Source of the DNA: Siderastrea siderea
Lineage: Eukaryota; Cnidaria; Anthozoa; Scleractinia; Rhizangiidae
Assembly (NCBI GenBank): GCA_964030785.1
Contig: CAXIQD010000377.1
Span: 41,001-105,000 of the forward strand
Reading direction: 5' to 3'
DNA: 64,000 nucleotides
Within the stretch, counting starts at the first letter, position 1. The number at the start of each line of letters is the position of its first letter. The position numbers and the translations under genes are program-made. This document shows, piece by piece, positions 1-64,000 of the stretch. A model generated the notes under the pieces. That model had not been told where the DNA came from and made no database searches. It worked only from the letters and a program-made list of their open reading frames with translations.

Positions 1-1
1 T

Positions 2-835
2 GAAGACGAAACCAAACGTCAGCAATACCTTCGAGAGTACTTCGAGCATGAAGGCATTCAATTGGAGTACGCCAACATCAAAAAGAATCCGGGGTTGCGT
101 ACCCTCGCTAAAATGATGCTCAATTCCATGTGGGGCAAGTTTGGACAACGTCTGAACAAGACCCAAGTCGAAACGTTTGATAACCCTCAAGCCTTCCACC
201 GTTTTCTAGATACCAGTACTTTGGAGGTACGTCACGTATCAGTTATCAATGACCACTTAGTGGAGGTGCATTACCAGTACCAAGACGAAGACATCCCCGT
301 GTCACCTAACCTCAATATCTTCGTGGCTTGTTTCACTACCTGTTGGGCCCGGCTCCGACTGTATGCAGCCCTGGAACAGCTAGGGGAACGTGTCCTCTAC
401 TACGACACGGACTCCGTCATCTACTGGACGGACGAGAATCAAGCAACCCCGGTCTTGGGTGATTACCTCGGCGAGTTTACGAGTGAATTGGACCCTGACG
501 ATTTCATTGTGGAATTTGTCTCAGGGGGTCCCAAGAACTATGGATACCAAACCCAGAAGGGCCACGTCGAGTGCAAGGTGCGAGGGTTCCGCCTTAACAG
601 CGAAGGCAAAACCCAATTGAATTACAACATCATGCGTCAGAATGTCCTGGACGAAATCCAGAAGCCCCTTCTACGTCCACGCCAAACCCAAGTGGTCAAA
701 TCATACCAGATCGTGCGCGATCCCAAACACTACCAACTGTACACCTTCCCCGAATACAAACGATACCAGTTAGTCTACGACAAGAGAGTCGTGGATCCTG
801 TCACCTTCCAGACCTACCCTTATGGATACCAGTGA
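2..835 (+). CDS. Protein-primed family B DNA polymerase, C-terminal part (Polinton type)
   Basis: The frame is open from the window edge, so the start is missing; 277 residues remain before the TGA at 833-835. It would copy the element's linear DNA from a protein primer. Two polymerase motifs are visible: KMMLNSMWGKFGQR (motif B, lysine, NS and G positions, about residues 36-49) and YYDTDSVIY (motif C, YxDTDS metal-binding aspartates, about residues 133-141). A KNPGLRTLAK segment leads into motif B. The type B polymerase call is sure. Assigning it to a Polinton rather than another self-synthesising element or related virus-like element is inference from the animal genome context and the element end at 1488. 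No internal stop is seen. Confidence 0.85.
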   Translation, partial: EDETKRQQYLREYFEHEGIQLEYANIKKNPGLRTLAKMMLNSMWGKFGQRLNKTQVETFDNPQAFHRFLDTSTLEVRHVSVINDHLVEVHYQYQDEDIPVSPNLNIFVACFTTCWARLRLYAALEQLGERVLYYDTDSVIYWTDENQATPVLGDYLGEFTSELDPDDFIVEFVSGGPKNYGYQTQKGHVECKVRGFRLNSEGKTQLNYNIMRQNVLDEIQKPLLRPRQTQVVKSYQIVRDPKHYQLYTFPEYKRYQLVYDKRVVDPVTFQTYPYGYQ

Positions 836-1052
836 GAAATGTTGCCCCAACAAGATCATCGATTGTGAACAGTGTGATCGAGAACATTTGGCACCACCAC
901 CACCACCCCCATTCTACAGTTCCTTTGCCATACCTTTAATGAGAAATCAAGCATATCAACGTCAACTACAACAATGGATCCGTGACAACAACCAATGGCG
1001 AAGAATAACTCGATGTCAAAAACAATGGTGGGGACCCTCTATTGAACATTAA
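822..1052 (+). CDS. Small hypothetical ORF overlapping the polymerase end
   Basis: A 76-residue frame starts at an ATG inside the last codons of the polymerase frame (14-bp overlap) and ends at 1052. It has a Cys-rich start (CCPN, CEQC), a run of six prolines and a basic, Gln/Trp-rich end. I do not recognise it. The overlap may be chance, or it may be a compact element gene. Nothing else supports translation. Confidence 0.25.
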   Translation: MDTSEKCCPNKIIDCEQCDREHLAPPPPPPFYSSFAIPLMRNQAYQRQLQQWIRDNNQWRRITRCQKQWWGPSIEH

Positions 1053-1488
1053 CGAATTGTCGTCTGTTAAAAGGAACTCAAAGGAACACTCACATCAAAG
1101 AAGAACTCAAAGTCATCATGGAACCCTTATTTTTTTTTTTTTCTCACTTATTGTGAAAAAAAAGTATGACAATAAATTATTTTTTTATTTTCTTGTTGTT
1201 GTTTTTCAGTCAAGGACCACCCCCGTTCCCCAAATTGGACTTTGGACTTTGAGCCCGCGTTTTCTCAGCGGGTTTACTTCCCCTTGAGCCCACGATCCCT
1301 TTTTCCTACTCGTCAGCGGTTTCCCTTTCCAAATCACGTGACTTCCGGTTGCATGAGCCCGCAATCCCCTTTTTCCGACTGGTCAGCGGTTTCCCCCTCT
1401 TAAAAACACGTGACTTCCGGTTCCGGTTATGACGTCATCCTTACATCAAAACGAGGCTCACTTGGCCTAGTGATCCCCCTTTACTACT
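1053..1488. promoter_or_regulatory. Polinton terminal region with duplicated CACGTG/CTTCCGG motifs and a CRE palindrome
   Basis: This is non-coding terminal DNA. After A/T-rich sequence with an AATAAA near 1170, a unit of about 80 bp starting TGAGCCC occurs twice (about 1269-1350 and 1351-1425), with a third partial start at about 1249. Each copy ends CACGTGACTTCCGGTT, an E-box fused to an ETS-like CTTCCGG core. Just downstream is a perfect TGACGTCA palindrome (about 1431-1438). These look like promoter elements inside a terminal repeat. Function is inferred from motif shape only. Confidence 0.4.
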
Positions 1489-1829
1489 GTAGACGAAACT
1501 CGTAAGAAAAAGTTAAGGCATTTCAAGTGACAAAAAAACAACGTCTCGTTGTTGCGCTTCGAGTTACTTGATGTCACAGGCGGTTGATTTGATGTCACAA
1601 ATGACATTCGAACCTTGTCGCGCGCTAAAGAAAAAAGGTTGCGTTCGCTGATGGCTCGTGTCAAACTTAACGGTGCAGTTTTTGATTTCTTCCTTTGAAG
1701 TTGCTTTTTCTTGTCCTGGCTGAATTTTGCCCTTCAATATTCCCTTAGTTAACCAATCTGCCCTTAGAATAAAACAACAAAATTGAAACTGAAACAAAAT
1801 CAATAAGAGCAAAAGAAAATGAAACGAAG

Positions 1830-1950
1830 AAGCCTACAACACGAGGGGTTCCCAAGTGGTCACCCAGCTAAGTACTAACCTCGCCCGACAGGGCTTGACT
1901 TCGGTGATCGGACGAGAACCGGTTTTTTTCCCTGTGGTGTGGTCGTAGAC
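1830..1950 (-). rRNA. 5S ribosomal RNA gene, array copy 1
   Basis: The minus strand starts GTCTACGACCACACCACAGG and ends CTCGTGTTGTAGGCTT, matching the conserved 5S ends that pair to form helix I. The core GTCAAGCCCTGTCGGGCGAG followed by GTTAGTACTTAGCTGGGTGA matches the universal 5S internal promoter region (boxes A to C). Length is 121 nt, as expected for a eukaryotic 5S. RNA polymerase III transcribes such genes through TFIIIA bound inside the gene. Confidence 0.96.
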
Positions 1951-2285
1951 GAAAATCGTAAGAAAAAGTTAAGGCATTTCAAGTGACAAGAAAACAACGT
2001 CTCGTTGTTGCGCTTCGAGTTACTTGATGTCACAGGCGGTTGATTTGATGTCACAAATGACATTCGAACCTTGTCGCGCGCTAAAGAAAAAAGGTTGCGT
2101 TCGCTGATGGCTCGTGTCAAACTTAACGGTGCAGTTTTTGATTTCTTCCTTTGAAGTTGCTTTTTCTTGTCCTGGCTGAATTTTGCCCTTCAATATTCCC
2201 TTAGTTGACCAATCTGCCCTTAGAATAAAACAACAAAATTGAAACTGAAACAAAATCAATAAGAGCAAAAGAAAATGAAACGAAG

Positions 2286-2406
2286 AAGCCTACAACACGA
2301 GGGGTTCCCAAGTGGTCACCCAGCTAAGTACTAACCTCGCCCGACAGGGCTTGACTTCGGTGATCGGACGAGAACCGGTTTTTTTCCCTGTGGTGTGGTC
2401 GTAGAC
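2286..2406 (-). rRNA. 5S ribosomal RNA gene, array copy 2
   Basis: Identical in structure and almost in sequence to the copy 456 bp to its left: same conserved ends, same internal promoter, same length of 121 nt. It appears intact. Confidence 0.96.
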
Positions 2407-2741
2407 GAAAATCGTAAGAAAAAGTTAAGGCATTTCAAGTGACAAAAAAACAACGTCTCGTTGTTGCGCTTCGAGTTACTTGATGTCACAGGCGGTTGAT
2501 TTGATGTCACAAATGACATTCGAACCTTGTCGCGCGCTAAAGAAAAAAGGTTGCGTTCGCTGATGGCTCGTGTCAAACTTAACGGTGCAGTTTTTGATTT
2601 CTTCCTTTGAAGTTGCTTTTTCTTGTCCTGGCTGAATTTTGCCCTTCAATATTCCCTTAGTTAACCAATCTGCCCTTAGAATAAAACAACAAAATTGAAA
2701 CTGAAACAAAATCAATAAGAGCAAAAGAAAATGAAACGAAG

Positions 2742-2862
2742 AAGCCTACAACACGAGGGGTTCCCAAGTGGTCACCCAGCTAAGTACTAACCTCGCCCGA
2801 CAGGGCTTGACTTCGGTGATCGGACGAGAACCGGTTTTTTTCCCTGTGGTGTGGTCGTAGAC
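2742..2862 (-). rRNA. 5S ribosomal RNA gene, array copy 3
   Basis: Third complete gene of the homogeneous array, exactly one 456-bp period on. Both conserved ends and the internal control region are present. It appears intact. Confidence 0.96.
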
Positions 2863-3197
2863 GAAAATCGTAAGAAAAAGTTAAGGCATTTCAAGTGACA
2901 AAGAAACAACGTCTCGTTGTTGCGCTTCGAGTTACTTGATGTCACAGGCGGTTGATTTGATGTCACAAATGACATTCGAACCTTGTCGCGCGCTAAAGAA
3001 AAAAGGTTGCGTTCGCTGATGGCTCGTGTCAAACTTAACGGTGCAGTTTTTGATTTCTTCCTTTGAAGTTGCTTTTTCTTGTCCTGGCTGAATTTTGCCC
3101 TTCAATATTCCCTTAGTTAACCAATCTGCCCTTAGAATAAAACAACAAAATTGAAACTGAAACAAAATCAATAAGAGCAAAAGAAAATGAAACGAAG

Positions 3198-3298
3198 GAG
3201 CCTACAACACGAGGGGTTCCCAAGTGGTCACCCAGCTAAGTACTAACCTCGCCCGACAGGGCTTGACTTCGGTGATCGGACGAGAACCGGTTTTTTTT
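3198..3298 (-). pseudogene. 5S rRNA gene 3' part, split by LINE copy A
   Basis: The last 100 or so nt of a 5S gene are present, including the internal promoter, up to the ACCGGTTCTCGTC segment and an A/T run. There the 3' end of a LINE begins. The first ~21 nt of the gene are missing. One base differs from its array sisters near the 3' end (GGAGCC against GAAGCC on the plus strand). Confidence 0.9.
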
Positions 3299-4970
3299 TT
3301 TTGTCTAAAAAGGCTTACAGAGAGCTGTTTTTATTTACATTTTAAAAAGAAAGTGTTACTTTAAGTTACTATTCACTAGCAAGCTTAACAGCTACTTTTT
3401 TGCGTTATATCTTTCCCTACGTTGTGCTAATAATCTATTGACTAAGTTAGAAAGTAAATACTAAACTATTGTTCTCCGCTTTTGCGAAGGCCTCCCCTAT
3501 GCACCAGTCATAACGGAAGTAGAACTGAGAGTGTTTAGATACATAGAACTTGAATTGGAAACGTAAATGCGACTTAATTATAGCTGCAAAGATAGCTTCT
3601 GGTGGTAAAGTAGTATTGTGAACCCTGTGATATACAGCAGACTTATGGATGGCGTAACGAGCTATTGTAAGAGTCCAGTTAATCAAATCTGCATTCCGTT
3701 TACCAAATGGATCATCCGCTCTTGGAATCTTGCCCAATAATTTTAGCCCTGTAGTAAGAGGTAGATTGTTGTTTGAAATCTTGTCAACGAAAGTCTGTAC
3801 GTGGTTCCAGAAATTATCAATGGTGGGACACTCAATAATAGAGTGCTCAACTGTGTCTGTTGCCCCACATCGCTGACAATCGGCTGTGTCGTAAACACCC
3901 ATCCTGGTTAGCGATAAAGCTGTAGGTAATACTCTGTGCGCTATTTTCCAATTGACGTCACCCTGCTTGTTGGTAATTAAAGGTGAATATAATGTTCGCC
4001 ACTGTTTCGCATTAAATGCCGGTTCCGGCTGTAGCGTTTGTTTCCAGTAGTCAACTGCGGGTACAACAGGCTTTTGAGTTTGGTGTAACTGGGCATAAAA
4101 ATTTCGAGTTTTGCATTGCAAAATACTCCTAGGGGGTTGCCCAGGGTTTGGATTATTGATATCAAAACATGGTTGAAGAGTGGAAGGTTCTCGCGATTGG
4201 TCAGTACAGATGATTCGAGCCTATTTCTGGGGGATAGCAGAATGGATTTCGTTTAGCTCGCGCGCAGTTCTTGAGAGAGTGCGAGTATCGTTGTCTCATG
4301 TTAGAATCTCGTGAATGGCACGCGTGGGCAGATAGCCTAGGACGGCTTCGTAGCAGATGTCTTTTACCCGATCAATACCTGCAGCCACCCAATCCGCGTA
4401 AGAGAGTGGCTTGTCATGGACAGTTATCAGTTCGTTAAGGAAAAGCGGCTCATTAAGTATGTCCACAAGCGTTTCGGGGATATGCGTGCGCGTTCGATGC
4501 TGTTTATGCTTGTGCCAGGCAATCACTAACTCCTTATGGAAAGTCAATGCGCTGCGGTGAGTAATCAAGTGCAAGGACTAGTTTGTCAAGGCGCATTTTT
4601 GACACACGTAGAAAGTAAGCGGTGAAATATTTCCAATGTGCATCCTCCCCCGATAAGAGCCTCTTTAGCGTGTTCAATCTAAAAGCTTGGATTTTTGTCT
4701 CGAGCCGAGGAATGTTGAAACCGCCTTCTTTAAGTCGAAGGGCTAGTATGTCCCTGTTTACGAGAGGATGCTTGTTGTTCCAAAAGAAACTGTATATGGC
4801 CTGCTCTATCTGCGAAACTGCCCAAGAAGGCATGGATAGCGACGTAGCATTATACCACAGAGTTGAGGTTAGAAGACCATTTATTACGAGGGCTTTGCCC
4901 TTGAAGCTCAATTCTCTATGACGCCATGCAGCAATGATGTTATTAACCTTCTGAATCTTCGAGTCCCAGT
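3299..4970 (-). mobile_element. 5S-targeted Tx1-like LINE, copy A, 5'-truncated
   Basis: About 1.67 kb of the 3' part of the LINE family also present at 5437, 39998, 45675 and 56983. On the minus strand it ends with the family's 3' hairpin region and GCCTTTTTAGACAA, followed by the A run and ACCGGTTCTCGTC of the 5S target. Its 5' side stops inside ORF2 at 4968-4970, where it meets a plus-strand 5S fragment across a shared AGT. It belongs to the B/D subfamily by 3' UTR and coding sequence. Confidence 0.92.
3447..4970 (-). pseudogene. LINE copy A ORF2 C-terminal remnant
   Basis: This encodes the region after the reverse transcriptase core and the C-terminal domain of ORF2. Blocks are open at 4534-4970, 4296-4574 and 3447-4121, separated by frameshifts and stops; an ORF runs out of the LINE into the adjoining 5S sequence to 5022. 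A 14-bp loss near 4548 (between the codons for QRID and TFHKEL) breaks the first frame. The C-terminal Cys/His finger CQRCGATDTVEHSIIEC (C-x2-C-x8-H-x4-C) is retained. Not functional. Confidence 0.9.
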
Positions 4971-5014
4971 ACTTAGCTGGGTGACCACTTGGGAACTCCT
5001 CGTGTTGTAGGCTT
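4968..5014 (+). pseudogene. 5S rRNA gene 3' fragment at the inversion junction
   Basis: The last 47 nt of a 5S gene on the plus strand (AGTACTTAGCTGGGTGACC to GTTGTAGGCTT). It directly abuts minus-strand LINE copy A. All 5S pieces to the left are minus strand and all to the right are plus strand. Confidence 0.9.
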
Positions 5015-5395
5015 CGTTTCATTTTCTTTTGCTCTTATCGATTTTGTTTTAGTTTCAATTTTGTTGTTTTATTCTAAGGGCAGATTGGTTTTCTAAGGGA
5101 ATATTGGAGGGCAAAATTCAGCCAGGACAAGAAAAAGCAACTTCAAAGGAAGAAATCAAAAACGTGCACCGTTAAGTTTGACACGAGCCATCAGCGAACG
5201 CAACCTTTGTTCTTTAGCGCGCGACAAGGTTCGTATTTCATTTGTGACATCAAATCAACCGCCTGTGACATCAAGTAACTCGAAGCGCAACAACTGAGAC
5301 GTTAATTGCGCGATTTTAAGGCCATATTGCAGCAGCAGCATGCATTCTTTGTTTTTCTGTCACTTGAAATGCCTCAACTTTTTCTTACGGTTTTC
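5015..5395 (+). repeat. 5S intergenic spacer, plus-array type
   Basis: Homologous to the minus-array spacer but longer. It carries about 50-60 extra bp (around GTTTTTAAGGCCATATTGCAGC AGCATGCATTC) between the CAACGAGACGTT block and the TGTCACTTGAAATGCC block. No gene is seen. Confidence 0.85.
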
Positions 5396-5436
5396 GTCTA
5401 CGACCACACCAGAGGGAAAAAACCGGTTCTCGTCCG
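5396..5436 (+). pseudogene. 5S rRNA gene 5' fragment (41 nt) before LINE copy B
   Basis: GTCTACGACCACACC to CGGTTCTCGTCCG, the first 41 nt of a 5S gene. LINE copy B starts at the next base. The segment from the A run to CGTCCG recurs after the LINE's 3' end, so it is the target-site duplication. Confidence 0.9.
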
Positions 5437-5605
5437 CTGTGATAATCGGTTTGAATCCTGTGTTAGTTGAAGGTATTGGGAGCGATAATTAGTTTCTGTC
5501 GGTTGGCTAGCGTTTGAATCTGTAGTTTTGTGATTTATTTTGGTCGAAAACCTATTGGATCAGAAGTTCTGCGACAAGAGGGATCTCGCTTTCCGGCAAG
5601 CCAAT

Positions 5606-6565
5606 ATGGCTGGCCTGAAAGGTCGAAGCGTTACCTTCAAGATACCATATTTGCTGAGCCTGAGAGAGCTGAAGGCTGCGATTGAGAAAGAACTCGAATC
5701 TGGTATTATTGTTTTTCAAGATCTCGGCAGCGGAGAGTTTCTGTTGGAGCTCGAAACCGGCGGCGATGAGGAATCTTTGATCGAAGAAGGATTTGATGTC
5801 GGCGAAGCTCATATCAACTGTCACCCGCCGAACGCCCAATACACAAATGTCAGCATCATCGGTCTACGTTCCTACATTGAGGACCAAAATGTCAAAGATG
5901 TTTTAAGTAAATACGGCGAAATCAAAGGCGAAGTGATTCGCCTCAAACATAAAGCCGATCACGAGTTAGCGGGGCTACAAAACGGCAATCGACTAGTCAA
6001 AGTATTGCTCGGTAAAAAGTCTATCCCTTATTCTTTACGGATTGCAGGAGAATGGTGCAGGATCATTCATAACAATCAGCAGCCGGTAGGTAGTCAGTGT
6101 CATGAAATGGGTCACACTCGGAAAAGATGTCCTGAAATTGAATGTAGAATCTGTAAAGAGAGAGGGCATATGTCCTATGTGTGCCAACAAATAAATGCTC
6201 GAGTTGAAGAGGATCAAGAGGAGGAAAATGAGAATATTGCAGAGCCAGAGTCTTCAATGCCAGCTGATGTGCCTGAAAATGTTATACCAGTGAATAATAC
6301 GCCTGTCAGTGATGAGGAATCTAGTTGTGAAATTTCGGAGAATAAACCTGAACGTAAAGAACCTAAAGAGCATAAAGACGAGAACCCCGAAGAAATGGAA
6401 ACGGATCATAGAGTACAGGGATGTAAGCGTCAACACTCAGCAGACTCAGACTCAGATGTAAAAACGCCGAGTCGTCGGCAACGTATTAACCCAGTCCCGA
6501 ACTTGAACAATGCAAGACAGCGCGAAAAAAACGTTGGATCATCGACTAGTGAAAGTCTTTCATAA
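5606..6565 (+). CDS. LINE copy B ORF1 protein (RNA-binding, RRM-like plus CCHC knuckles)
   Basis: 319 residues from the ATG in a CCAATATGG context; the frame is open upstream to 5540 without an ATG. ORF1 proteins of this type bind element RNA and form the ribonucleoprotein. An RRM-like stretch (about residues 80-137, with NVSIIGLRSYIED and NGNRLVKVLL) precedes two zinc knuckles. Knuckle 2 is intact (CRICKERGHMSYVC, residues 180-193). Knuckle 1 has lost its first cysteine: residue 162 is Gly here but Cys in copy D. The tail is acidic, then basic (KRQHSADSDSDVKTPSRRQR). The frame is otherwise open. The missing cysteine suggests this copy is no longer fully competent. Confidence 0.85.
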   Translation: MAGLKGRSVTFKIPYLLSLRELKAAIEKELESGIIVFQDLGSGEFLLELETGGDEESLIEEGFDVGEAHINCHPPNAQYTNVSIIGLRSYIEDQNVKDVLSKYGEIKGEVIRLKHKADHELAGLQNGNRLVKVLLGKKSIPYSLRIAGEWCRIIHNNQQPVGSQCHEMGHTRKRCPEIECRICKERGHMSYVCQQINARVEEDQEEENENIAEPESSMPADVPENVIPVNNTPVSDEESSCEISENKPERKEPKEHKDENPEEMETDHRVQGCKRQHSADSDSDVKTPSRRQRINPVPNLNNARQREKNVGSSTSESLS

Positions 6566-6591
6566 CGTTTACTTTTAGTTCAAAACGCATC

Positions 6592-7488
6592 ATGGACGTT
6601 TTACGCTCACTATTACTGTCATCAATCATATCAATGGTTATCCTGGCAAGTGTAAATGGTCAGGGACTCCGTTCCCTTGACCGACGGAAATCAGCGTTTT
6701 TGTTTTTCAACCGGAACAAGTTTGATATCATTTTTTTTTGCAAGAAACGCACTGGACTGCTGACCTGGAAATGCAAATCAAACGCGAGTGGGATGATGAA
6801 GTGTATTTTACTCATGGGACTAGCTCGGCGCGAGGTGTTGCCATTTTAACTCATTCGCGCCTTGAGTACAATGTCAGGCAAGTGCAACGCGATGATGAGG
6901 GGCGTTTTTGGGAATTTTGTTAGATATTGATGAACGTACGTTGAACCTTGTTAATGTTTATGCACCTTCAACGGATACTCAGCGGCGAACTTTCTTTGCT
7001 GATTTGGATCAATTTCTCTCTTATGATCACGAAAACATAATTGGAGGGGACTTTAATCGTATTATGGATGCGCGACTAGATAAGCTCGGAGGGAACCCTA
7101 ATGCGCGACAAAGTGCAAGTGCTTTCTTCAATGCAATTTGTGCGCGATATGATTTAGTTGATATTTGGAGGGATCGTCACAAGGATGTACGCAATTTCAC
7201 GTGGACTGGCCGAAATCCGGCGGATAATTCTTTTATTCGTACATGCATCGACCGTTTTCTTACTAGTCGAATAGTTAATCAGTTTGTTACTGTTGCTGAC
7301 ATTAAGTCTTACGCGCACTCCGACCATGATTGTATCAGCTTAACTTTGGATTTTGACAAGGTTCAGCGTGGATCAGGCTATTGGCATTTTAACAATGAAC
7401 TCCTTTCAGACGTGCTTTTTCAAGCGGAAATTGAACAGTTTTGGGCCGGTTGGCAGCAAAAGTTTGACGATTTCTCAGACCCCCTTAA
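6592..7488 (+). pseudogene. LINE copy B ORF2, endonuclease part, broken
   Basis: Encodes the N-terminal APE-type endonuclease that nicks the 5S target. The start MDVLRSLLLSSIISMVILAS leads into NGQGLRS. A one-base change in a T run near 6730 shifts the frame just before the QETHW-equivalent motif. Another shift near 6907 (GGCGTTTTTGG) joins the next block. Then VNVYAPSTDTQRR, IIGGDFN and SYAHSDHDC are seen, the last holding the catalytic SDH motif. The frame is cut at 7488 by the transposon and continues at 36350. Copy D has a TAATG overlap between ORF1 stop and ORF2 start; here it is TAACG. Confidence 0.88.
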
Positions 7489-8050
7489 GTGACAATCTCT
7501 GTAAAAGCGGTCCGCTGCATTTCGGGTCAGAAAATCAATTTCCCTCAAACTTTGCCCACGAAACTATCTTAGACCAAAAGTAAATATAAGCATTTTAGTT
7601 TTTGTAAATACTACAAAACAGTTTTTTTCTAAGCCAAAATCGCTCGCACCGCGAGGTTGCGATTTCAGGCGGTGATGTAGCGCAAAAATAGGGGGTTTTG
7701 ACGACCTCGCCACTTCAAAATGTAGCAATTTCTGGCATGTTATTTATTTTTTTGTCTTAGATTGTTCCTTGAGTAGTACATTGATGTTAAGTTTAGGAAG
7801 ATTTATCGAAGTTTACTGCACCAAAGAAATTTTTTTCCGAAGGCTCTTTTGCCATTAGCGCCAATGACGAAAAGATACACATTTTAAATTCGCCAATACA
7901 CAAAAGTCCAACTCCTTAAACACAGTTCTTCTATTCAGACGAACTAAGCTTAAGTTAAAAAACATGGAAATATAAAAATATGTTGTGGTTTAAGAGATAT
8001 TTTAACACTGCTGATCATCAATTGTTGTGCTTTTTTGAACATGGTGGCCT
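7489..8050 (+). repeat. Left terminal inverted repeat (~560 bp) of the giant transposon
   Basis: Aligns by eye over its full length with the reverse complement of 35786-36345, with scattered substitutions and small indels. Similarity runs from the tip to about TGTGCTTTTTTGAAC. It contains a GCGATTTC.GGCGGTGATG block conserved in both arms. Confidence 0.9.
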
Positions 8051-8696
8051 CAACCGCAAAACAAGAGGCGCACGAGCGAAAATCATATTATATAAATATC
8101 AATGAGTCAGTAGATATATTTGGACTGTAAAACTTCTGAGAAGGCATTAAAAAGGATATTCATCATTTAGAGAGCGGAACGGCCGGGTGTTTGGGGGGAT
8201 CACAGTTCAGTAAAATTATTTTAGTGATAAGCGTAATAGGACTTTAGACCGCACGGTCGGTGTTCACAATTCCTCTATTTTTACGTTCATCACATGGGAA
8301 GCTAAAATAATTTGGGTGAACGGGAACAATAGGTAAATATAGCATTTTGAAAGATGAAACGAAACAACGAATTGACAAAAGGGAGAACGAGCAAAACATA
8401 TTTGATTCAATTTATTACATTTGCGTCACTTCGAAAATGTAACTTTGAAGTGTCACGCAACCAAAACCAAGCATCAAATAAACAATCCCAGTTAGTGCAC
8501 TAAATTTACAGCATATACATGTGGACGGTAAAAACAACTTAGTAGAATAATACTGGCAATTTCCCGAATTAATATACTGAAAAGTGCTAGGAATAGTGAA
8601 CAAATTATTTCCTACCTGTCAATCAAACGTTGTTGCTGTTTACGATCACACGGCGGTCCAAGATATTTGCGCATTCGTATATATGTACAGGTGAAA
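8051..8696 (+). promoter_or_regulatory. Region upstream of the transposase gene
   Basis: 646 bp between the inner edge of the left inverted repeat and the first in-frame ATG. It should hold the promoter and 5' leader. A TATATAAATATC near 8090 and another A/T-rich block are possible TATA elements, but nothing decides the start site. No other gene is seen. Confidence 0.3.
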
Positions 8697-11600
8697 ATGG
8701 CGATTTCTTGTTTTTTGTCCAAAACCTCCAAGTTCCGGGGAAGCTGCGGTAATTCAAGAGGCCTCAGTGAACTTTTTCGTCTTGGAGATTTCAATGACTC
8801 TATTACTTCCCACTTGAACTCGTGCCATTTGTCCAGAGAAAACATGACGGAGTACGAGCTAATTCTTGCACGAGCAGGTGTTTTTGAATTACCTCTTGCA
8901 AAGGTTAATGAAATGATGATTTGTCCAAAGCATCGTCATTCTTTGGGAAAATACTGGAAGCAGCGGCGACCATGCCAGTATCCTATGCATCGTGGTGGGA
9001 GAAAAGCAACCAAGAGCCGAAACGTAGTGAGCGTCAACATGGCAAAGGAAATAATTAAACTACACGGAGTAATTGTACCGATCGGCTCAGGTTTGTACAT
9101 GATCACATGCACGTCGATTTATTTTAGAATACCAATGAACAGTTTTGAATTCACTATTAAAAAAAAATAGTGCTGATGGCAGCTCTTAAGAAGTTAAGAC
9201 TCTTTTCCTTTCATACTGCAGCAATCTGCAGCGTGTGTCGAAAGTATCACAAGTCTACAGTTGACCAGTCACCTTGGGTTGCAGAGGAAATTGAAGACAA
9301 TGCGGAAGACGCGGGTACAATGGAAGGGATTGCTAACAGGTGTGAAAGAACTTCACCAAGTAGCAAAATTCAACCACAAGCAATAATTATTCAAAGAAAG
9401 TACAACGGAGAGGGTGAACGGCTTACAACTGCGTAGCTGCAAATTCATGTGTGTGGTGTTATTTTTCTAAACATTTTTGTAGTCCTCAGTCTAAGCTTAC
9501 CAGTTTCCACGTGCTTATTCCCGCCAATATACCACCCTTCTCTAAACACACGCCAAATGTATCTTTCACTCATATTTAGTTATTTTTCATATACGAATCA
9601 ATCAGAATGTGTCCTGGGAGCCACAATCTCGAGGCAAAAAAGGCTGGGTTGCCTGTGCACATATGTGTTATTTCCCTTGCCATACCTAGTTTTCACACGT
9701 ATCCAACTGAGTACGAACTATAAAACTCTGTTTTAGATTGTTTTAGAGTTAAAACTAGTGTTTTTTATTTTCAAAGGGATGCGAAATTAGTTGCTTCAGC
9801 TGCTTTTCGCAGTTATGAACGTTCGCCTTTAACGCCACGCGCTGTGGTCTACGCGGCTGATTCAGACGTGGAGTGGACTCCTGGTTTGGGTGCTGGTCAT
9901 GACGACGTGAAGAGCGAATCAGAAAATGATTCTCAAGAGAACGAGAGTCTTCCAGTTAGGGTTTTTAATTCATCAATGGCGAACCTGGCGGAAGTTGTAG
10001 GAAAGAACATTGAACCACTGGAGTATCAATTAGAAAGCTGGGAGGAGAGTAGTGACTTTATAAAACAAACATTTTCACGCAAAGCCAAACAGGCCTGTCA
10101 ATTAGTGTGTGAAGTTATGGCGCCTCGTGATGGAGAAAAACTGTTTAAAGCTGTTCAGCAGCAGCGAAGTGAATTCGAAGGAACAGCTAGTGATCCTGGC
10201 ATAGAGGCACTTGTTTCTGCCTATAGGAAAGCACCTTCGAAAAAGCTCAAAACACAAATTCTTAGCATCTATGCCAATAAGTTCACAGTAAGCGAGCTGA
10301 AAGCCATTCACCATCCCTTTGAAACACTCAGTGACAGGCAAATAAAGAAAGCGCGAGCTCATACTGCTTCTCATGGTCCCGGCATCCCAGTTGCTAAAAT
10401 ACCACGTCATCGGATCCGACTAGACAACAGCCAGTTAGACCACTTTTTGGAATTCACATCTCGACCTTATTTTTATCAAGACGTGGCATTTGGAAGTCGC
10501 AAACTAAAACTTGACAGCGGCCAAGAGCTGGTTATGCCAAATGTAGTGCGTACAGTTGCAAAATGTACCATCATCGGTCAGTACCTCGATTACTGCAGAG
10601 AAGATAACTTTGATCCTCTGAGCCGAGCCACTATGTGGAGAATTTTAGAAGTGCAAGAGGCTTCTCAGAGAAAATCTCTTAAAGGTCTCGACAACACGGC
10701 TGCTGATGGCGCAGATGGCTTCGAAGCGCTTCACAAGATTTTAGAAGAGTTAGAGGCAGTTGGCGCCGACAAAGAGTGGTGTTCGGAAACGAGAAGGAAG
10801 CTTCGAGATAGTAAGTTATACTTAAAGACGACTTACCGTGATCACTGCCAAGAAGAGAGCAAGTGTCCCGATCATTGCAGAGCATTTGCCTTGAGTGATA
10901 AAGATGACGCAAGTTATCGAACAGACTGCAACCACAGTCATGATCATGTATGCAACGATTGTCAAGCACTAAAGGGAGTGGTTCAGGACGTCCAGTCGGC
11001 GATTATCAAGTGTTCCTCCAAAATAAACAGCAAAGAGAAAGAAGATGATCTTCGATATGAAGCAGACGCTGCAGCAGCTAAGATCAGGGAGTGGAAGGCT
11101 CATGTCATGCGGGCACAAAACCAGGATCAGAGCAAGCAAAATGTTCTGCTTTCTCTACAAGAAAACGAGGTGTTTGTAATAGTAGACTGGGCAATGAAGT
11201 TTATTCAGATGAAGTTTCGGGAAAAACAGTCCGAATGGTTCGGGAAGCGGGGCATAAACTGGCATATATCCAGTGTCATTACTAGGCACGCAGATACGCT
11301 GAAAATCAGATCGTATGCCCATTTGTTCAACAGTTGCAGCCAGGATTGGTTTGCGGTTCTCTCCATCCTTGAGAACTTGCTTTCAGTTATTAAAAGCAGC
11401 AACCCTGGCATCACAAAGGCTTACTTTAGGTCAGACGAGGCGGGATGCTACCATAACAGTTGCCTGATATCTTCTTTGAGAGACCTTGGAAAACGTCAAG
11501 GTATTGAGGTCTTGAGGTATGATCATTCTGAGCCGCAATACGGAAAAGACGTTTGCGACAGAATACTGTGTCCAATGAAAGCAGCCATTAGGCGTTATTG

Positions 11601-12765
11601 CAATGAAGGGAATGATGTCATTACAGCTGAAGACATGCATGTTGCTTTGATGAAAAGACCAGTTCGTGGAACGACAGCCGCAGTTTGTTGTGTTAACGAA
11701 GACAACAGAACTTTGAAAATAAATAAGATCCCAAGTTACAGTTCTCTTCACAATTTTGAATTGACCCCTGAAGGCGTTCGAGCGTGGAAGTCATCCAACG
11801 TTGGCAGTGGCAAAGTGTTTTTATGGGAGAGCATTATACAAAGTCCTCAAGAAGCTACAGGCCTTACCGTAAAACAGCCGTTTTTCCCAACCTCAGCAAG
11901 AGAAATGGATAGAACCACAAAGAAAAATAAAACCAATGACGTGGATAGCAGCTCCTTTGAATGCCCAGATCCCAAATGTACAGAGGAATTTGACAGTCCT
12001 GAAGAACTGGACATTCACTTGAATGCCTTTGGGCACCGCCGCCCCGCAGAACCGGCAAAAGTTGGCCTTTATGACCAATTGCGGATAGATTGGGTTCAAC
12101 GTTTCCAGACGATTTCTTTGAGTGACACTAAAACATCTTACAATGTCGGTGAGGGAAAATTGGAAACAAGTGAAACCGACTTGCTTGAAATGGGATGGGC
12201 ACTTCACAAGTCACGATCCACTCAAAAGCGGTTTTCTAAAAAGGTGCGTGACTATCTGCAGAAAAAGTTTGAAATTGGACAGCAAACTGGAAGAAAAGAG
12301 GATCCCGCGCAAGTGGCAGATGACATGCGGAGAGCTAGAAACGCAAAGGGAGAAAGAATGTTCACCCGAACTGAGTGGCTTACCAAGCTTCAAGTTCAGG
12401 GTTTTTTCTCGAGACTTTCTGCCAGGCAAAGGCTGACAGGCCGAAAAGAATTCACCCCAGACGAAGTCACTGATGATCTTGATGAAGAAACTGAAGAGGA
12501 GCATGCAAGCAGACAAGATGAGAACGTATTCGACGAAATTCATGATGCTGTCGTGTCTGAAAATGGTGTCATCCACCCGGTGATGTACGATGTGTATAAC
12601 CTTTGTGAGATGGTCGCAGAAAATAAACCTTCTTTTTTCAAAGTTAAGATGCTTAGAGAAATTTGTACCTACTTTGAAATTAGATTTAAAATAAGGGACA
12701 CAAAGTCGGAACTCGTGAAGAAACTAACCGAAATGGTATTAGACTGTAGCTGGCTGAGCACCTAA
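8697..12765 (+). CDS. Three-exon DDE-like transposase of the giant transposon (~1166 aa)
   Basis: Exons 8697-9090, 9222-9339 and 9777-12765. Both introns are GT-AG and phases match, giving 3501 nt without stops. The start is the first in-frame ATG (AAAATGG context); an upstream TTG at 8667 is open but not credited. Exon 1-2 encode a Cys/His cluster (CPKH at residue 76, CQYPMH, then CSVCRKYH at 134-142). A second cluster starts at C534 (CPDHC... CNHSHDHVCNDC). A probable RNase-H-like core has VFVIVDWAMKF (D641), FRSDEAGCYHN (D724) and SEPQYGKDVCDR (D762 or D765). The hydrophobic strand before D641 and helix after the third Asp fit a DDE/D fold. A C2H2 finger lies at 900-924 (C-x4-C-x12-H-x5-H). 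I recall similar unnamed proteins in cnidarian genomes. The transposase role is inferred from this core and from being the only gene inside the inverted repeats. Confidence 0.8.
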
Positions 12766-14454
12766 AAGTTTAGGGCAAGCTTTCGGCCAATGTTAAAACA
12801 CGTTTTCACAATCAGTAATCCTGTATTGTGTTGTTGTTGTTATTACATCTTAAGTGCGTGTGGGTGGAAAACCACCATTTTCCCAACAATTATACTTATC
12901 AAACAGAGAACAATGAAAGCTACTTTAAGGAATTTAGTAGATGTTTTCTACTGGTTAGCAGAAGACGCCTTTATTTCTTTGATTTCGTCGCTTGATTCAG
13001 TTTCAGCTATGGGTGCTCCCTGAAGACGTGGAAAGAAATCCCATATATTCCTGTTTCTATAATTTTGGGTGTGGATCCATTTTATATATTTAGTTTGTTA
13101 ATCGATACACTACGAAACGAAACATATGTATGCTTAGTATGGAAAGTAGTACTGAACAGCAGAGTCGGGCTGGGGAACTCCACTGAATAGCTGCTTCTAG
13201 TGCTTTATACATAGTCATTATTTGTCTAAAGATACCTTTGGTTGTACCTGGTTTGCGATTCAGTTGCATTACATTGAAAAGTGTAAAGTGTACGGATTTC
13301 CCCAGGGGGTGGTGGTGGGGGGGGGGGAGACACCCATAGAAAGGCTCGTCGAAACTTGTGAAAGGGACCCCTTAAGAGGTATCAGAACCTCGTTTAGGGG
13401 GCGTAAAGTTCAGACCTAGGAGGAAGGAAGTAGTTCTGGTCATACTTTCTTTGTAAGATTATTACCTTAATAAAGGCACCGCGATAACTACATTGTGTTG
13501 GCTTCAGATTTAAACACCTTAAGTGGTACCAACCGTGGAGTTTAAACAGTACTCCCAATAATTTTGTATGAGATTCCCCCACCCCATACAGGCACGCACA
13601 TGTGATGGGACAAAATGCCACATTGCACCCATTTCGCATACACAGTGTTAGTTCGTTCCTTTTTTATGTCTCCAGGCAGCGTTAGCGTTGTAGGTCAATT
13701 TTCGTTACCTTTTGCGCTAAACAAAACGGGAGGTCCACGGTAAAACCAGGTTGACTGTGTGACAAATAGTTCTGTCACGCAGTGCATTTATTGAAACGGA
13801 CTTCCATTCAACACGCAAGAAAAGTGTACTATCCAAAAGATTCTCTTTATAAGTGGTTAGTGAACAGTCACTAAGGTTAAGTAAAGCAATTCTTTCGAGT
13901 TTTCTAGTGACGTGATTTTGCTTTCTAGCCCGTGTACGGCCGCCCGCGCTCCGGAGTGCGGGCGGCTGTACAAAGACAGGCCATTTGCTTTCTAGCAGAA
14001 TGGTTTTACGTATAAACCTTAGGTACAGGTACGAAGAAAAAATGTTTTTATGCACTATTTTACCTTAATTGTTACATAGAGGCAAATATATGAGGTCCAT
14101 ATTGTGTTTGTGAGAATCGCTAACATTTCGTGACTTTTATGGAATATTTGCGACGACTAATTATTAAGTCAGACAGCAATGTGACATGACGTCTTATTGC
14201 GTTACTTCACCGGGCTGTTTCGAGTTATATGTTTTTGAATCAAAAGTTACTCGGATCTAAAGACAATTCAAATGGCATGTCTCTTTTCCTGAAATCTTTC
14301 CTCGTGGTCCCAGTTGATCCATTTAAATCAGATATTCGCCATGCATAGAGGAAAAGCAGCGGTAGAAGCGCTCTCGCCTTAAAGAGACGTCGCTGGTAAG
14401 TTTTGGTTCAATCACGTAGGAGCGAATCACGGGTTCTCCGCCGTTATTCCGGGT
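12766..14454. other. Non-coding interior of the giant transposon, left
   Basis: About 1.7 kb after the transposase stop with no convincing gene. It holds a G run near 13308-13330 and a strong palindrome at 13934-13971. Open frames of 60-112 codons on either strand show no recognisable domain. Confidence 0.6.
13934..13971. repeat. 38-bp near-perfect GC-rich palindrome
   Basis: GTACGGCCGCCCGC and GCGGGCGGCTGTAC are inverted copies around CTCCGGAG, itself a palindrome. Only three positions break symmetry. It is far more GC-rich than the DNA around it. It could form a long hairpin or cruciform. Role unknown. Confidence 0.85.
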
Positions 14455-14528
14455 AATGCATCCATGTTAGATCCACCAAGCGTCCCGAACTTCTAATTTA
14501 CATATCGTTACTTGACAGACATGCGTGT
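14455..14528 (+). repeat. Inner inverted repeat bordering the left minisatellite
   Basis: About 74 bp (AATGCATCCATGTTAGATCC to ACAGACATGCGTGTCACC) matches the reverse complement of 35545-35620 at the outer edge of the right minisatellite. So the minisatellite plus its border forms a second inverted repeat inside the element. Confidence 0.9.
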
Positions 14529-17500
14529 CACCATTAACCCCGAGTTACCCACGTTTAACCCGGTTTACCCTCATTAACCCCAAGTTACCCACGCTTCACC
14601 CTGTTTATGCTTGTTTACCCCAAGTTACCCACGTTTCACCCTGTTAACACTCATTTACCCCAAGTTACCCACGTTTGTCCCTGTTTACCCTCCCTCATTT
14701 AACCCAAGTTACCCACGTTTCACCCTGTTTACCCTCATTTACCCCAAGTTACCCACGTTTCACCCTGTTTACCCTCGTTTAACCCAAGTTACCCACGTTT
14801 CACCCTGTTTACCCTCACTTAATCCAAGTTACCCACGTTTTACCCTGTTTACCTTCGTTTACCCCCAGTTACCCACGTTTCACCCTGTTTACCCTCATTT
14901 AACCCAAGTTACTCACGTTTCACCCTGTTTACCCTCGTTTACCACCAGTTACCCACGTTTCACCCCATTTACCCTCATTTACCCCAAGTTACCAACGTTT
15001 CACTCTGTTTACCCTCGTTTAACCCAAGTTAGCCACGTTTTACCCTGTTTACCCTCATTTACCCCAAGTTACCAACGTTTCACCCTGTTTACCCTCCTTT
15101 ACCCCAAGTTACCCACGTTTCACCCCGTTTACCCTCATCTAATCCAAGTTACCCACGTTTTACCCTGTTTACCCTCCTTTACCCCAAGTTACCCACGTTT
15201 CACCCCGTTTACCCTCATCTAACCCAAGTTACCCACGTTTCACCCCGTTTACCCTCATCTAATCCAAGTTACCCACGTTTTACCCTGTTTACCCTCGTTT
15301 ACCCCAAGTTACCCACGTTTCACCCTGTTTACCCTCGTTTACCACCAATTACCCACGTTTCACCCTGTTTACCCTCGTTGAACCCAAGTTACCCACGTTT
15401 TACCCTGTTTACCCTCGTTTACCCCAAGTTACCCACGTTTCACCCTGTTTACCCTCGTTTAACCTAAGTTACCCACGTTTCACCCCGTTTACCCTCATTT
15501 AACCCAAGTTACCCACGTTTCACCCTGTTTACCCTCGTTCACCCCAAGTTACCCACGTTTCACCCTGTTTACCCTCGTTTACCCCAAGTTGCCCACATTT
15601 CACCCTGTTTACCCTCATTTAACCCAAGTTACCGAGATTTTACCCTGTTTACCCTCATTTACCCCAAGTTACCTACGTTTCAACCTGTTGACCCTCATTT
15701 ACCCCAAGTTACCCACGTTTCACCCTGTTTACCCTCGTTTAACCCAAGTTACCCACGTTTTACCCTGTTTACAATCGTTTACCCCAAGTTACCCACGTTT
15801 CAACCTGTTTACCCTCATTTACCCCAAGTTACCCACGTTTCACCCTGTTTACCCTCATTTAACCCAAGTAACCCATGCTTCACCCGGTTTACCCTCATTT
15901 ACCCCAAGTTACCCACGTCTCACCCTGTTTACCCTCATTTACAACAAGTTACCCATGTTTCACCCCGTTTACCCTCATTTAACCCAAGTTACCCACGTTT
16001 CAACCTGTTTACCCTCATTTAACCCAAGTTACCCACGTTTCACCCTGTTTACCCTCGTTTACCCCAAGTTACCCACGTCTCACAATGTTTACCCTCATTT
16101 ACCCCAAGTTACCCATGTTTCACCCCGTTTACCCTCATTTAACCCAAGTTACCCACGTTTCACCCTGTTTACCCTCGTTTCCCCCAAGTTACCCACGTTT
16201 CACCCTGTTTACCCTCACTTAACCCAAGTTATTCACGTTTTACTCTGTTTACCTTTGTTTACCCCAAGTTACCAACGTTTCACCCTGTTTACCCTCATTT
16301 AACCCAAGCTACTCACGTTTCACCCTGTTTACCCTCATTTAACCCAAGTTACTCACGTTTCACCCTGTTTACCCTCATTTAACCAGAGTTACCCACGTTT
16401 TACCCTGTTTACCATCGTTTACCACCAGTTACCCACGTTTCACCCCGTCTACCATTGTTTTAAACCCAAGTTACCCACGTTTCACCCGTTTACCCTCATT
16501 TACTCCAAGTTACCCACGTTTCACCCTGTTTACCCTCGTTTACCCCAAGTTACCCACGTTTCACCCTGATTACCCTCATTTAACCCAAGTAACCCATGCT
16601 TCACCTGGTTTACACTCATTTACCCCAAGTTACCCACGTTTCACCCTATTTACCCTCACTTACCCCATGTTACCCACGTCTCACCCTGTTTACCCTCTTT
16701 TACCCCAAGTTACCCACGTTTCACCATGTTTACCCTCATTTAACCCAAGTAACCCATGCTTCACCCGGTTTACCCTCATTTACCCCACGTTACCCACGTC
16801 TCACCCTGTTTACCCTCATTTACAACAAGTTACCCATGTTTCACCCCGTTTACCCTCATGTAACCCAAGTTACCCACGTTTCACCCTGTTTACCCTCGTT
16901 CACTCCAAGTTACCCACGTTTCACCCTGTTTACCTTCATTTAACCCAAGTAACCCATGCTTCACCCGGTTTACCCTCATTTACCCCAAGTTACCCACTTT
17001 TCTCCCTATTTACCCTCATTTACCCCAAGTTACCCACGTCTCACAATGTTTACCCTCATTTACCCCAAGTTACCCATGTTTCACCCCGTTTACCCTCATT
17101 TAACCCAAGTTACCCACGTTTCACCCTGTTTACCCTCGTTTACCCCAAGTTACCCACGTTTCACCCTGTTTACCCTCACTTAACCCAAGTTATTCACGTT
17201 TTACTCTGTTTACCTTCGTTTACCCCAAGTTACCCACGTTTCACCCTGTTTACCCTCATTTAACCCAAGTTACTCACGTTTCACCCTGTTTACCCTCATT
17301 TAACCCAAGTTACTCACGTTTCACCCTGTTTACCCTCATTTAACCCAAGTTACTCACGTTTCACCCTGTTTACCCTCATTTAACCCAAGTTACTCACGTT
17401 TCACCCTGTTTACCCTCATTTAACCCAAGTTACCCACTTTTTACCATGTTTACCATCGTTTACCCCAAGTTACTCACGTTTCACCCTGTTTACCCTCATT

Positions 17501-20500
17501 TAACCCAAGAGTCCCACGTTTCACCCTGTTTACCCTCGTTTACCACCAGTTACCCACGTTTCACCCCGTCTACCATTGTTTTAAACCCAAGTTACCCACG
17601 TTTCACCCGTTTACCCTCATTTACTCCAAGTTACCCACGTTTCACCCTGTTTACCCTCGTTTACCCCAAGTTACCCACGTTTCACCCTGATTACCCTCAT
17701 TTAACCCAAGTAACCCATGCTTCACCCGGTTTACCCTCATTTACCCCAAGTTACCCACGTTTCACCCTATTTACCCTCACTTACCCCATGTTACCCACGT
17801 CTCACCCTGTTTACCCTCATTTACCCAAGTTACCCACGTTTCACCCTGTTTACCCTCGTTTAACCCAAGTAACCCACGTTTCACCTCGGTTACCCTCATT
17901 TAACCCAAGTTACCCATGTTTTACCCTGTTTCCCTCATTTAACCCAAGGTAACCACGTTTTACCCTGTTTACCCTCATTTAACCCAAGTTACTCACGTTT
18001 CACCCTGTTTACCCTCATTTAACCCAAGTTACTCACGTTTCACCCTGTTTACCCTCATTTAACCAGAGTTACCCACGTTTTACCCTGTTTACCATCGTTT
18101 ACCAGCAGTTACCCACGTTTCACCCCGTCTACCATTGTTTTAAACCCAAGTTACCCACGTTTCACCCGTTTACCCTCATTTACTCCAAGTTACCCACATT
18201 TCACCCTGTTTACCTTCGTTTACCCCAAGTTACCCACGTTTCACCCTGATTACCCTCATTTAACCCAAGTAACCCATGCTTCACCCGGTTTACCCTCATT
18301 TACCCCAAGTTACCCACGTTTCACCCTATTTACCCTCACTTACCCCATGTTACCCACGTCTCACCCTTTTTACCCTCATTTACCCCAAGTTACTCACGTT
18401 TCACCCTGTTTACCCTCGTTTAACCCAATTAACCCACGTTTCACCTCGGTTACCCTCATTTAACCCAAGTTACCCATGTTTTACCCTGTTTCCCTCATTT
18501 AACCCAAGGTAACCACGTTTTACCCTGTTTACCCTCATTTAACCCAAGTTACCCACGTTTCACCCTGTTTACCCTCATTTAACCCAAGTTACCCAAGTTT
18601 TACCCTGTTTACCCTCATTTAACCCAAGTTACCCACGTTTCACCCTGTTTACCCTCATTTAACCCAAGTTACCCACGTTTCACCCTGTTTACCCTCGTTT
18701 ACCCCAGCTTACCCACGTTTCACCCTGTTTACCCTCACTTAACCCAAGTTACTCACGTTTGACCCTGTTGACCTTCGTTTAACCCAAGTTACTCACGTTT
18801 CACCCTGTTTACCCTCATCTAATCCAAGTTACCCACGTTTTACCCTGTTTACCCTCGTTTACCCCAAGTTACCCACGTTTCACCCTGTTTACCCTCGTTT
18901 ATCACCAGTTACCCACGTTTCACCCTGTTTACCCTCGTTGAACCCAAGTTACCCACGTTTTACCCTGTTTACCCTCGTTTAACCTAAGTTACCCACGTTT
19001 CACCCCGTTTACCCTCATTTCACCCAAGTTACCCACGTTTCACCCTGTTTACCCTCGTTTACCCCAAGTTACCCACCTTTCACCCTGTTTACCCTCGTTT
19101 ACCCCAAGTTGCCCACGTTTCACCCTGTTTACCCTCATTTATCCCAAGTTACCGAGATTTTACCCTGTTTACCCTCATTTACCCCAAGTTACCCACGTTT
19201 CAACCTGTTTACCCTCATTTACCCCAAGTTACCCACGTTTCACCCTGTTTACCCTCGTTTAATCCAAGTTACCCACGTTTTACCCTGCTTACCCTCGCTT
19301 ACCCCAAGTTACCTACGTTTCAACCTGTTTACCCTCATTAACCCCAAGTTACCCACGTTTCACGCTGTTTACCCTCATTTAACCCAAGTAACCCATGCTT
19401 CACCCGGTTTACCCTCATTTACCCCAAGCTACCCACGTTTCACCCTATTTACCCTCATTTACCCCAAGTTACCCACGTTTCACCCTGTTTACCCTCATTT
19501 ACCCCAAGTTACCCATGTTTCACCCCGTTTACCCTCATTTAACCCAAGTTACCCACGTTTCACCCTGTTTACCCTCGTTTACTCCAAGTTACCCACGTTT
19601 CACCCTGTTTACCTTCATTTAACCCAAGTAACCCATGCTTCACCCGGTTTACCCTCATTTACCCCAAGTTACCCACGTTTCACCCTATTTACCCTCATTG
19701 ACCCCAAGTTACCCATGTTTCACCCCGTTTACCCTCATTAAACCCAAGTTACCCATGTTTTACCCTGTTTACCCTCATTTAACCCAAGGTACCCACGTTT
19801 TACCCTGTTTAACTTCGTTTAACCCAAGTTACCCACGTTTCACCCTGTTTACCCTCATTTAACCCAAGTTACCCACGTTTCACCCTGTTTACCCTCATTT
19901 AACCCAAGTTACCCACGTTTCACCCTGTTTACCCTCATTTAACCCAAGTTACCCACGTTTCACCCTGTTTACCCTCGTTTACCCCAAGTTACCCACGTTT
20001 CACCCTGTTTACCCTCGTTTACCCCAAATTACCCACGTTTAACCCTGTTTACCCTCACTTAACCCAAGTTACTCACGTTTTACTCTGTTGACCGTCGTTT
20101 ACCCCAGGTTACCCACGTTTCACCCCGTTTACCCTCATCTAATCCAAGTTACCCACGTTTTACCCTGTTTTCCCTCATTTAACCCAAGTTACCCACGTTT
20201 CACCCTGTTTACCCTCGTTTACCACCAGTTACCCACGTTTCACCCTGTTTACCCTCGTTGAACCCAAGTTACACACGTTTCACCCTGTTTACCCTCGTTT
20301 AACCTAAGTTACCCACGTTTCACCGCGTTTACCCTCATTTAACCCAAGTTACCCACGTTTCACCCTGTTTACCCTCGTTTACCCCAAGTTACCCACGTTT
20401 CACCCTGTTTACCCTCGGTTACCCCAAGTTGCCCACGTTTCACCCTGTTTACCCTTATTTAACCCAAGTTACCGAGATTTTACCCTGTTTACCCTCATTT

Positions 20501-23500
20501 ACCCCAAGTTACCCACGTTTCAACCTGTTTACCCTCATTTACCCCAAGTTACCCACGTTTCACCCTGATTACCCTCATTTAACCCAAGTAACCCATGCTT
20601 CACCCGGTTTACCCTCATTTACCCCAAGTTACCCACGTTTCACCCTATTTACCCTCACTTACCCCATGTTACCCACGTCTCACCCTGTTTACCCTCATTT
20701 ACCCCAAGTCACCCACGTTTCACCCTGTTTACCCTCGTTTAACCCAAGTAACCCACGTTTCACCTCGGTTACCCTCATTTAACCCAAGTTACCCATGTTT
20801 TACCCTGTTTACCCTCATTTATCCCAAGTTACCGAGATTTTACCCGGTTTACCCTCATTTACCCCAAGTTACCCACGTTTCAACCTGTTTACCCTCATTT
20901 ACCCCAAGTTACCCACGTTTCACCCTGTTTACCCTCGTTTAATCCAAGTTACCCACGTTTTACCCTGCTTACCCTCGCTTACCCCAAGTTACCCACGTTT
21001 CAACCTGTTTACCCTCATTTACCCCAAGTTACCCACGTTTCACGCTGTTTACCCTCATTTAACCCAAGTAACCCATGCTTCACCCGGTTTACCCTCATTT
21101 ACCCCAAGCTACCCACGTTTCACCCTATTTACCCTCATTTACCCCAAGTTACCCACGTTTCACCCTGTTTACCCTCATTTACCCCAAGTTACCCATGTTT
21201 CACCCCGTTTACCCTCATTTAACCCAAGTTACCCACGTTTCACCCTGTTTACCCTCGTTTACTCCAAGTTACCCACGTTTCACCCTGTTTACCTTCATTT
21301 AACCCAAGTAACCCATGCTTCACCCGGTTTACCCTCATTTACCCCAAGTTACCCACGTTTCACCCTATTTACCCTCATTGACCCCAAGTTACCCATGTTT
21401 CACCCCGTTTACCCTCATTAAACCCAAGTTACCCATGTTTTACCCTGTTTACCCTCATTTAACCCAAGGTACCCACGTTTTACCCTGTTTAACTTCGTTT
21501 AACCCAAGTTACCCACGTTTCACCCTGTTTACCCTCATTTAACCCAAGTTACCCACGTTTCACCCTGTTTACCCTCATTTAACCCAAGTTACCCACGTTT
21601 CACCCTGTTTACCCTCATTTAACCCAAGTTACCCACGTTTCACCCTGTTTACCCTCGTTTACCCCAAGTTACCCACGTTTCACCCTGTTTACCCTCGTTT
21701 ACCCCAAATTACCCACGTTTAACCCTGTTTACCCTCACTTAACCCAAGTTACTCACGTTTTACTCTGTTGACCGTCGTTTACCCCAAGTTACCCACGTTT
21801 CACCCCGTTTACCCTCATCTAATCCAAGTTACCCACGTTTTACCCTGTTTTCCCTCATTTAACCCAAGTTACCCACGTTTCACCCTGTTTACCCTCGTTT
21901 ACCACCAGTTACCCACGTTTCACCCTGTTTACCCTCGTTGAACCCAAGTTACACACGTTTCACCCTGTTTACCCTCGTTTAACCTAAGTTACCCACGTTT
22001 CACCGCGTTTACCCTCATTTAACCCAAGTTACCCACGTTTCACCCTGTTTACCCTCGTTTACCCCAAGTTACCCACGTTTCACCCTGTTTACCCTCGGTT
22101 ACCCCAAGTTGCCCACGTTTCACCCTGTTTACCCTTATTTAACCCAAGTTACCGAGATTTTACCCTGTTTACCCTCATTTACCCCAAGTTACCCACGTTT
22201 CAACCTGTTTACCCTCATTTACCCCAAGTTACCCACGTTTCACCCTGATTACCCTCATTTAACCCAAGTAACCCATGCTTCACCCGGTTTACCCTCATTT
22301 ACCCCAAGTTACCCACGTTTCACCCTATTTACCCTCACTTACCCCATGTTACCCACGTCTCACCCTGTTTACCCTCATTTACCCCAAGTCACCCACGTTT
22401 CACCCTGTTTACCCTCGTTTAACCCAAGTAACCCACGTTTCACCTCGGTTACCCTCATTTAACCCAAGTTACCCATGTTTTACCCTGTTTCCCTCATTTA
22501 ACCCAAGGTACCCACGTTTTACCCTGTTTACCCTCATTAAACCCAAGTTACCCACGTTTCACCCTGTTTACCCTCATTTAACCCAAGTTACCCACGTTTC
22601 ACCCTGTTTACCCTCATTTAACCCAAGTTACCCACGTTTCACCCTGTTTACCCTCATTTAACCCAAGTTACCCACGTTTCACCCTCTTTACCCTCGTTTA
22701 CCCCAGCTTACCCACGTTTCACCCTGTTTACCCTCACTTAACCCAAGTTACTCACGTTTTACCCTGTTGACCTTCGTTTACCCCAAGTTACCCACGTTTC
22801 ACCCTGTTTACCCTCATCTAATCCAAGTTACCCACGTTTTACCCTGTTTACCCTCGTTTACCCCAAGTTACCCACGTATCACCCTGTTTACCCTCGTTTA
22901 CCACCAGTTACCCACGTTTCACCCTGTTTACATTCGTTGAACCCAAGTTACCCACGTTTTACCCTGTTTACCCTCGTTTAACCTAAGTTACCCACGTTTC
23001 ACCCCGTTTACCCTCATTTAACCCAAGTTACCCACGTTTCACCCTGTTTACCCTCGTTTACCCCAAGTTACCCACGTTTCACCCTGTTTACCCTCGTTTA
23101 CCCCAAGTTGCCCACGTTTCACCCTGTTTACCCTCATTTATCCCAAGTTACCGAGATTTTACCCTGTTTACCCTCATTTACCCCAAGTTACCCACGTTTC
23201 AACCTGTTTACCCTCATTTACCCCAAGTTACCCACGTTTCACCCTGTTTACCCTCATTTAACCCAAGTAACCCATGCTTCACCCGGTTTACCCTCATTTA
23301 CCCCAAGCTACCCACGTTTCACCCTATTTACCCTCATTTACCCCAAGTTACCCACGTCTCACCCTGTTTACCCTCATTTACCCCAAGTTACCCATGTTTC
23401 ACCCCGTTTACCCTCATTAAACCCAAGTTACCCATGTTTTACCCTGTTTACCCTCATTTAACCCAAGGTACCCACCTTTTACCCTGTTTACCCTCACTTA

Positions 23501-24980
23501 ACCCAAGTTACCCACGTTTCACCCTGTTTACCCTCATTTAACCCAAGTTACCCACGTTTCACCCTGTTTACCCTCGTTTACCCCAAGTTACCCACGTTTC
23601 ACCCTGTTTACCCTCGTTTACCCCAAATTACCCACGTTTAACCCTGTTTACCCTCACTTAACCCAAGTTACTCACGTTTTACTCTGTTGACCGTCGTTTA
23701 CCCCAAGTTACCCACGTTTCACCCCGTTTACCCTCATCTAATCCAAGTTACCCACGTTTTACCCTGTTTTCCCTCATTTAACCCAAGTTACCCACGTTTC
23801 ACCCTGTTTACCCTCGTTTACCACCAGTTACCCACGTTTCACCCTGTTTACCCTCGTTGAACCCAAGTTACACACGTTTCACCCTGTTTACCCTCGTTTA
23901 ACCTAAGTTACCCACGTTTCACCGCGTTTACCCTCATTTAACCCAAGTTACCCACGTTTCACCCTGTTTACCCTCGTTTACCCCAAGTTACCCACGTTTC
24001 ACCCTGTTTACCCTCGTTTACCCCAAGTTGCCAACGTTTCACCCTGTTTACCCTTATTTAACCCAAGTTACCGAGATTTTACCCTGTTTACCCTCATTTA
24101 CCCCAAGTTACCCACGTTTCACCCTGATTACCCTCATTTAACCCAAGTAACCCATGCTTCACCCGGTTTACCCTCATTTACCCCAAGTTACCCACGTTGC
24201 ACCCTATTTACCCTGACTTACCCCATGTTACCCACGTCTCACCCTGTTTACCCTCATTTACCCCAAGTCACCCACGTTTCACCCTGTTTACCCTCGTTTA
24301 ACCCAAGTAACCCACGTTTCACCTCGGTTACCCTCATTTAACCCAAGTTACCCATGTTTTACCCTGTTTCCCTCATTTAACCCAAGGTACCCACGTTTTA
24401 CCCTGTTTACCCTCGTTTAACCTAAGTTACCCACGTTTCACCCCGTTTACCCTCATTTAACCCAAGTTACCCACGTTTCACCCTGTTTACCCTCGTTTAC
24501 CCCAAGTTACCCACGTTTCACCCTGTTTACCCTCGTTTACCCCAAGTTGCCCACGTTTCACCCTGTTTACCCTCATTTTTCCCAAGTTACCGAGATTTTA
24601 CCCTGTTTACCCTCATTTACCCCAAGTTACCCACGTTTCAACCTGTTTACCCTCATTTACCCCAAGTTACCCACGTTTCACCCTGTTTACCCTCATTTAA
24701 CCCAAGTAACCCATGCTTCACCCGGTTTACCCTCATTTACCCCAAGCTACCCACGTTTCACCCTATTTACCCTCATTTACCCCAAGTTACCCACGTCTCA
24801 CCCTGTTTTCCCTCATTTACCCCAAGTTACCCATGTTTCACCCCGTTTACCCTCATTAAACCCAAGTTACCCATGTTTTACCTTGTTTACCCTCATTTAA
24901 CCCAAGGTACCCACTTTTTACCCTGTTTACCCTCATTTAACCCAAGTTACCCACGTTTCACCCTGTTTACCCTCATTTAA
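14527..24980 (+). repeat. 40-bp minisatellite, left array (first block)
   Basis: The unit is ACCCAAGTTACCCACGTTTC followed by ACCCTGTTTACCCTCATTTA, repeated about 260 times with frequent C/A and A/G variants. On the G-rich strand GGG occurs four times per unit at intervals of 11, 9, 11 and 9 bp, showing that each unit is two diverged 20-bp halves. Larger periods are visible: 19141-20810 is repeated at 20821-22490 (offset 1680 bp, 42 units). The many long open frames across it, up to 237 codons, come from a stop-poor 40-bp period and are not genes. Confidence 0.97.
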
Positions 24981-25330
24981 TAATAGGTCCGGATCTCTTC
25001 CAGGATGGTACCATCGTACCATCTGACCTATTGTCCTCCCAGAAGGGCACCCCTCTTCTGGTCCATCCTATGTTACACCCTAACATGGGTTCCCCTAGAG
25101 ACGCCGCTACTCTAGGGGAGATAGGCTCTGCCTTTCCTGCCACCCAAGGTTTGCCACAATAATCAATGTTTCTCATTGTTTTCCTGTGTCCACCCAGCAT
25201 GGGGGGTAAAGTCCAATATCCCCCCCCCCCCTGTAGTGCAACCAAGGGATTTTAATCATAGCTGCGAGCATCATCAAAATCCGCCTCTATGTTTTTGGTG
25301 TGTATTCCTTACAGTACAAACCGCAGGGAC
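24981..25330. other. 350-bp insert interrupting the left minisatellite
   Basis: Unique sequence between two array blocks, with a 13-base C run near 25220. It contains a hairpin (CCCCTAGAG...CTCTAGGGG, about 25093-25118). A CTCATT-like motif lies at both edges but comes from the array unit, so it does not prove target duplication. I do not recognise it. Confidence 0.6.
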
Positions 25331-27520
25331 TCATTAACCCAAGTTACCCACGTTTCACCTCGTTTACCCTCGTTTACCCCAAGTTACCCACGTTTCACCC
25401 TGTTTACCCTCGTTTACCCCAAATTACCCACGTTTCACCCTGTTTACCCTCACTTAACCCAAGTTACTCACGTTTTACCCTGTTCACCGTCGTTTACCCC
25501 AAGTTACCCACGTTTCACCCCGTTTACCCTCATCTAATCCAAGTTACCCACGTTTTACCCTGTTTTCCCTCATTTAACCCAAGTTACCCACGTTTCACCC
25601 TGTTTACCCTCGTTTACCACCAGTTACCCACGTTTCACCCTGTTTACCCTCGTTGAACCCAAGTTACACACGTTTCACCCTGTTTACCCTCGTTTAACCT
25701 AAGTTACCCACGTTTCACCGCGTTTACCCTCATTTAACCCAAGTTACCCACGTTTCATCCTGTTTACCCTCGTTTACCCCAAGTTACCCACGTTTCACCC
25801 TGTTTACCCTCGTTTACCCCAAGTTGCCCACGTTTCACCCTGTTTACCCTCATTTAACCCAAGTTACCCACGTTTCACCCTGTTTACCCTCGTTGAACCC
25901 AAGTTACCCACGTTTTACCCTGTTTTCCCTCATTTAACCCAAGTTACCCACGTTTCACCCTGTTTACCCTCGTTTACCACCAGTTACCCACGTTTCACCC
26001 TGTTTACCCTCGTTGAACCCAAGTTACACACGTTTCACCCTGTTTACCCTCATTTAACCTAAGTTACCCACGTTTCACCGCGTTTACCCTCATTTAACCC
26101 AAGTTACCCACGTTTCACCCTGTTTACCCTCGTTTACTCCAAGTTACCCACGTTTCACCCTGTTTACCTTCATTTAACCCAAGTAACCCATGCTTCACCC
26201 GGTTTACCCTCATTTACCCCAAGTTACCCACGTTTCACCCTATTTACCCTCATTTACCCCAAGTTACCCACGTCTCACCCTGTTTACCCTCATTTACCCC
26301 AAGTTACCCATGTTTCACCCCGTTTACCCTCATTAAACCCAAGTTACCCATGGTTTACCCTGTTTACCCTCATTTAACCCAAGGTACCCACTTTTTACCC
26401 TCTTTACCCTCATTTAACCCAAGTTACCCACGTTTCACCTTGTTTACCCTCATTTAACCCAAGTTACCCACGTTTCACCTCGTTTACCCTCGTTTACCCC
26501 AAGTTACCCACGTTTTACCCTGTTTAACTTCGTTTAACCCAAGTAACCCACGTTTCACCCTGTTTACCCTCATTTAACCCAAGTTACCCACGTTTCACCT
26601 CGTTTACCCTCGTTTACCCCAAGCTACCCACGTTTTACCCTATTTACCTTCGTTTAACCCAACTTACCCACGTTTCACCCTGTTTACCCTCATTTAACCC
26701 AAGTTACACACGTTTCACCCTGTTTACCCTCATTTAACTTAAGTTACCCACGTTTCACCCTGTTTACCCTCATTTAACCCAAGTTACCCACGTTTCACCC
26801 TGTTTACCTTCGTTTACCGCAAGTTACCCACGTTTCACCCTGTTTACCCTCGTTTACCCCAAATTACCCACGTTTCACCCTGTTTACCCTCACTTAACCC
26901 AAGTTACTCACGTTTTACCCTGTTGACCTTCGTTTACCCCAAGTTACCCACGTTTTACCCTGTTTACCCTCATTTACCCCAAGTTACCCACGTTTCACCC
27001 TGTTTTCCCTCAATTAACCCAAGTTAGCCAGGTTTCACCCTGTTTACCCTTATTTCACCCAAGTTACCCACGTTTTACCCTGCTTACCCTCGTTTACCCA
27101 AGTTACCCACGTTTCACCCTGTTTACCCTCGTTTACCACCAGTTACCCACGTTTCACCCTGTTTACCCTCGTTTAACCCAAGTTATCCACGTTTCACCCC
27201 GTTTACCCTCATTTAACCCAAGTTACCCACGTTTTACCCTCTTTACCCTCGTTTACCCCAAGGTACCCACGTTTCACCCTGTTTACCCTCATTTAACCCA
27301 AGTTACCCACGTTGTACCCTGTTTTTCCTTATTTCACCCAAGTTACCCACGTTTTACCCTGTTTACCCTCGTTTACCCCAAGTTACCCACGTTTCACCCT
27401 GTTTACCCTCGTTTACCCCAAGTTAGCCACGTTTCACACTGTTTACCCTCGTTTACCACCAGTTACCCACGTTTCACCCTGTTTACCCTCGTTTACCACC
27501 AGTTACCCACGTTTCACCCT
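25331..27520 (+). repeat. 40-bp minisatellite, left array (second block)
   Basis: Same unit and orientation as the block before the insert, about 55 units, with some single-base slips near 27090. It ends sharply at CGTTTCACCCT followed by CTTGAAGCTTCGCTTC. Confidence 0.96.
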
Positions 27521-27522
27521 TG

Positions 27523-28008
27523 CCCTTGAAGCTTCGCTTCTCGGGTGACTGTTCATTTTGCGTCAATCTTTCAGCCTCGGGCATTATCCTCCAATATACC
27601 AGCCACCTGAAGAGGTTTATTTACTAATTAGCCAATGCCTGATTATTTAGTGTCGAAGCTTTATTGAATATTTTCTTTCGTACCCTGTTTACCCTCTTTG
27701 AACCGAAGTTAGCCATGTTCCACCCCGTTTACCCTCACTTAACCCAAGTTACCCACTTTTCACCCTGTTTACCCTCGTTTAACCCAAGTTACCCACGTTT
27801 CACCCTGTTTACCCTCGTTTAACCCAAGTTACCCACGTTTCATCCTCTCCCTTGAAGCTTCGCTTCTCGGATGACTGTTCATTTTGCGTCAATCTTTCAG
27901 CCTCGGGCATTATCCTCCAATATACCAGCCACCTGAAGGGGTTTATTTACTAATTAGCCAATGCCTGATTATTTAGTGTCGAAGCTTTATTGAATATTTT
28001 CTTTCGTA
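27523..28008 (+). repeat. 160-bp direct repeat flanking a short minisatellite block
   Basis: 27523-27682 and 27849-28008 are nearly identical (CCCTTGAAGCTTCGCTTCTC to TATTTTCTTTCGTA), offset 326 bp. Between them lie about four 40-bp minisatellite units. This looks like the array's inner edge duplicated with its flank, perhaps by unequal exchange. Confidence 0.92.
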
Positions 28009-29501
28009 CACTCATGAAGATCTACAAAAAAATATATATTTTTTTTTCATTTATTATCGGGTCGATTACGTCGCAAGCAAAATAACATTAATATCAGGAT
28101 TTATGACTAGGGGAAGGCATCATCGATTTCTCAACTCCTACGTTACATCACATAAAAACGTACAAAAAAAACATGATAAAAACAATGAACATACGCGTGC
28201 CAATATTCCCTGCGAATAGAATATTTAGATATGTAGCTGATGTACATCTAATTGTAATAACGTTCTCCTATAAATCAAAAAAAATAAAAAGAGCAAACTG
28301 AATAATAATAGGTTATATAATATTAAAATAATATCAAAAGTAGTTGTAAATGGAATATTGTTATCTGTAATCTACCAAATTGAAAATAACGGTTCGCAGT
28401 ATTTACGGAAACAAGGATCGAGTGTGATTAATTTCTAACATTAAAACTCGAGAACAAGTAATTAATTTAGGATAGGGTTAGGGTTAACCCTAACCCTAAC
28501 CCTAACCTTTTATCCAATGCTTTGTTATTTTATTTTGTAGAGAAAGTGCCTGCAACTCGATCCAAGACTATGAGGAGTAAGTACAGTACTAGTTCAGTAA
28601 TGTAATGTAAGTTATTCGTTTATCGCAATATGCCAGTTTCCTTACCTCTTTTAGCCCTACACTGTGACAACTCACCCAAAATATTACCCAGTAATAGTGT
28701 GTTAAGGATTTCACAAGGAGTATCAAGGTAAAAAAAAAAGCTTTAGTGTTATCCTCCTACAAACTTGTTTCTCGCTATCTCTTTCATCTTTTTACTCCTT
28801 AACTGTGTGTTGTAATGAAACGTTTTACCTTTAGATTGTTGAAGCTTTTGTGTTGAGAAATGATTTACCAAGGCAAACATGTTTGTTCTAATCACCAGCT
28901 AGGTATTTCCGCATTTGTTACAGTAGTTTAAGTCGCAATCACATGCAACGAGGAGAAAGTAGCATGGAAAGTTTTTTTTTTCATTTTAGAACTAGCAGAA
29001 GGGAGCTTGGAGCAGAAAAAGAAGAAGAAACACGAGTAGCATTGCGGAGCATACACATATAGTGACACTATGTTTTGTTGACACTATGAACTGTTCTGGA
29101 AGCTAATTATTGGAAACACTAAAGACATATTTTATTGATTAGTTAAACAAATCGTGTATCAAATTTTGGGTTTACACTCTTCTTTTTAAAGAACCTCCTA
29201 AGTAAGATCGGATATTGATATAGTGGCACGGAAAACGCAACTTGAAATAGCGAAGCGCGCGAGTGACGTCTTGACTAAAACAAGACTCAGACAAATAAAC
29301 CGGAATGGCGGACGATTTTCCTAAAGCACTTTCTAAAACAGCCAGAGTTACCAAACACTTTTTTGAAACAAAAACTTCGCCTAGATTCCCTCTATTTCTC
29401 TCGAAACACGCTGAAGTTGTCCAAGCCTCGTGGGGGTCTAATCACTTGATTCTATTTTTAACCCTCGCGCGCTTCGCTTTTAGTTAGACTGCCAGATTTA
29501 A
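28009..29501. other. Central non-coding region of the giant transposon, left of the MITE
   Basis: A/T-rich unique DNA. It holds a head-to-head telomeric motif (28474-28507) and several A or T runs. A 60-codon frame at 29305-29487 starts in a good ATG context (GGAATGGCGG) but shows no known domain. No gene is supported. Confidence 0.6.
28474..28507. repeat. Head-to-head telomeric repeat, (TTAGGG) meets (CCCTAA)
   Basis: AGGGTTAGGGTT is followed without a gap by AACCCTAACCCTAACCCTAA CC. Two G-strand repeats face four C-strand repeats, as at a telomere-telomere fusion, but very short and inside a transposon. Confidence 0.95.
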
Positions 29502-29889
29502 AGGGACACTGTCACCAATATCTATAGATAACTTTGAAAAGCAAAGGGACATATTCTAATCAGCGGAAATCCAAAATACTGGTTGAATTTCATTTAAAAT
29601 TACTCTACCAGTTCTCTGAGGCTATAATTGAGTACGTTTTGTCGTGGATCGCTAGGATGGATATGGTTGCAACTTGAAAACATCAGGCTGATGTTTTCAA
29701 GTTAACTTTCCTTTGTTTCATGGAAAAATCGCCAGTAACTGACTATGGTTTGTTCTTCCTTTGAGAAAATCATTTGATTTCCTTTTCTTGACATTCTAGG
29801 AGCATTCTGTGTACAGGAAAAAAGCATTTAATTTACATTTCAGCACATTTTTCACCCCAAAACGTAAAAATCCCCGTGACAGTGTCCCT
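29502..29889. mobile_element. 388-bp MITE with TTAA target duplication
   Basis: Starts AGGGACACTGTCAC and ends with its reverse complement. TTAA lies at both sides (29498-29501, 29890-29893). Near its centre is a perfect 16-bp inverted repeat with a one-base loop (29671-29703). No coding capacity. TTAA use is shared with the large element around it, but the tips differ. Confidence 0.9.
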
Positions 29890-31795
29890 TTAAAGCCACT
29901 CACATTCAAGTGGGTAAAAAAATTAAAAAAAAAACTGTATGAAATGAAGTTCTCCTTGCGTAAAATGTACTATGATTCACAAGGTCACTCTGACTCTTAA
30001 CATTTGAAAATTGATTTTTAAAAGTTTTGAAATTACATTTTATACTCTAAGCAACGTCACAGTGGGGCAAAGCAAAACCATTATTTCAGCATTTTTAGCA
30101 CCTTTTGTTGAGAGCATATTCTACCCGTTAACTTTTAGGCCGTTTGGGCACATAAGTTACGCTAAGGCTCTATACCAGCGTTAAAAGATGGGTCAGCCTC
30201 ACTATATTACGACAATTACCATTCTATCATACTTGCACCTTTCCATTCTTTTGAATGAGATTAGTTTGAAATGTGAAAAAAAGGGCAGGTCAATGAAAAA
30301 ACTGACCCCCTTGTCGACTTTAGTTAACCAGCAATGGCCTAGTGATTTACAAACATTGCAAAGGTGCATAAAATGGGTACGCGCTTTGTCATCGCCTTGT
30401 CCCTTAGGCATTATCCTTGGATTAATTGCTTAATTTTTAGTACATTTCTTACTTTTAGTGTTTGAAAAAAGCATACTTTTTTATTTTCAAGTTACCTGTT
30501 TCGAAATAAAGGGAATCATCGTCACCATGTATTATTATTTGAAAACAGATCAATAAAAAGTGATTCCCATAAATGCGTTTGTCATATGCTTTTACAATAG
30601 CCACTTAACAACGCGATAACGTGAGATATGTCGATGCTACATGATTGCATTCTCGATATCGCGTTCAACCCAATTATGTTCGTCTTTTTTAGAGAAAAGG
30701 TTTATCACTTATAACACTATGATTCTTTTTGCGTCCCATTAAGCAACGGCGAAGGCAAAAGAAAACAAAACAACAAGCAAAAAAAGGGCTATGCACATGC
30801 GACACGCTTTTGTCCATTTCTTTGCCGTCGCCGATTGACTGGATGAGGGCGTTTACACTGCGACAATTTTGTTGTCCCTTTCTAAAGTAGAATACTATGG
30901 TTTATAATAAACTTAAGAAAACAGTCGCAAACAGTGGACACTTTGAACAAGGAGGATAGTAGCGATGAAGTTTGAAACAGCGCGAAATCAATTTCCAAGT
31001 TCCCCCCCCCCACCCCCACCGCGGCAGTAGCCCATTCATCCTGTCGTTTAGGTATACACACCCAATAGGCCGACACACAAACAAAGAAAATGACAACAAG
31101 TTTTGGCCGTTCTCTTTGTTCATGTCCTCCAGGAGTCCATTTAATGCTGAATTCAAATCTACTCTCCGTTTTTTTTTTTTGGCTTCTTACCTTTTCAATA
31201 GTACATTTGGTCCAGCCTAATATAGCGAGTCAGGCCTGACGTGTTTTTGGTTACGATTTCAGGTCACCGAGAATATCTTCTCAGTTTGTTTAGGTCGTTT
31301 CCTGTAAACGAAATCATAAACAGATAGCAACCACATTTTAAAGCAAAGCTTACTTTTTTACAAGAGATTATGAAGTTCCTTTTAATACAATGATATTTAA
31401 AGGGACACACTACAGATACCTCTGATCGTAAAAAGGTAAGTAAACTTGTTAGCTTTAAACGGACTAAAGCTGGAAAATGCGGTGAACGTTAAATAAAACA
31501 GTTTCAAAATTGGTAAAAACGAAAAGGTGACATTTAGGGAGGAAAGTCAAAAAAAAAAAAAGGAACGACACAACTGGAAGGCGATTAGTTGTTTAAAGCG
31601 CTATTACTACCTGGCCTGTGTACCTGTGTTTCATAACAGAGGAACAAATAAGGAGGTAAGAAACACGGGCTGTAAGTAATAAAAACATGTATATGAATAT
31701 GAAAACAACGTGAATAGGGGATCAAAGCGACAGCCTAGGTAATGACACCATCTCCACTTAAACCGCGAACATTTTCGAAATACGTAAGAAAGAAA
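29890..31795. other. Central non-coding region of the giant transposon, right of the MITE
   Basis: About 1.9 kb without a supported gene. It holds a C run near 31003-31018 and a TTTAAAGGGACAC at about 31396 like the MITE tip, with no partner end found. Short open frames have no recognisable features. Confidence 0.55.
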
Positions 31796-34700
31796 CTTGG
31801 GTGAAACGTGGGTAACTTGGTGTACATGTGGGAAAACAAGATGAAACGCAAGTGACTTAAATGTTGGGAAAAGATGTGAACGTGGGTTGGCAAACGAGGT
31901 GAAACCTGGGTAAGATGGATAAAATGTGGGAGAATAAAGTAAGACGTGAGTAACTTGGGTTAAATGAGGGTTAACAGGGTGAAAAGTGGGTAACTTGGGT
32001 TAAATGAGGGTAAACAGGGTGAAACGTGGGTAACTTGGGGTAAACGAGGGTAAACAGGGTGAAACGTGGGTAACTTGGGTTAAACGAGGGTAAACAGGGT
32101 GAAACATGGGTAACTTGGGGTAAATGACGGTAAACAGGGTATAACGTGGGTAACTTGGGTTAAATGAGGGTAAACAGGGTGAAACGTGGGTAACTTGCGG
32201 TAAATGAGGGTAAACAGGGTGAAACATAGGTAACTTGGGCTAAAAAATGGTAAACAGGGTGAAACGTGGGTAACTTGGGGTAAACGAGGGTAAACAGGGT
32301 GAAACGTGGGTAACTTGGGGTAAACGAGGGTAAAGAGGGTGAAGCGTGGGTAACTTGGATAAAATGAGGGTAAACGGAGTGAAACGTGGGTAACTTGGGT
32401 TAAACGAGGGTAAACAGGGTGAAACGTGGGTAACTTGGGTAAACGAGGGTAAACAGGGTGAAACGTGGGTAACTTGGGGTAAATGAGGGTAAACGGGGTG
32501 AAACGTGGGTAACTTGGGTTAAACAATGGTAAACAGGGTGAAACGTGGGTAACTTGGGGTAAACGGGGTGAAACGTGGGTAACTTGGGTTAAACGAGGGT
32601 AAACAGGGTGAAACGTGGGTAACTTGGGGTAAAGAGGGTAAACAAGGTGAAACGTGGGTAACTTGGGGTAAACGAGGGTAAACAGGGTGAAACGTGGGTC
32701 ACTTGGGGTAAACGAGGGTAAACAGGGTGAAAGGTGGGTAACTTGGGTTAAACGAGGGTAAACGGGGTGAAACGTGGGTAACCTGGGTTAAACGAGGGTA
32801 AACAGGGTGAAACGTGGGTAACTTGGGGTAAACGAGGGTAAACAGGGTGAAACGTGGGTAACTTGGGGTAAATGAGGGTGAACGGGGTGAAACGTAGGTA
32901 ACTTGGTTTAAATTAGGGTAAACAGGGTGAAACGTGGGTCACTTGGGGTAAACGAGGGTAAACAGGGTGGAAGGTGGGTAACTTGGGTTAAATGAGGGTA
33001 AACAGGGTGAAACGTGGGTAACCTGGGTTAAACGAGGGTAAACAGGGTGAAACGTGGGTAACTTGGGGTAAACGAAGGTAAACAGGGTGAAACGTGGGCA
33101 ACTTGGGGTAAACGAGGGTAAAGAGGGTGAAGCGTGGGTAACTTGGATAAAATGAGGCTAAACGGGGTGAAACGTGGGTAACTTGGGTTAAACGAGGGTA
33201 AACAGGGTGAAACGTGGGTAACTTGGGGTAAACGAGGGTAAACAGAGTGAAACGTGGGTAACTTGGGGTAAATGAGGGTAAACGGGGTGAAACGTGGGTA
33301 ACTTGGGTTAAACGAGGGTAAACAAGGTGAAACGTGGGTAACTTGGGGTAAACGAGGGTAAACAGGGTGAAACGTGGGTAACTTGGGGTAAACGAGGGTA
33401 AACAGGGTGAAACGTGGGTAACTTGGGGTAAACGAGGGTAAACAGGGTGAAACGTGGGTAACTTGGGTTAAATGAGGGTAAACGAGGTGAAACGTGGGTA
33501 ACCTGGGTTAAACGAGGGTAAACAGGGTGAAACGTGGGTAACTTGGGCTAAACGAGGGTAAACAGGGTGAAACGTGGGTAACTTGGGTTAAATGAGGGTA
33601 AACAGGGTGAAACGTGGGTAACTTGGGGTAAACGAGGGTAAACAGGGTGAAACGTGGGTAACTTGGGTTAAACGAGGGTAAACAGGGTGAAACATGGGTA
33701 ACTTGGGGTAAATGACGGTAAACAGGGTATAACGTGGGTAACTTGGGTTAAATGAGGGTAAACAGGGTGAAACGTGGGTAACTTGGGGTAAATGAGGGTA
33801 AACAGGGTGAAACATAGGTAACTTGGGTTAAAAAATGGTAAACAGGGTGAAACGTGGGTAACTTGGGGTAAACGAGGGTAAACAGGGTGAAACGTGGGTA
33901 ACTTGGGGTAAACGAGGGTAAAGAGGGTGAAGCGTGGGTAACTTGGATAAAATGAGGGTAAACGGAGTGAAACGTGGGTAACTTGGGTTAAACGAGGGTA
34001 AACAGGGTGAAACGTGGGTAACTTGGGGTAAACGGGGTGAAACGTGGGTAACTTGGGTTAAACGAGGGTAAACTGGGTGAAACGTGGGTAACTTGGGGTA
34101 AAGAGGGTAAACAAGGTGAAACGTGGGTAACTTGGGGTAAACGAGGGTAAACAGGGTGAAACGTGGGTCACTTGGGGTAAACGAGGGTAAACAGGGTGAA
34201 AGGTGGGTAACTTGGGTTAAACGAGGGTAAACGGGGTGAAACGTGGGTAACCTGGGTTAAACGAGGGTAAACAGGGTGAAACGTGGGTAACTTGGGGTAA
34301 ACGAGGGTAAACAGGGTGAAACGTGGGTAACTTGGGGTAAATGAGGGTAAACGGGGTGAAACGTAGGTAACTTGGTTTAAATTAGGGTAAACAGGGTGAA
34401 ACGTGGGTCACTTGGGGTAAACGAGGGTAAACAGGGTGGAAGGTGGGTAACTTGGGTTAAATGAGGGTAAACAGGGTGAAACGTGGGTAACCTGGGTTAA
34501 ACGAGGGTAAACAGGGTGAAACGTGGGTAACTTGGGGTAAACGAAGGTAAACAGGGTGAAACGTGGGCAACTTGGGGTAAACGAGGGTAAAGAGGGTGAA
34601 GCGTGGGTAACTTGGATAAAATGAGGCTAAACGGGGTGAAACGTGGGTAACTTGGGTTAAACGAGGGTAAACAGGGTGAAACGTGGGTAACTTGGGGTAA

Positions 34701-35550
34701 ACGAGGGTAAACAGGGTGAAACGTGGGTAACTTGGGGTAAATGAGGGTAAACGGGGTGAAACGTGGGTAACTTGGGTTAAACGAGGGTAAACAAGGTGAA
34801 ACGTGGGTAACTTGGGGTAAACGAGGGTAAACAGGGTGAAACGTGGGTAACTTGGGGTAAACGAGGGTAAACAGGGTGCAACGTGGGTAACTTGGGGTAA
34901 ACGAGGGTAAACAGGGTGAAACGTGGGTAACTTGGGTTAAATGAGGGTAAACGAGGTGAAACGTGGGTAACCTGGGTTAAACGAGGGTAAACAGGGTGAA
35001 ACGTGGGTAACTTGGGCTAAACGAGGGTAAACAGGGTGAAACGTGGGTAACTTGGGTTAAATGAGGGTAAACGGGGTGAAACGTGGGTAACTTGGTTTAA
35101 TTTAGGGTAAACATGGTGAAACGTGGGTAACTTGGGGTAAACGAGGGTAAACAGGGTAAAACGTGGGTAACTTGGATTAGATGAGGGTAAACGGGGTGAA
35201 ACGTGGGTAACTTGTGGTAAACGAAGGTCAACAGGGTAAAACGTGAGTAACTTGGGTTAAGTGAGGGTAAACAGGGTGAAACGTGGGTAACTTGGGGTAA
35301 ATGAGGGTAAACAGGGTAAAATGTGGGTAACTTGGGTTAAATGAGGGTAAACAGGGTGAAACGTGGGCAACTTGGGGTAAACGAGGGTAAACAGGGTGAA
35401 ACGCGGGTAACTTGGAGTAAACGAGGGTAAACAGGGTGAAACGTGGGTAACTTGGGGTAAACGATGGTAAAAAGGGTGAAACGTGGGTAACTTGGGTTAA
35501 ATGAGGGTAAACAGGGTGAAACGTGGGTAACTTGGGGTAAATGGTGAAAC
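31796..35550 (-). repeat. 40-bp minisatellite, right array, inverted
   Basis: Same unit as the left array but in reverse orientation (GGGTGAAACGTGGGTAACTT on the plus strand). About 94 units. The inner edge (31796-31975) is degenerate and becomes regular outward. A higher-order duplication is visible: the block from about 31990 recurs from about 33580 (offset near 1588 bp, reduced to about 1470 bp by a three-unit indel). Confidence 0.97.
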
Positions 35551-35620
35551 GCATGTCTGTCGAGTAACGATATGTGAATTAGAAATTCGGGACGCTTGGT
35601 GGATCTAACATGGATGCATT
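35545..35620 (-). repeat. Inner inverted repeat bordering the right minisatellite
   Basis: Partner of 14455-14528 in reverse complement (ACGCATGTCTGTCGAGTAAC to TGGATGCATT). Only a few substitutions separate the two. Confidence 0.9.
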
Positions 35621-35785
35621 GCCTTTTGCCTTATTCCGATTGTGCCGAAGAGTCGTAACATGATAAAATTCCGTAATTAGTAATGTTTCATCATCATTTT
35701 TCCTTTAGGAAAGCGTGCAGACCAAAAACACTTCAATAACATCAAAATTTGTTCGTTTAACATTCTTCGAGTGTGGGCCGTATTT

Positions 35786-36345
35786 GGCACCAAGTTGCAA
35801 AAAGCACTAAACTTCGTGACCACCTGTTTTTAAAATTCGCTTAAACCACAATATATTTTTATATTTACATGCTATTTGATGTAAGATTAGTTGGTCTGAA
35901 TAGAAAAATTGTGTTCAAGGAGTTGGATTTTTGCGTAATAACGAATTTAAAGTTTGCATCTTTTCTTCATTGGCGTTAATGGCGAGAGAGCCTTCGAAAA
36001 AAAATTTCTTTAATGCAGTAAACTTCGATTAATCGTGCTAAAATTAACATCAATGTACTATTCAAGGAATAGTCTAATACAAAAAAATAAATAGCACACC
36101 AGAAATCGCTACATTTTGAAGTAGTGAGACTGCCAAAACTCCCTATTTTTGGGTCACATCACCGCCAAAAATCGCCACCTCACGGTGCGGGCGATTTTGG
36201 CTTAGAGAAAAATTATTTTGTAACATTCACAAAAATAATAATGCTTATGTTGACTTTTAGACTAAGATAGTTTCGTGGGTAAAGTTTGAAGGAAATTGAT
36301 TTTGTGACCCGAAATGCAGCGGACCGCTTTTACAGAGATTGTCAC
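35786..36345 (-). repeat. Right terminal inverted repeat of the giant transposon
   Basis: Reverse-complement partner of 7489-8050. The tip CAGAGATTGTCAC is followed by TTAA and then the resumed LINE reading frame. Between it and the inner repeat (35621-35785) is 165 bp of unique sequence with nothing recognisable. Confidence 0.9.
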
Positions 36346-36349
36346 TTAA

Positions 36350-39300
36350 ATGGTGGGATAAAGCAAAGCAGAATTTTAAAAGCATAGCCATCAGGCGCGC
36401 AAAAATCAGAGGCAAACTTCAACGACACGAACGCTTTCTCCTAGAGAGTAGAGTGGAACGACTGCAAGGGCGGGCTAAAAATGGCGCGACCCAGGACGTT
36501 GAAAAATACCTCCTTGCGAAGGAGAATCTGAAACAGTTAGATCTTAAGGAACTGGAGGCTACTAAAATCCGCACAAAAGCACAGTTCATGGAAGAAGGCG
36601 AGAAAAGCACCCGTTACTTCTATTCACGTGAAAAGAGGCGACGAGCAGATCAAACGATACGCATTTCAGGCATTTTGACCAAAGATAATCTAGACACTGT
36701 TACCGAGACACAAGATCTGCTTTCTGAAACTCACGCTTTTTATAAATCGCTCTATTCGGCGCAACCTTCCGACGAGGATGCACAAGACCGTTTTCTTAGT
36801 GGCAATATTCCAAGGTTACCTGATGACGCGCGTGAATCCTGTGAAGGTAGAATAACTGAAGTGGAATTACGAAAAGCCTTGACTGCAATGGAAAATGACA
36901 AGTCACCTGGTATTGACGGTTTGACAACAAACTTTTATAAGCAGTTCTGGCCCTTGTTAGGTGATAAATTGACACGTGTCTATAATTACGCTTTCCAAAC
37001 AGGCCACACAGCGGTCACACAGCGGCGAGGTGTAATTTCCCTTTTATTTAAGAAAGGGGACCGAACGCAGCTCAAAAATTGGAGACCGATCACGCTACTC
37101 ACGACGGATTACAAAATACTAACGAAAGCACTTGCAAATAGACTCCAACAAGTATTGCCCCTCATCATACATACGGATCAGACTGCCTCGATTAAAGGGT
37201 GAACTATCAATGACAATGCGCGTCTCTTACATGATGCAATCACGTATGCAAATGTCAATAACATTCCACTTGCCTTAATGAGCGTCGATCAATTAAAGGC
37301 TTTTGATAGAGTTTCGCACGGTTTCTTATTCAAGATTTTGGAGCGCTTTGGCTTTGGGCCGAACTTCATTCAGTGGATCAAGGTTATTTATAACTCGGTT
37401 TCCAGTTCCGTTAAAACGAATGGCTGGCTTACGGCATTTATCAACTTGGAGAGAGGGCTGAGTCAGGGCTGTCCCTTATCGATGCCCCTGTATGTGTTGA
37501 CTGCAGAAACGATGGCCATTAGCATACGGTCTAACCCAAGAATACACGGACTGCGACCACCAGATTCACAATCTGAGGTAAAATTATCTCAGTTTGCTGA
37601 TGACACGACATTACTGCTAACCGATGAGCAATCCATTACTGAAACCTTTAACATCTTTGAGCTTTACGAGCGCGCTTCCGGAGCGAAAATTAACAAGGGC
37701 AAATTCAAGGGGCTTTGGTGCGGAGCCTTTGCTCATCGCAGAAATCAATTGACTACGGTTTTGACTGGTTCAACGACTTTATTCCAGAGAAAATCCTTGG
37801 CCAATTTTTTGGGAACGTTGATTGCACTCGAATGAACTGGGACTCGAAGATTCAGAAGGTTAATAACATCATTGCTGCATGGCGTCATAGAGAATTGAGC
37901 TTCAAGGGCAAAGCCCTTGTAATAGATGGCCTGCTAACCTCAACTCTGTGGTATAATGCTACGTCGCTATTCATGCCTTCTTGGGCAGTTTCGCAGATAG
38001 AGCAGGCCATATATAGTTTCTTTTGGAACAACAAGCATCCTCTCGTAAACAGGGACATACTTGCCCATCCACTTAAAGAAGGCGGTTTCAACATTCCTCG
38101 GCTCGAGACAAAAATCCAAGCGTTTAGATTGAACACGCTAAAGAGGCTCTTATCGGGGGAGGATGCACATTGGAAATATTTCACCGCTTACTTTCTACGT
38201 GTTTCAAATATGCGCCTTGACAAACTAGTCCTTGCACTTGATTACTCACCGCAGCGCATTGACCGCGACATTCCGACTTTCCATAAGGAGTTACTGATTG
38301 CCTGGCACAAGCATAAACAGCATCGAACGTGCACGCATATCCCCGAAACGCTTGTGGACATACTTAATGAGCCGCTTTTCCTTAACGAACTGATAACTGT
38401 CCATGACAAGCCACTCTTTTACGCGGATTGGGTGGCGGCAGGCATTTCTCGGGTAAAAGACATCTGCTACGAAGCCATCCCAGGCTATCTGCCCACGCGT
38501 GCCATCCACGAGATTCTAACAGGAGACAACGACACTCGCACTCTCTCAAGAACTGCGCGCGAGCTGAACGAAATCCATTCTGCTATCCCCCAGAAATGGA
38601 CTCGAAACATTTGTACTGACCAATCGCGAGAACCTTCCACTCTTCAACCATGTTTTGATATCAATAATCCAAACCCTGGGCAACCCCCTAGGAGTATTTT
38701 GCAATGCAAAACTCGTACTTTTTATAGCCAGTTGCACCTAACTCAGAAGCCTGTTGTACCTGTAGTTCACTATTGGAAACAAACGCTCCAGCCGGAACCG
38801 GCATTGAACGCGAAACAGTGGCGAACTTTATATTCACCTTAAATTACTAGCAAGCAGGGTGACGTCAATTGGAAAATAGCGCATAGGGTATTACCTACAG
38901 CTTTATCGCTAAACGGGATGGGTGTTTACGATAGAGCCGATTGTCACCGATGTGGGGCTACAGACACAGTTGAGCATTCTATTATTGAGTGTCCCACCAT
39001 TGATAATTTCTGGAACCACGTACAGACTTTCGTTGACAAGATTTCAAACAACAATCTACCACTTACTACAGGGCTAAAATTATTGGGCAAGATTCCAAGA
39101 GCGGATGATCCATTTGGTAAACGGAATGTAGATTTGATACAATGGACTCTTACGATGGCTCGTTACGCCATCCATAAGTCTGCTGTATATCACAGGGTTC
39201 ACAATACTACTTTACCACCAGAAGCTATCTTTGCAGCTATAATTAAGTCGCATTTACGTTTCCAATTCAAGTTATATGTATCTAAGCACTCTCAGTTCTA

Positions 39301-39373
39301 CTTCCGTTATGACTGGTGCATAGGGGAGGCCTTCGCAAAAGTGGAGAACAATAGTTTAGTATTTACTTTCTAA
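36350..39373 (+). pseudogene. LINE copy B ORF2, reverse transcriptase and C-terminal part, broken
   Basis: Encodes the enzyme that copies element RNA onto the nicked 5S gene. Visible blocks are NDKSPGIDGL, LLFKKGDRTQLKNWRPI, ISxDQxKAFDRV-type palm motif, the active-site SQFADDTTLL (about 37590) and the terminal finger CHRCGATDTVEHSIIEC (about 38942). Breaks: TGA at 37200-37202 where sister copies have CGA, a frameshift near 37715-37830, and a TAA at 38840-38842. All catalytic motifs survive, so the loss is recent or patchy. Confidence 0.9.
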
Positions 39374-39520
39374 CTTAGTCTATAGAATATTAGTACAACG
39401 TAGGCAAAGATATACCGCAAAAAAGTAGCTGTTAAGCTTGCTAGTGAATAGTAACTTAAAGTAACATTTTCTTTTTATAATGTAAATAAAAACAGCTCTC
39501 TGTGAGCCTTTTTAGACGAC
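36350..39520 (+). mobile_element. 5S-targeted LINE, copy B, 3' part
   Basis: Continues copy B after the transposon: rest of ORF2, then a 3' UTR of about 145 bp with an AATAAA about 25 bp before the end. The end GCTCTCTGTGAGCCTTTTTAG is followed by ACGAC, an A run and the 5S target. Confidence 0.93.
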
Positions 39521-39623
39521 AAAAAAAAAACCGGTTCTCGCCCGATCACCGAAGTCAAGCCCTGTCGGGCGAGGTTAGTACTTAGCTGGGTGACCACTTG
39601 GGAACTCCTCGTGTTGTAGACTT
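39521..39623 (+). pseudogene. 5S rRNA gene 3' part after LINE copy B
   Basis: A run, CCGGTTCTCGCCCGATCACC through GTTGTAGACTT. The internal promoter and 3' end are present, but the true 5' end lies on the other side of the LINE. One change (AGACTT for AGGCTT) affects the terminal helix. Confidence 0.92.
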
Positions 39624-39997
39624 CGTTTCATTTTGTTTTGCTCTTATTGATTTTGTTTTAGTTTCAATTTTGTTGTTTTATTCTAAGGGCAGATTGGTTT
39701 TCTAAGAGAATATTGGAGGGCAAAAGTCAGCCAGGACAAGAAAAAGCAACTTCAAAGGAAGAAATCAAAAACGTGCACCGTTAAGTTCGACACGAACCAT
39801 CAGCGAACGCAACCTTTGTTCTTTAGCGCGCGACAAGGTTCGAATTTCATTTGTGACATCAAAGCAACCGCCTGTGACATCAAGTAACTCGAAGCGCAAC
39901 AACGAGACGTTAATTGCGTGTTTTTAAGGCCATATTGCAGCAGTAGCATGCATTCTTTGTTTTTTTCTGTCCCTTGAAATGCCTCAACTTTTTCGTC
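39624..39997 (+). repeat. 5S intergenic spacer before LINE copy C
   Basis: Plus-array spacer type with the extra block near GGCCATATTGCAGC. The following 5S gene start is almost wholly missing: TTTTTCGTC runs straight into the LINE. No gene. Confidence 0.85.
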
Positions 39998-40167
39998 GTC
40001 TGCGTGTATCGACTTTAAATCTGTGGTCTTTCTTGGTGTTGGACATTCGAATTTAGTTCGAATTGGTTCAGAAGCTTTCAAGTTGTTTTCATAGTGGTTT
40101 ATTTGACGGACTTCGGAGCTCAGCAGTTTGTTTGAAGTGAAGTTTGCGTTTCGTCCGAGAGGCCAAG

Positions 40168-41096
40168 ATGGCCGACCGGAAAGCTCGTAGTGTCACGTTT
40201 AAATTGCCGTATCTTAGGACCCTACGGGAGTTAAAAGAAGCTATTGACCGAGAAATTCAATCAAATGTTACAGTTTTCCAGGATCTGGGAAATGGAGAAA
40301 TTTTAATTGAGCTGGCGAATCGACAGGATGCCGAGTTGCTTATCGAGGAAGGTTGCGATGTTGAAGAAACCCATGTTAGATGTCATCCTCCGCATGGACA
40401 ATACACAAATGTTGGTATTTTGAATCTACGCTCTTACACTGAAGATGCCAAGTTAAGTCAGCTTTCGCTGGAATGGAAAATTTTAATCGGCTCGTTAAAG
40501 TGGTGTTGGAGGAAAAATCTATTCCGTATTCAATGCGTATTGGTGGCGAGTGGTGCAGGATTGTTCATAATAACCATTAACCTGTTTGCAGTGAATGCCA
40601 TGCGCCTGGCCATACGAGGAAACGATGTCCTGAAGTGATCTGCCGTATTTGCAAAGAAAGCTCACATATGTCTTATAATTGTGATCAGAGAAACAACCGT
40701 GCAGAGGAGCAGCGTGGGCCCGCAGTTGATCAAGATCCGGCGCCCGCTGATGGTGCGCCGGTTGATGATGCGCCTGTGCCCGTTACCCCCGACATTTCTA
40801 CGCCTGAAAATGATATGGAAAATGTTGATGTAAATACAGTGCCAGAGAATAATGTGAATGAGAATGGAGAATCTAGTAATGGTAATGAGAAAGATAAACT
40901 GATGGCAAGTAATATTGACAGTGGCGAGAGCTCGGTAGCTATGGAGACTGAGCATCATGTAGAAGGTTGTAAGAGTCATCTATCAACGGACTCTGATTCT
41001 GATAGCAAAACCCCGAGTCGCCGACAGAGAATTAATCCTGCTCCGAACTTAAACTGTGCAAAACAGCCAGATAAATCCACGCCCAAAAAGCCGTAA
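40168..41096 (+). pseudogene. LINE copy C ORF1, broken by internal deletion
   Basis: Starts MADRKARSVTFKLPYLRTLR and matches the other ORF1s to about 40452. Copy E shows that roughly 75 bp are missing there, in the RRM-like region, and the frame is lost until about 40635. The second zinc knuckle (CRICKESSHMSYNC) is intact in the downstream frame. The acidic linker and basic SRRQR tail follow. ORF1 ends TAA at 41094-41096, overlapping the ATG of ORF2 by one base. Confidence 0.88.
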
Positions 41097-44000
41097 TGTT
41101 TATATATTTATCTGGATTCATGATGGCTAGTTTCTTTCTATTATTTTTATCAGCCTTAATGACTATTCTGGCACGCGTGAATGGTCAGGGACTTCGATCC
41201 CCTGAGCGACGAAAAACAGCTTTTTCCTTCTTCAACCGGAGCAGATTTGATATAGTTTTATTGCAAGAAACGCATTGGACTATTGATATGGAAACTCAAG
41301 TTAAACGCGAGTGGCAAGGTGATGTGTGTTGCACCCACGGGACGAACTCCGCGCGAGGTGTTGCTGTTCTGATTAGTTCGCGCCTAGAATACAATGTTAA
41401 GGAAACACGAAGTGATAATGAAGGACGAGTTTTGAATGTTATTGGACTTGGATGAGCACACGATTAACATTGTCAATGTTTACCCTCCCAATACGGATAC
41501 TCAACGGCGAATTTTTTTCTCTAGCCTGGAGCAGTTCATTTCAAACGATTCTGACAACATCATAGGAGGGGATTTCAACTGTATCCTGAACACCAGATTA
41601 GATAAACTCGGAGGGAACCCAAATGCCAGACAAACAGCCACCTTTTTTCTGAATACGTTTATTGCGCGTTACCAATTACATGATATTTGGAGAGAACGGC
41701 ACAAGGATGAGCGGAACTATACGTGGACCGGGCGAAACTCGTCTGACAATTCTTTCATTCAGACACGTATTGATTTTTATTACATCAGCTGAAATTAAGC
41801 CCTACGCACATTCCGATCACGACTGTATATGCATGACGCTTGATTTTGATAAAATTCACCGCGGCCCTGGCTTCTGGCATTTTAATAATGAATTACTCAC
41901 AGACGCACTTTTCCAGGAGGAAATTGAGCAGTTTTGGACCGGTTGGCAAGAGAAACTTACGGATTTTCCTGATCCCCTAAAATGGTGGGAAAAAGCCAAG
42001 CAGAATTTAAGATCTAGCCATCAGACGAGCTAAAATCCGAAGTAAATTATTACGTCATGAACGCTTTCAGCTGGAAAACAAGGTAACACAGTTGCAAGAG
42101 ACAGCAAAAAATGGTACGACTCGAGACATAGAACAATATCTCCTTGCGAAAGAAAAACTTAAGCAGTTAGATATGAAGGAACTAGAAGCTACTAAAATCC
42201 GTGTCAAGGCGCAATTTATGGAGGAGGGCGAAAAGAGCACGCGCTATTTCTTTTCATTGGAGAAGAGCCGTAAAGCAGATCAGACAATTCGTGTACTGAC
42301 CAAAAACAATCTTGATACTGTCACCGAAACCAAGGACCTACTTTCGGAGACTAACGCGTTTTACAAAGAAATTTTTTCGGCACAGCCTTGTCAGGACAGT
42401 GCACAAGAGTTTTTTCTGAGTGGTCCGATCTCGAAACTGCCTGATGATGCGCGCGATTCATGTGAGGGAGAAATCACTGAGGCAGAGTTGCGCAAAGCTG
42501 TTACTTCGATGGAAAATGATAAGTCTCCCGGAATTGATGGATTGTCAACGAAATTTTATAAACACTTTTGTTCCCTTCTGGGTAATAAGTTCACGCTAGT
42601 TTATAATTATGCTTTCCGTTCGGGTCAGCTCTCTGTCTCGCAGCGGCGAGGGGTCATCTCACTCCTATTCAAGAAAGGCGATCGGACTCTGATAAAAAAC
42701 TGGAGACCTATTACGCTCCTCACTACCGATTATAAGATTTTGACGAAAGCTGTCGCCAATACGCTTCAGCAGGTCCTATCGCTCATAGTACACACTGATA
42801 AGACTGCCTCAATTAAAGGAAGGACAATTAATGACAACACGAGACTTTTGCATGATGCAATCACTTATGCAAATGATAATAACATTCCTCTCGCGCTTAT
42901 AAGTGTGGATCAGCTGAAAGCTTTTGATCGCGTCGCACACGAGTTTTTGTTTAAGGCTCTTGAGTGTTTTGGTTTTGACCCGAACTTTATACGGTGGATC
43001 AATGTCATTTACAACTCAGTATCCAGTTCAGTTAAAACCAACGGATGGCTTACAGCATTCATAAACTTGGAGTGAGGTCTGAGGCAGGGTTGTCCGTTAT
43101 CCATGCCTCTTTACGTACTGACAGCAGAAACAATGGCGTGTAACATCCGGAATAATCCAGCAATTCATGGACTCCGACCACCTGACTCACAAGCTGAAGT
43201 TAAACTTTCACAGTTCGCTGATGATACGACGTTACTGCTGACCGATAAGCAGTCTATCACCGAAACATTTCATACTTTTGATTTATACGAGCGCGCGTCT
43301 GGGGCCAAGATTAACTAAAGCAAATGTAAGGGCCTTTGGTACGGGTCATTTTCGCAGCGTACAGACCAGCTTTATGGTTTTGAGTGGTTTAACGATTTTA
43401 TACCCGATAAAATCCTGGGGCAGTTTTTCGGAAATGTGGATTGTACCCAAAAGAACTGAGAGGCTAAGATCGAGAAGATTAAAAACATTGTCGCTGCTTG
43501 GCGCCACAGGGAATTGAGTTTCAAAGGCAGGGCCCTGTTAATTAATACCCTGTTAACATCCACGCAATGGTATAACGTCACGTCATTATCGATGCCCCCC
43601 TGGGCAGTCACGCAGATCGAGCGGATTATATATGACTTCTTCTGGAACTACAAGCACCCTCTAGTCAGCAGGGAAATTTTGGCACTCCCCCTCGGGGAAG
43701 GAGGTTTTAACATCCCTCTGTTGCAAACTAAAATTTATGCATTCAGACTGAATACCCTCAAGAGACTCCCATCCGGGGAAGACGCCCACTGGAAACATTT
43801 TACTGCCTATTTCCTTCGCGTGGCTAACATGAGTCTTGGCAAGATGACACTCGTTCTTGATTATACACCTCAGCGCATTAACCGTGATATACCAGCTTTT
43901 CACAGAGAATTACTGATCGCCTGGCACAAGCACATGGGACGCCACACCCGTACTAGTACCCCTGAGTCACTCACTGATGTCCTCGATGAGCCGCTCTTCC

Positions 44001-44993
44001 TGAACGAGTTAATTGTTTCTCAGGAAAAACCCCTTATGTACGCAGATTGGATTGCCGCCGGCCTCACTCAAGTTAAAGACATATGCTATGAAGCAGTCCC
44101 AGGTCTCTTGCCCGTAGCGGCTATACATGAGATGTTATCAGACAAGAACCCCCGCGCTCTATCGAGAACTGCACGAGAGCTAAAAGATCTTCTGTCCGTG
44201 ATCTCAGACAGTGGCTTCAGCTGGTTAATACCAACAATTTGCGACCACCACCTACTATACAACGCAGTTTTGTGATCAACAATCCGAGTCCAGGGAGCAC
44301 TCCCACTGATCTGCTTGCTTGTAAAACACGCACATTTTATCGCCATCTACATCAAGCTCACAAACCACCAGTACCGGCAGTAGACCGCTGGAAACAGTTA
44401 CTCCAACCAACACCGGTTTTTAATGCCAAACAGTGGCGGACTTTGTATTCACCGCTAGTTACCAACAAGCAGGGCGACCTAAACTGGAAAATTGCGCATC
44501 GAGTTCTACCTACGGCCCTTTCCTTGAACAGAATGACTGTGTATGATTCCCCTGATTGTTATCGTTGCGGAGAGACGGATACTATTGAGCATGCTCTACT
44601 CGAATGTCCCACTGTTGTTACATTCTGGAGGAAGATTGAACCGCTACTAAATAAGATTTCAAATAACAACCTACCTGTCCCTGATGGTCTCAAGCTTCTC
44701 GGCAAAATCCCATGCGAAAACGACCCATTTAGCAAACAGCATGTGGACCTTATCAATTGGACACTACCATCGCTAGATACGCCATCCACAAATCTGCAGT
44801 ATACCACAGAGTACATCAGACCACCATATCCCCTGAAGCCATTTTTGCTGCCGCTGTGAAATCCCATCTACACTTTCAGTTCAAGCTATACTCAGCATGC
44901 CAGACGCAGTTTTATTTTCCGTATGATTGGCGTCTAGGGGGGGCCCTCGCCAAAATAGAGAACGACAAGATAGTGTTTACGTTCGATTGTACG
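41096..44993 (+). pseudogene. LINE copy C ORF2 (endonuclease-RT), broken
   Basis: The start MFIYLSGFMMASFFLLFLSA leads to NGQGLRS and the endonuclease motifs QETHW, IIGGDFN and SDHDC. Breaks: frameshift near 41440, a loss of about 29 bp near 41780, frameshift near 42015, TGA at 43073, TAA at 43316, and further shifts near 43440, 44200 and 44770. Reverse transcriptase motifs NDKSPGIDGL, KAFDRVAH and SQFADDTTLL (about 43214) remain, as does the end finger CYRCGETDTIEHALLEC. Confidence 0.9.
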
Positions 44994-45151
44994 TAACAAG
45001 CTCCCACAAGGATATGAACTCATAGCAGTTTATTTTAGTTTCAAATGTAAAGATTCACTACAGTGTTAAATAGCTACATTGCAGGGGTAAAATCATGTTA
45101 CAGATCCTTTTTAATTGTAAATAAACAAGCTCCTTGTGAGCCTTTTTAGAG

Positions 45152-45252
45152 AAAAAAAACCGGTTCTCGTCCGATCACCGAAGTCAAGCCCTGTCGGGCG
45201 AGGTTAGTACTTAGCTGGGTGACCACTTGGGAACTCCTCGTGTTGTAGGCTT
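45152..45252 (+). pseudogene. 5S rRNA gene 3' part after LINE copy C
   Basis: A run, CCGGTTCTCGTCCGATCACC to GTTGTAGGCTT. Internal promoter and 3' end match the intact gene exactly by eye. The real 5' end is separated by the LINE. Confidence 0.93.
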
Positions 45253-45632
45253 CGTTTCATTTTGTTTTGCTCTTATTGATTTTGTTTTAGTTTCAATTTT
45301 GTTGTTTTATTCTAAGGGCAGATTGGTTTTCTAAGGGAATATTGGAGGGCAAAATTCAGCCAGGACAAGAAAAAGCAACTTCAAAGGAAGAAATCAAAAA
45401 CGTGCACCGTTAAGTTTGACACGAGCCATCAGCGAACGCAACCTTTGTTCTTTAGCGCGCGACAAGGTTGGAATTTCATTTGTGACATCAAATCAACCGC
45501 CTGTGACATCAAGTGACTCGAAGCGCAACAACGAGACGTTACTTGTGCGTTTTTAAGGCCATATTGCAGCAGCAGCATGCATTCTTTGTTTTTCTGTCAC
45601 TTGAAATGCCTCAACTTTTTCTCACGGCTTTC
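45253..45632 (+). repeat. 5S intergenic spacer before LINE copy D
   Basis: Plus-array spacer of 380 bp, same layout as the others. No gene. Confidence 0.88.
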
Positions 45633-45674
45633 GTCTACGACCACACCACAGGGAAAAAAACCGGTTCTCGTCCG
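45633..45674 (+). pseudogene. 5S rRNA gene 5' fragment (42 nt) before LINE copy D
   Basis: GTCTACGACCACACCACAGG to GTTCTCGTCCG: exactly the first 42 nt of the gene. It marks the insertion point most clearly, because neither side is eroded. Confidence 0.93.
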
Positions 45675-45706
45675 CCGTGATAATCGGTTTGAATCCTGTG
45701 TTAGTT

Positions 45707-45853
45707 GGGTTCCTTCTGTGAGTACCGGAGAACGAATGACGTAAAACAAAAGAAACAAAAGACAGAAAACAATTCAACTCCGAAATAGAAGCAAATTACA
45801 ATGTCTTACAAACAAAAGAAGGACAATGTGCTCCGGTACCTGAAGAAAGACCC
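45707..45853. mobile_element. 147-bp MITE in the LINE copy D leader
   Basis: Copy B lacks this segment. It starts GGGTTCCTTCTGTGAGTACC and ends with a near reverse complement (GGTACCTGAAGAAAGACCC). The 7-bp GTTAGTT lies on both sides (45700-45706, 45854-45860) and only once in copy B. The interior is A-rich and non-coding. A 7-bp duplication does not settle its superfamily. Confidence 0.93.
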
Positions 45854-45997
45854 GTTAGTTGAAGGTATTGGGAGCGACAATTAGTTTCTGTCGGTTGGCT
45901 AGCGCTTGAATCTGTAGTTTTGTGATTTATTTTGGTCGAAAACCTATTGGATCAGAAGTTCTGCGACAAGAGGGATCTCGCTTTCCGGGAAGCCGAT

Positions 45998-46957
45998 ATG
46001 GCTGGCCGGAAAGGTCGAAGTGTTACCTTGAAGATACCATATTTGCTGAGCCTGAGAGAGCTGAAGGCTGCGATTGAGGAAGAAATCGAATCTGGTATTG
46101 TTGTTTTTCAAGATCTCGGCAGCGGAGAGTTTCTGTTGGAGCTCGAAACCGGCGGCGATGAGGAATCTTTGATCGAAGAAGGATTTGATGTCGGCGAAGC
46201 TCATATCAACTGTCACCCACCGAACGCCCAAGACACAAATGTCAGCATCATCGGTCTACGTTCCTACATTGAGGACCAGGATGTCAAAGATGTTTTAAGT
46301 AAATACGGCGAAATCAAAGGCGAAGTGATTCGCCTCAAATATAAAGCCGATCACGAGTTAGCGGGGCTACAAAACGGCAATCGACTGGTCAAAGTATTGC
46401 TCGGTAAAAAGTCTCTCCCTTATTCTTTACAGATTGCAGGAGAATGGTGCATGATCATTCATAACAATCAGCAGCCGGTATGTAGTCAGTGTCATGAAAT
46501 GGGTCACACTCGGAAAAGATGTCCTGAAGTTGAATGTAGAATCTGTAAAGAGAGAGGGCATACGTCCTATGTGTGCCAACAAATAAATGCTCGAGTTGAA
46601 GAGGGTCAAGAGGAGGAAAATGAGAATATTGCAGAGCCAGAGTGTTCAATGCCAGCTGATGTGCCTGAAAATGTTATACCAGTGAATAATACGCCTGCCA
46701 GTGATGAGGAATCTAGTTGTGAAATTTCGGAGAATAAATCTGACCGTAAAGAACCTAAAGAGCATAAAGACGAGAACCCCGAAGAAATGGAAACGGATCA
46801 TAGAGTACAGGGATGTAAGCGTCAACACTCAGCAGACTCAGACTCAGATGTAAAAACGCCGAGTCGTCGGCAACGTATTAACCCAGTCCCGAACTTGAAC
46901 AATGCAAGACAGCGCGAAAAAAACGTTGGATCATCGACTAGTGAAAGTCTTTCATAA
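45998..46957 (+). CDS. LINE copy D ORF1 protein, intact
   Basis: 319 residues from ATG to TAA without a break. RRM-like region at about residues 80-137, then two complete CCHC zinc knuckles: CSQCHEMGHTRKRC (162-175) and CRICKERGHTSYVC (180-193). An acidic Glu/Asn/Pro linker and a basic SRRQR end follow. It is predicted to bind element RNA and help target-primed reverse transcription. The stop overlaps the ORF2 start as TAATG (46955-46959). This is the best-preserved ORF1 in the window; ORF2 of the same copy is dead. Confidence 0.9.
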   Translation: MAGRKGRSVTLKIPYLLSLRELKAAIEEEIESGIVVFQDLGSGEFLLELETGGDEESLIEEGFDVGEAHINCHPPNAQDTNVSIIGLRSYIEDQDVKDVLSKYGEIKGEVIRLKYKADHELAGLQNGNRLVKVLLGKKSLPYSLQIAGEWCMIIHNNQQPVCSQCHEMGHTRKRCPEVECRICKERGHTSYVCQQINARVEEGQEEENENIAEPECSMPADVPENVIPVNNTPASDEESSCEISENKSDRKEPKEHKDENPEEMETDHRVQGCKRQHSADSDSDVKTPSRRQRINPVPNLNNARQREKNVGSSTSESLS

Positions 46958-48748
46958 TGTTTACTTTTAGTTCAAAACGCATCATGGACGTTGTACGCTC
47001 ACTATTACTTTCATCAATCATATCAATGGTTATCCTGGCAAGTGTAAATGGTCAGGGACTCCGTTCCCTTGACCGACGGAAACCGCCTTTTTCTTTTTCA
47101 ACCGGAACAAGTTTGATATCATTTTTTTTGCAAGAAACGCACTGGACTGCTGACCTGGAAATGCAAATCAAACGCGAGTGGGATGATGTGGTGTATTTTA
47201 CTCATGGGACTAACCCGGCGCGTGGTGTTGCCATTTTAACTCATTCGCGCCTTGAGTACAAAGTCAGGCAAGTGCAACGCGATGATGAGGGGCGTATTTT
47301 GGGAATTTTCTTAGATATTGATGAACGCACGTTGAACCTTGTTAATGTTTATGCACCTTCAACGGATACTCAGCGGCGAACCTTCTTTGCTGATTTGGAT
47401 CAATTTCTCTCTTATGATCACGAAAACATAATTGGAGGGGACTTTAATTGTATTATGGATGCGCGAATAGATAAGCTCGGAGGAAACCCTAATGCGCGAC
47501 AAAGTGCAAGTGCTTTCTGGAATGCAATTTGTGCGTGATATGATTTAGTTGATATTTGGAGGGATCGTCACAAGGATGTACGCAATTTCACGTGGACTGG
47601 CCGAAACCCGGCGGATAATTCTTTTATTCGTACACGCATCGACCGTTTTCTTACTAGTTGAATAATTAATCAGTTTGTTACTGTTGCTGACATTAAGTCT
47701 TACGCGCACTCCGACCATGATTGTATCAGCTTAACTTTGGATTTTGACAAGGTTCAGCGTGGATCAGGCTATTGGCATTTTAACAATGAACTCCTTTCAG
47801 ACGTGCTTTTTCAAGCGGAAATTGAACAGTTTTGGGCCAGTTGGCAGCAAAAGTGTGACGGTTTGTCAGACCCCCTTAAATGGTGGGATAAAGCAAAGCA
47901 GAATTTTAAAAGCATAGCCATCAGGCGCGCAAAAATCAGAGGCAAACTTCAACGACACGAACGCCTTCTCCTAGAGAGTACAGTGGAACGACTGCAAGAG
48001 CGGGCTAAAAATGGCACGACCCAGGACATTGAAAAATACCTCCTTGCAAAGGAGAATCTGAAACAGTTAGATCTTAAGGAACTAGAGGCTACTAAAATCC
48101 GAGCAAAAGCACAGTTCATGGAAGAAGGCGAAAAAAGCACCCGTTACTTTTATTCACGTGAAAAGAGGCGATGAGCAGATCAAACGATACGCATTTTGAC
48201 CAAAGATAATCTAGACACTGTTACCGAGACACAAGATCTGCTTTCTGAAACTCACGCTTTTTATAAATCGCTCTATTCGGCGCAACCTTCCGACGAGGAT
48301 GCACAAGACCGTTTTCTTAGTGGCAATATTCCAAGGTTACCTGATGACGCGCGTGAATCCTGTGAAGGTAGAATAACTGAAGTGGAATTACGAAAAGCCT
48401 TGACTGCAATGGAAAATGACAAGTCACCTGGTATTGACGGTTTGACAACAAACTTTTATGAGCAGTTCTGGCCCTTGTTAGGTGATAAATTGACACGTGT
48501 CTATAATTACGCTTTACAAACAGGCTGTCTCGCGGTCACACAGCGGCGAGGTGTAATTTCCCTTTTATTTAAGAAAGGGGACCGAACGCAGCTCAAAAAT
48601 TAGAGACCGATCACGCTACTCACGACGGATTACAAAATACTAACGAAAGCACTTGCAAATAGACTCCAACAAGTATTGCCCCTCATCATACATACGGATC
48701 AGACTGCCTCGATTAAAGGGCGAACTATCAATGACAATGCGCGTCTCT
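46957..48748 (+). pseudogene. LINE copy D ORF2, endonuclease and RT start, broken
   Basis: Begins at the ATG overlapping the ORF1 stop (MFTFSSKRIMDVVRS). Two compensating shifts alter about 15 residues before QETHWTADLEMQ. IIGGDFN is present. Stops come at 47536-47538, near 47657, at 48172-48174 and at 48601-48603, mostly single-base changes relative to copy B (for example TGA for CGA). NDKSPGIDGL lies near 48417. The frame is cut by the gypsy element. Confidence 0.9.
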
Positions 48749-48940
48749 TATTGCGGTTCTCGATCAAGAACAGGAGACGCAGGTTTTTATATAAACACAC
48801 ACGTTTAATAGCGAGGCATACGAAGAAGTGAAAAGTACACGATGAATAATCAGTTTATATCTGCCATACATGCAGTGGCCTGGGCACTACTAATGGAACA
48901 AACCGCAGGCCGGAACCGGAAACCAGGCGATATCACGACA
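48749..48940 (-). repeat. 3' LTR of the gypsy element (192 bp)
   Basis: On the element strand it starts TGTCGTGATATCGCC. A polypurine tract, AAAAGGGGGGA, lies immediately before it (48941-48951 on the plus strand as TCCCCCCTTTT), as expected for plus-strand priming. Confidence 0.95.
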
Positions 48941-49027
48941 TCCCCCCTTTTCTAAGGTAAACAACAACAATGACAACAACAACAAAAAACTATTACTAAT
49001 CTAGTATAAGATACGCAAATTGCATGC

Positions 49028-50077
49028 TTATAAGTTCAGTTTCTCTGGAGCTTTAACCCTCCTGCTGGATCTGCGAAGCAGCGGGGCAGGAGTAGGGTCT
49101 GCAGTCGAGCTAGGAGACACAGATTCTGGCTCAGCAGAAGAATAGGCAGCTCTTTCAGGGGAAACAGAGTCACTGCTTGATCCACATTCTTTATGATCAG
49201 CTGCTTGTAATGTAGAGTCAGCAACAGGAATATCCTCAGGAACCTCACCATGAGAGAACTGAAAAGGCTCTCCAGTCCTGCGGAGATGGCGACGGTTTCT
49301 TCGAAGTACTTCACCTTTCTCAGTGGCTACCAGGTGAGAGCGCGGGGAATCTGCAACATGTTGGACAATACCTGGCTCCCATATATTGCTGGATGGATTA
49401 AGAATGCGAACACGGTCTTCTGGGAAGAGTGGACGGAGTGGCTGCTTGGCTGTTTTATCGTATTGCTCTTTCTGCTTGTCCTGTCTGACTTGTAGCTTAG
49501 CATTGGTGTCTCCATTCGCAGAGAATGAGGGCTTTGAGACAGCTGGCAGATTTGTTTGATACACTCGGCCATTCAGGAGTTCTACAGGTGATGGTAGATC
49601 ATGACTGAGTGGGGTGCTACGGAGACAGAACATTGCCATATGAGGATCTTGGCCAGACTCCTTACATTTTTGTAGAAGATCTTTCACAGTCTGCACCGTC
49701 CTCTCAATTAGACCATTAGACTGAGGGTAGAGCGGGCTTGATGTGACATGCGTGAACCCATAACCACGGCTGAACTCATGGAAGGCAGCAGATGCGTACT
49801 GGGGACCGTTGTCTGTAACAAGTTTGCTAGGGATCCCATGTTCTTCAAAGATAGACTTAAGGTGTGCAATGACTGTTGGTGACTGGGTGTTAGCAAGCTT
49901 CTTGACCACAGGAAACTTACTGTAATAGTCAGTTACTAACAAGTAGTAAGTATTGTTCCAGAAGAAAAGATCAGAGCATAAAGTATGCCAAGCCTTCTGG
50001 GGCACATCATGAGGCAGCAGGGGTTCCTTAGCGTTTAACTTCTGGTGACGCTGACATGGGGGGCAACTCTTAACCAT
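49028..50077 (-). CDS. Gypsy integrase, catalytic core and C-terminal part
   Basis: 349 residues open from the frameshift to the stop. The start CPPCQRHQ is the second half of the HHCC zinc finger. Catalytic triad: D36 (LCSDLFFW), D89 (VTDNGPQY) and E125 (SNGLIERT), giving the canonical D-x35-E spacing. A GPY/F-like C-terminal module (DRVRILNPSSNIWEPGIV) and a basic, Ser/Pro-rich tail follow. It would insert the cDNA copy. It belongs to the same polyprotein as the next reading frame and is separated from it by a one-base shift near 50085. Confidence 0.92.
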   Translation of the reverse strand: MVKSCPPCQRHQKLNAKEPLLPHDVPQKAWHTLCSDLFFWNNTYYLLVTDYYSKFPVVKKLANTQSPTVIAHLKSIFEEHGIPSKLVTDNGPQYASAAFHEFSRGYGFTHVTSSPLYPQSNGLIERTVQTVKDLLQKCKESGQDPHMAMFCLRSTPLSHDLPSPVELLNGRVYQTNLPAVSKPSFSANGDTNAKLQVRQDKQKEQYDKTAKQPLRPLFPEDRVRILNPSSNIWEPGIVQHVADSPRSHLVATEKGEVLRRNRRHLRRTGEPFQFSHGEVPEDIPVADSTLQAADHKECGSSSDSVSPERAAYSSAEPESVSPSSTADPTPAPLLRRSSRRVKAPEKLNL

Positions 50078-51440
50078 TTCATCAATGTCCTTTTGATGTT
50101 TGCCCAGAACACTGACCCCTTAGCTCTGAGCTTGCATTTCTCAGCTCCCTGATGGGCATAATGTAGTTGCTGGAGGACATCAGGCTGTAGCGACTTAGGG
50201 ATGATGATGCGTGTGCCTTTAAGAATTAAACCATCCGCTACAGTCAGCTCATCACGATAATTCCAGTAAGCATGAAGATGGGCAGGACAATCAGATCTCT
50301 TCTCAGGCCATCCACCCATGATGACTTCACGCAAAGCTGACAGGATTGGATCCTCGGCGGTTTTTTCCTGTATCTGACCCACCCTTGTTGGGCTTGCATT
50401 GAGATTTTGATAGATCTCGTGCACAGACACATCTAGTCCTTGGACAGCTTCATCGTGACAGGAACTGATCCTTGAAAGGGCGTCAGCGATGGGTATGTCC
50501 TTTCCAGGAACATACTTGATTTGTGCATCATACCTCTGTATGCGCAACATCATTCTAGCGATGCGGGGAGGTGCGCTTGCCAGGTACTTTTTGAAGATAG
50601 CTTCAAGAGGTTTGTGGTCCGATTCTACCACAACAGGCCTGCCATAAGCATAATAATGGAATTTTTCTAGGCCAAACAGAACAGCTAGCATCTCCCTCTC
50701 GATGTTGGAGTAACGACTCTCTGTTTCGGACAGCAACTTGCTTGCAAACTCCACTGGACCATTATCTTGTAGGAGAACTGCGCCTAAACCCCTCTGTGAG
50801 GCATCCACCTGAATAGTTACAGGCTGGGCACTGTTAAAGTATCGCAGTGCTTTAGGAGCTGTGATTAGTTGTTTGATCCGGTCTACAGCAGACTGGTGTT
50901 CTGGACTCCAAATGAATTCACTCGTCTTCTTGGTTAGTCCCCAAAGGTCAGCTGCTGCGGTTGCCAGGTTGGGAATAAAGCGGCTCAGGAACTGCACCAT
51001 TCCACGAAACGTCTGCAGATCTGTAAGGCTGGATGATGGGTCCATGGACAGTATGGAGTCAATCTTCCGTGGGTCAGGCTGAAGACCTTCAGTACCAACA
51101 ATATGACCAAAGAAGGGAATACGAGTGTACCTGAATTTGCACTTATCCAAGTTGAAGCGTAGAGCGGTCTCCCGGGCATGTTGGAGAACAGCACGAAGGT
51201 TTTCATCATGGTCGCTAAAGTCACTGTTGTAGCCATATACAACAATGTCATCTGCGATTCCAGTTACACCTGGTAAATCGCCGAAAGTTTCATCAACCTT
51301 CCTTTGGAAAACATCTTGTGCACAAATTAAGCCGAAGGGTAATCGCAGAAATCTATACCTTCCAAATGGCGAGTTGAATGTGGTATAGAGCGAGCTTTCC
51401 TGGTCTAGCTTAATGTTCCAATAACCACTGCGTGCATCTA
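50035..51440 (-). CDS. Gypsy reverse transcriptase (palm), RNase H and integrase zinc finger
   Basis: The open frame reaches back to about 51440, although its first conventional start is near 51150. Reverse transcriptase: SPFGRYRFLRLPFGL and the active site GIADDIVVYGYN (about 51250). Then GHIVGTEGLQPDP and FRGMVQFLSRFIPN (thumb). RNase H: TIQVDASQRGLGAVL, SNIEREMLAVLFGL and VESDHKPLEAIF. It ends with HYAHQGAEKCKLRAK, the first half of the integrase finger, and then runs out of frame. Both its borders are frameshifts, so the polyprotein is broken. Confidence 0.92.
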
Positions 51441-53168
51441 GGATTGAGAAACATTAAGCTTCGGGAGAACATCTTCAAGCGTAGGTGTGAAGTAGTGTGG
51501 CCTCTTGATGGCTTGGTTGAGGTCCTTAGGATCTAGGCAAAGACGCAATGCACCAGTGCTCTTGGTGACACAAACATGGGAATTAACCCAATCAGTTGGT
51601 TCGTTAACTTTCGCTAAGATTCCCTGTTCGACTAGCGACTCCAACTCTTTTTTCAAGGGATCCTTGAGGGCTTCTGGAACTCTGCGTGGAGGATGCACAA
51701 CCGGGGGTACAGTAGGATCAACTGTGATATGGAATTCACCTTGAAAACATCCAATGCCTTGAAAACAATCACCATAGTTCCTGAGCAGTTCATCCTTGGC
51801 GACTGGGTCTGGATCACAAATAGGTTTGGGCGTAGCGCTTGGCTTCGAGGCTTTCTGAGTTGTAATGCCAAAGTTCAGGATAACTAGGTTCAGATCCGTA
51901 CAAGTCGGGAGGCCTAAGATGGTTGGACCATCCACCTCCACAACATGAAAAGGGTATGGCTTACAGGAGCCTTGATAAGCCAGCTTGAGTACACAGGTGC
52001 CACAGTGATCAACAGGGTGTCCACCGAACGCAGATATAATTGTGCTGGATGATGATAAATTAGTAGGAATACCATTATCATTACATGGTGAGTCTGGGAA
52101 AAGCGACTTGTAGGTACTTAATGAAATAACGTTCCCCTCAGCACCGGTGTCAACTTTGCACAAGAGCGGTTTCATGCACTGATCAGACTCCACTTCCACC
52201 TCTAGGAAAGCTTGGGTGTCATCTTTTGTGACCTGGTTGATTGATAAGGTATGAAAATACAGCTGGTCTGGAAGTGATGCTTCAGGGCTGTCTTCAATTT
52301 CATCGTGGGCTTCAAGGCTATGAAGATGCTTCTCTGCGCTCGGTTTTCCTTTAGGTGCCTTGCAATGCCTTTGACGACCACCACTTGTCTTTTGTTGCTT
52401 TTTGTTAAACTTCGATGCACGACAGACTTTTCTCCAATGATTCTCTCTACCACATGCACCACAAATTGATCCATAAGCTGGGCATAAATATCGCTGAGAA
52501 ATGTCGTGCTCCGTTCCACAACATCCACACAAACGAATGATGGGGCCGCGGGGCTTGCTGGGAGAATTTCCTGCTTTTGAAGAAGCCCGACCATGCTTTA
52601 GTGCATCAACACAAGTAGAAACATCGCTCCAAATTCCTTTAACTTGTTTGCTTTTAACTTCTTCGGTTCTGGCAATGTCCAGTGCGGTATCAAGGGTAAG
52701 AGTAGCGTCCTTTTCGAGGAGCTTGGTTTGCGTACGCTTGGAATTGGATCCGAAGATAAGGGCATCGATAATATGCTCATCTGGATTCGTAAAATGACAT
52801 TCTTCCACGAGAATTCGAATTTTCTTAACAAATGAATCGACTGACTCATCGGGTTCTTGTCTCAAGGTTCTGAGCTTGTACCTTGCGAGCCGAAAGGTGC
52901 TCTTAGGAGAAAGGTAATTCTCGAAGCGCCTCCAGTAGGTACTAAGTTTCTTCTTGTCAGTGCCGCTTAAATTCCACGTGGAAACTAATTCAATGCCATC
53001 GTCGCCCGACCAGATAAGCAGATAGCTTATTTGCTCTTCCTCCGATTTTTCTTTCAGCGGACCGGAGAAGTAAAGTTCACATCGAGCTTTAAACTTCTTG
53101 AATGCTTGTGGAGCATCTGGCGAGTGCCAATCCATGGTTGGAATCGGTAAGCCAGCGAGTTCCGCCAT
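51438..53168 (-). CDS. Gypsy Gag-protease-RT N-terminal polyprotein, truncated by frameshift
   Basis: 576 residues from ATG. Gag covers about residues 1-220 (WRRFENYLSPKSTFRLARYK). A Cys-rich pair follows, the second a true CCHC knuckle, CGACGRENHWRKVC (236-249). The aspartic protease is centred on VDTGAEGNVIS (DTG at 340-342). The reverse transcriptase begins after WVNSHVCVTKSTG with LRLCLDPKDLNQAIKRPHYF (541-560). The frame stops at LNVSQS where the next frame starts with ILDARSGYW, so a small frameshift or loss sits at about 51440. Gag and Pol are in one frame. Confidence 0.92.
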   Translation of the reverse strand: MAELAGLPIPTMDWHSPDAPQAFKKFKARCELYFSGPLKEKSEEEQISYLLIWSGDDGIELVSTWNLSGTDKKKLSTYWRRFENYLSPKSTFRLARYKLRTLRQEPDESVDSFVKKIRILVEECHFTNPDEHIIDALIFGSNSKRTQTKLLEKDATLTLDTALDIARTEEVKSKQVKGIWSDVSTCVDALKHGRASSKAGNSPSKPRGPIIRLCGCCGTEHDISQRYLCPAYGSICGACGRENHWRKVCRASKFNKKQQKTSGGRQRHCKAPKGKPSAEKHLHSLEAHDEIEDSPEASLPDQLYFHTLSINQVTKDDTQAFLEVEVESDQCMKPLLCKVDTGAEGNVISLSTYKSLFPDSPCNDNGIPTNLSSSSTIISAFGGHPVDHCGTCVLKLAYQGSCKPYPFHVVEVDGPTILGLPTCTDLNLVILNFGITTQKASKPSATPKPICDPDPVAKDELLRNYGDCFQGIGCFQGEFHITVDPTVPPVVHPPRRVPEALKDPLKKELESLVEQGILAKVNEPTDWVNSHVCVTKSTGALRLCLDPKDLNQAIKRPHYFTPTLEDVLPKLNVSQS

Positions 53169-53456
53169 CTTGGTTTCGATGAGCGTGCAAAATACTTTTT
53201 ACCGACCTGGTTCGCTGGGAATACGGCGGAGATGAAACATCCGATTCAGTAGCACTGTTCCAACTAATTAGACCTATAAAACATATTTAAATTGCTAATT
53301 ACCTACCTATATATCTATTTTATATAATATTAGTATTTTATATTTTATATTTGTATTTGCTAGTGTCCCCAATTAGCTATCCATAGCTAAAGACCCTGAC
53401 ACTTCAATAAAGTTTAGGTATGTATGTATGTATGTATGTATGTATGTATGTATGTA

Positions 53457-53470
53457 CACTCCTGACACCA
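53457..53470 (-). promoter_or_regulatory. Gypsy primer-binding site
   Basis: On the element strand TGGTGTCAGGAGTG directly follows the 5' LTR. It starts with TGG, the complement of a tRNA CCA end. The matching tRNA is not identified. A (CATA) microsatellite of about 10 units (53415-53456) lies just inside. Confidence 0.75.
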
Positions 53471-53662
53471 TATTGTGGTTCTCGATCAAGAACAGGAGAC
53501 GCAGGTTTTCATATAAACACACACGTTTAATAGCGAGGCAAACGAAGAAGTGAAAAGTACACGATGAATAATCAATTTATATCTGCCATACATGCAGTGG
53601 CCTGGGCACTACTAATGGAACAAACCGCAGGCCGGAACCAGAAACTAAGCGATATCACGACA
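53471..53662 (-). repeat. 5' LTR of the gypsy element (192 bp)
   Basis: On the element strand TGTCGTGATATCGC to ACCACAATA. It should carry the Pol II promoter; TATATAAA-like sequence is visible near 53508-53515. It matches the other LTR except for about seven bases. Confidence 0.95.
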
Positions 53663-55955
53663 TCTCTTACATGATGCAATCACGTATGCAAATGTCAATA
53701 ACATTCTACTTGCCTTAATAAGCGTTGATCAATTAAAGGCTTTTGATAGAGTTTCGCACGGTTTCTGATTCAAGATTTTGTAGCGCTTTGGCTTTGGGCC
53801 GGACTTCATTCAGTGGATCAAGGTTATTTATAACTCGGTTTCCAGTTCCGTTAAAACGAATGGCTGGCTTACGGCGTTTATCAACTTGGAGAGAGGGCTG
53901 AGGCAGGGCTGTCCCTTATCGATGCCCCTGTATGTGTTGACTGCAGAAACGATGGCCATTAACATATGGTCTAACCCAAGAATACACGGACTGCGACCAC
54001 CAGATTCACAATCTGAGGTAAAATTATCTCAGTTTGCTGATGACACGACATTACTGCTAACCGATGAGCAATCCATTACTGAAACCTTTAACATCTTTGA
54101 GCTTTACGAGCGCGCTTCCGGAGCGAAAATTAACAAGGGCAATGCAAGGGGCTTTGGTGCGGAGCCTTTGCTCATCGCAGAAATCAATTGACTACGATTT
54201 TGACTGGTTCAACGACTTTATTCCAGAGAAAATCCTTGGCCAATTTTTTGGGAACGTTGATTGCACTCAAATGAACTGGGACTCGAAGATTCAGAAGGTT
54301 AATAGCATCATTGCTGCATGGCGTCATAGAGAATTGAGCTTCAAGGGCAAAGCCCTTGTAATAGATGGCCTTCTAACCTCAACTCTGTGGTATAATGCTA
54401 CCTCGCTATCCATGCCTTCTTGGGCAGTTTCGCAGATAGAGCAGGCCATGCATAGTTTCTTTTAGAACAACAAGCATCCTCTCGTAAACAGGGACATACT
54501 AGCCCTTCCACTTAAAGGAGGCGGTTTCAACATTCCTCGGCTCGAGACAAAAATCCAAGCGTTTAGATTGAACACGCTAAAGAGGCTCTTATCGGGGGGA
54601 GGATGCACATAAGAAATATTTCACCACTTACTTTCTACGTGTTTCAAAAATGCGCCTTGACAAACTAGTCCTTGCACTTGATTACTCACCGCAGCGCATT
54701 GACCGCGACATTCCGACTTTCCATAAGGAGTTACTGATTGCCTGGCACAAGCATAAACAGCATCGAACGTGCACGCATATCCCCGAAACGCTTGTGGACA
54801 TACTTAATGAGCCGCTTTTCCTTAACGAACTGATAACTGTCCATGACAAGCCACTCTTTTACGCGGATTGGGTGGCGGCAGGCATTTCTCGGGTAAAAGA
54901 CATCTGCTACGAAGCCGTCCCAGGCTATCTGCCCAAGCGGGCCATCCACGAGATTCTAACAGGAGACGACACTCGCACTCTCTCAGGAACTGCGTGCGAG
55001 CTGAACGAAATCCATTCTGCTATCCCCCAGAAATGGACTCGAAACATTTGTACTGACCAATTGCGAGAACCTTCCACTCTTCAACCATGTTTTGATATCA
55101 ATAATCCAAACCCTGGGCAACCCCCTAGGAGTATTTTGCAATGCCAAACTCGTAATTTTTATAGCCAGTTGCACCTAACTCAGAAGCCTGTTGTACCTGC
55201 AGTTCACTATTGGAAACACACTCCAGCCGGAACCGACATTTAATGCGAAACGGTGGCGAACATTATATTCACCGTTAATTACTAGCAAGCAGGGTGACGT
55301 CAATTGGAAAATAGCGCATAGGGTATTACCTACAGCTTTATCGCTAAACGGGATGGGTGTTTACGATACAGCCGATTGTCACCGATGTGGGGCTACAGAC
55401 ACAGTTGAGCATTCTATTATTGAGTGTCCCACCATTGATAATTTCTGGAACCACGTACAGACTTTCGTTGACAAGATTTCAAACAACAATCTACCACTTA
55501 CTACAGGGCTAAAATTATTGGGCAAGACTCCAAGAGTGGATGATCCATTTGGTAAACGGAATGTAGATTTGATTAACTGGACTCTTACGATGGCTCGTTA
55601 CGCCATCCATAAGTCTGCTGTGTATCACAGGGTTCACAATACTACTTTACCACCAGAAGCTATCTTTGCAGCTATAATTAAGTCGCATTTACGTTTCCAA
55701 TTCAAGTTATATGTATCTAAGCACTCTCAGTTCTACTTACGTTATGACTGGTGCATAGGGGAGGCCTTCGCAAAAGTAGAGAACAATAGTTTAGTATTTA
55801 CTTTCTAACTTAGTCAATAGAATATTAGTACAACGAAGGCAAAGATATACCGCAAAAAAGTAGCTGTTAAGTTTGCTAGTGAATAGTAACTTAAAGTAAC
55901 ACTTTCTTTTTATAATGTAAATAAAAACAGCTCTCTGTGAGCCTTTTTAGACGAC
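53663..55955 (+). mobile_element. 5S-targeted LINE, copy D, 3' part
   Basis: Resumes after the TCTCT duplication with TACATGATGCAATCACG, as in copy B. Contains the rest of ORF2 and the 3' UTR ending GCTCTCTGTGAGCCTTTTTAG. Confidence 0.94.
53668..55808 (+). pseudogene. LINE copy D ORF2, RT palm to C-terminus, broken
   Basis: Palm motifs KAFDRV, RGLRQGCPLS and SQFADDTTLL (about 54030) are present. Stops lie near 53766 and 53781 (TGA, TAG), with a frameshift near 54150, TAG near 54464, an extra G in a G run near 54600 and a frameshift near 55215. The C-terminal finger CHRCGATDTVEHSIIEC (about 55380) and the end NSLVFTF are intact. Confidence 0.9.
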
Positions 55956-56057
55956 AAAAAAAAACCGGTTCTCATCCGATCACCAAAGTCAAGCCCTGTC
56001 GGGCGAGGTTAGTACTTAGCTGGGTGACCACTTGGGAACTCCTCGTGTTGTAGGCTT
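55956..56057 (+). pseudogene. 5S rRNA gene 3' part after LINE copy D
   Basis: A run, CCGGTTCTCATCCGATCACC to GTTGTAGGCTT, with substitutions (CATCCG, CCAAAG) against the intact gene. Confidence 0.92.
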
Positions 56058-56439
56058 CGTTTCATTTTCTTTTGCTCTTATCGATTTTGTTTTAGTTTCA
56101 ATTTTGTTGTTTTAATTCTAAGGGCAGATTGGTTTTCTAAGGGAATATCGAAGGGCAAAATTCAGCCAGGACAAGAAAAAGCAACTTCAAAGGAAGAAAT
56201 CAAAACCGTGCACCGTTAAGTTTGACACGAACCATCAGCGAACGCAACCTTTGTTCTTTAGCGCGCGACAAGGTTCGCATGTCATTTGTGACATCAAATC
56301 AACCGCCTGTGACATCAAGTAACTCGAAGCGCAACAACGAGACGTTAATTGCGCGTTTTTAAGGCCATATTGCAGCAGTAGCATGCATTCTTTGTTTTTC
56401 TGTCACTTGAAATGCCTCAACTGTTTTCTTAAGGTTTTC
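56058..56439 (+). repeat. 5S intergenic spacer before the intact plus-strand 5S gene
   Basis: 382 bp, plus-array type. No gene. Confidence 0.88.
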
Positions 56440-56560
56440 GTCTACGACCACACCACAGGGAAAAAAACCGGTTCTCGTCCGATCACCGAAGTCAAGCCCT
56501 GTCAGGCGAGGTTAGTACTTAGCTGGGTGACCACTTGGGAACTCCTCGTGTTGTAGGCTT
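56440..56560 (+). rRNA. 5S ribosomal RNA gene, only intact plus-strand copy
   Basis: Complete 121-nt gene, GTCTACGACCACACCACAGG to GTTGTAGGCTT. It matches the minus-array genes except for one change in the CCCTGTCAGGCGAGG segment (A for G), within the internal control region. It shows the empty LINE target within the same array. Confidence 0.94.
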
Positions 56561-56944
56561 CTTTGTTTCATTTTCTTTTGCTCTTAGTGATTTTGTTTTA
56601 GTTTCAATTTTGTTGTTTTATTCTAAGGGCACATTGGTTTTCTAAGGGAATATTGGAGGGCAAAATTCAGCCAGGACAAGAAAAAGCAACTTCAAAAGAA
56701 GAAATCGAAAACGTGCACCGTTAAGGTTGACACGACTCATCAGCGAATGCACCTTAGTTTGTTCTTTAGCGCGCGCCAAGGTTCGAATTTTATGTGACAT
56801 CAAATCAACCGCCTGTGACATCAAGGAACTCGAAGCGAACAACTGAGACGTTAATTGCGCGTTTCTAAGGCCATATTGCAGGAGCAGCATGTATTCTGTG
56901 TTTTTCTGTCACTCTAAATACCTCAACTTTTTCTTACGGTTTTC
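56561..56944 (+). repeat. 5S intergenic spacer before LINE copy E
   Basis: 384 bp, more diverged than the other spacers. With the gene it gives a 505-bp unit, compared with 456 bp in the minus array. No gene. Confidence 0.86.
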
Positions 56945-56982
56945 GTCTACGACCACACCACAAGGAAAAGATCGGTTCTCGT
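56945..56982 (+). pseudogene. 5S rRNA gene 5' fragment before LINE copy E
   Basis: GTCTACGACCACACCACAAG GAAAAGATCGGTTCTCGT, the first 38-39 nt, with changes in the A run. The LINE follows. Confidence 0.85.
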
Positions 56983-57153
56983 GCCCTACGTGTATCGAGT
57001 TTAAATCTGTTGTTTTTCATGGTTTTTGAGATCCCAATTTAGTTCGAATTGATTCACAAGCTTTGAAGTTGTTTTTATAGCGGCTTACTTGACCAACTTC
57101 GGAGCTCAACAGTTTGTTTGAAGTCAAGTTTGCGTTTCGTCGGGAAGGCCAAG

Positions 57154-58134
57154 ATGGCCGACTGGAAAGGTGGTAGCGTGTCACGTTTAAATTGCCGTTT
57201 ATTATGACCCTGCGAGAGTGAAAAGAAGCTATCGACCGAAAATTCAGTTTTCCAGGATCTGCGAAATGGAGAAATTTTAATGGAGCTGGCGAATCGACAG
57301 GATGCCTAATTACTTATCGAGGAAGGCTTCGATGTTGAAGAAACCCATGTTAGCTGTCATCCTCCGCATGGACAATACACAAATGTTAGTGTTTTGAATC
57401 TACGCTCTTACATTGAAGATGCCGACGTTAAAAAGGTCCTGACACAGTATGGGGAGATCAAGGGAGATATTATCCAGCTGAAATACAAAGCTGATCATGC
57501 TTTCGCTGGTATGGAAAATGGTAATTGGTTTGTTAAAATGCTGTTGGAGGACAAATCTATTCTGTATTCATTGCGTATTTTTGGCGAGTGGTGCAGGATT
57601 ATTCATAATAACCAACAACCTGTTTGCAGTGAGTGCCATGAGCCTGGCCAAACGAGGAAACGATGTCCTGAAGTGCTCGGCCGTATTTGTAAAGAAAGCG
57701 GACATATGTCTTATAATTGTGATCAGAGAAACAACCGTGCAGAGGAACAGCATGAACCCGCAGTTAATCAAGATACAGCGCCTACAAATACTACGCCGGT
57801 TAATAATACGCCTGTGCCCGTTACCCCCGAGATTTCTACGCCTGAAAATGATATGGAAAATGTTGATATAAATACAGTGCCAGAGAATAATGTGCATGAG
57901 AATGGAGAATCTAGTAATGGTAACGAGAAAGATAAACTGATCGCAAGTAATATTGACAGTCGCGAGAGCTCGGAAGCTATGGAGACTGAGCATCATGTAC
58001 AAGGTTGTAAGAGACATGTTTCAACGGACTCTGATTCTGATAGCAAAACCCCGAGTCGCCGACAGAGAATTAATCCTGCTCTGAACTTAAACTGTGCAAA
58101 ACCGCAAGATAAATCCACGCCTAAAAAAACGTAA
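57154..58134 (+). pseudogene. LINE copy E ORF1, N-terminus broken
   Basis: ATG at 57154 (MADWKGG) is followed by a two-base insertion and several stops to about 57390. From 57394 the frame is open to the TAA and keeps the RRM-like block (DVKKVLTQYGEIKGD, NGNWFVKMLL) and both knuckles: CSECHEPGQTRKRC, in which Gln replaces the ligand His, and CKESGHMSYNC preceded by LGRI in place of the first Cys-containing motif. So both knuckles have lost a ligand. Not functional. Confidence 0.87.
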
Positions 58135-58160
58135 TATTTACATATTTATCCGGATTAATG

Positions 58161-61100
58161 ATGGCTAGTTCCTTTCTATTACTTTTATCAGCCTTAATGA
58201 CTATTCTGGCAAGCGTGAATGGTCAGGGACTTCGATCCCCTAAACGGCGAAAAACAGCTTTTTCCTTCTTCAACCGGAGTAGATTTGATAGATAATTTTA
58301 TTGAAAGAAACGCATTGGACTATTGACATGGAAACTCAAGTTAAACGCGAGTGGCAAGGTGATGTGCTTTGCACCCACGGGACGAACGCAGCGCGAGGTG
58401 TTGCTGTTCTGATTAGTTCGCGCCTAGAATACAATGTTAAGGAAACACGAAGTGATAATGAAGGACGAGTTTTGAATGTGTTATTGGACTTGGATGAGCA
58501 CACGATTAACATTGTCAATGTTTACGCTCCCACTACGGATACTCAGCGGCGAATTCTTTTCTCTAGCCTGGAGCAGTTCATTTCAAACGATTATGACAAC
58601 ATCATAGGAGGGGATTTCAACTGTATCCTGAACACGAGATTGGATAAACTCGCAGGGAACCCAAATGCCACACAAACAGCCACCTTTTTTCTGAATACGT
58701 TTATTGCGCGTTACCAATTACATGATATTTGGAGAGAATGGCACAAGGATGAGCGAAACTATACGTGCACTGGGCGAAACACGTCTGATAATTCTTTCAT
58801 TCGGACACGTATTGATTTTTTTCTTACTAGTCGCTCAATTAACCAGTTTATTACATCAGCTGAAATCAAGCCCTACGCACATTCCGATTACGACTGTATA
58901 TGCATGACGCTTGATTTTGATAAAATTCACCGCGGCCCTGCCTTCTGGCATTTTAATAATGAATTACTCACAGACGCACTTTTTCAAGATGACATTAAGC
59001 AGTTTTGGACCCGTTGGCAAGAGAAACATACGGATTTTCCTGATCCCCTAAAATGGTGGGAAAAAGCCAAGTAGAATTTTAAGATCATAGCCATCAGACG
59101 AACTAAAATCCGGAGTAAATTATTACGTCATGAACGCTTTCAGCTAGAAAACAAGGTAACACAGTTGCAAGAGTCAGCGAAAAATGGTACCAATCGAGGC
59201 ATAGAACAATATCTCCTTGCGAAAGAAAAACTTAAGCAGTTAGATATGAAGGAACTAGAAGCTACTAAAATCCGTGTCAAGGCACAATTTATGGAGAAGG
59301 GCGAAAAGAGCACGCGCTATTTCTTTTCATTGGAGAAGAGCCGTAAAGCAGATCAGACAATTCGCGTACTGACCAAAAACAATCTTGATACTGTACTGTT
59401 ACCGAAACCAAGGACCTACTTCCGGAGACCCACGCGTTTTACAAAGAACTTTTTTGGCACAGCCTTGTGACGGCAATGCACAAGAGTTTTTTCTGAGTGG
59501 TGCGATCCCGAAACTGCCTGATGATGCGCGTGATTCATGTGAGGGGGAAATCACTGAGGCAGAGTTGCGCAAAGCTGTTACTTCGACGGAAAATGATAAG
59601 TCTCCCGGAATTGATGGATTGACAACGAACTTTTATAAACACTTTTGGCCCCTTCTGGGTAATAAATTAACGCTAGTTTATAATTATGCGTTCCGTTCGG
59701 GTCAGCTCTCTGTCTCGCAGTGGCGAGGGGTTATCTCACTCCTATTCAAGAAAGGCGATCGGACTCTGCTAAAAAAACTGGAGACCTATTACGCTCCTCA
59801 CTACCGATTATAAGATTTTGACGAAAGCTCTTGCCAATAGGCTTCAGCAGGTCCTATCGCTCATAGTACACACTGATCAGACTGCCTCAATTAAAGGAAG
59901 GACAATTAATGACAACACGAGACTTTTGCATGATGCAATCACTTATGCCAATGATAATAACATTCCTCTCGCGCTTATAAGTGTGGATCAGCTGAAAGCT
60001 TTTGATCGTGTCGCACATGAGCTTTTGTTTAAGGCTCTCGAGTGTTTTGGTTTTGGCCCGAACTTTATACGGTGGATCAATGTCATTTACAACTCAGTAT
60101 CCAGTTCAGTTAAAACTAACGGATGGCTTACAGCATTCACAAACTTGGAGCGAGGTCTGAGGCAGGGTTGTCTGTTATCCATACCTCTTTACGTACTGAC
60201 AGCAGAAACAATGGCGTGTAACATCCGGAATAATCCAGCAATTCATGGACTCTGACCACCTAACTCACAAGCCGAAGTTAAACTTTCACAGTTCGCCGAT
60301 GATACGACGTTACTGCTGACCGATAAGCAGTCTATCACCGAAACATTTCATACTTTTGATTTATACGAGCGCGCGTCTGGGGCCAAGATCAACAAAAACA
60401 AATGTAAGGGCCTTTGGTGCGGGTCATTTGCGCAGTGTACAGACCAGCTTTATGGTTTTGAGATGTTTAACGATTTCATACCTGATAAAATTCTGGGGCA
60501 GTTTTTCGGAAATGTGGATTGTACCCAAAAGAACTGAGAGGCTAAGATCGAGAAGATTAAAAACATTGTCGCTGCTTGGCGCCACAGGGAACTGAGTTTC
60601 AAAGGCAGGGCCTTGTTAATTAACACCCTGTTAACATCCACGCTATGGTATAACGTCACGTCATTATCGATGCCCGCCTGGGCAGTCACGCAGATCAAGC
60701 GGACTAGATATGACTTTTTCTGGAACTACAAGTACCCTGTAGTCAGCAGAGAAATTTTGGCACTCCCCCTCGGGGAAGGAGGTTTTAACATCCCCCTGTT
60801 GCAAACTAGGATTCATGCATGCAGACTGAATACCCTCAAGAGACTCCTATCCGGGGAAGACGCCCACTGGAAACATTTTACTGCCTATTTCCTTCGCGTG
60901 GCTAACATGAGTCTTGGCAAGATGACACTCGTTCTTGATTATTCACCTCAGCGCATTAACCGTGATATACCAGCTTTTCACAGAGAATTACTGATCGCCT
61001 GGCACGAGCACAAGGGACGCCACACCCGTACTAGCACCCCTGAGTAACTCACTGATGTCCTCAATGAGCCGCTCGTCCTCAACGAGTTAAGTGTTTCTCA

Positions 61101-62074
61101 GGAAAAACCCCTTATCTACGCAGATTGGATTGCCGCCGGCCTCACTCGAGTTAAAGACATATGCTACGAAGCAGTCCCAGGTCTCTTGCCCACGGCTGCT
61201 ATACATGAGATGTTGTCAGACAAGAACCCCCGCGCTCTATCGAGAACTGTACGAGAGCTAAAAGATCTTCTGTCTTTGATCCCTAGACAGTGGCTTCAGC
61301 TGGTTAATACCAACAATTTGCGACCACCACCTACTGTGCAACCCGGTTTTGTGATCAACAACCCGAGTCCAGGGAGCACTTCCACTGAACTGCTTGCTTG
61401 TAAAACACGCACATTTTATCGCCATCTACATCAAGCTCACAAACCACCAGTACCGGCAGTACACCGCTGGAAACAGGTACTCCAAGCAACACCGGTTTTT
61501 AATGCAAAACAGTGGCGGACTTTGTATTCACCGCTAGTTACCAACAAGCAGGGCGATCTAAACTGGAAAATTGCGCATTGAGTTCTACCTACGGCCCTTT
61601 CCTTGAACAGAATGACTGTGTATGATTCCCCTGATTGTCGTCGTTGCGGAGAGACGGATACTATTGAGCATGCTCTACTCGAATGCCCCACTGTTGTTAC
61701 ATTCTGGAGGAAGATTGTACCGCTACTAAACAAGATTTCAAATAACAACCTATCTGTCACTGATAGTCTCAAGCTTCTAGGCAAAATCCCATGCAAAAAC
61801 GACCCATTTAGCAAACAGCATGTGGACCTTATCAATTGGACACTCACCATCGCTAGATACGCCATCCACAAATCTGCAGTATACCACAGAGTACGTCAGA
61901 CCACCATACCCCCGGAAGCCATTTTTGCTGCCGCTGTGAAATCCCATCTACACTTTCAGTTCAAGCTATACTCAGCACGCTAGACGCAGTTTTGTTTTCC
62001 GTATGATTGGTGTCTAGGGTAGGCCCCCGCCAAAATAGAGAACGATAAGATAGTGTTTACATTCGATTGTACGT
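58161..62074 (+). pseudogene. LINE copy E ORF2, broken
   Basis: Starts MASSFLLLLSALMTILASVN then NGQGLRS. An insertion near 58290 creates a stop before ETHWT. The endonuclease is open to about 59070 (IIGGDFN; the catalytic SDHD is SDYD here). Breaks follow at 59072 (TAG), near 59390, near 59780, at 60253 (TGA), near 60535, at 61045, 61579 and 61981. Reverse transcriptase motifs KAFDRVAH and SQFADDTTLL (about 60288) remain, as does CRRCGETDTIEHALLEC. Confidence 0.9.
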
Positions 62075-62231
62075 AACAAGCTCTCACATGGATATGAACT
62101 TATACCAGTTTATTTTAGTTTCAAATGTGAAGATTCATTACAGTGTTAAATAGCTACGTTACAGTGGTAAAAACATGCTACAGATCCTTTTTAATTGTAA
62201 GTAAACAGGCTCCTTGTGAGCCTTTTTAAAG

Positions 62232-62298
62232 AAAAAAAAACCGGTTCTCGCCCGATCACCGAAGTCAAACCCTGTCGGGCGAGGTTAGTACTTAGCTA
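62232..62298 (+). pseudogene. 5S rRNA gene fragment, right end of the 5S locus
   Basis: A run, CCGGTTCTCGCCCGATCACC to GTTAGTACTTAGCT, then unrelated DNA (AACGGAATTTGGCG). The last ~35 nt of the gene are missing. No 5S sequence follows in the window. Confidence 0.9.
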
Positions 62299-62647
62299 AC
62301 GGAATTTGGCGAAATCAAGAGCGGGGTCATCCGTTTAAAATAGGGAGCTTACGAATCGACGACTTTCGCACGACGACGCCGTTGGATTGCGTGACATGCC
62401 TACTGCGCATGCTTTTGTAGGCAGTTGCCGGCGTCGAGCCAAAGTCGACGACGTTGTTTTGAGCAAATTTACGGCGTCGCCGAAACAGAAGAACGTGAGG
62501 TGAGTTTTCGAAGTTTTCTCTCGATACTTCTGGGGATTCTGCCAGATAATTCAAGAATCACATCAGGGATATGTTCTTGACATAAATGTTTCTGACTTTT
62601 TGTCTGTTTTCATTCAAGTAACGCCCCAAAATACCCTGAGTAGAAGC
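62299..62647 (+). promoter_or_regulatory. Upstream region of the Myb/SANT-like gene, with inverted repeats
   Basis: Unique DNA with CpG-rich blocks. CGACGACTTTCG and its surroundings (about 62355-62385) recur in reverse complement near 62435-62455 (GGCGTCGAGCCAAAGTCGACG). Between them GCCTAC and GTAGGC flank TGCGCATGC, an NRF1-like motif. Such CpG- and palindrome-rich DNA next to a start codon suggests a promoter. It could instead be the arms of a small inverted-repeat element. Confidence 0.4.
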
Positions 62648-64000
62648 ATGGCAAGTGAGACAAGTGAAACGCCAAGTGACACGAAAAAGTAAGGATGAGA
62701 TTGCTGAATGAAAACTCATTTATGTTAATTACACCTTGTTGAAGGATAAGACATTTGCTTTTGTTTAACGAATTTTGAAAGAAATTAAAAGGGGTGTCTA
62801 TTTTATAGTCGGGTCTATAATAAAATAGGAAAATATTTTACTGGAAGCCGGGACTGAAAGCAATACACGCTGCTAGATTTCAAAAAGTTAAGCTTGTAAT
62901 TCGATGAGGTTCTTTATTCTTGTCCTGAGTCATCTTTTAGCCAGCCTGAAGTTGTAGAAACACAAATTTGTCTCGGCTTTTCTGCTATGCGAGCGAGCAG
63001 ATGATCTGTATCACATTTGACATCTTACATAGGCTTGTAAATGTCGGGCAATTTTCGTTTTCTAAGCTTTGTCTATTTTTGGTCGCTTCGGCTGTTAAGT
63101 CTGCCGTAGATATTTCGCATTTTAAACAATTCACTTGCCCAGCTGTCCAAGAGATCCAACACCGCCCAACGATTTGTGGCTGTGGCCGGTCTCAGAGGAC
63201 GTTATTGCCGATTTTTTAAAAAATTACATTTGCTGTACATTATCTTATTTAAAAGTTGTATTTATATTTTTTAAATCATCTTTTAACAGAATGCCTAAAA
63301 TGAAATGGACAGTTAAACATGACTCCTTGCTTGGTTGTGAGATCCATAGTTGGGAGCTCTGAAAGTTTCGTGCAGGCACTAGAGAGCGGGGCAACTGCTT
63401 AGAGGAGATTTGTAAAATCCTAAACAACATCAAAGAGCCCAAATTTTTCGTGTCGCCAAAGAGTTTGAGGGATCGCTTGAAGATACTTGAACGGGATGCA
63501 AAGGCCAGGAAAAGGGAGGCTGAGAGGGGCTCGGGAATTTCGCCCGAATTCAGAGAGATAGACCAGGCAATGGAGGACTATCTAGAGAGAAGAGACGAGG
63601 AAGAAGCTAAGCACACCAAAGAATCAGTTGAGGATCAGAAAAAGAACGACCAGGATAAGGCAACAGGCGAGGAGATGAGGGAGAGGGCCATGGAGCGGTT
63701 AGCTCAGACTAAGAAGCGAACTGGAAAGGACGAGCCGCGAAAGAAGCGCCAAAAAAGCACTGACACGCTTGACTATCTAAGAGAGGCAGCAGAAAAGTCA
63801 GAGCAGTTAAGGAAGGAAGAGCTGGAGGCAAAGAGAAAACATGATGAAGCTGGCATGACTACTCAGCAGGCACTGTTCACTCAGTTGCGAGATCAACAGC
63901 AGTTACAGATGCAGCAACGGCAACAGCAACAACAGCAGTTTATGCAGATGATGCAGATGATGTTTAACAGCCAGCAAGCACAATCACAGGCAGATATTGA
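62648..64000 (+). pseudogene. Myb/SANT-like, Gln-rich coiled-coil protein gene, 5' exons, with in-frame TGA; partial
   Basis: Exon 1, 62648-62688, encodes MASETSETPSDTK and ends at GTAAGG. Intron 62689-63289 ends TTTTAACAG. Exon 2 runs from 63290 to the window edge, and the phases join. Exon 2 begins MPKMKWTVKHDSLLGCEI, a Myb/SANT-like start (Trp in WTVKHD), then a TGA at 63360-63362, then the same frame continues with KFRAGTRERGNCLEEICKIL and VSPKSLRDRLKIL. A long charged, helical stretch (EEMRERAMERLAQTKKR, a KKRQK basic patch) and a Gln/Met-rich segment follow. I recall this family from cnidarian genomes as putative DNA-binding proteins. The single TGA inside an otherwise open frame of over 650 bp suggests a fresh null, a sequencing error or an alternative splice that avoids it. 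Confidence 0.65.

What the first reader, a model, noticed from the sequence alone, without database searches (positions are those of the whole stretch)
7489..36345. A 28.9-kb TTAA-flanked transposon whose body is mostly inverted minisatellite arms
Seen directly: matching ends in inverted orientation over about 560 bp, a TTAA on each side, and a clean empty site (single TTAA) in the sister LINE copy D. Inside are one spliced transposase-like gene, two long 40-bp arrays in opposite orientation, and a second inverted repeat bordering the arrays. Classic cut-and-paste elements using TTAA (piggyBac, Kolobok) are usually a few kb. An element of this size with one gene and about 17 kb of satellite is unusual. 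I cannot assign it to a superfamily.
Basis: partly seen in the sequence, partly recalled or inferred. Interest (0 to 1): 0.92.

Follow-up and report, generated by a model that had tools for sequence, protein, structure and literature searches.

The report
Minisatellite foldback transposon nested in another
The apparent 28.9-kb giant transposon is really two nested mobile elements: an ordinary-sized transposon of about 7.7 kb interrupted by a 21-kb foldback element built mostly of inverted minisatellite arrays, whose relatives elsewhere in the same genome include copies that carry a transposase-like gene.

Summary
The TTAA sites, inverted ends (562 bp, 85% identical) and empty site are real. 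However, the arrays, their centre and the inner inverted repeat form a second element, a 21.2-kb foldback transposon (14452-35630). It sits inside a ~7.7-kb TTAA transposon with its own 8-bp target duplication, TTATTCCG. In all six gene-type copies of the TTAA transposon where this site was read, and at ten ends of five derivatives, the foldback is absent. The foldback end occurs at 41 exact places in the genome (two are the window's own), against 0 for the reversed control. Of 11 other end pairs tested, 9 have an exact 8-bp duplication and 2 match at 7 of 8 bases. Six relatives read whole share the plan: 80-bp end, 40-bp array, optional middle, inverted array, end. Two of them carry, between the arms, a gene with DUF6729, an invariant D-D-DxxH-E motif and an OTU-like domain; a third pair has a DUF6729 match between its ends. 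The window copy carries no gene, so it was probably moved in trans. New variant of a known kind (foldback); superfamily unresolved for both elements.

The parts
7485..7488 (.). TTAA, left target duplication of the outer transposon
7489..8046 (+). left terminal inverted repeat of the outer TTAA transposon (5'-GTGACAATC...)
8697..9090 (+). predicted exon 1 of the outer transposon's gene
   Evidence: predicted splice sites
9222..9339 (+). predicted exon 2
9777..12765 (+). predicted exon 3: putative transposase core with D488, D571 and D609/D612 (numbering of ORF 9724-12762), each present in 82 of 82 aligned sequences (this one and 81 homologues)
12766..14443 (+). 3' non-coding part of the outer transposon, before the nested insertion
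   Evidence: contiguous with 35631-35787 in other copies
14444..14451 (.). TTATTCCG, left 8-bp target duplication of the nested foldback
14452..35630 (.). nested foldback transposon, 21,179 bp
14452..14531 (+). left 80-bp end of the foldback (GGTAATGCATCC...)
14532..28009 (+). left minisatellite arm: 40-bp unit, 314 units at 70% or better, mean identity 92%; non-satellite insert near 24970-25260 and a 326-bp-period duplication at its inner end
28010..31798 (.). non-coding middle domain; parts of it shared with four other family copies at 93-98%
31799..35543 (-). right minisatellite arm, inverted: 88 units at 70% or better, mean identity 93%
35544..35630 (-). right end of the foldback: 80-bp inverted repeat to 35623, then 7 extra bp (TTTTGCC on the + strand)
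35631..35638 (.). TTATTCCG, right 8-bp target duplication of the foldback
35639..35787 (+). remaining 3' part of the outer transposon
35788..36345 (-). right terminal inverted repeat of the outer transposon
36346..36349 (.). TTAA, right target duplication of the outer transposon
47876..47879 (+). empty site: single TTAA in a sister LINE copy

Best explanation
Two cut-and-paste DNA transposons are nested inside a LINE. A ~7.7-kb transposon with 558-bp inverted ends and a spliced transposase-like gene inserted at a TTAA in the LINE (shown: ends, TTAA, empty site). Later a foldback transposon inserted into its 3' non-coding part, duplicating 8 bp (shown: duplication, and empty sites in other copies). 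The foldback has 80-bp ends, two inverted arms of a 40-bp minisatellite with one G-rich strand, and a non-coding middle. It belongs to a dispersed family whose gene-bearing members encode a DUF6729 / D-D-DxxH-E / OTU-like protein and a CXC-domain protein between the same arms. The gene-less window copy was most likely moved in trans by that protein (inferred). The arms lengthen and shorten independently by tandem duplication inside each arm (shown as within-arm duplicates; unequal exchange or replication slippage is inferred), so the 21-kb size may have been reached partly after insertion.
For: TTATTCCG flanks the inner repeat and is unique in the window. Six of six gene-type copies read across the site (L009, L014, L015, L017, L018, L020) lack the foldback: four show the exact single TTATTCCG, L020 differs by one base and L018 has a small deletion. 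Ten ends of five derivatives also lack it. No array hit, foldback end or satellite core in any of the 20 loci around other copies, some of which hold N stretches. Foldback ends: 41 exact places, reversed control 0; 40 of 58 candidates scored, 33 of these 40 beginning at window 14451-14452. TSDs: 7 of 7 exact with 0 of 42 mismatched partners, then 2 of 4 more exact and 2 at 7 of 8. Six relatives read whole. Gene in C10 and C12a; DUF6729 match between the ends of C14. D277, D348, DxxH369-372 and E471 in 30 of 30 sequences (C10 and 29 homologues); OTU-like Cys 30 of 30, His 28 of 30. Within-arm 400-bp windows reach 100% (left) and 99.75% (right); between the arms the best is 95%.
Against: The right end has 7 extra bp beyond the inverted repeat, not seen in the nine other pairs with exact duplications. 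No activity was shown. The link between the DUF6729 protein and the ends rests on two copies read whole plus one pair with a DUF6729 match between its ends. Most DUF6729 matches in the genome (29 of 33) are not near the foldback ends listed. Long arrays can be misassembled, and the window lies on a 105-kb contig apart from the large ones.
Confidence: 0.93

Rival explanations
1. One 28.9-kb TTAA transposon that carries minisatellite arms as its own body.
For: Ends, TTAA and LINE empty site fit it as well.
Against: Other copies of the TTAA transposon lack the arrays and show a single TTATTCCG. The foldback occurs at other sites: four copies compared with the outer transposon's segments (C7, C9, C11, C12b, with about 55 bp of flank) show no match to them.
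Confidence: 0.02
2. The arrays grew in place from a short local repeat inside the TTAA transposon, with no second transposon.
For: Arrays do expand in place.
Against: The 8-bp duplication, the unique 80-bp ends, and the same ends and arms at other sites with their own 8-bp duplications.
Confidence: 0.02
3. The foldback is nested as described, but the DUF6729-OTU gene in C10, C12a and C14 is a passenger, and another transposase moves the family.
For: Most DUF6729 matches in the genome are not near known foldback ends. The gene was read between the arms in only two copies and seen as a match in a third.
Against: The protein has an invariant D-D-DxxH-E pattern, as expected of a transposase. The interiors of C10 and C12a match each other at about 98% over two long pieces.
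Confidence: 0.2
4. The arrays are an assembly artefact.
For: The window is on a small contig and the arrays are highly repetitive.
Against: The same ends and arrays are assembled on contigs of 45-76 Mb with clean 8-bp duplications. Array lengths, not the nesting, are what could be wrong.
Confidence: 0.04

Closest known systems
Foldback transposons with tandem-repeat arms: Tetris of Drosophila virilis (PMC4079207) and the group it cites from Drosophila, sea urchin, Chironomus and plants
   Same: Outer flanking domain, then tandem repeats, then a non-coding middle; inverted arms of variable repeat number; 8-10 bp target duplications; seeding of satellite arrays (passages and two sections read)
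   Different: Tetris arms are up to 1.7 kb with a few ~220-bp units and no autonomous copy was found. Here arms reach 13.5 kb with over 300 units of 40 bp, and gene-bearing members exist.
Tm1, Mutator/foldback family of root-knot nematodes (PMC3169594)
   Same: Composite arms with a short internal repeat; mostly non-autonomous copies plus a transposase-bearing one; short non-inverted terminal motifs
   Different: Mostly 9-bp duplications and a MULE transposase. Here 8 bp, and no MULE model among the Pfam hits.
Galileo (P superfamily, PMC3573991)
   Same: Long internally repetitive ends that vary in length independently (passages)
   Different: Ends about 0.3-1.2 kb, 7-bp flanking duplications, P-type transposase; no P-type model among the Pfam hits here.
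Kolobok and piggyBac, for the outer transposon
   Same: TTAA target duplication
   Different: Ends begin 5'-GT, not 5'-RR as for Kolobok; no conserved C/DxxH motif; no piggyBac model hit.

Membership tests
Foldback-type transposon (nested element) | long inverted arms containing tandem repeats | tested here: met
   window and six other copies read whole
Foldback-type transposon (nested element) | conserved non-repetitive outer end | tested here: met
   80-bp end at 97-100% in the 40 scored matches of 58 candidates
Foldback-type transposon (nested element) | 8-10 bp target duplications (as in Tetris) | tested here: met
   8 bp: window plus 9 of 11 other pairs exact, 2 at 7 of 8
Foldback-type transposon (nested element) | variable middle, often without genes | tested here: met
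   absent in C11 and C12b, without a recognised gene in C9, C7 and the window, gene-bearing in C10 and C12a
hAT/P/MuDR/Kolobok/Dada group (foldback's putative transposase) | DDE with C/DxxH between second D and E | tested here: met
   D277, D348, D369-x-x-H372, E471 in 30 of 30; group definition from PMC9587614 section 3
Mutator (MULE), foldback | MULE transposase domain | tested here: not met
   no MULE model among Pfam hits up to E 1; rests on Pfam only
Zisupton/KDZ, foldback | 8-bp target duplication | tested here: met
   Zisupton 8 bp per PMC12730594 passage
Zisupton/KDZ, foldback | KDZ transposase similarity | tested here: not met
   no KDZ model among Pfam hits; that Pfam holds such a model is recalled
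Kolobok, outer transposon | TTAA target duplication | tested here: met
Kolobok, outer transposon | termini 5'-RR | tested here: not met
   5'-GTGACAATC, GTGGCAATC or GTGACGATC; feature from PMC9587614
Kolobok, outer transposon | C/DxxH between second D and E | tested here: not met
   none with both sides above 30% at residues 572-759 in 82 sequences
piggyBac, outer transposon | piggyBac transposase domain | tested here: not met
   no such Pfam hit for the window protein or for the 30 members of A1, window included
Sola3, outer transposon | Sola3 transposase and termini | not tested
   TTAA preference of Sola3 is recalled; no reference sequence on hand, the key paper is not held

The most novel reading that the evidence does not exclude
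A previously unnamed transposase type (DUF6729, DDE with DxxH, fused OTU-like protease, plus a CXC-domain partner protein) drives a foldback family in this animal, probably a cnidarian. The minisatellite arms with their G-rich strand would be a functional part of the element (repeated binding sites or fold-prone DNA), and transposition would disperse expandable inverted minisatellites through the genome.
Probability: 0.4. Interest if true: 0.75.

Novelty: new variant of a known kind. Interest (0 to 1): 0.6.

Why it matters
It removes a supposed giant transposon and replaces it with a clean case of how minisatellites can spread: a mobile element that carries inverted minisatellite arms, from 20 to over 300 units long in the copies read whole, to new sites with 8-bp duplications. 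For Tetris, a close structural parallel, no transposase-bearing copy was found. Here gene-bearing members sit in the same genome as gene-less ones, so which protein moves them and what the repeats do can be tested directly. Inverted G-rich arrays are also likely hot spots for rearrangement and assembly error (inference).

Tried and rejected
Similarity between the satellite unit and the outer transposon's ends: best local scores were reached by 151 and 40 of 200 shuffles, so there is no sign that the arrays come from those ends. Searches of viral and bacterial/archaeal contig collections for the outer protein, end, satellite and empty site found nothing, as expected for an animal element; a phage search was also empty. 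No Rfam match at 7400-36400 and no tRNA in the window. No solved-structure relative of the outer transposon's protein. dN/dS among eight exon-3 copies is 0.49-1.13, so no clear selection signal; in all seven other copies the longest open stretch (347-898 aa) is shorter than the window's (its stop counts include the normal final stop). A 101-kb pair of foldback ends on C2 (7 of 8 duplication, right-hand sample not satellite) and a 67-kb pair on C11 (7 of 8) were not accepted as single elements. The 42.6-kb C12 pair has an exact 8-bp duplication, but 18 of its 20 samples are not satellite; one of these, L079, looks by eye like the family's middle domain.

Corrected on checking: one search's chance value had skipped draws in its denominator; one search gives 0.0007. 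The 4.6-kb within-arm span is only 77% identical overall at one fixed offset, because of indels; its best 400-bp windows are 100%. L027/L028, not printed, has lost the site by deletion on one side; on the other it reads across the site and meets a different insertion, partly N, about 5 bases beyond it, with no foldback end.

Papers: read as abstract plus named sections, PMC9587614 (sections 3, 9, 10) and PMC2872659 (section 10); as passages plus sections, PMC4079207 (sections 10 and 17) and PMC3169594 (section 11 part 1); as passages only, PMC3573991, PMC12730594, PMC5199201, PMC8634313. Everything else was seen only in search listings. I saw no description of this family in the listings of searches; that is not proof that none is in print.
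Full report
The ends at 7485-8046 and 36349-35788 pair over 562 bp at 84.7%, TTAA lies on both sides, and the sister LINE copy has one TTAA where this copy has the insertion. The insertion lies between parts of the LINE that resemble endonuclease and reverse transcriptase (Pfam scores just under the curated cut-offs). The 40-bp arrays, 314 and 88 units at 70% or better, face each other, and an inner inverted repeat of 142 bp borders them.

The inner structure is a second transposon. The 8-mer TTATTCCG stands immediately left of the inner repeat (14444-14451) and 7 bp beyond it on the right (35631-35638), and nowhere else in the 64 kb; a match of that kind between random non-array positions has frequency 0.0007 (correcting). 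The proof comes from the window's own genome (831 Mb, unnamed). I fetched 20 stretches around other copies of the outer transposon. In the six gene-type copies where the site was read, the 3' part runs straight on: L009, L014, L015 and L017 with a single exact TTATTCCG, L020 with one base changed, L018 with a small deletion. Ten ends of five shorter derivatives (L022-L026) are also uninterrupted. A sixth derivative, L027/L028, has lost the site by deletion on one side; on the other it reads across the site and meets a different insertion about 5 bases beyond it, with no foldback end. L010 and L012 hold N stretches there; L011, L013, L016 and L019 showed no match reaching the site within the stretch fetched. 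None of the 20 stretches showed an array hit, a foldback end or a satellite core. The outer transposon without the insertion is about 7.67 kb by subtraction; L018 has both ends at 7.35 kb. L009 keeps only the first 57 bp of the right end.

The outer transposon is a TTAA family. In one search all 40 scored matches to its left end, two of them the window's own ends, begin at or before the first T of TTAA, out of 430 candidates; high-scoring matches favour complete ends. One search printed 28 ends, all with TTAA, but that list was filtered for alignments including it, and a few share flanks. Its gene has three predicted exons; two searches found 223 and 221 homologues (120 listed each), the named ones from anthozoans (Oculina, Actinostola) plus one labelled as a bacterial MAG. 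There is no Pfam transposase hit. D488, D571, D609 and D612 are present in 82 of 82 aligned sequences, window included, consistent with a DDD catalytic core (inference). Kolobok's 5'-RR ends and C/DxxH are not met, and no piggyBac model matched. Sola3 could not be tested. Its superfamily stays open.

The nested element is one of a family. Its 80-bp end was matched by 40 scored of 58 candidates, 33 of the 40 starting at window 14451-14452, which fixes the boundary independently. The exact 26-bp end occurs 41 times, the window's two included, the reversed control 0. I read both ends of seven other pairs: all 14 go from the 80-bp end into the 40-bp array, 7 of 7 have identical 8-bp flanks, and 0 of 42 mismatched partners do. 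Of four further pairs, two are exact (42.6 kb on C12, 9.5 kb on C14) and two match at 7 of 8 (67 and 101 kb apart; not accepted as single elements). Relatives read whole have forward/inverted unit counts of 27/74 (C11, 4.3 kb), 63/20 (C12b, 3.6 kb), 35/21 (C9, 6.6 kb), 87/78 (C7, 9.2 kb), 93/80 (C12a, 11.4 kb) and 44/102 (C10, 14.9 kb); the window has 318/90 by the same count. C11 and C12b have no middle at all. C9 and C7 have large parts of the window's middle at 95-98%; C10 and C12a share about 480 bp of it at 93-94%.

C10 and C12a carry genes between the arms. C10 has an open frame of 813 codons with DUF6729 (E 2e-8, above the cut-off), a sub-threshold OTU-like match (E 0.0016) and a very weak integrase match, and a second frame with an MSL2-type CXC domain (E 3e-8). 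C12a has the same genes with a shorter open frame (571 codons); the two interiors match at 97.8-98.3% over 2.2 and 1.8 kb. In an alignment of C10 and 29 homologues, D277, D348, D369-x-x-H372 and E471 are kept in 30 of 30, the OTU-like cysteine in 30 and the histidine in 28. DUF6729 has 33 matches in the genome; three (C10, C12a, C14) lie between foldback ends with exact 8-bp duplications, and a fourth (C2) lies 13 kb from one foldback end. This is the best candidate for the transposase; its role is inferred.

How the arms change: inside the left arm 400-bp windows recur at 1680 and 1919 bp with 100% identity, and in the right arm at 1469 bp with 99.75%, while the best 400-bp window between the arms is 95%. 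So the arms grow separately, and some of that growth is recent. The G-rich strand carries about 85-90 runs of three or more G per kb against 7-8 in the rest of the window, and 88 and 33 non-overlapping four-run motifs with loops up to 7 in the two arms against 1 and 0 on the two strands of the rest; whether they fold was not tested.

Noticed in passing
L022-L026 (5.6-7.3 kb): Derivatives of the TTAA transposon with two right-type ends, each followed inward by inverted copies of the 3' region: a shorter family with long inverted ends.
   Followed up: partly
L027 8535 to L028 7089: Another derivative carries a different insertion, partly N, about 5 bases beyond the site that the foldback uses in the window.
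   Followed up: no
window 24970-25260: About 290 bp of non-satellite DNA interrupting the left array, no match elsewhere in the window.
   Followed up: no
window 27355-28009: A 326-bp-period duplication of array plus about 160 bp of non-satellite DNA at the inner edge of the left arm.
   Followed up: no
window 28474-28507: Short telomere-like palindrome (TTAGGG/CCCTAA) in the foldback's middle domain.
   Followed up: no
window 29497-29895: MITE-like inverted pair TTAAAGGGACACTGTCAC ... GTGACAGTGTCCCTTTAA within the middle domain.
   Followed up: no
G000:C12:3989976-4032611: A 42.6-kb pair of foldback ends with an exact 8-bp duplication; satellite near both ends, 18 of 20 interior samples not satellite (one resembling the family's middle domain), so probably an element with further insertions.
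   Followed up: partly
G000:C11:973400 and C11:1764634: Two foldback copies lie in very similar flanking sequence, inserted a few bases apart: a repeated target or a duplicated region.
   Followed up: no
window 1489-3297: 456-bp tandem repeat, four copies at 99%, related to parts of the surrounding repeated sequence.
   Followed up: no
G000:C6:42.74-42.94 Mb: Cluster of many DUF6729 matches, two of them nearly full length, not near the foldback ends listed here.
   Followed up: no
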